DNA of 24,374 nt from a bacterium. Lineage in GTDB: Bacteria; Joyebacterota; Joyebacteria; Joyebacterales; Joyebacteraceae. This document shows positions 1 to 24,374 of this stretch, piece after piece. Positions within the stretch are counted from its first letter, which is position 1. Every line of letters begins with the position of its first letter. The stretch is taken from contig JALGZK010000028.1 in assembly GCA_025774935.1 (NCBI GenBank), positions 1 through 24,374 on the forward strand. The letters are read 5' to 3'. The translations under genes were made by a program, and so were the position numbers. Below the pieces are notes generated by a model that was not told the origin of the DNA, made no database searches, and was given only the letters and a program-made list of their open reading frames with translations.

Positions 1-114
1 GTGGTGTGGGACGGGAAGACCGACTCCGGCGATCGCTGCGCGAGCGGCGTCTACTTCTACCGCATCGAGGCGCCCGGGTTCGCGTCGTCGAAGAAGATGG
101 TCATGATGAAGTAG
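1..114 (+). CDS. C-terminal end of a secreted protein with FlgD-like Ig / T9SS-type tail (5' truncated)
   Basis: Frame 1 is open from the first base and ends at a TAG at 112-114, giving 37 residues. They read as the last strands of a FlgD-like Ig domain: a VWDGKTDSG turn, then SGVYFYRIEAPG, then KKMVMMK at the very end. That layout (WDG.D..G, SGVYFYR, basic/Met strand at the terminus) is typical of the C-terminal domains on secreted proteins of FCB-related and candidate phyla. The rest of the protein lies outside the window, so its main function cannot be stated. The gene at 7282 ends in the same domain type. Confidence 0.8.
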   Translation: MVWDGKTDSGDRCASGVYFYRIEAPGFASSKKMVMMK

Positions 115-165
115 GTCAGAAACGGGTTCAGAGGGCTCTCTCAGGGGAGTTCTCGAACTGCGGAA

Positions 166-197
166 GCGAAGGGGGGTCGCTTGCGGCTCCCCTTCGC
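166..197. other. 9-bp perfect inverted repeat after the first gene
   Basis: GCGAAGGGG at 166-174 pairs perfectly with CCCCTTCGC at 189-197 around a 14-base loop. It lies 52 bases after the stop codon of the truncated gene and ahead of the next promoter, where a terminator would be expected. No T-tract follows, so it may be a factor-dependent terminator or a 3'-end stabilising stem. Confidence 0.45.
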
Positions 198-309
198 CGT
201 TCCGGGCCGGTCAGGAGCATGGTGGCCCTGAAAGATGAATGCAGGTCATTGCAGGTTCCCGGCGCGATGGCAGACTTCTTGCACTTGCAGCCTGCGGGTT
301 GACTGACTC

Positions 310-338
310 TTGACAAAAGCCCTGAACAGTAGTATACT
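310..338 (+). promoter_or_regulatory. Strong sigma-70-type promoter for the secreted protein at 623
   Basis: TTGACA at 310-315, a 17-base spacer and TATACT at 333-338 match the housekeeping consensus at 11 of 12 positions. The predicted transcription start is near 345. This leaves an unusually long leader of about 280 bases before the start codon at 623. Confidence 0.8.
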
Positions 339-344
339 CAGCAT

Positions 345-622
345 GCTTCGGAGATTGTTCTTCGTCGCCGAAGCGCGTGGACAGAGTCACTGTTCACGGT
401 GGTGCGAAGGAACGAGCAACCCGGGGGAGGGGTGCCTATGTAGTTTGTGAGGGCGCGGTCGGATGCGTCCGAAGTCTCTGCGTTTTTGAAGGGGGCGCCG
501 AGGCATGCGGAAGCGACACCGATCGCGCGGCAGGATCACGGGCCGCGTCTTGCGCCTGAGTGCACGACGCGGTGCGTGCAAGTGGAAGTTTGTTGGTTCG
601 ACCTCTTGAGGGAGGACGCACG
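345..622 (+). promoter_or_regulatory. Long structured 5' leader with alternative stems
   Basis: The predicted mRNA begins with a 7-bp stem (GCTTCGG 345-351 with CCGAAGC 368-374). Near its end, two mutually exclusive stems share bases 561-566: CCGCGTC 543-549 with GACGCGG 566-572, or TGCACG 561-566 with CGTGCA 575-580. The ribosome site GGAGG (611-615) follows 31 bases later. I see no convincing small gene here, and the leader matches no riboswitch family I can recognise. Regulation through it is inference. Confidence 0.4.
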
Positions 623-1831
623 ATGAAGAAGCTGCTTATTGTCTTGGCCATTCTGGCCTTCGCGACGGGTGCTTGGGCGGGCAAGGAAGTCGCCACTCCG
701 GCGACCGACATGGCCGGGCCGAACCGCGCGAACACGCTGTTCTATTTCGATGATATGGACAGCGGTGCGCCGGGTTGGTGGTCTGCCGACCTGAGTGCCC
801 AGCCGTCACAGTGGCACATTGACACGTACTATGCATTCGACACCAACTCGTGGTGGTGCGGGCAGATCAATGCTGCCTGGGCCAGTGGCGACGGCTACGG
901 GAACAGCTGGGACCAGAGGCTGAACATCCCGACGATCGACCTGTCGGGTGCCGGCTATCCGATCCTTACGTTCAAGTACCGCTACGACTCCGAGGTCGCG
1001 TACGACTACTCGTACGTTCAGGCCAAGAGCGGTGGTGTCTATGTCGACCTCAACCCGGGCTACGACGGCTCGAGTGGTGGTTGGCAGGACATCGGCCTCT
1101 ACGGCTTCCCGCTCGTCTATGACAACCCCGCGGACATCCGCTTCAGGTTCCTCGCGGACGGCGCGTGGTCGGACGAGGACGGCCTGTACGACTCGGACGC
1201 TGGCGCGCTGCATGTCGACGATGTCACCATCTTCGACTTCTACGCTCCGGGCACTCCGCTGTTCTTCGACGATGCGGAGACGGGTGGTCTCTGCATACCG
1301 ACCGTCCCGGGCGCTTCCGGCGACTTCTGGCACATCGTCGACAGGCTCTGCCCGGCGTTCAGCGATCCGAACAGCTGGTGGTGCGGTGAGGATTCCGACA
1401 CTACGGTCGTTCCGCCGAACCTTGCCGACGCTCTGTACTCGCCGGTGATCGACGTGTCGAGTGCGTTGACGTGCACGCTGCGTTTCGCGCTCAACTCGCA
1501 GGTTCCGACGGTCGACAACGACTACTACAACTACCGGGTCAGCATGGACGGTGGGGCTACGTTCACGTCGATCGGTTCGTGGTGGGGCGACTTCGGGATC
1601 TGTGCCGGTTGGAGCAACAACGGCCTCAACGGTGAGGATCTGACCGCGCTTCTGGCGGCTCCGCGCCAGCTCGTCTTCAGGCTCACGCACTACACCACCG
1701 ACAACGGCATCAGCGGGACCGCTGGTGGTGGCGCTGGCATCTTCCTCGATGATACGTGGGTCGAGGGAGAGGTCGAAGAGGTCCCGGTTGAGGACAGCAG
1801 TTGGGGCCGTGTCAAGGCCATGTACCGGTAG
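623..1831 (+). CDS. Secreted protein with two MAM/choice-of-anchor-J-like repeats
   Basis: 402 residues. The start is ATG 623, with GGAGG 7 bases upstream; an in-frame GTG at 560 adds 21 residues with no secretion signal and is rejected. Residues 1-20 are a classic signal peptide with an AWAG cleavage region. Two related jelly-roll-like repeats follow, at about 41-208 and 213-385. Each opens with an FDD(M/A).(S/T)G strand (42-48; 215-221), has an NSWWCG motif (75-80; 250-255) and closes with a V/L-DD strand (197-200; 374-377). This matches MAM-like domains of exported, often surface-bound proteins. The tail is acidic and ends SSWGRVKAMYR; there is no FlgD domain. The gene is monocistronic, between a strong promoter and a strong terminator, which suggests abundant expression. 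The ligand is unknown. Confidence 0.85.
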   Translation: MKKLLIVLAILAFATGAWAGKEVATPATDMAGPNRANTLFYFDDMDSGAPGWWSADLSAQPSQWHIDTYYAFDTNSWWCGQINAAWASGDGYGNSWDQRLNIPTIDLSGAGYPILTFKYRYDSEVAYDYSYVQAKSGGVYVDLNPGYDGSSGGWQDIGLYGFPLVYDNPADIRFRFLADGAWSDEDGLYDSDAGALHVDDVTIFDFYAPGTPLFFDDAETGGLCIPTVPGASGDFWHIVDRLCPAFSDPNSWWCGEDSDTTVVPPNLADALYSPVIDVSSALTCTLRFALNSQVPTVDNDYYNYRVSMDGGATFTSIGSWWGDFGICAGWSNNGLNGEDLTALLAAPRQLVFRLTHYTTDNGISGTAGGGAGIFLDDTWVEGEVEEVPVEDSSWGRVKAMYR

Positions 1832-1868
1832 TGTAGTTGCAGAGCTAAAGCTGGACCTCTCCCCTTCT

Positions 1869-1905
1869 TGGAGCCCGCCGGGACGCCGGCGGGCTCCAGC
1901 TTTTT
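1869..1905 (+). terminator. Rho-independent terminator of the secreted protein gene
   Basis: A 13-bp stem (1869-1881 with 1886-1898, GC-rich, GACG tetraloop) is followed by GC and then five T residues (1901-1905). It lies 37 bases after the stop at 1831 and is the clearest intrinsic terminator in the window. Confidence 0.9.
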
Positions 1906-2039
1906 GTGCGACGGTGGCCCGCCTGGTTGAGCTTCCCTGGGAGAGACAGAGACGTGAGATGCGCGCGGGTGTTCGCGCGGGTCCGCTGATGTCGGCGCCG
2001 CGCGACGGCACGCTCGTTGGTGTGGAATGGTTCGGTCGG

Positions 2040-4943
2040 CTACTCCTTCGGCACGATCTCGCGGATCGTCCGGAGGAGGTCGGGGAGGGAGTACGGCTTC
2101 TGGAGGAACGCGAGGCCGCGTGCCTCGATGTCGCCGAACCTCGAGCGGTCGTCGGCGTGGCCGCTCGAGAGGAGGATCGGCAGTTCCGGCATCCTCTCGC
2201 GCAGCGTCTCCGCGAGTTCGATGCCCGTCCTGTCTGGAAGGATGACGTCGCTGAAGACGAGGTCGACCCGTCCCTCTCTCTGCTCGAAGAGCGAGACCGC
2301 TTCCGCGACGCTGCCCGCTTCCATGACCTCGTACCCGCTCTGCCGCAGGATCTTCGCAGCCAGCTCGCGGACGGTCGCTTCGTCCTCGACCACCAGGATC
2401 CGCTCGCCGCGGCCGTCCGACTGCATCTCGGGCGCCGCCGGACGGACCTTCACGCCCGGCTCGGCCGTCGTCGCGGGCAGGTAGATGTCGAAGGTCGACC
2501 CCGCTCCGAGAGCGCTCGCGATGTCGACCCATCCGTGGTGTTGCTTCACGATCCCGTAGACGACCGAGAGGCCGAGCCCCGTGCCCTTGGCCGGCCCCTT
2601 CGTGCTGAAGAACGGCTCGAAGATCCTCTGTATCGTCTCGGCGGTCATGCCGACGCCGGTGTCCTCGACCGAGAGGCAGACGAACTCGCCGGGGCGCGCT
2701 TCCGGTCTGTCGGCGGCCCGCTCCTCGTTGAAGACGATGTTCCTCGTCCTGATCGTGAGCGACCCGCCTTCCGGCATCGCGTCCCTGGCGTTCACGGCGA
2801 GGTTCATGAGGACCTGCTGCAAACTCCCTTCGTCCGCGTTCGTCGACCACAGCTCCTCGCGGAGGTCCATGTTCATCGCCACGTCCTCGCCGATGAGGGG
2901 GGCGAGGATCTTCAGCATGCCCCGAGACGTCTTGTTGAGACTGAGCGGGACCTTCTGGATCGGCTGGCGTCGGCTGAACAGCATGAGCTGGCGGATGAGC
3001 GCAGCCCCGCGGTCGGCCGCCGAGCGGATCTTCTTCAGGTCGCCGTGGAGGCGTTCCGATTCGTCGACCTTCATCATGGCGAGGTCGGCGAACCCCTGGA
3101 TCGCCGTCAGCAGGTTGTTGAAGTCGTGGGCCACGCCGGACGCGAGGGTGCCTATGGCCTCCATCTTCTGGGCCTGGAGGAGCTGCTCCTGCATCTCCGC
3201 CGTCTCCTCCTGCGCGCGCTTGCGTTCGAGGACGGCCGACAACATCTCGGCGATCGTGTCGAAGAACTGCCTGTCCTGTTCCTGAAGCTCCCTGGGCTCC
3301 GTCGCCGCAAGGAGGAGCACGCCGAGGAGGTTCCCGCGCGTCCCCTCGACGGGCCACGTGACGATGCCGCCCACACGCATCTCGGCGAGCCGCTTGCTAT
3401 GGGATCGGGAGATGCTGTGAACCGACACGTCCGGGGCGAAGAGTGGCTCCCTCGTACGACCAACGTAGGCCGCGACGTTCTCGGAATCGTCGATCTGGAC
3501 GGGAAGCACCCGCTCGAGATCGTCCTGTCCGAGAACGTGGACGGCAACGGGCACGAGCTTCTGCGACGCTTCCTCGAAGAGACGTAGCGAGCCGAAGTCG
3601 AACCCGAGCGTCTCGAGAAGCCCGCTGAGCGCCCGCTGACAGAGGTCGGTGATGTCCGACGCGTGGATGGCGGCCTCCGCAACGACCCTGAACGCCGCGC
3701 GCTCGCGCTCACGCGTCCTCTCCGTATGTTTGCGCTCGGTGATGTCGCGAATGACTCCCTGGTAACCGACGACCTCACCGTTGAACCCTCGTTTCACGCT
3801 CGAGGTGAGCAGGCAGTCCACCTCGCCGCCGCCTCTCGCGACGAAGCGCGTCTCGAAGTCCTTGACGGTTCCGGTCTCCTCGATAGCGAACTGGAAGGCG
3901 ACGCGGTCGTCGGGATCGACGTACAGGTCTTCGACGTCGGAGCCGATGAGCTCGTCCCTCGTCAGTCCGAAGATCGACTGAGCCGACGGGCTGATGTCGA
4001 CGATCCTGCCGTCTCGTGAGGTGATGTAGATGACGTCGGCCGATTCCTCAAAGAGGGTGCGGTATCTCTCCTCGCTCGATCTGAGCGCGACCTGAGTCTG
4101 CTCGCGCTCGGTGATGTCCGTGCCTGTGATGACGACGGCCGTTGGCTCCTGGCCCTCGTAGAGGAGCCCGGCTCCGCTCGAGAAGAGAATCGCGTGCTCG
4201 CTGCCGTCCTTTGCGACGAGGCGCAACGTGCTCGAAGGGACCGGATCGTCTCTGAAGTTGCTGGCGAGCTCCGCCGCGGCCTGCTGCCGGTCCTCGAGGG
4301 CGACGAAGGAGAGCGCGTCCTTGCCGATAACGTCCTCCCGCTCGTACCCGAGGTCCTCAAGCGCGGTCCGGTTCACGTCATTGATCGTCCCGTCTGCGCC
4401 GATGACGAGAGTCATCGCCGGGCTCTCCTCGAAGAGGAAGCGGTAGCGGCTCTCGGAAAGGTGGAGAGCCTCATCCGTCTTCCTCTTCTCGGTGACGTCT
4501 GCAGCGAAGACGGCGATCCGCGCGACCGCGCCGTCCTTGTCGCGAATGGGGAAGAGCCTGTTCCGGAAGATCATGCCGGCGCGCTCGTCCTCGAACTCTA
4601 TCGGGCGGCCAGTTCGGGTCACCTCGTCGATCATGGCGGCGCGCGACCGGTACAGCTCCTCCGGGAAGAGGTCGCGCAGCGAGGCGCCAATGAGGTTCTC
4701 ACGCTGACTCCGGAGAGTGCGGGCGCCCGCGTCGTTCATCGCGAGCACGGTCCCGTCGGGGGAGATGATCGCGCACGTCTCGGTCGGTACGTTGAGCAGA
4801 GCATCAGCGTCCTGCGCCTGAACCTCGACCTCGCGCCACAGGCTCTGGAGTCTCTCCCGGCACTCGGTCGAGTCACAGTCTCCGGACCCGATGTCCAGAA
4901 GTCCCTGAATGCTCCCGTCTTTAAGTCTCTTCCGGTCCTGCAC
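2040..4943 (-). CDS. Soluble hybrid sensor histidine kinase (PAS-PAS-PAS-GAF-HisKA-HATPase-REC)
   Basis: 967 residues from a GTG at 4943, chosen because GGGGGA lies 7 bases upstream; a TTG at 4985 would add 14 residues but has no ribosome site. Order: PAS (about 48-156), PAS (162-284), PAS (290-410), GAF (420-576), HisKA with H606 in GVAHDFNN, HATPase with N718, the DTGVGM box (D761), FEPFFSTK and GTGLGLSVVYG, then a receiver with phospho-acceptor D899 and K949. All catalytic residues are present. There is no signal peptide or membrane segment, so it senses in the cytoplasm. It autophosphorylates on His and passes phosphate to its own receiver; no output domain or separate regulator is nearby, so the final partner lies elsewhere. 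It is divergent from the cytochrome gene at 5360, which may be a target (inference). No PAS heme or flavin ligand can be assigned by eye. Confidence 0.92.
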   Translation of the reverse strand: MQDRKRLKDGSIQGLLDIGSGDCDSTECRERLQSLWREVEVQAQDADALLNVPTETCAIISPDGTVLAMNDAGARTLRSQRENLIGASLRDLFPEELYRSRAAMIDEVTRTGRPIEFEDERAGMIFRNRLFPIRDKDGAVARIAVFAADVTEKRKTDEALHLSESRYRFLFEESPAMTLVIGADGTINDVNRTALEDLGYEREDVIGKDALSFVALEDRQQAAAELASNFRDDPVPSSTLRLVAKDGSEHAILFSSGAGLLYEGQEPTAVVITGTDITEREQTQVALRSSEERYRTLFEESADVIYITSRDGRIVDISPSAQSIFGLTRDELIGSDVEDLYVDPDDRVAFQFAIEETGTVKDFETRFVARGGGEVDCLLTSSVKRGFNGEVVGYQGVIRDITERKHTERTRERERAAFRVVAEAAIHASDITDLCQRALSGLLETLGFDFGSLRLFEEASQKLVPVAVHVLGQDDLERVLPVQIDDSENVAAYVGRTREPLFAPDVSVHSISRSHSKRLAEMRVGGIVTWPVEGTRGNLLGVLLLAATEPRELQEQDRQFFDTIAEMLSAVLERKRAQEETAEMQEQLLQAQKMEAIGTLASGVAHDFNNLLTAIQGFADLAMMKVDESERLHGDLKKIRSAADRGAALIRQLMLFSRRQPIQKVPLSLNKTSRGMLKILAPLIGEDVAMNMDLREELWSTNADEGSLQQVLMNLAVNARDAMPEGGSLTIRTRNIVFNEERAADRPEARPGEFVCLSVEDTGVGMTAETIQRIFEPFFSTKGPAKGTGLGLSVVYGIVKQHHGWVDIASALGAGSTFDIYLPATTAEPGVKVRPAAPEMQSDGRGERILVVEDEATVRELAAKILRQSGYEVMEAGSVAEAVSLFEQREGRVDLVFSDVILPDRTGIELAETLRERMPELPILLSSGHADDRSRFGDIEARGLAFLQKPYSLPDLLRTIREIVPKE

Positions 4944-5054
4944 GCTGGCATCCCCCGGCGAAGGTACCTCGGCACACACCGACAAAGCCGCGGAGCACCC
5001 GTCCGGGAGCCCCGTGATACAGCACGATTGAATGCACGGAGTGTGCCGAAGAGG

Positions 5055-5126
5055 CGCCCGGGCGGGTGGATTCGTGAATCGCGGGAAGTCCCGAGACCGG
5101 CCCCGAAACGGCCCTCAGGGGGCCGT
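5055..5126. repeat. Cluster of four short palindromes in the divergent intergenic region
   Basis: The 374-430-base gap between the kinase and the cytochrome holds no gene. It has CGCCCGGGCG (5055-5064), GATTC-GT-GAATC (5069-5080), CGGGA-AG-TCCCG (5082-5093) and ACGGCCC-TCAGG-GGGCCGT (5108-5126) almost back to back. They could be operator sites or leader stems of the kinase mRNA. High GC makes short palindromes common, so support is modest. Confidence 0.35.
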
Positions 5127-5284
5127 ATCCGTTCCCGCGGCGCGATGCGGTGGCCCCGGGCCGGGATGACTGGAGAAGCGTGAGATGGTGTTCCTTCCCC
5201 CAGCCGGACAACTGCGTGGTGTTCCGCGCATAGGATTGAGAGTGAGTACGAGAAGGGCCCCACGGTTGGGTGACTGCAATTCGG

Positions 5285-5313
5285 TTGACAGACGCCCGTG
5301 GATGCGGTACTAG
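5285..5313 (+). promoter_or_regulatory. Probable promoter of the cytochrome group
   Basis: A perfect TTGACA at 5285-5290 is followed after 17 bases by TACTAG (5308-5313), which keeps the key TA at the start of the -10 element but is otherwise weak. It lies 47 bases before the ATG at 5360. A weak -10 with a good -35 would fit a regulated promoter. Confidence 0.45.
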
Positions 5314-5359
5314 GGGGGCCTGAGGTGCCGGAAGGCTGGCCAGCAGGGAGGAGGATCCC

Positions 5360-5908
5360 ATGAGGATCAAGGTCGTGCTGGGCGCTCTCGTGACCGTCGC
5401 CGCGATCGCGACGGGTGTCGTGATCTTCCCGGCGTGCAGTTCGGGCATGCCCATGCCCTTCGGCGAGGAGGAGGACGTCGCTTTCGCCGACGCCGTCTGG
5501 AAGGCGATGGACGGCTATGAGATGTGGAAGATGCAGTCCGATGTCTACCCCGGCGGTACGCCGCACGGGATGTTCGTCAAGCTGTACTACAACATGGTCA
5601 CCGTCGACGGCACGCCCTATCACGTCATCGTGAAGGACAACTTCGGTGGCGAGGGGATCGACCTCGAAATGGTCAGCGCCGATCCCGCGACGTACCTGAT
5701 GGCTGTCACGATCATGGTGCAGCGCGAGGCGGGCTACGACGCAGACAACAACGACTGGTTCTGGGCGAAGTACATGGCTGACGGAACCGTCGACAAGAAC
5801 CCGCAGGGCATGATGCTCGCCGGCCGCGTGGCCAAGGGCATGGACATGGGTTGCATCGCGTGCCACGCGAACGCCCAGGGCGGGGACTACCTCTTCACGA
5901 ACGACTGA
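5360..5908 (+). CDS. Cytochrome P460-like c-type heme protein, probable lipoprotein
   Basis: 182 residues; ATG 5360 follows a strong GGAGGAGGA site. The hydrophobic N-terminus ends in FPAC (Cys26), a near-lipobox, so it is probably exported and lipid-anchored, or else a cleaved periplasmic protein. A single heme motif CIACH (165-169) sits close to the C-terminus, preceded by NDWFWAKY and DGTVD and followed by GGDYLF. That arrangement, a WFWAKY strand and a C-terminal CxxCH then DYLF, is typical of the cytochrome P460 family. In characterised members the heme has a Lys cross-link and oxidises hydroxylamine or related N compounds, but many relatives are uncharacterised. The substrate here is unknown. 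It heads a redox group with the DUF2769 protein and a membrane cytochrome. Confidence 0.78.
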   Translation: MRIKVVLGALVTVAAIATGVVIFPACSSGMPMPFGEEEDVAFADAVWKAMDGYEMWKMQSDVYPGGTPHGMFVKLYYNMVTVDGTPYHVIVKDNFGGEGIDLEMVSADPATYLMAVTIMVQREAGYDADNNDWFWAKYMADGTVDKNPQGMMLAGRVAKGMDMGCIACHANAQGGDYLFTND

Positions 5909-5986
5909 TAGCCGGGTGCGCCCGTCGTCGGGTCGGCCCCGTTCAGCCGCCCGCGCGCACGGCGCGCTCGAGATCGCGACGTCAAG

Positions 5987-6037
5987 CGAACGGAGGGACG
6001 CCGGCGGCCCGGACGGGCCTTTGGCGTCCCGCGTTCG
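5987..6037 (+). terminator. Long interrupted stem-loop between the cytochrome and DUF2769 genes
   Basis: Three stem segments nest: CGAACG 5987-5992 with CGTTCG 6032-6037, GGGACGCC 5995-6002 with GGCGTCCC 6023-6030, and GGCCC 6006-6010 with GGGCC 6015-6019 around GGAC. That makes 19 pairs with only small internal loops, in a 183-base gap. No T-tract follows, so it is more likely an mRNA 3'-end or processing structure, or a partial terminator that lowers expression downstream, than a simple intrinsic terminator. Confidence 0.5.
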
Positions 6038-6091
6038 TCGGGGAGTGTTCTGGAGGGTCGCAGCGGGCACGAGTCCTCAGGGGAGGGGAGC

Positions 6092-6391
6092 ATGGCGAAG
6101 GTACCGGACACACAGGAAAGCATGATGAAGTGCGTGTGCGGCGGCTGCCCGTCGTACGACCAGTGCATGAAGGACAAGATGGAAGGGCTCTTCTGCGCCA
6201 AGGGCAAGTCCTCGTGCGACGTCACGCGGAACGGCTGCATCTGCGGCGGTTGCCCGCTCCCCTCAGCGTGGGGGATCCCCGGAGGACCGCCACATGTCGC
6301 TCTTCTTCGCGAAGTCGATCCTGAGCATCGTCCTCGGGGTCGCAGCGCTCGTCGCTCTCCTGGCGATGCTGTCGCTCATGGGAAGTTCTGA
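6092..6391 (+). CDS. DUF2769-type cysteine-rich small protein, with an overrunning tail
   Basis: 99 residues as read; ATG 6092 follows GGGAGGGGAG. Residues 14-60 carry a repeated Cys pattern: CVCGGCPSYDQCMKDKMEGLFC, then a Cys about 9 residues on, then CICGGCP. This matches DUF2769, a small family found mainly in anaerobic archaea and bacteria; metal binding is expected from the cysteines but no function is established to my knowledge. The match fades soon after the last Cys pair (PSAWGIPGG). The final ~35 residues overlap the next gene by 98 bases and look like an out-of-frame shadow of it. Either the stop has been lost or a frameshift lies near 6270-6290. It sits between two cytochrome genes, suggesting a redox or metal-handling role (inference). 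Confidence 0.7.
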   Translation: MAKVPDTQESMMKCVCGGCPSYDQCMKDKMEGLFCAKGKSSCDVTRNGCICGGCPLPSAWGIPGGPPHVALLREVDPEHRPRGRSARRSPGDAVAHGKF

Positions 6392-7034
6392 GCGGAAGTT
6401 CAGCGCCAAGGGCCTCAGGCGGACGCACCGCGCGGCCGGGTGGACCGTCGTCGCGTTCATCGTCGTGATCAGCTACTTCTGCATCAAGTACGTCGCGGCG
6501 GCCGGCGACGGCCTCTCCGTTCGAGCCGTGATTCACGGGGCGCTGGCGCTCGCGCTCATCGTTGTGCTCTTCCTCAAGATCCTCATTGTACGTCGATTCA
6601 AGGAGTTCCTCCGGTTCGCGCCTGTGATGGGGCTCATCGTCTTCTCTCTCATCTTCCTGGTCGGTACGACGTCGGCGGGGTACTACTTCGTGCGGGTGTG
6701 GTGCGGGCCCGGGACCGACGCCGTGACCGAGACGACGGAGGCGCCCCCGGCGGAGACTGGAGACCAGGAGCCGCGCGGGGACGCAGAAGCTGGCGGGGAT
6801 GTGTACGCGACGAACTGCGCCGGATGCCACAACCCAGCGGCCGGGCAACGCGGGATCGGGCCGGACCTGACGGGCCTCATGGCAGGGGAATCGCTCCCCG
6901 TGAGCGGAAGGGCGGCCACCCGCGAGAACGTGATGCGGCAGCTCATCGACCCGGTCGGGAACATGCCGTCGTTCGGGTCCAGGCTGGCGAGGGACGAGCT
7001 TGCGGATCTCGTCGAGTACGTCGCCGGGCTGTAG
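6294..7034 (+). CDS. Membrane cytochrome: four-helix b-type-like domain fused to cytochrome c
   Basis: 246 residues; ATG 6294 with GGAGG 8 bases upstream. Four membrane helices lie at about 4-28, 48-68, 78-98 and 107-130. H45 (in RRTHRAAGW) and H81 (in VIHGAL) flank the second and third helices, like the heme-ligating pairs of small DUF4405/cytochrome b-type membrane domains, though axial ligation here is inference. After an acidic, Pro-rich linker (about 142-166) comes a class I cytochrome c domain: CAGCH (175-179), the GPDLTG motif and a likely Met ligand M224 in NMPSFG. The C-terminal domain would face outside. This could pass electrons between the quinone pool or membrane and the P460-like protein upstream. 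It is the last gene of the group and a terminator follows. Confidence 0.8.
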   Translation: MSLFFAKSILSIVLGVAALVALLAMLSLMGSSERKFSAKGLRRTHRAAGWTVVAFIVVISYFCIKYVAAAGDGLSVRAVIHGALALALIVVLFLKILIVRRFKEFLRFAPVMGLIVFSLIFLVGTTSAGYYFVRVWCGPGTDAVTETTEAPPAETGDQEPRGDAEAGGDVYATNCAGCHNPAAGQRGIGPDLTGLMAGESLPVSGRAATRENVMRQLIDPVGNMPSFGSRLARDELADLVEYVAGL

Positions 7035-7067
7035 CAAGAGAGGCGGGACGGCATGTCAGGGACGACG

Positions 7068-7099
7068 CGGGGGTCGCGCCGGGCGCGGCCCCCGTTTCT
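7068..7099 (+). terminator. Terminator after the membrane cytochrome
   Basis: CGGGGG (7068-7073) pairs with CCCCCG (7089-7094), with an inner CGCGC/GCGCG stem, followed by TTTCT. It lies 34 bases after the stop at 7034. The T-tract is short but the stem is very stable. Confidence 0.7.
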
Positions 7100-7189
7100 C
7101 GTGGCTGCAGGCGCGCGGCGTCCGGCGCCCCGCTGGGCCGCCGATGCCGAATTCCCCGTCGAATGGCCCCTCAAATCCCCCAAATCCGC

Positions 7190-7218
7190 TTGACGCGGGC
7201 CCTTTGCGATGGTAGCTT
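7190..7218 (+). promoter_or_regulatory. Probable promoter for the secreted FN3/FlgD protein
   Basis: TTGACG (7190-7195), a 17-base spacer and TAGCTT (7213-7218). The -35 matches 5 of 6 and the -10 keeps the essential TA....T. It lies in the gap between the terminator at 7068 and the ATG at 7282. Confidence 0.5.
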
Positions 7219-7281
7219 GAAGTCTTAGACAGACTGCCGGATTCGTGTACCGGAAGCTACCTGCGCTTCACGGAGGAGAGC

Positions 7282-8043
7282 ATGTCGGTAAGAAGGAACG
7301 TGCGCTTCTGCCGCGCGATAGCGGTCGCCGCGGTGGTGGCGCTTCTGACTGTCTGGGTCTCGTACGCGGTCGCCCTCTGCCCGAGGATGAAGTTCGTCAA
7401 CCCCGACGACAAGAGCGTCGAGGTCGGCTGGACGATGGGAGTCGACGAGTCCATCATCCCCGACTTTGGCGGATACCGCGTCTGGATGCGGGAGGTCTGG
7501 CAGGACGCGGACCTGAAGCTCGCCGCAGAGTACGTCTGGGGCGAGGACGACACCTCGGCCGCCGGCTACTGGCCGTTCCGGCCCTTCTACGAGGACAGCA
7601 TCCGAGTCTACGTGAACGACCGGCTTCAGAACGCGTTCCCCTACGTGTTCTCGGTCACGGCCTTCGAGGCCGGCGTATCTGTGACCGACACGACGTGCCT
7701 CTTGAACAACGCGAGCGGCATCGTCTACCCCAGGGTCGGCGTGTCAGACAAGCTCTCGACGATCCGGGTGATCCCGAATCCGTACCGGACGAGCGCGGCT
7801 TGGGAGGTTGGGAGCGAGAGGCGGGTTACCTTCGTGGGTCTCCCCGCCAAGGCGACGATCCGGATCTACTCGACGTCGCTCAACCTCGTGAGAACGATCC
7901 GGCATGACAATCCAACGAGCGATCAAGCATTCTGGGATCTCATGAACAGCGACGGCGAGGACATCGCGCCCGGAATCTACGTCTGGGTCGTCGACGTCGA
8001 AGGCCTCGGGTCGACCGAGGGAAGGATGATGATAATCAAATAG
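7282..8043 (+). CDS. Secreted protein with FN3-like region and C-terminal FlgD-like Ig domain
   Basis: 253 residues; ATG 7282 with GGAGGAG 6 bases upstream. Residues 1-32 form a signal sequence: basic start, then a hydrophobic core at 11-32. Residues 45-135 have fibronectin III-like features: a VEVGW strand, GGYRVWMRE, then PYVFSVTAFEAG. From residue 161 (IRVIPNPYR) to the end is a FlgD-like Ig domain with the usual order: IPNPYR, VTFVGLP..ATIRIY, FWDLMNSDGEDIAPGIYVW and a last MMIIK strand. Such domains serve as sorting or assembly modules of exported proteins in FCB-type bacteria; whether this organism has a type IX system cannot be seen here. No catalytic motif is visible. It has its own promoter. 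Confidence 0.82.
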   Translation: MSVRRNVRFCRAIAVAAVVALLTVWVSYAVALCPRMKFVNPDDKSVEVGWTMGVDESIIPDFGGYRVWMREVWQDADLKLAAEYVWGEDDTSAAGYWPFRPFYEDSIRVYVNDRLQNAFPYVFSVTAFEAGVSVTDTTCLLNNASGIVYPRVGVSDKLSTIRVIPNPYRTSAAWEVGSERRVTFVGLPAKATIRIYSTSLNLVRTIRHDNPTSDQAFWDLMNSDGEDIAPGIYVWVVDVEGLGSTEGRMMIIK

Positions 8044-8052
8044 ACGAGCCGG

Positions 8053-8064
8053 GCGACCGGTCGC
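8053..8064. repeat. 12-bp perfect palindrome after the FN3/FlgD gene
   Basis: GCGACCGGTCGC is self-complementary and lies 10 bases after the stop at 8043. It is in the 196-base gap before the aconitase-family gene. It could be an operator for the following operon or part of a 3'-end structure. No clear promoter or T-tract was found in this gap. Confidence 0.3.
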
Positions 8065-8239
8065 ACGGTCGTCTCTCATCTCGTCGGCTGGCTCAAGGCC
8101 GCTTGATCACGAAGCTCCGGGCATCGAGACGAGACCGCGGGGCGACGAGCTCGAGCGGCTTCTGAGCGTCCGACGCCGATTCGTGCGAAGCGGGCGGTCG
8201 GGCGGTGTTCGACAAGCGGCATTCAGGGAAGGAGAGGTG

Positions 8240-10051
8240 TTGAGTTTGACCATTATCGAGAAGATTATCGCCGGCCACTCAGGGCGTGAAGTGAGCCCGG
8301 GCGACATCGTCGACGTCGCGATCGACGCGAGGATCGCCCGCGACTTCGGCGGGGCGAACGTCGTGAAGAACATCGAGGAGCACGGTCTCGGCGTCGACGA
8401 CCCCGCGAAGACCTTCTTCACGTTCGACTGCAACCCCGGCGGATCCGACCAGAAGTACGCGGCGAATCAGCAGATCTGCAGGACGTTCGCTCGGGCCCGG
8501 GGAATCGGCGTCTACGACGTCGACAGGGGCATCGGGACGCATCTCGCCATCGACGAGGGGCTTGTTGGTCCAGGCGGAACGCTGGTGTCGACGGACTCGC
8601 ACGCCAACATCCTCGGCGCGATCGGCGCGTTCGGGCAGGGGATGGGTGACCAGGACATCGCGTGGGCGTGGGCGAACGGGGCCGTCTGGTTCAAGGTGCC
8701 GCCGTCCGTGAGGATCGTGGTGGAGGGAACGCCCGGACCGGCGGCGACTCCGAAGGACCTCGTGCTTCAGTGCCTGCGTCACTTCGGAGCGAGCGGACTC
8801 CTCGGCGTCGCCGGGGAGTACCACGGGAACGTCATAGACGGTCTCTCGCTCGACGGACGCGTGACGATGGCGTCGATGGCGACTGAGATGGGTGGGATCA
8901 TCACGTTCCTACCGCCGAGCGACGACGTCATCGAGCACTGCCGCGCAGCGGGCGCGCTCTCGACGCCGGCGTACGCTGACGGCGACGCATCCTACACCGG
9001 CGAGGTTACGATCGACGTCGACGGGCTTCGCCCGCTCGTCGCGCGGCCTGGTCACCCCGACGACGTCGTCGAGGTGTCGGAGGTCGCGGGCCGCAAGATC
9101 GACTCCGTGTTCATCGGATCGTGCACGAACGGCAGGTACGAAGACATGGTCGCTGCGGCTGGGATCCTCCGCGGCCGCTCCGTCGCTCCAGGCGTCGTTC
9201 TCAAGATCGTCCCGGCCACCGACAGGATCTGGCAGCTGTGTCTCGAGGAGGGGCTCGTCGACGTGTTCAAGAAGGCCGGCGCGCTTCTTGGGAACGCCGG
9301 CTGCGCCGGGTGCGCCGCCGGCCAGCTCGGGCAGAACGGTCCGGGCGAGGTCACGGTGAGCACCGGGAACAGGAACTACCCGGGGAAGCAGGGGAAGGGC
9401 GAGGTCTATCTCGCCTCTCCGGCGACGGCGGCCGCGTCAGCCATCGCAGGCGAGATCGTGACCGCGGAGGCGATCCCGGACAAGCCCGCCGTCTTCATGC
9501 CCGACCCCGATGCAGCGCGTGCCGGGGAAGCCGGGGGCGCCTCAGTCGCGTCGGGCGGTCGGCCGACGACGGTGCGGGGCAGAGTCTGGGTCGTCGACCA
9601 CGACAACGTCGACACCGACATGATCTACCACAACCGTCACCTCGCTGTGACCGACATCGCGGAGATGGGGCAGTACACGTTCGGGAATCTGGGCGGTTGG
9701 GAGGACTTCCCGAAGAACGTCGAGCCCGGCGACATCCTGGTGACCGGCTCGAACTTCGGCTGCGGGAGCTCACGCCAGCAGGCCGTCGACTGCTTCGCGA
9801 GCCTCGGCGTCTCGCTCGTGATCGCGAAGTCGTTCGGCGCAATCTACGAGAGGAACGCCATCAACGCTGGGATGCCGATCATGGTCGGCGATCTCTCTGA
9901 GTCCGGACTCTCGAACGGTGACGAGATCGAGGTCGACCTCTCGACCGGCGAGATCACGCACCTTGCTTCGGGGAAGACCTTCGGCGGACGGCCGTTCTCG
10001 GACGTCCAGATGCAGATCTACCAGCGCGGAGGCCTGCTCGCGGTCGGGTAG
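8240..10051 (+). CDS. Single-chain aconitase-family hydratase (LeuC-like plus LeuD-like domains)
   Basis: 603 residues from TTG 8240, preceded by AAGGAG; TTG 8246 is the other candidate, while an upstream GTG at 8183 has no ribosome site. These enzymes isomerise a 2-hydroxy tricarboxylate to the 3-hydroxy isomer using a [4Fe-4S] cluster. Residues 1-410 are the LeuC-like part: cluster ligands C295 (GSCTNGR), C355 and C358 (GCAGC), and D119-S120-H121. The family's DSHT reads DSHAN here. Residues 440-603 are the swivelling LeuD-like part with SNFGCGSSRQQ; its substrate loop reads HNRHLAV instead of a known YLRT or YLVY type. The fused length (about 600) is shorter than AcnA or AcnB (about 850-900). 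Next to citrate lyase genes, citrate/isocitrate is the natural guess, but the substrate is unproven. It heads an operon with CitDE and CitF. Confidence 0.87.
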   Translation: MSLTIIEKIIAGHSGREVSPGDIVDVAIDARIARDFGGANVVKNIEEHGLGVDDPAKTFFTFDCNPGGSDQKYAANQQICRTFARARGIGVYDVDRGIGTHLAIDEGLVGPGGTLVSTDSHANILGAIGAFGQGMGDQDIAWAWANGAVWFKVPPSVRIVVEGTPGPAATPKDLVLQCLRHFGASGLLGVAGEYHGNVIDGLSLDGRVTMASMATEMGGIITFLPPSDDVIEHCRAAGALSTPAYADGDASYTGEVTIDVDGLRPLVARPGHPDDVVEVSEVAGRKIDSVFIGSCTNGRYEDMVAAAGILRGRSVAPGVVLKIVPATDRIWQLCLEEGLVDVFKKAGALLGNAGCAGCAAGQLGQNGPGEVTVSTGNRNYPGKQGKGEVYLASPATAAASAIAGEIVTAEAIPDKPAVFMPDPDAARAGEAGGASVASGGRPTTVRGRVWVVDHDNVDTDMIYHNRHLAVTDIAEMGQYTFGNLGGWEDFPKNVEPGDILVTGSNFGCGSSRQQAVDCFASLGVSLVIAKSFGAIYERNAINAGMPIMVGDLSESGLSNGDEIEVDLSTGEITHLASGKTFGGRPFSDVQMQIYQRGGLLAVG

Positions 10052-10070
10052 CGGTCCGTCTCCAGAACCG

Positions 10071-10087
10071 CGGCCGGCAGCCGGCCG
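10071..10087 (+). other. Intercistronic hairpin between the hydratase and citDE
   Basis: CGGCCGG (10071-10077) and CCGGCCG (10081-10087) form a 7-bp all-GC stem with a CAG loop, 20 bases after the hydratase stop and 44 before the CitDE start. There is no T-tract. It probably stabilises or separates mRNA segments within the operon. Confidence 0.4.
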
Positions 10088-10131
10088 GGTCCGAGCGTTG
10101 ACTGAGACAGCTCGACACAAGGAGGAACGTC

Positions 10132-11358
10132 GTGAGCCAGAAGGGTCAGGCGGGCCGTCGTGGTGACAGGGTCCGTTCGGATTGCTGGATATCCGTCGAG
10201 CCCCGCGACAGCGGCGGCGTCTCGATCGAACTCAAGAGCAGGGTCGAGGCGATGTACGGCGCCGCGATCCGCGAGACGGTCGGGAACGGGCTTGCCGCGC
10301 TCGGTGTCGAACACGCGGCCGTCCAGGTCGAAGACACGGGCGCGCTCCCGTTCGTTCTCATGGCTCGGCTCGAGGCGGCGGTGAAGCGCGCGCTCCCGGA
10401 GACCGAGGCGGAGTTCCTTCCGGACATGGCGGCGTGGTCGACGTACGGCACCACGCGCGACCGCTTCCGGAGGTCGCGGCTCTACCTCCCGGGGGACCAG
10501 GCGAAGCTCATGATCAACGCAGGGCTCCACGGTCCGGACGGCGTCATCCTCGATCTCGAGGACAGCGTCGCCGCCGCGGAGAAGGACGCGGCGAGGTTCG
10601 TCGTGAGGAACGCCCTCAGGCAGGTCGACTTCCAGGGGGCGGAGCGCATGGTCAGGATCAACCAGATCCCGGCCGGCCTCGATGACCTTCCGTACGTCGT
10701 CCCGCACAACCCGCACGTCATCCTCATTCCGAAGTGCGAGACACCGGAGCACGTCACCGCGGTCGACGAGCGAGCCAAGTCTATCCTGGGGGAGAAGGGC
10801 ATCGACGCGCCGGTCTACCTCATGCCGATCGTGGAGAGCGCGCTCGGGTGCTGGCGCGCCTACGAGATCGCGGCCGCGGCCGAGTCGGTCGTTGCGCTCA
10901 CGATCGGACTCGAGGACTACACGGCGGACATCGGCACGCAGCGGACGAACGAGGGCCGGGAGAGCTTCTGGGCAAGGTCGCAGGTCGTGAACGCCGCGAG
11001 GGCGGCGGGCGTCCAACCGATCGACACGGTCTTCTCCGACGTCACCGACATGGAGGGACTCACCGCGAGCGTCCTCGAGGCGAAGGCGCTCGGATTCGAT
11101 GGGAAGGGTTGTATCCACCCGAGACAGATCGACGTCATACACCGCGGCTTCACGCCCGGAGAGGCGGAGGTCGAGAAGGCTAAGCGGATCGTCCTCGCGT
11201 TCGACGAGGCGGAGAAGAAAGGGCTGGGTGTCGTCTCGCTCGGGAGCAAGATGATCGATCCCCCGGTCGTCAAACGCGCGCTCCGAACCGTCGACCTCGC
11301 GGTCAGGTCCGGCGTCCTTTCCGAAGGCTGGAAGGAAGGAGGTGGGGAAGATGCCTAA
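10132..11358 (+). CDS. citDE: Fused citrate lyase acyl carrier (CitD) and beta subunit (CitE)
   Basis: 408 residues from GTG 10132 with AAGGAGG just upstream. Residues 1-95 match CitD: an opening strand with VRSD and ISVEP, then IELKSRVEAMYGAAIR and VEDTGALPFVLMARLEAAVKRA. Residues 110-395 match CitE: RLYLPGD, VILDLEDSV, RINQIP, LIPKCE, GLEDYTAD, FDGKGCIHPRQID and a C-terminal GVVSLGSKMIDPP. CitE cleaves citryl-ACP to oxaloacetate and acetyl-ACP. In classical operons CitD and CitE are separate proteins. Oddity: aligning on the Asp of ESSD/ESGD puts Arg15 where the prosthetic-group Ser of CitD lies, with Ser16 one place later. Its end overlaps citF by 8 bases, so the two are translationally coupled. 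CitC, CitG and CitX are not in this window. Confidence 0.92.
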   Translation: MSQKGQAGRRGDRVRSDCWISVEPRDSGGVSIELKSRVEAMYGAAIRETVGNGLAALGVEHAAVQVEDTGALPFVLMARLEAAVKRALPETEAEFLPDMAAWSTYGTTRDRFRRSRLYLPGDQAKLMINAGLHGPDGVILDLEDSVAAAEKDAARFVVRNALRQVDFQGAERMVRINQIPAGLDDLPYVVPHNPHVILIPKCETPEHVTAVDERAKSILGEKGIDAPVYLMPIVESALGCWRAYEIAAAAESVVALTIGLEDYTADIGTQRTNEGRESFWARSQVVNAARAAGVQPIDTVFSDVTDMEGLTASVLEAKALGFDGKGCIHPRQIDVIHRGFTPGEAEVEKAKRIVLAFDEAEKKGLGVVSLGSKMIDPPVVKRALRTVDLAVRSGVLSEGWKEGGGEDA

Positions 11359-12910
11359 GGCGGAACTCGTGAAGAACGCGGCGGGACGCATGGTCCCCAC
11401 CGAGGTCAACGGCAAAGAGGCGGTCCCGTACAAGGGTGTCGCGGCGCACCGGCCGACCGGCAACAAGGCGGCCCCGACGATCCCGACGGTCATGGACTAC
11501 CCGGACTGCGGCGACAAGACGGTCGAGGACATAAAGACCGCACTCGAGGCCGCCGGGATCCGCGACGGGATGACCGTCTCGACCCACCACCATCTCAGAA
11601 ACGGCGACTTCGTCGCGAACGCGGTCTTCGAAGCGGCGGCGGAGCTGGGCGTCAAAGATCTTATGTGGTTCCCGAGCGCGTCGTTCCCGTGCCACGCGCC
11701 GATGATCGACCATATGAAGAACGGCGTGATCCATCACATCGAGGGAAGCATGAACGGGCCACTGGGCGCGTTCTGCTCGTCGGGCGGCATGCGGGGGATG
11801 GGCGTCCTCCGTTCGCACGGGGGTCGGTACCAGGCCGTCCAGGACGGCGAGGTCCACATCGACATCGCCGTGCTCGCCGCGCCGACCGCCGACCCGTTCG
11901 GGAACGCGCACGGACTCGACGGTCCCACGGCGTGCGGGCTCCTCGGGTTCGGGCTCGCCGACTCGCAGTACGCGGACAAGGTGATCGTCGTCACCGACAA
12001 CCTCATCGAGTTCCCGTGCATCCCGTGGCAGATCCAGGGGAACTACGTCGACTACGTCACGACCATGGACGCGATCGGAGACGCCAGCAAGATCGTGTCC
12101 GGCACGACGCAGATCACGAAGAGCCCCGACAGGCTCCGGATCGCCGAGATGACGGCGCAGTTCGTGCGCGCCGCCGGCATCATGGAGCAGGGCTTCTCGT
12201 TCCAGGCCGGCGCGGGCGGGACGGCGCTCTCGTTCGCGATCTTCCTCACGGAGATGATGAAGGAGGCGGGGGTCACGGCGAGGTTCGTGCGCGGCGGAAG
12301 CACGCAGTACCTCACGCGGATGCTCGAGGAGGGGCTCACCGACTACATCCTCGACGGGCAGACGTTCGATCTCGAGGGCGTGCGTTCCATGCGCGAGAAC
12401 CCGAACCACGTGAACACGAGCCCGTTCACGAGCTACAACTACCACGGGAAGGGCAACTTCGCGTCGATGCTCGACTGCGTCGTGCTCGGGGCGACCGAGG
12501 TAGACGTCAACTTCAACGCGAACGTCGTCACGCACTCCGACGGGAAGCTCCTCCACGGGATCGGAGGATGGCAGAACTGCCTGTCCTCGAAGTGCACGAT
12601 CCTCCCTATCCCGTCGTTCCGCGACAGGATCCCCGTCCTGGTCGACGAAGTCACCACGCTCTGCGGCCCGGGCGAGCTCATCGACGTGGTCGTGACGGAG
12701 CGCGGGATCGCGATCAACCCGCGGCGGGAGGACCTGCTCTCCGCGGTGGCGGGCTCCGGCCTTCCGATCCGCTCGATCGAGGACATCAAGGCCGAGGTCG
12801 AGACGATCGTCGGCGGACCGCCCGCGAAGCCAGCGTTCGGCGAGCGCGTCGTGGCTGCGATCAAGTGGGTGGACGGGACGGTCATCGACTGCGTGCGGCA
12901 GCTCGGGTGA
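11351..12910 (+). CDS. citF: Citrate lyase alpha subunit (citrate:acetyl-ACP transferase)
   Basis: 519 residues from ATG 11351, with AAGGAGGTG 6 bases upstream; an in-frame GTG at 11342 lies inside that site and is rejected. It matches CitF along its length: the VSTHHHLRNGD motif near the start, SMNGPLGAFCSSGGMRG, AAPTADPFGNAHG, GFSFQAGAGGTALS, GGSTQYLTRMLEEGL and a VVTERGIAINPRR ending. CitF swaps the acetyl group on the carrier for citrate, giving citryl-ACP for CitE. Length is as expected (about 510). With the CitD-CitE fusion it supplies all three structural subunits of the lyase from two genes. It is the last gene of the operon and faces the AOR operon tail to tail. Confidence 0.94.
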   Translation: MPKAELVKNAAGRMVPTEVNGKEAVPYKGVAAHRPTGNKAAPTIPTVMDYPDCGDKTVEDIKTALEAAGIRDGMTVSTHHHLRNGDFVANAVFEAAAELGVKDLMWFPSASFPCHAPMIDHMKNGVIHHIEGSMNGPLGAFCSSGGMRGMGVLRSHGGRYQAVQDGEVHIDIAVLAAPTADPFGNAHGLDGPTACGLLGFGLADSQYADKVIVVTDNLIEFPCIPWQIQGNYVDYVTTMDAIGDASKIVSGTTQITKSPDRLRIAEMTAQFVRAAGIMEQGFSFQAGAGGTALSFAIFLTEMMKEAGVTARFVRGGSTQYLTRMLEEGLTDYILDGQTFDLEGVRSMRENPNHVNTSPFTSYNYHGKGNFASMLDCVVLGATEVDVNFNANVVTHSDGKLLHGIGGWQNCLSSKCTILPIPSFRDRIPVLVDEVTTLCGPGELIDVVVTERGIAINPRREDLLSAVAGSGLPIRSIEDIKAEVETIVGGPPAKPAFGERVVAAIKWVDGTVIDCVRQLG

Positions 12911-12929
12911 TCGGAGCGGGAGAGACGTA

Positions 12930-12952
12930 GCCGCGGTGATGGTGAGCGCGGC
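12930..12952. terminator. Weak stem-loop between convergent citF and moeB-like genes
   Basis: GCCGCG (12930-12935) pairs with CGCGGC (12947-12952) around an 11-base loop in the 65-base gap between the two converging genes. Only GGCTTTC follows on the plus strand. It may serve both directions, but lacks a proper T-tract. Confidence 0.35.
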
Positions 12953-12975
12953 GACAGGCTTTCAACTCTGAGCGA

Positions 12976-13713
12976 TCAGCGGAGGCCCCGGCAGGCGGGA
13001 CAGTCGGGGTCTCTCTCTATGTCGACCACGTCGATGCGGGGCTCCATCCCCTCGAGGATGAGCAGACGGCCCGTGAGGTTCTCGCCGACGCCTAGGAGGT
13101 ACTTGATGGCCTCCATCGCCTGGAGAGCGCCCATCGTGCCGGGCGTCACGCCAGGGATCGGCGGCTCGACGGCCGGTGGCGTGCGGGAGACGAAGCACTC
13201 GAGACACGGCGTCTCGGGTGGATGCAGGAACGACAGGTGGCCGGTGAGCTCCGAACAGGCGGCGAAGATCATCGGGATGCCGGTCGCAATGCTCGCTCGG
13301 TTCACGGCGATGCGAGTCTCGAGGTTGTCCAGGCAGTCGAGAACGAGGTCGGCGCCCTCGATGAGCTTCTTCGCGCCCCCATGGTCGATCTCCGCCATGT
13401 TCGGCACGACCTCGATCTGGGGATTGAACTCCTTCAGTCTCTTGGCCGCGAGGAAGGCCTTCGGCATCCCGACGTCCGCGAGGCCGTAGAGCGTCTGACG
13501 GTTCAGGTTCGAGAGCTCGACACGATCGCTGTCGCAGACCGTGATCTTCCCGACGCCGGCCGCGGCCAGGTAGATGCCGGCGGAGCTGCCGAGCCCGCCC
13601 ACTCCCGCCATGAACACGTGCGCGGCGCCGAGGCGCTTCTGCCCCTCCTTGCCCCAACCGTTCAATTCGAGCTGACGCAGGTAGCGCCCGAACTCCATCT
13701 TGGATCGCGGCAT
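12976..13713 (-). CDS. moeB: MoeB/ThiF-like E1 adenylyltransferase
   Basis: 245 residues from ATG 13713 with GAGGAG upstream. It adenylates the C-terminal Gly-Gly of a ubiquitin-like sulfur carrier. Visible: nucleotide loop GVGGLG (37-42), D61 and D63 then NLNRQ with R72, K85, and D126 with D129 (DCLDN). Zinc cysteines are C170-C173 and C238-C241 (CLEC; CPAC). The TPGTMGALQAMEAIKYLLG helix is typical. The non-zinc Cys usually found just before this helix in ThiF/MoeB is absent (AVEPPIPGVTPG), and there is no rhodanese domain. It therefore probably only adenylates, with sulfur delivered by another protein. Its partner is the MoaD-like protein 21 bases upstream. Location in the AOR operon points to pterin cofactor synthesis rather than thiamine. 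Confidence 0.88.
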   Translation of the reverse strand: MPRSKMEFGRYLRQLELNGWGKEGQKRLGAAHVFMAGVGGLGSSAGIYLAAAGVGKITVCDSDRVELSNLNRQTLYGLADVGMPKAFLAAKRLKEFNPQIEVVPNMAEIDHGGAKKLIEGADLVLDCLDNLETRIAVNRASIATGIPMIFAACSELTGHLSFLHPPETPCLECFVSRTPPAVEPPIPGVTPGTMGALQAMEAIKYLLGVGENLTGRLLILEGMEPRIDVVDIERDPDCPACRGLR

Positions 13714-13734
13714 GCGTCTCCTCTGTGGTCCGTG

Positions 13735-13974
13735 CTAGCCGCCGGAGACCGGCGGCTGGAGCGTCACGACATCGCCCTCGGCGGGTCGGTAGTTGAGCCT
13801 GCGGACCTTGCCGTCCGCGAACGCGAAGGCCACCAGGCCGTCGGGGATTCCGAGCTGCTCGAGGATCTCCTTGAGAGTCGGGGTGCCCTCGACCTCGACC
13901 TTCCTCGTGTAGATGTCGACGTCGGGCTTGAGCCTGTCCCTGAGCTTCCCGCCCGACCTCAGATAGATGACCAT
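13735..13974 (-). CDS. moaD: MoaD-like sulfur carrier
   Basis: 79 residues from ATG 13974 (GAGGA upstream). A longer open frame extends to 14385 but its extra part runs inside AOR and is not credible. The ending QPPVSGG supplies the free C-terminal Gly-Gly that is adenylated and thiocarboxylated. GDVVTLQPPVSGG is typical of beta-grasp MoaD/ThiS proteins. It would donate sulfur to form the dithiolene of molybdopterin. Lying directly between the AOR gene and the MoeB-like gene, it is most likely devoted to the tungsten/molybdenum pterin cofactor of this AOR. MoaE is not in this window. ThiS is the alternative, less likely from context. Confidence 0.87.
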   Translation of the reverse strand: MVIYLRSGGKLRDRLKPDVDIYTRKVEVEGTPTLKEILEQLGIPDGLVAFAFADGKVRRLNYRPAEGDVVTLQPPVSGG

Positions 13975-14009
13975 GTCGTCCTCGCGTTCGACCGCGGCCC
14001 GACCGCTCT

Positions 14010-15926
14010 CTACATCGCCTTCGGCTTGAGCTTCTGACCGCGGACCTTCGGGATCCCGCCGGGGATGGGTTCCCCGAGGTGCCCGAGCTTCTCGAGATTG
14101 TCCGCCGCGTATCCGATGCCGAGGTCCTCGAGGACCTCGCGCGTCGGGTTCCCGTTCCGGTCCCATCCGCGGTTCGCGTAGTAGTCGTCGAGCATCGCCT
14201 CGAAGTTCTCGCGGCCGACCACCTTGCCTTCCGCTGGTCCGTCGGGGATCGGTTCGTCGAGGTGCCGCGCCGGCGCTACGTCGAACCTCCGGCCCGGACC
14301 TCCGTTCCTTTCGATGTAGTGTGCCCGGTTCAGGTTCCACACCCGCTCCGAGACCCGCATGCACTCGTCGAGCGTGATGTCCCATCCGGTCAGGTAGCGG
14401 ATCGACTCGACGTGCTCCTCGGGCGTCACGTCGAGCTCACCCCAGAAGAGACGGCAGCAGCTCCACGTGTCGAAGAGCGGACGGATGTGCTGGAGGTAGA
14501 TGACAACCGGCGCCTTCCCCTCGATCGTGTCGCGGCCGAGCTCGATGTCGGTCGTGATCGTCCAGCTCTTGCTGTGGTGCGCGCCGATGTCGCACGTGCA
14601 GTAGGAGAGGAGCTGGGCGGGATACCACCGCGTGTCGTACCCGCTGAACTCCATGCCCTTCGCCTGGGAGGCGAACGCGATCGTGCCTTGGCCGAGGATC
14701 TCCGCGGCGCCCTTCGTGCCCAGCGCGAACGTGTCGCCGACGCCCCGGCGCTCCGCGATCATCCCGACGAAGTGCTCGAAATCGTCGATGTTGCCCCACC
14801 GCAACTCGTGTCCCTCGAGATCGTCTTTCGTGATGATCCCGCGCTGGTAGCACTCCATCGCAAATGCGACGGTGCTCCCGCCGCTCATCGTGTCCATGCC
14901 GATGTTGTCGAGGAGGTAGTTCGCGTAAGCGACGTGGTTGATGTCTGTGAACGCGCAGCTCCCGCCGACGAGCGCGATGGTCTCGTACTCGGGGCCTTCC
15001 TGGTAGGTGTCGGGCTTCCCCGGGATGCGCGCGCGTGTGTACTTGCCGCAGTTCATCCAGCAGCCGAAGCACGCCTTGTCGCTCACGAGGCAGTCCTCGA
15101 CGAGCCGCTCGCCGTCGATCTTCTCCCAGTCCTTGTGGTAAGTCTCCTGGAAGTTCTTCGTCGGGAAGCACCCGCGCTCGTTGGACCAGCCGACGAAGAA
15201 CGCGGTCCCGTACTTCTGCCACGGCGCCATGTTCGGGTGCGTCTTCGTGCGCTGGAGGATGTCGTAGGTGAGATTCCAGTGCGACTCGAGGTCGTGCGCG
15301 GGCAGCGATTTCGTCCCGCGGACCGCGATCGCCTTGAGCTTCTTCGACCCCATCACCGCTCCGACACCGCACCGCCCCGCCTGCCGCCCGAAGTCGTGCG
15401 TGATGCAGGAAAAGACGATCCCGTTCTCTCCCGATGGCCCGATGGTCGCGATCTGGAAGTCCTCGCCGAGATCCTTCTTCATCCGCTCCTCGAGCTCGAG
15501 CGACCCCATGCCCCAGTAGTCGCCCGCCGGGCGGAGCTCGACCGTGTCGTCATCTATATAGAGGTAGGAAGGCCTCGCGGCGATCCCCTCCATGACGATG
15601 AGGTCGTAGCCCGCGTAGCGGAGCTCCGGCCCGAGGTGACCTCCCATGCTCGAGTCGGCGTGGCCGTTCGTGGCAGGGGAGATGCAGCCGAATCCGACCT
15701 TCGACCCCACCGGGCAGAACGACCCCGTGAGGACTCCCGTCGTCACGATGAACCGGTTATCGGGGCCCATCGGGTCCGCGTCCCTCGGAACCTCATCGTA
15801 GAGGATCTTCGAGACGAAGCCCCGCGCGCCCAGCCAGTTCCGCGCGAGTTCGGGGTCGGTCGGGGTCCGCTCGATCTCCTCGGTCGAGAGGTTGATGCGA
15901 AGCGTGGTTCCTCCGAATCCGTCCAT
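14010..15926 (-). CDS. aor: Tungsten-type aldehyde:ferredoxin oxidoreductase
   Basis: 638 residues from ATG 15926 with GAGGG 5 bases upstream; the length fits the AOR family (about 600-650). It oxidises aldehydes to carboxylates with ferredoxin, or the reverse, using a bis-pterin tungsten (or Mo) centre and one [4Fe-4S] cluster. Cluster ligands: C286, C289 and C293 (CFGCWMNC), with C490 or C491 (TWSCC) as the fourth. E313 (GPEYE) matches the catalytic-region Glu. GTGVLTGS-like and CGVGAVMGSKKLKA segments mark the pterin-binding domain; NIGMD (341-345) is the family DxxGxD-like segment. Which aldehyde is used cannot be read from the sequence. It is the core of a six-gene operon with its own ferredoxin and cofactor genes. 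The enzyme is oxygen-sensitive, which implies an anaerobic life style. Confidence 0.95.
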   Translation of the reverse strand: MDGFGGTTLRINLSTEEIERTPTDPELARNWLGARGFVSKILYDEVPRDADPMGPDNRFIVTTGVLTGSFCPVGSKVGFGCISPATNGHADSSMGGHLGPELRYAGYDLIVMEGIAARPSYLYIDDDTVELRPAGDYWGMGSLELEERMKKDLGEDFQIATIGPSGENGIVFSCITHDFGRQAGRCGVGAVMGSKKLKAIAVRGTKSLPAHDLESHWNLTYDILQRTKTHPNMAPWQKYGTAFFVGWSNERGCFPTKNFQETYHKDWEKIDGERLVEDCLVSDKACFGCWMNCGKYTRARIPGKPDTYQEGPEYETIALVGGSCAFTDINHVAYANYLLDNIGMDTMSGGSTVAFAMECYQRGIITKDDLEGHELRWGNIDDFEHFVGMIAERRGVGDTFALGTKGAAEILGQGTIAFASQAKGMEFSGYDTRWYPAQLLSYCTCDIGAHHSKSWTITTDIELGRDTIEGKAPVVIYLQHIRPLFDTWSCCRLFWGELDVTPEEHVESIRYLTGWDITLDECMRVSERVWNLNRAHYIERNGGPGRRFDVAPARHLDEPIPDGPAEGKVVGRENFEAMLDDYYANRGWDRNGNPTREVLEDLGIGYAADNLEKLGHLGEPIPGGIPKVRGQKLKPKAM

Positions 15927-15962
15927 GGTGCCCTCTGTTCCTTTCCAATCGCTGTGACGGCG

Positions 15963-16355
15963 TCAGTCGCTGCGCCTGACCACGGTCAGGGCGCCGGTGT
16001 TGCAGACCTCGGTGCACTTGAGGCAGAGGTCGCACTTAAGAGGAGTCGGCACGTCGGCGTGCGTGTACAGCACGTCGATCGGACATGCCTCCACGCAGAT
16101 TCCGCAGTTGGTGCACTCGTCCGCGTGCAGGACGTAGGCCTCGCCCTCGAGGTGGATGGCGTCGACCGGGCACTCCTTGGCGCAGATCCCGCACTGCACG
16201 CAGAGTTTCGGCTCGAAGATCCCGGGCTCCGGGAAGTGCGGCTCGATCGCGATCGCGGCCTTCTTCGGGTTGATCTCTTTGTAGTGCCAGATGGTGCAGA
16301 TCTGCTCGCAGAGCCTACAGCCTGTGCAGCTCTCCTTCTTGATCTTGATCCTCAT
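15963..16355 (-). CDS. Polyferredoxin with four [4Fe-4S] clusters, AOR electron-transfer partner
   Basis: 130 residues from ATG 16355, with GGAGG 5 bases upstream. Sixteen cysteines fall into four groups: C10/13/16/20, C52/55/58/62, C81/84/87/91 and C108/111/114/118, enough for four [4Fe-4S] clusters. The two middle groups have the classical CxxCxxCxxxCP form. This is the architecture of the small electron-transfer subunits (HycB/AorA-like) that accompany many bacterial AORs. It has no signal peptide and acts in the cytoplasm. Gaps of 13 and 36 bases to its neighbours put it in the AOR operon. It probably carries electrons between AOR and a soluble ferredoxin or another acceptor. Confidence 0.92.
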   Translation of the reverse strand: MRIKIKKESCTGCRLCEQICTIWHYKEINPKKAAIAIEPHFPEPGIFEPKLCVQCGICAKECPVDAIHLEGEAYVLHADECTNCGICVEACPIDVLYTHADVPTPLKCDLCLKCTEVCNTGALTVVRRSD

Positions 16356-16368
16356 CGTGCCTCCGTCA

Positions 16369-17061
16369 TCAGTCGACTTCGGGTTCCTGCGAGGGCGCGT
16401 CCTCCCGGACGAGAGTGCACCGAATCTCGATCGACGCGTTCGCCTTGCCCCCGCGAAGAGGTTCGCACATCCCGCGGAGCGTCATCGCCATCGAGTCCTG
16501 GACGAACGTGTTGAGCGGGAGTTCCTTTCCGTCGATGAGCAACCGGGTCGACCAGTGCTGCTCCGGCGAGGTCGCAAGGAGTTCCTCGATGAGGTCGCAG
16601 ATCTCCGCGATCTGCGCGGGCTGGAATGCGCGGCCGTCGAACCCCTCGGGTGCTTCGCCCACGACCGCGACCACTCCCTCGAGCGACGCGATGTCGAGGT
16701 CTCCGCCCGCGATCGCGATCTTCTTCCCTGGGACGCTCTTGAAGCCCTCGGCGAGTACGATTGCACCGGGAATGGCCTCCCTGAACGAAACCTCTTCGAG
16801 CCCTTCATCTCCGCTCGAGCGGAAGGATGTCGTCGTCGCGGCGCCGGCGAGGACCGACGTCGTGGCGCCGGCGGCGCTCATGCGCGCGGTGTCGGTATCT
16901 CCGCCGTCGAACGAGGGCTCCGAGTGCGTGTGCTTGATGTAGCAGACGGAGCGCCCGCGACGGACGAGCTCGCGCGTGAGCCCCTCGATGAGCGAGGTCT
17001 TGCCGGTGTCTTTCGTTCCGACGATCTGGATCCAGAAGTTGATCTTCATCGGCCTCGGCAC
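16369..17061 (-). CDS. mobB: MobB-like GTPase with C-terminal extension
   Basis: 230 residues from GTG 17061, preceded by GGAGGAG; ATG 17049 would drop four residues but lacks a well-spaced site. Residues 5-160 match MobB: Walker A GTKDTGKT (15-22), IKHTH (42-46), DTDTARMSAAGA and VLAEGFK. MobB binds GTP and assists attachment of nucleotides to the molybdopterin cofactor. Residues about 165-230 are an added domain (LLIDGKELPLNTFVQDSMAMTLRGM and then a SIEIRC strand). I know similar tails only as uncharacterised extensions of MobB in AOR neighbourhoods, and this is from memory. Its presence suggests the AOR cofactor is matured by an operon-encoded helper. MobA is not in this window. Confidence 0.82.
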   Translation of the reverse strand: MPRPMKINFWIQIVGTKDTGKTSLIEGLTRELVRRGRSVCYIKHTHSEPSFDGGDTDTARMSAAGATTSVLAGAATTTSFRSSGDEGLEEVSFREAIPGAIVLAEGFKSVPGKKIAIAGGDLDIASLEGVVAVVGEAPEGFDGRAFQPAQIAEICDLIEELLATSPEQHWSTRLLIDGKELPLNTFVQDSMAMTLRGMCEPLRGGKANASIEIRCTLVREDAPSQEPEVD

Positions 17062-17074
17062 GTGTCTCCTCCGT

Positions 17075-17731
17075 CTAGTAGCGGAGCGCGAGCGCAAGGA
17101 GCACGCCCGACACACCTGAGACCGCGGCCATGATGCGATAGGAGAGCCAGCGCCCCGCGTCCCACACCGCGGAGTTCCTGAGAAGACGTTCCGCCGCCTT
17201 GTACCCCGCCAGAGCCGCGGGGATCGCGAGCGCCGCGGCGATCGGGCCCTGGACGAACTGGTAGTCGATCATCTTCTCGGGCATGCCCCAGTAGGGGTTG
17301 TGGAGGACGTCGCGTGCGAAGTACCCGAAGAGGACGAACGAGACGAACGTCACGATCGGGGCGCGGACGAGCGCGCCTCGGAGGCTGAGCGTGGGCTCCT
17401 GCGCGCGGGCCGCGTGCGCCTGCCGGGCCTGGAAGAGGCTGAACCCGATGTCGAAGATAGCGCCGACCATGAGGACCGCGGCGATCTTGCAGCCCCAGAC
17501 CGGGTGCTGGAGGAACTTGAAGGACGACGCCAGCGCGCCGAGCGCGAACGAGCTTCCGGGAACGTTCCAGAGGCGCCGCGCCAGGACGAGGAAGAAGATG
17601 CCCGCGGCCGTGAGGATGGGTGCCCTCGGGATATCGTGCAGCCAGGCGAACTCGCCGATCCCGAGCTCCGCCAGTCCCCAGAGGGAGCCGAAGAGGATGA
17701 CGCTCGCGGCGATCATGTGATTCCGGTTCAT
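17075..17731 (-). CDS. Multi-pass membrane protein of unknown function, first gene of the AOR operon
   Basis: 218 residues from ATG 17731 with AGGAG upstream. Hydrophobic stretches at about 6-28, 38-54, 60-76, 83-100, 120-142, 160-180 and 198-217 give six or seven helices. It opens with a Gly/Trp-rich SLWGLAELGIG in the first helix, has a PGSSFALGALASSFK loop-helix and a central AIFDIGFSLF. The size and small-residue-rich helices recall substrate-binding (S) subunits of ECF transporters or similar integral proteins, but no family is certain. Thirteen bases separate it from the MobB-like gene, so it is co-transcribed with the AOR genes. Uptake of tungstate, a cofactor precursor or an AOR substrate would fit; this is inference. 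Confidence 0.7.
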   Translation of the reverse strand: MNRNHMIAASVILFGSLWGLAELGIGEFAWLHDIPRAPILTAAGIFFLVLARRLWNVPGSSFALGALASSFKFLQHPVWGCKIAAVLMVGAIFDIGFSLFQARQAHAARAQEPTLSLRGALVRAPIVTFVSFVLFGYFARDVLHNPYWGMPEKMIDYQFVQGPIAAALAIPAALAGYKAAERLLRNSAVWDAGRWLSYRIMAAVSGVSGVLLALALRY

Positions 17732-17799
17732 CGGGAACTCCTGTAGCCCGTCCTGGGCGGGCGGGCCGCACCTGCAACTCTGTCAGGGATGGTATCCGG

Positions 17800-17824
17800 G
17801 ACCCGGGAAGAGCCCTCCCGGGTC
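17800..17824 (-). promoter_or_regulatory. Stem-loop at the 5' end of the AOR operon mRNA
   Basis: GACCCGGGA (17800-17808) pairs perfectly with TCCCGGGTC (17816-17824) around a 7-base loop. The predicted minus-strand start lies near 17826, so the transcript would begin with this 9-bp stem. It could protect the 5' end or take part in control of the roughly 95-base leader. I could not match the leader to the Moco/Tuco riboswitch consensus. Confidence 0.45.
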
Positions 17825-17832
17825 GTGGGGCA

Positions 17833-17861
17833 ATTCTAGCAGAAGAAGCCCCGCCGCTCAA
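17833..17861 (-). promoter_or_regulatory. Probable promoter of the AOR operon
   Basis: On the minus strand TTGAGC (17861-17856), a 17-base spacer and TAGAAT (17838-17833): 4 of 6 and 5 of 6 matches. A 7-bp hairpin (CCGCCGC 17851-17857 with GCGGCGG 17863-17869) overlaps its -35 element. Confidence 0.6.
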
Positions 17862-17896
17862 GGCGGCGGCCCAGACCGCCCCGTCCGCCCTGCACG

Positions 17897-17925
17897 TTGA
17901 CCTGACCGCCCGAATAGGCTAGAAT
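17897..17925 (+). promoter_or_regulatory. Promoter of the aminotransferase operon
   Basis: TTGACC (17897-17902), a 17-base spacer and TAGAAT (17920-17925): 5 of 6 in both hexamers. It lies 64 bases before the GTG at 17990 and back to back with the AOR promoter. Confidence 0.7.
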
Positions 17926-17938
17926 CTTCAATTCGGGC
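17908..17938. promoter_or_regulatory. Inverted repeat centred on the -10 element: candidate operator
   Basis: GCCCGAAT (17908-17915) and ATTCGGGC (17931-17938) are perfect 8-bp half-sites, centred on the TAGAAT of the aminotransferase promoter. Centre-to-centre distance is 23 bases, about two helical turns. A repressor bound here would block RNA polymerase. It could also form an RNA stem only if transcription started further upstream. Confidence 0.5.
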
Positions 17939-17989
17939 ACCTGCGCGCGGCCCTCGAGCCGGGCGCACATTCAGGTTCAGGAGGTTCAT

Positions 17990-19240
17990 GTGAGACCGCT
18001 CGAAGACCGCCTCGCGAGACGCGCGACGGGCAAGGAACCCTCGCCGATCCGCGAGCTCGTCGGCTACCTCAAGATCGACGGGATGATCTCGCTCGGGGGC
18101 GGCTACCCGAACCCGGACACGTTCGTGTTCGACCGCCTCGACATCGGGTTCAAGGGCGGTGCGACGACGTGCCTCGACGGCTCCGACCTCGTCGCGGCAT
18201 CTCAGTACGGACCGTCGAACGCGCATCCCGGTCTCGCCAACGAGATCATCGCGTGGCACAAGGCGAAGGACGGCGTCGACATGGACCCGTCCGAGCTCGT
18301 CGTGCTGAATGGCTCGCAGGAAGGGCTCTTCATGATGCCCTACCTCTTCTGCGACGCCGACGACTCGATCGCGCTCTCCGAGCCCGCCTACCCCGGCGCG
18401 CTCTCCGCGTTCAAGTCGTTCACCAGGAGCTTCGTCGCGGTCCCGCTCGACGCCGACGGCATGGACACGTCCGCGCTCGAGGCGAAGCTCGACGCGATGG
18501 CATCCGCTGGGGAGAAGCTCCCGAAGTTCGCCTACACTGTGCCGTCCGGTCACAACCCCGGCGGCGTCGCGCTCTCGCAGAAGAGGAAGAAGCACCTCCT
18601 TCAGATCGCGGCAAAGCACGACCTCCTCGTTCTCGAGGACGACCCGTACCAGCTGGTGCGGCTCGACGGCACCCCGCCCACGCCGACGATCCAGTCGATG
18701 GACCGTGAGGGGAGGGTCGTCCGGCTCGACAGCTTCTCGAAGATCTTCGCGCCGGGCCTCAGAATCGGGTACGCGTCGGGGCCCGCGGAGATCATGCGGC
18801 AGTTCGTGCTCTTCAAGCAGTCGTCGAACCTTCACACGAGCATGTTCATCCAGGCGCTCCTCCACAAGTTCATGACGACGGCCGGGCACGAGGGCTTCCG
18901 CGAGCAGATCTCGCTGAACTGCTCGTTCTACCGGGCGAACCGGGACGCGATGATCGACGCCGCGCGCGAGTTCCTGCCGCCGGAGGTCTCGTACAACGTG
19001 CCGGACGCCGGGATGTTCGTCTGGTTCGTTCTGCCGGACGGGTTCGACGCGAAGCGCATGATCGACGAGGACTGCGAGGACCTGAAGGTCCTCCTCGTGC
19101 CGGGGAACGCGTTCTCGACGACCGGCGGCCTAACGAACTGCATGCGGGCGAGCTACAGCATGGTCTCTCCCGATGGTATCCGGGAGGGGATGAAACGGTT
19201 CGGAGAGATGATTCGAAGAGAGAAGGAGAGAACGAAGTAA
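17990..19240 (+). CDS. PLP-dependent class I aminotransferase (2-aminoadipate/LysN-like)
   Basis: 416 residues from GTG 17990 with AGGAGG 5 bases upstream. Fold-type I aminotransferase: ISLGGGYPNPDTF near the start (typical of the LysN/Aro8/2-aminoadipate group), NGSQEGL for cofactor phosphate contact, PSGHNPGG with the conserved Asn, LEDDPYQLVR, and the Schiff-base Lys in SFSKIFAPGLRIGY. The C-terminal Arg for the carboxylate is likely in MRASYSM. These enzymes have broad specificity for 2-oxoglutarate/glutamate with 2-aminoadipate, aromatic or branched-chain partners. First gene of an operon with a beta-hydroxyacid dehydrogenase and hydratase subunits, so its 2-oxoacid is probably the product of that dehydrogenase: 2-oxoglutarate, 2-oxoadipate or 2-oxoisocaproate. 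Confidence 0.9.
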   Translation: MRPLEDRLARRATGKEPSPIRELVGYLKIDGMISLGGGYPNPDTFVFDRLDIGFKGGATTCLDGSDLVAASQYGPSNAHPGLANEIIAWHKAKDGVDMDPSELVVLNGSQEGLFMMPYLFCDADDSIALSEPAYPGALSAFKSFTRSFVAVPLDADGMDTSALEAKLDAMASAGEKLPKFAYTVPSGHNPGGVALSQKRKKHLLQIAAKHDLLVLEDDPYQLVRLDGTPPTPTIQSMDREGRVVRLDSFSKIFAPGLRIGYASGPAEIMRQFVLFKQSSNLHTSMFIQALLHKFMTTAGHEGFREQISLNCSFYRANRDAMIDAAREFLPPEVSYNVPDAGMFVWFVLPDGFDAKRMIDEDCEDLKVLLVPGNAFSTTGGLTNCMRASYSMVSPDGIREGMKRFGEMIRREKERTK

Positions 19241-19268
19241 CGCAACCGCAGTCTCACGGGAGGTATCG

Positions 19269-20453
19269 ATGGCGAAGCGAACGGTCGTGACGATGCCGGG
19301 CGACGGGATCGGCAAGCCGGTGCTCGAGGAGGCCTTGAGGGTCCTCGACGCCGTGGGGTTCGAGGCGGACTACGTCCACGCCGACATCGGCTGGGAGTAC
19401 TGGATCACCGAGGGGAACGCGCTTCCCGACCGGACGATCGAGCTCCTCGAGAAGCACAGACTCGGTCTCTTCGGGGCGATCACGTCGAAGCCGAAGGACA
19501 AGGCGGCGGCCGAGATCGCGCCCGAGCTCAGGGACAAGGGCTACGTGTACTACAGCCCGATCGTCGGCATGCGTCAGCACTTCAACCTGGACGTTTGTCT
19601 CAGGCCCTGCAGGTCGTTCAAGGGTAATCCCTTGAACTTCATCCGGAAGGCCCCGGGCGGTGGTTTCGAGGAGCCCATGGTCGACGTCGCGATCTTCCGG
19701 CAGAACACCGAGGGACTCTACGCCGGCGTCGAGTGGACCGACCCGCCGCCGAACGTGCGGGAGGCGCTCGGGACGCACAAGAAGTTCGCGAAGTTCGCGG
19801 ACGTCCCAGGCGAGGAGCTCGCCGTCTCGACGAGAATCTTCACCCGCACGGGCTGCCGCCGCATCTGCGAGGCGGCGTTCTCCTATGCGAAGAAGTTCGG
19901 GTACAAGTCGGTGACGGTCTGCGAGAAGCCGAACGTCATCCGCGAGACGTCGGGTATGATGGAGTTCGAGGCCAAGAAGGTGTCGGAGAACTACCCGGGC
20001 ATCGACCTCTGGTCGACGAACATCGACGCGCAGATGATGTGGCTCACGAAGAACCCGGAGGACTACGGTGTGATCGTGGCCGGGAACATGTTCGGGGACA
20101 TCGTGTCGGACGGCTTCGCGGGTCTCGTGGGCGGACTGGGGTTTGCCAACAGCGCGAACATCGGCCCGGACTGCGCGGTCTTCGAACCGACGCACGGCTC
20201 GGCGCCCAAGTACGAAAAGCTCGACCCGCCGATCGTGAACCCGATCGCGATGATCCTCTCGGCGTGCATGATGCTCGACCACGTCGACGAGACGGAGAAG
20301 GCGACGGCGATTCGGGACGCGATCGCGAAGGTCGTCGCTGACGGGAAGGTCATGACGTACGACATGATGAAGCTACGCGGCGGTCCCGACGCGATCAGCC
20401 AGGGCGCGGCCACGACCACACAGGTCACGGACGCGATCATCTCGAACATCTAA
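19269..20453 (+). CDS. Isocitrate/isopropylmalate dehydrogenase family enzyme, possibly NADP-dependent isocitrate dehydrogenase
   Basis: 394 residues from ATG 19269 (GGGAGGT upstream). It oxidatively decarboxylates a 2R,3S-malate-type acid to a 2-oxoacid, using Mg and NAD(P). Seen: MPGDGIGKPV at the N-terminus, the substrate segment GMRQHFNLDVCLRPCRSF, RQNTEGLYAGVEW, GNMFGDIVSDG with metal-binding Asp, and THGSAPKYEK. CLRP.RxF and AGVEW resemble isocitrate dehydrogenase more than isopropylmalate dehydrogenase (usually LFANLRP). The Lys-Tyr after HGSAP matches NADP-type enzymes; NAD types usually have Asp-Ile. The Ser and Asn that contact isocitrate in E. coli Icd (SLN) are not obvious, so homoisocitrate remains possible. 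28 bases after the aminotransferase and ahead of hydratase subunits: consecutive steps of one pathway. Confidence 0.88.
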   Translation: MAKRTVVTMPGDGIGKPVLEEALRVLDAVGFEADYVHADIGWEYWITEGNALPDRTIELLEKHRLGLFGAITSKPKDKAAAEIAPELRDKGYVYYSPIVGMRQHFNLDVCLRPCRSFKGNPLNFIRKAPGGGFEEPMVDVAIFRQNTEGLYAGVEWTDPPPNVREALGTHKKFAKFADVPGEELAVSTRIFTRTGCRRICEAAFSYAKKFGYKSVTVCEKPNVIRETSGMMEFEAKKVSENYPGIDLWSTNIDAQMMWLTKNPEDYGVIVAGNMFGDIVSDGFAGLVGGLGFANSANIGPDCAVFEPTHGSAPKYEKLDPPIVNPIAMILSACMMLDHVDETEKATAIRDAIAKVVADGKVMTYDMMKLRGGPDAISQGAATTTQVTDAIISNI

Positions 20454-20458
20454 TGAGA

Positions 20459-20496
20459 GCCGGGACGGGGCGCCGCCGGCGCGGCACCCCGCCGGC
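20459..20496 (+). other. Intercistronic hairpin between dehydrogenase and hydratase genes
   Basis: CGGGG 20466-20470 pairs with CCCCG 20487-20491, GCCGC 20472-20476 with GCGGC 20481-20485, and an outer GCCGG 20459-20463 with CCGGC 20492-20496. This very stable GC stem begins 5 bases after the dehydrogenase stop and ends before the next ribosome site. There is no T-tract. It probably acts in mRNA processing or partial termination. Confidence 0.5.
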
Positions 20497-20510
20497 TGTC
20501 GGAGTGGAAC

Positions 20511-21773
20511 ATGGGAATGACATTCGCGCAGAAGGTGCTCGCGCGGGCGGCCGGGCTCGACAGCGTCGTGCCCGGGCAGATCGTCGCCGTCAAGCCCGAC
20601 CACCTTCTCACGCACGACAACACCGCGGCCATCATCGGGAAGATCGGCGATGACCTCGGGAAGCACGGGGTCGTTCGGAAGGACCTCTCGGTGATCGTCC
20701 TGGACCACGTCGCGCCCGCGGCCAATGAGAAGACGGCGACGGGGCACGCGCAGGTGAGGGAGTTCGTCGCTAAGCACGAGATCGACAACTTCTACGATGT
20801 GGGCGTCGGCGTCTGCCACCAGGTAGTCGTCGAGAAGGGGCACGCTCTCCCGGGGAAGGTCCTCGTGGGAAGCGACTCGCACACCTGCTCGTACGGCGCG
20901 GTGAACGCGTTCTCGACGGGCGTCGACCGCACCGAAGCGGCCGCGCTCATGCTCGTCGGTGAGACGTGGTTCAAGGTGCCGCCGACGATCAAGATCACGC
21001 TCACGGGCGAGCTCAAACCGCCCGTCTCCGCGAAGGACCTCATCCTCACGATCATCGGCGACATCTCGGCGGGCGGGGCGACCTACCAGGCGGTCGAGTT
21101 CCACGGGAACGTGGCGCCTCTCTCGATCGAGGACCGGTTCACCATCGCGAACATGGGGATCGAGATGGGGGCGAAGATCGCGGTCTTCCCGTTCGACGAG
21201 GTGACCGAGGCGTACCTCACGTCGGTCGGCGTCGACCGCTCGGCGTACGAGCCGGTCTGGGCCGATTCCGACGCCCAGTACGTGCGTGAGCTCACGTACG
21301 ACATGGGCGCGATCGAGCCGGTGGTGGCGCTCCCGCACAAGGTCGACAACGTTAAGCCCGTGGGGGAGGTCGAGGGTATCGAGATCAACCAGGCGCTCCT
21401 GGGCACGTGCACGAACGGGCGGCTCTCGGATCTCCGCGCTGCGGCGAAGATCCTCGACGGGAAGTCGGTCGATTCGTCGGTTCGGCTCCTCGTGCTCCCG
21501 GCGTCGAGGGAAGTGCTCGAGGAAGCGCTCGCGGACGGGACGATCAAGACGCTCGTCGCGGCCGGAGGAGTGCTCCTCCCGACGGGCTGCGGGCCGTGCC
21601 TGGGCGCGCACCAGGGCGTGCTGGCGCCCGGCGAGCGATGCCTCTCGACGGCGAATCGGAACTTCAAGGGGCGCATGGGCTGCAAGGAGGCCGAGATCTA
21701 CCTCGCGAGCCCGGAGACGGTCGCGGCGTCTGCGCTCAAGGGCAAGGTGACAGATCCGAGGAAGGTCGCGTAA
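20511..21773 (+). CDS. Aconitase-family hydratase large subunit (LeuC / homoaconitase type)
   Basis: 420 residues from ATG 20511; the nearest ribosome site is a short GGAG. Matches the two-subunit isopropylmalate isomerase/homoaconitase large subunit: VCHQVVVEKGHALPG, the SDSHTCSYGA motif (D122, S123, H124), ETWFKVPPTIK, cluster Cys C300 (GTCTNGR), C360 and C363 (TGCGPCLG), ANRNFKGRMG and IYLASPETVAAS. Length fits the archaeal-type LeuC (about 420) rather than the proteobacterial form (about 465). The small subunit follows 41 bases later. With the dehydrogenase just upstream it would supply the 3-hydroxy isomer. Substrate may be citrate, isopropylmalate, homocitrate or citramalate-derived; sequence by eye does not settle it. 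Confidence 0.92.
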   Translation: MGMTFAQKVLARAAGLDSVVPGQIVAVKPDHLLTHDNTAAIIGKIGDDLGKHGVVRKDLSVIVLDHVAPAANEKTATGHAQVREFVAKHEIDNFYDVGVGVCHQVVVEKGHALPGKVLVGSDSHTCSYGAVNAFSTGVDRTEAAALMLVGETWFKVPPTIKITLTGELKPPVSAKDLILTIIGDISAGGATYQAVEFHGNVAPLSIEDRFTIANMGIEMGAKIAVFPFDEVTEAYLTSVGVDRSAYEPVWADSDAQYVRELTYDMGAIEPVVALPHKVDNVKPVGEVEGIEINQALLGTCTNGRLSDLRAAAKILDGKSVDSSVRLLVLPASREVLEEALADGTIKTLVAAGGVLLPTGCGPCLGAHQGVLAPGERCLSTANRNFKGRMGCKEAEIYLASPETVAASALKGKVTDPRKVA

Positions 21774-21814
21774 CGACGCGGCGGCGCGACCGTACGGCGC
21801 GCAAGGAGGACGTG

Positions 21815-22300
21815 TTGCGAGTCTGGAAGTACGGAGACGACATCAACACCGATATGCTCTTCCCCGGGAAGTACACCTACACCTGCTCGACGGCCGAGGA
21901 GGTGAAGCCTCACCTTCTCGAGGACCTCGATCCCGAGTTCGCGGGGAAAGTGCAGGCCGGTGACATCGTGATGGCGGGGGAGAACTTCGGGTGCGGAAGT
22001 TCTCGCGAGCAGCCGGTGCTGGGTTTGAAGGCGGTCGGCATCGCGGCCGTCGTAGCCGGGAGCTTCGCGCGGATCTTCTACCGCGCCGCGATCAACCAGG
22101 GCCTCGTCCTCATAGAGGCTCCGGACGCGGTGGCGGCCTACGGGGACGGAGACGAGGTGACTCTCGACGTCGAGGCCGGAACGATCTCTGTCGGAGGCAA
22201 GGAGTTCACGTTCCCGCCGCTCCCTCCGGAGATTCTAGCGATCCGGGACGCGGGCGGACTTCTGAACTACGCGCGGGGTAAGCTCGAGGCACGCGGTTAG
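21815..22300 (+). CDS. Aconitase-family hydratase small subunit (LeuD type)
   Basis: 161 residues from TTG 21815, with GGAGG 5 bases upstream; the frame is open much further upstream, but that part runs inside the large-subunit gene. This is the swivelling domain that closes over the substrate: DDINTDMLFPGKYTYT at the N-terminus, GENFGCGSSREQPV in the middle, FARIFYRAAINQGL and GDEVTLDVEAG. Length is as expected for archaeal-type LeuD (about 160-170). The specificity loop after the first Pro reads YTYT. In characterised relatives YLRT goes with isopropylmalate and YLVY or YLVM with homoaconitase, so this enzyme fits neither. It pairs with the large subunit encoded just upstream. Confidence 0.9.
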   Translation: MRVWKYGDDINTDMLFPGKYTYTCSTAEEVKPHLLEDLDPEFAGKVQAGDIVMAGENFGCGSSREQPVLGLKAVGIAAVVAGSFARIFYRAAINQGLVLIEAPDAVAAYGDGDEVTLDVEAGTISVGGKEFTFPPLPPEILAIRDAGGLLNYARGKLEARG

Positions 22301-22313
22301 CAGGGGGTGCCCG

Positions 22314-22859
22314 ATGGCGAGACTCAACGTGCTGAATCCGGAGACTGCGGAGGACCGGACCGCGGAGCTTCTCCGGCAGGTCGGGGAGGCCAGGGGCGGC
22401 ACGATTCCGAACATCTACCGGGTGATGGCGAACTCACCCTGGGTCCTGAGGGGCTACCTCGCGTTCAGCAGGAACATAGGACAGGGCAAGCTCGAGTCAT
22501 CGCTCAGCGACATGGTGCACCTCGCGTGCGCGGAGCTGAACGGTTGCGCGTACTGCATCGCCGCGAACACCGCGATGGCGACGAAGAGCGGCAGCCTCAC
22601 TGCGGAGCAGGCGCTCGCTGCGCGGAAGCTCGAGGGAAGCGACGAGCGAACGTTGTCCGCGCTCGCGTTCGTGCGTGAAGTGCTTGAGACGCGGGGCAAG
22701 GTGAGCGATGACATCCTGAAACGGCTGAGGGACGCAGGGTCTACCGACGAAGAGATCATCGAGCTACTCGCCGTCACTGTGGCGGCTACGTTCACGAACT
22801 TCATCAGCAGCGTCGCGCTGCAGGACTCCGAGTTCCCGGAGCCGCCGGCGCTGGCGTAG
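22314..22859 (+). CDS. AhpD-like (carboxymuconolactone decarboxylase family) protein lacking the active-site His
   Basis: 181 residues from ATG 22314, 13 bases after the hydratase small subunit; the ribosome site (GGGGGTG) is moderate. All-helical AhpD-like protein with the signature ELNGCAYCIAAN: E74, C78, C81 and N85. In AhpD this is E...C..C...H, where the His helps the CxxC act as a peroxidase/disulfide reductase. Here it is Asn, so the proton relay is altered although the CxxC pair remains. Possible roles are thiol-based redox protection of the Fe-S hydratase, or a repurposed scaffold. The C-terminal LLAVTVAATFTNFIS helix is typical of the family. It sits inside a metabolic operon. Confidence 0.82.
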   Translation: MARLNVLNPETAEDRTAELLRQVGEARGGTIPNIYRVMANSPWVLRGYLAFSRNIGQGKLESSLSDMVHLACAELNGCAYCIAANTAMATKSGSLTAEQALAARKLEGSDERTLSALAFVREVLETRGKVSDDILKRLRDAGSTDEEIIELLAVTVAATFTNFISSVALQDSEFPEPPALA

Positions 22860-22898
22860 CCGCACCGCGATTCGGGCGATCGGAAGAAGGAGAGACAA

Positions 22899-23447
22899 AT
22901 GGCTCTGAGAGACGATGCCAGGAAAGCGCTGCCGGAGCTCGAGCTCATCAAGGACGAGGGGCTCCGCGAGAAGACGCTCGACGTGTGGGTCGACGCGATG
23001 GAGCAGGGTGGCTGGAGCATGGACGATCTCAAGGACATCCCGTTCACGCTTCTCATCGATACCGACTGCACGCTGCTCGAGCACACGCGTGGCGTGACGC
23101 GGACGGCCGTGGCGATCGCCGACTCGCTCACGGAGACCTACGGCGGCCGGATGCCGATCAACCGCGACCAGCTCATCTCGGGCGGGATCCTCCACGACGT
23201 CGGTAAGCTCGTGGAGTACAAGCGCGAGGGCGGGAAGATCGTGAAGAGCGAGATGGGTAAGGACCTCCGTCATCCGTTCTCGGGCACCGCGCTCGCGTTC
23301 AAGCACGGGTTGCCGACCTCGATCTGCCACATGATCGCCGTCCACGCGAAGGAGGGCGAGGGCGCCCGTCACACCACGGAGGCGTTCATCATCAACCACT
23401 CGGACTTCGCGAACTTCGAGCCACTCAAGAACAAGGCCGGCGGATAG
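22899..23447 (+). CDS. HD-domain metal-dependent phosphohydrolase
   Basis: 182 residues from ATG 22899, preceded by AAGGAG with a somewhat long gap. An HD domain covers about 58-175: H62 (EHTRGV), the H99-D100 doublet in ILHDVGK, H125 (RHPFSG), H149 (AVHAKEG) and D169 (NHSDF). That is the full HD metal set plus the extra histidines of two-metal members. Such enzymes cleave phosphate from nucleotides or other phospho-compounds. There is no GYP motif, so it is not a cyclic-di-GMP HD-GYP protein. The substrate is unknown. It closes the aminotransferase-hydratase operon, 39 bases after the AhpD-like gene, and a terminator-like stem follows. Confidence 0.88.
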   Translation: MALRDDARKALPELELIKDEGLREKTLDVWVDAMEQGGWSMDDLKDIPFTLLIDTDCTLLEHTRGVTRTAVAIADSLTETYGGRMPINRDQLISGGILHDVGKLVEYKREGGKIVKSEMGKDLRHPFSGTALAFKHGLPTSICHMIAVHAKEGEGARHTTEAFIINHSDFANFEPLKNKAGG

Positions 23448-23472
23448 CCCGACCACAAGTGCTCGCGTATGT

Positions 23473-23496
23473 GAAGGGGACCCTTGGGTCCCCTTC
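23473..23496 (+). terminator. Terminator-like hairpin after the HD gene
   Basis: GAAGGGGACC (23473-23482) pairs with GGTCCCCTTC (23487-23496) around a stable CTTG tetraloop, 25 bases after the stop at 23447. The stem is perfect, but only TGCGTGTTG follows, so termination may need a factor. Confidence 0.65.
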
Positions 23497-23515
23497 TGCG
23501 TGTTGAGGCGATTCC

Positions 23516-23544
23516 TTGCCGTACCACCGCATTCGTGTTATAAT
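23516..23544 (+). promoter_or_regulatory. Promoter of the subtilase gene
   Basis: TTGCCG (23516-23521), a 17-base spacer and a perfect TATAAT (23539-23544). The predicted start is near 23551, giving a leader of about 114 bases before the ATG at 23665. Confidence 0.75.
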
Positions 23545-23664
23545 GGTAACTGGTTGCATTAAGCTAAGTTAGGTGGGTTGACGAATCGGGAGCCCCTGTG
23601 CCGAGGTAGCCCGCAGGGAGTGGTGTGGCCGGGGAAGGGGCGCCTACGAGGCGTGGAGGGACGG

Positions 23665-24374
23665 ATGCGGAACACGGATGTGAGACTGCGGCGGGCGCTC
23701 TGCCTCGCAGTGTCCGCGGGGATCATGATCGCCGCGGTGAGCCCACTCGCTGCCGCGCGTGAGCCAGTGAAGCTCTGGGTCTTCTTCGAGGACAAGGGCC
23801 TGACGCGTGCCGGGGAGCTCTCGACGATCCGGGAGTTCGAATCGAGCCTCTCGGAGCGGGCTCTCGCGAGACGTGCGAAGGTGGGGATGGAGGTCAACGC
23901 GAACGACCTCCCGGTGGCTGAGGACTACGTGGTGGCCGTGGAATCGACCGGCGTCGAGGTGATCTCTCGGAGCCGCTGGCTGAACGCGGTCTCGGTCTTC
24001 GCGGACGAGGAGCAGGCGGCTGCCATAGCGGCGCTCCCGTACGTGCGAGACATGCGCCCCGTCGCGCGAGCAGTGAAGGAGATGCCGCACTTCGAAGACG
24101 TGGGCGCGGCTTCGAGCGCCCGGGGCGGCGGCACGCGGATGGACTACGGGGACTCGTACGGACAGCTGGAGCAGATCCAGGTCACCGATCTTCACGACGA
24201 CGGATTCGACGGGACCGGCATCGTCATCGCGATGCTCGACACTGGTTTCGACATCGATCACGAGGCGTACAGACACCTCGATGTCATCGCGACGTGGGAC
24301 TTCATCAACGACGACGAGAACGTGGCGAACGAGGACGGCGATCCCGAAGGACAGGACTCGCATGGCACGGCGAC
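23665..24374 (+). CDS. Secreted subtilisin-like serine protease (S8 family), 3' truncated
   Basis: 236 codons are visible from ATG 23665 (GGAGGG 4-5 bases upstream); the frame is still open at the window edge. Residues 1-31 form a signal peptide ending in LAAA. Residues about 33-140 look like an inhibitor-type propeptide (strand KLWVFFEDKG, then EVISRSRWLNAVSVFA and IAALPYVRDMRPV). The catalytic domain then starts: Asp192 in IAMLDTGFDIDHE and His233 in DSHGTA are two of the catalytic triad. The Ser lies outside the window. Proteins of this class usually process or degrade extracellular proteins. It has its own promoter and is separate from the metabolic operon before it. Confidence 0.9.
   Translation, partial: MRNTDVRLRRALCLAVSAGIMIAAVSPLAAAREPVKLWVFFEDKGLTRAGELSTIREFESSLSERALARRAKVGMEVNANDLPVAEDYVVAVESTGVEVISRSRWLNAVSVFADEEQAAAIAALPYVRDMRPVARAVKEMPHFEDVGAASSARGGGTRMDYGDSYGQLEQIQVTDLHDDGFDGTGIVIAMLDTGFDIDHEAYRHLDVIATWDFINDDENVANEDGDPEGQDSHGTA

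Follow-up and report, generated by a model that had tools for sequence, protein, structure and literature searches.

We identified a conserved block of genes that probably specifies the later steps of a pathway breaking lysine down through homocitrate, with acetate and 2-oxoglutarate as products; we put the probability of this reading at roughly 70%. The block lies in a window that consists of one whole contig (G000:C8) of 24,374 bp. In the proposed route, a lysine-6-dehydrogenase-like enzyme encoded elsewhere in the genome would convert lysine to allysine, and an aldehyde:ferredoxin oxidoreductase (AOR) would take allysine to 2-aminoadipate, with electrons passing to ferredoxin. A KAT-II/LysN-type aminotransferase would yield 2-oxoadipate, to which a homoisocitrate-dehydrogenase-like enzyme would add CO2 reductively, giving homoisocitrate. 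HacAB would convert this to cis-homoaconitate and the fused protein AcnCD would convert cis-homoaconitate to homocitrate. Finally, CitF and CitDE, acting as a homocitrate lyase, would release acetate and 2-oxoglutarate, the latter of which could take the next amino group. We infer the substrates, direction and CoA mechanism of the route from the gene identities, synteny, co-occurrence, motifs and serine loss that were observed.

All genes named in a preliminary description of this DNA, which had placed citrate lyase, aconitase-family, ICDH-like and AOR genes in one block, were found where it had put them. The AOR operon on the minus strand was complete (12976-17049), and the aminotransferase, the ICDH-like dehydrogenase and a two-subunit aconitase of the LeuC/LeuD type spanned 17990-22300. 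We also agree with that description that the AOR operon and the two operons flanking it belong together. Tblastn of relatives showed gene order and orientation to be kept across the family to which the window belongs (Candidatus Effluviviaceae-type MAGs), and many phyla have the core ICDH-HD-(AcnCD or PrpD)-aconitase-CitDE-CitF as well. This synteny rules out chance clustering; the block is real and its arrangement is non-accidental. Among the smaller genes, a membrane protein (17075..17731, minus strand) had no Pfam match and accompanies the AOR operon across family members. An AhpD/CMD-family gene (22314..22859, plus strand; PF02627) was seen, among the relatives sampled, only in the window's own genus. 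An HD-domain gene (22899..23447, plus strand; PF01966) is conserved in clusters of several phyla and was present in 26 of 80 cluster loci. The AlphaFold model of its product (pLDDT 93.6) had the HD domain of YhaM as its best PDB match, and this match in the structure search points to no role.

CitD and CitE form a single fused protein in the window (CitDE; 10132..11358, plus strand; PF06857 and PF03328), a fusion not mentioned in the preliminary description. Its GTG start at 10132 is preceded by a strong Shine-Dalgarno sequence, AAGGAGG. This putative homocitryl-CoA lyase scored 285.5 bits against TIGR01588 (cut-off, 443.4), with RipC as the second-best model. CitF, a putative acetyl-CoA:homocitrate CoA-transferase (11342..12910, plus strand; PF04223, 444 bits), scored 484.9 against TIGR01584 (cut-off, 501.45) and had 2hj0 and 1xr4 as PDB relatives. 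The CitF and CitE homologues occur together, share 38.7% and 39.6% identity with CitF and CitE of E. coli, respectively, and both fall under the NCBIfam equivalog cut-offs. In a tree of CitF, proteins from loci with fused CitDE were separate from those of E. coli and Azospirillum.

The preliminary description had named these proteins citrate lyase. The prosthetic-group position, Ser14, was serine in 5/5 canonical CitD proteins and was replaced in 82/82 fused proteins, by arginine in 78 and lysine in 4; the window's CitDE has Arg15 at this position. CitG was found in 0/39 genomes by a search that was positive in E. coli and four archaea, and none of CitC, CitG or CitX was seen near any cluster locus examined. 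With neither the carrier serine nor CitG, the enzyme probably uses free CoA esters as its substrates. CitF would move CoA from acetyl-CoA to homocitrate, and cleavage of homocitryl-CoA by CitDE would regenerate acetyl-CoA. A mechanism of this type, CoA transfer followed by cleavage by a CitE-family enzyme, resembles itaconate degradation with RipC, a citramalyl-CoA lyase; unlike such pairs of CoA-transferase and C-C lyase, the window has a CitF-type transferase, has kept a CitD domain and would act on a different substrate. The retained CitD domain, with an almost invariant (R/K)(S/A)DC motif where the serine was lost, and the HD protein that travels with the cluster would fit a lyase that still carries a covalent acyl group, either at a different residue or by way of an undescribed prosthetic-group pathway, perhaps with a part for the HD protein. 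Such a mechanism would be compatible with the lysine route, but the loss of Ser14 in 82/82 proteins, the absence of CitG and the lack of CitC and CitX near the loci examined make it somewhat doubtful. The citrate lyase of E. coli and Klebsiella (CitD-CitE-CitF) has lyase, transferase and carrier domains that are homologous to those of the window and stand in the same order, and it forms acetate, the product proposed here; it differs from the window's enzyme in the fusion, the serine replacement and the missing accessory genes, and in that the window's genes share an operon with putative homoaconitase and HICDH-like enzymes.

Two aconitase-family enzymes are encoded in the block. AcnCD (8240..10051, plus strand; PF00330/PF00694), in which LeuC-like and LeuD-like domains are fused, is a putative dehydratase interconverting homocitrate and cis-homoaconitate. 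It has the loop YHNRHLAVT, and its scores were under every NCBIfam equivalog cut-off. AcnCD and MmgE/PrpD were mutually exclusive across the 80 cluster loci, occurring in 19 and 29 loci, respectively, and together in none. Since AcnCD and PrpD replace each other, two successive half-reactions are suggested. The second enzyme consists of HacA, a homoaconitase-type large subunit (20511..21773, plus strand; TIGR01343 hacA_fam, 520.4 vs a cut-off of 385.7), and the small subunit HacB (21815..22300, plus strand; TIGR02087, 173 vs 109), which starts with TTG downstream of AAGGAGG. The loop of HacB, FPGKYTYT, contains the specificity-loop motif PGKYTY that is common to the fused homoaconitases of sister clusters; the corresponding motif is PGRYFH in the aconitase on C39, another contig of the same genome. 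The fused aconitases of sister clusters matched the curated homoaconitase model TIGR00139 in 18/18 cases (E<1e-150), with scores of 745.6 and 843.2 at loci L171 and L172 (cut-off, 529.9). The window's HacAB itself does not reach that cut-off.

The ICDH-like enzyme (19269..20453, plus strand) is a putative homoisocitrate dehydrogenase run as a reductive carboxylase. Its best NCBIfam model of all was AksF2 homoisocitrate dehydrogenase, at 271 and thus below the cut-off of 540, and the four top PDB matches of its N-terminal half were all homoisocitrate dehydrogenases. SPIVxxR, a motif of fungal homoisocitrate dehydrogenase (S. pombe HICDH), was present in 32/32 complete cluster ICDHs. As the window's ICDH, CitDE, CitF, AcnCD and HacAB all fall under the substrate equivalog cut-offs, we propose their substrates from motifs and from the sister clusters. 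Reductive carboxylation of 2-oxoadipate would not be favoured without a pull, and this counts against the route. The adjacent class I aminotransferase (17990..19240, plus strand), which the preliminary description had feeding the route, as we also conclude, belongs to the KAT-II/LysN group, with 1x0m, 3aov, human KAT-II and Thermus LysN (2egy) as best PDB relatives, and is a putative 2-aminoadipate aminotransferase forming 2-oxoadipate. No related aminotransferase was seen inside the cluster at loci outside the family.

The preliminary description had proposed a reversed TCA segment on citrate, from glutamate/2-oxoglutarate through isocitrate and citrate to acetate and oxaloacetate. Such a segment could serve as an ATP-free citrate cleavage for a reductive TCA cycle. 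The homology of CitF and CitE to true citrate lyase is consistent with this, AcnCD could be an ordinary aconitase, and some family members lack other enzymes between citrate and 2-oxoglutarate. In favour of the lysine route, the cluster was present and citrate synthase absent in three family genera, and three nearly complete genomes without CitF had neither aconitase nor ICDH. Against the TCA segment, the window's own genome has a separate locus, on C39, with citrate synthase, a second IDH, aconitase and MDH, and citrate would need just one aconitase. The homoaconitase identity of the sister clusters with the matching loop in HacB, the HICDH motif and the lysine genes associated with the cluster also argue against citrate, so that we consider a TCA segment unlikely. 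The backward direction to acetate and a 2-oxo acid probably stands, and the evidence places the chemistry one carbon up, from 2-oxoadipate to acetate and 2-oxoglutarate; the block is probably not a TCA segment.

A shortening of a different 2-oxoacid by the same enzyme families, either 2-oxoisocaproate (through isopropylmalate) or 2-oxobutyrate (through citramalate), would account for LeuCD and LeuB families, which are common to such pathways, and for isopropylmalate/citramalate isomerase being the best PDB relative of AcnCD. The sister clusters pass homoaconitase models rather than LeuC models, and both SPIVxxR and the association with lysine genes misfit leucine, which leaves this very improbable.

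The AOR operon comprises, all on the minus strand, a MoeB/ThiF-type adenylyltransferase for pterin cofactor maturation (12976..13713; NCBIfam), a MoaD/ThiS-like sulfur carrier (13735..14013; PF02597, PF14451), the AOR (14010..15926; PF02730/PF01314), a 4Fe-4S ferredoxin-like partner (15963..16355; Pfam Fer4 families) and a MobB-like cofactor protein (16369..17049; TIGR00176, 81.1 vs 76.2; PF03205). Tungsten aldehyde:ferredoxin oxidoreductases likewise have both AOR domains and an operon that brings together genes for ferredoxin and for the pterin cofactor; the window's AOR differs from curated AOR (222 vs 868 bits) and GAPOR (25 vs 1300 bits), and its proposed substrate is allysine. The suggestion that AOR acts on an aldehyde/acid pair appears right, the putative pair being allysine (2-aminoadipate semialdehyde) and 2-aminoadipate. 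An AOR ortholog was present in 11/13 family genomes and missing only from the two that have piperideine-6-carboxylate (P6C) dehydrogenase, a complementary distribution (p=0.013 over the 13 genomes) that rests on those two genomes. In one genome, G009, P6C dehydrogenase sits at the place of the AOR operon on the same strand.

P6C dehydrogenase was not found in the window's own genome, where AOR would take its place. It scored over the cut-off in 27/50 cluster genomes and 5/41 others (p=3e-5, without phylogenetic correction); missing from 23 of the 50, it is ruled out as a universal partner of the cluster. In cluster genomes it adjoins lysine 6-transaminase (TIGR03251, 644 vs 520.8) or saccharopine dehydrogenase, and at loci L031 and L174 it lies within the cluster itself. 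An apparent aldehyde dehydrogenase fusion at L174 (ORF 17451-20096) was rejected as an assembly artefact joining P6C dehydrogenase and FtsH over unknown bases. The window's family has a LysDH-like protein, which by homology would convert lysine to allysine and whose best PDB match was PH1688/3abi, an L-lysine dehydrogenase; lysine 6-transaminase is present in other cluster genomes. LysDH and AOR were also found in members of the family that lack the lyase module, which counts against the route. Cluster genomes thus hold matches (TIGR03251, NF050084, saccharopine dehydrogenase, LysDH-like) to the upper part of lysine degradation via 2-aminoadipate, which proceeds through lysine 6-transaminase or LKR/SDH and then P6C dehydrogenase. 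Known lower parts of that degradation run via glutaryl-CoA or 2-hydroxyglutarate, whereas the lower part proposed here would run via homocitrate.

As an alternative, the preliminary description had considered a lysine- or leucine-like 2-oxoacid pathway for 17990-23447 only. The lysine link survives, covering both operons, and synthesis does not. No PF00682 match was found in the window's own genome (14/14 controls positive), so that genome lacks any HMGL-family gene and with it homocitrate synthase and isopropylmalate synthase; lysW was found in 0/7 family genomes and over the cut-off in 4/45 of all genomes tested. Homocitrate synthase and AAA lysine genes, which the description had set against its TCA segment, are therefore not what links the block to lysine; leucine/isopropylmalate and AAA biosynthesis are ruled out in this genome, and the lysine link is one of degradation. 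Fungal and Thermus alpha-aminoadipate biosynthesis (LYS20/21, LYS4, LYS12, LysN) has a homoaconitase, a HICDH-type enzyme and a 2-aminoadipate aminotransferase, and uses two aconitase-family enzymes for two half-reactions, and putative counterparts of all these are encoded in the window; the window has a lyase in place of homocitrate synthase and the proposed direction is reversed. Every step is formally reversible, and the presence of homoaconitase and HICDH-like enzymes while homocitrate synthase is absent could mean that the lyase replaces that synthase, joining acetate and 2-oxoglutarate. But the equilibrium of the lyase favours cleavage, lysW is mostly absent, and P6C dehydrogenase, lysine 6-transaminase and LysDH indicate degradation, so we give biosynthesis little credence.

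A wider proposal, whose chances we judge about even, is that a reversed alpha-aminoadipate lysine catabolism is widespread, that its homocitrate lyase evolved from citrate lyase by loss of the covalent prosthetic group and uses free CoA esters, and that a ferredoxin-dependent AOR serves as allysine dehydrogenase in the window's phylum. We found no description of a homocitrate lyase or of such a pathway among the published open-access papers searched. Melioribacter, a cultured genus, appears to carry the cluster (loci L173 and L205), making the idea directly testable, and citrate-lyase-like enzymes without the prosthetic group offer a test of whether that group is necessary for the chemistry. 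Annotation pipelines would label the products of such genes as citrate lyase, aconitase and isocitrate dehydrogenase, and many uncultured phyla would be credited with a TCA cycle that is partial or reductive. If the proposed route is true, a new enzyme activity would be added, an orphan AOR would gain a use, and genomes with the cluster would carry a route from lysine to acetate, which would alter what is predicted for the breakdown of protein and necromass in anoxic sediments.

All of the genes named in the preliminary description were found at the positions given there, between 8240 and 23447 of the window, which spans the entire contig C8 of a 3.24 Mb genome that is 96% complete. The CitD and CitE domains form a single protein that starts with GTG at 10132 behind a strong ribosome-binding site, and HacB starts with TTG at 21815 with AAGGAGG upstream. 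Family relatives keep the full gene order, entire or as far as each contig reaches: FlgD-like protein, AcnCD, CitDE and CitF; a convergent AOR operon on the opposite strand (ThiF, MoaD, AOR, ferredoxin, MobB, membrane protein); and aminotransferase, ICDH-like protein, HacA, HacB and HD protein. Because one relative, G009 (locus L152), was deposited as Candidatus Effluviviaceae, we place our genome in that family. Searching with the CitDE alignment gave 530 relatives; the 80 loci kept from these belong to Effluviviacota/Eisenbacteria, KSB1, WOR-3, Gemmatimonadota, Planctomycetota, Ignavibacteria including Melioribacter, Bacteroidota, Chloroflexota, Calditrichota, Acidobacteriota and others. Their recurring core was a compact operon, ICDH-HD-(AcnCD or PrpD)-aconitase-CitDE-CitF. 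With the order kept in the family and the core found in many phyla, the block is not accidental.

We infer that the substrate of the cluster is homocitrate rather than citrate, a reading of substrate and direction that comes from sequence comparison. The window's own proteins did not reach substrate-specific equivalog cut-offs. Clusters of the PrpD type have a fused aconitase, and 18 of 18 of these proteins matched the homoaconitase model TIGR00139, and no second model, at E<1e-150; the model's cut-off is 529.9 bits, and two proteins checked against it scored 745.6 and 843.2. Substrate choice in the aconitase family is set by a loop that reads FPGKYTYT in the window's HacB, YPGKYTY or close forms in the fused homoaconitases, and APGRYFH in the citrate-synthase-linked aconitase on contig C39 of the same genome. 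Four homoisocitrate dehydrogenases were the best PDB matches to the ICDH-like protein's N-terminal half. This half shares with S. pombe HICDH the motif SPIVxxR, kept in 32/32 complete cluster ICDHs; the C39 IDH has SANVAMR there. AcnCD occurred in 19 loci and MmgE/PrpD in 29, never together. Since both could plausibly dehydrate a tertiary tricarboxylate, either would make a cis-aconitate analogue that HacAB would then hydrate. Homocitrate conversion in fungi and Thermus likewise needs two enzymes.

The cluster had been proposed to be a TCA segment, with citrate synthase to be sought in the same genome. Citrate synthase was indeed found, at a separate locus (C39, about 43,500-52,500), where IDH is divergent from it and malate dehydrogenase and a two-subunit LeuCD-type aconitase follow, and the cluster is therefore probably not a segment of that cycle. 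Homocitrate and isopropylmalate synthases were also looked for; our genome contains no HMGL-family gene, which means that homocitrate, isopropylmalate, citramalate and Re-citrate synthases are all missing.

Ser14 of E. coli and Klebsiella CitD is the prosthetic-group carrier. All 5/5 canonical CitD sequences have Ser there; of the 82 fused CitDE proteins, 78 have Arg and 4 have Lys. CitG was found in 0/39 cluster or family genomes, although controls matched, and the cluster loci examined had no CitC, CitG or CitX. Given these losses, the CitD domain probably does not serve in the established carrier role. Most simply, CitF would transfer CoA from acetyl-CoA to homocitrate and CitDE would cleave the homocitryl-CoA. 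More distant fused CitDE proteins at loci L047 and L048 (genomes G020 and G022) carry Lys at the carrier position and lack the RSDC motif; they are a second subfamily in which the prosthetic serine is missing. P6C dehydrogenase is also present in G022.

Several genes of these genomes point to lysine. P6C dehydrogenase lay within the cluster in G009 (NF050084, 798.5 against 730) and in an Anaerolineales genome (758.3, also passing). It exceeded the cut-off in 27/50 cluster genomes versus 5/41 genomes from other phyla (Fisher p=3e-5, kinship ignored; genome counts are blurred by MAG incompleteness). The gene adjoins lysine 6-transaminase in Ignavibacteria-type genomes (TIGR03251, 644 against 520.8) and saccharopine dehydrogenase in others. 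A LysDH-like protein of our family had PH1688 (3abi) as best PDB match and a sodium symporter as neighbor, and the window's aminotransferase groups with KAT-II and LysN. Of 13 family genomes, 11 have the AOR ortholog; the two that lack it, G007 and G009, are also the only ones that have P6C dehydrogenase, and in G009 the P6C dehydrogenase gene takes the AOR operon's position on the same strand. Because AOR is missing where P6C dehydrogenase is present, these two cases make it a likely, if putative, allysine oxidase.

The HD-domain protein (22899-23447, ~180 aa) accompanies the cluster in different phyla (26/80 loci, 39-48% identity). Its AlphaFold model is confident, with YhaM as nearest solved structure; its His-Asp pair is present in the window's protein, and Ile-Asp or Ala-Asp stands there in most others. 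Immediately 5' of AcnCD, the FlgD-like/T9SS-type C-terminal protein (7282-8043), kept family-wide, has no obvious metabolic link. A cytochrome P460-like protein and then a membrane-anchored c-type cytochrome (5360-7034) stay beside the cluster in our genus and some relatives, as does, in several relatives, a PAS-containing hybrid histidine kinase (2040-4985, minus strand), a possible regulator.

The open-access literature searched contained neither the term "homocitrate lyase" nor a description of such a lysine/homocitrate pathway. For Melioribacter roseus, the genome paper (PMC3534657) describes a TCA cycle and no ATP-citrate lyase, and says nothing about lysine; the main text of the Effluviviacota paper mentions neither citrate nor lysine (PMC11323493).

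Citrate synthase was present in our genus and in G008, the other sampled genera being without it, and was absent from three cluster-bearing genera among the family genomes sampled. Three nearly complete family genomes lacked CitF and also had no aconitase and no ICDH. The cluster is therefore gained or lost as a module.
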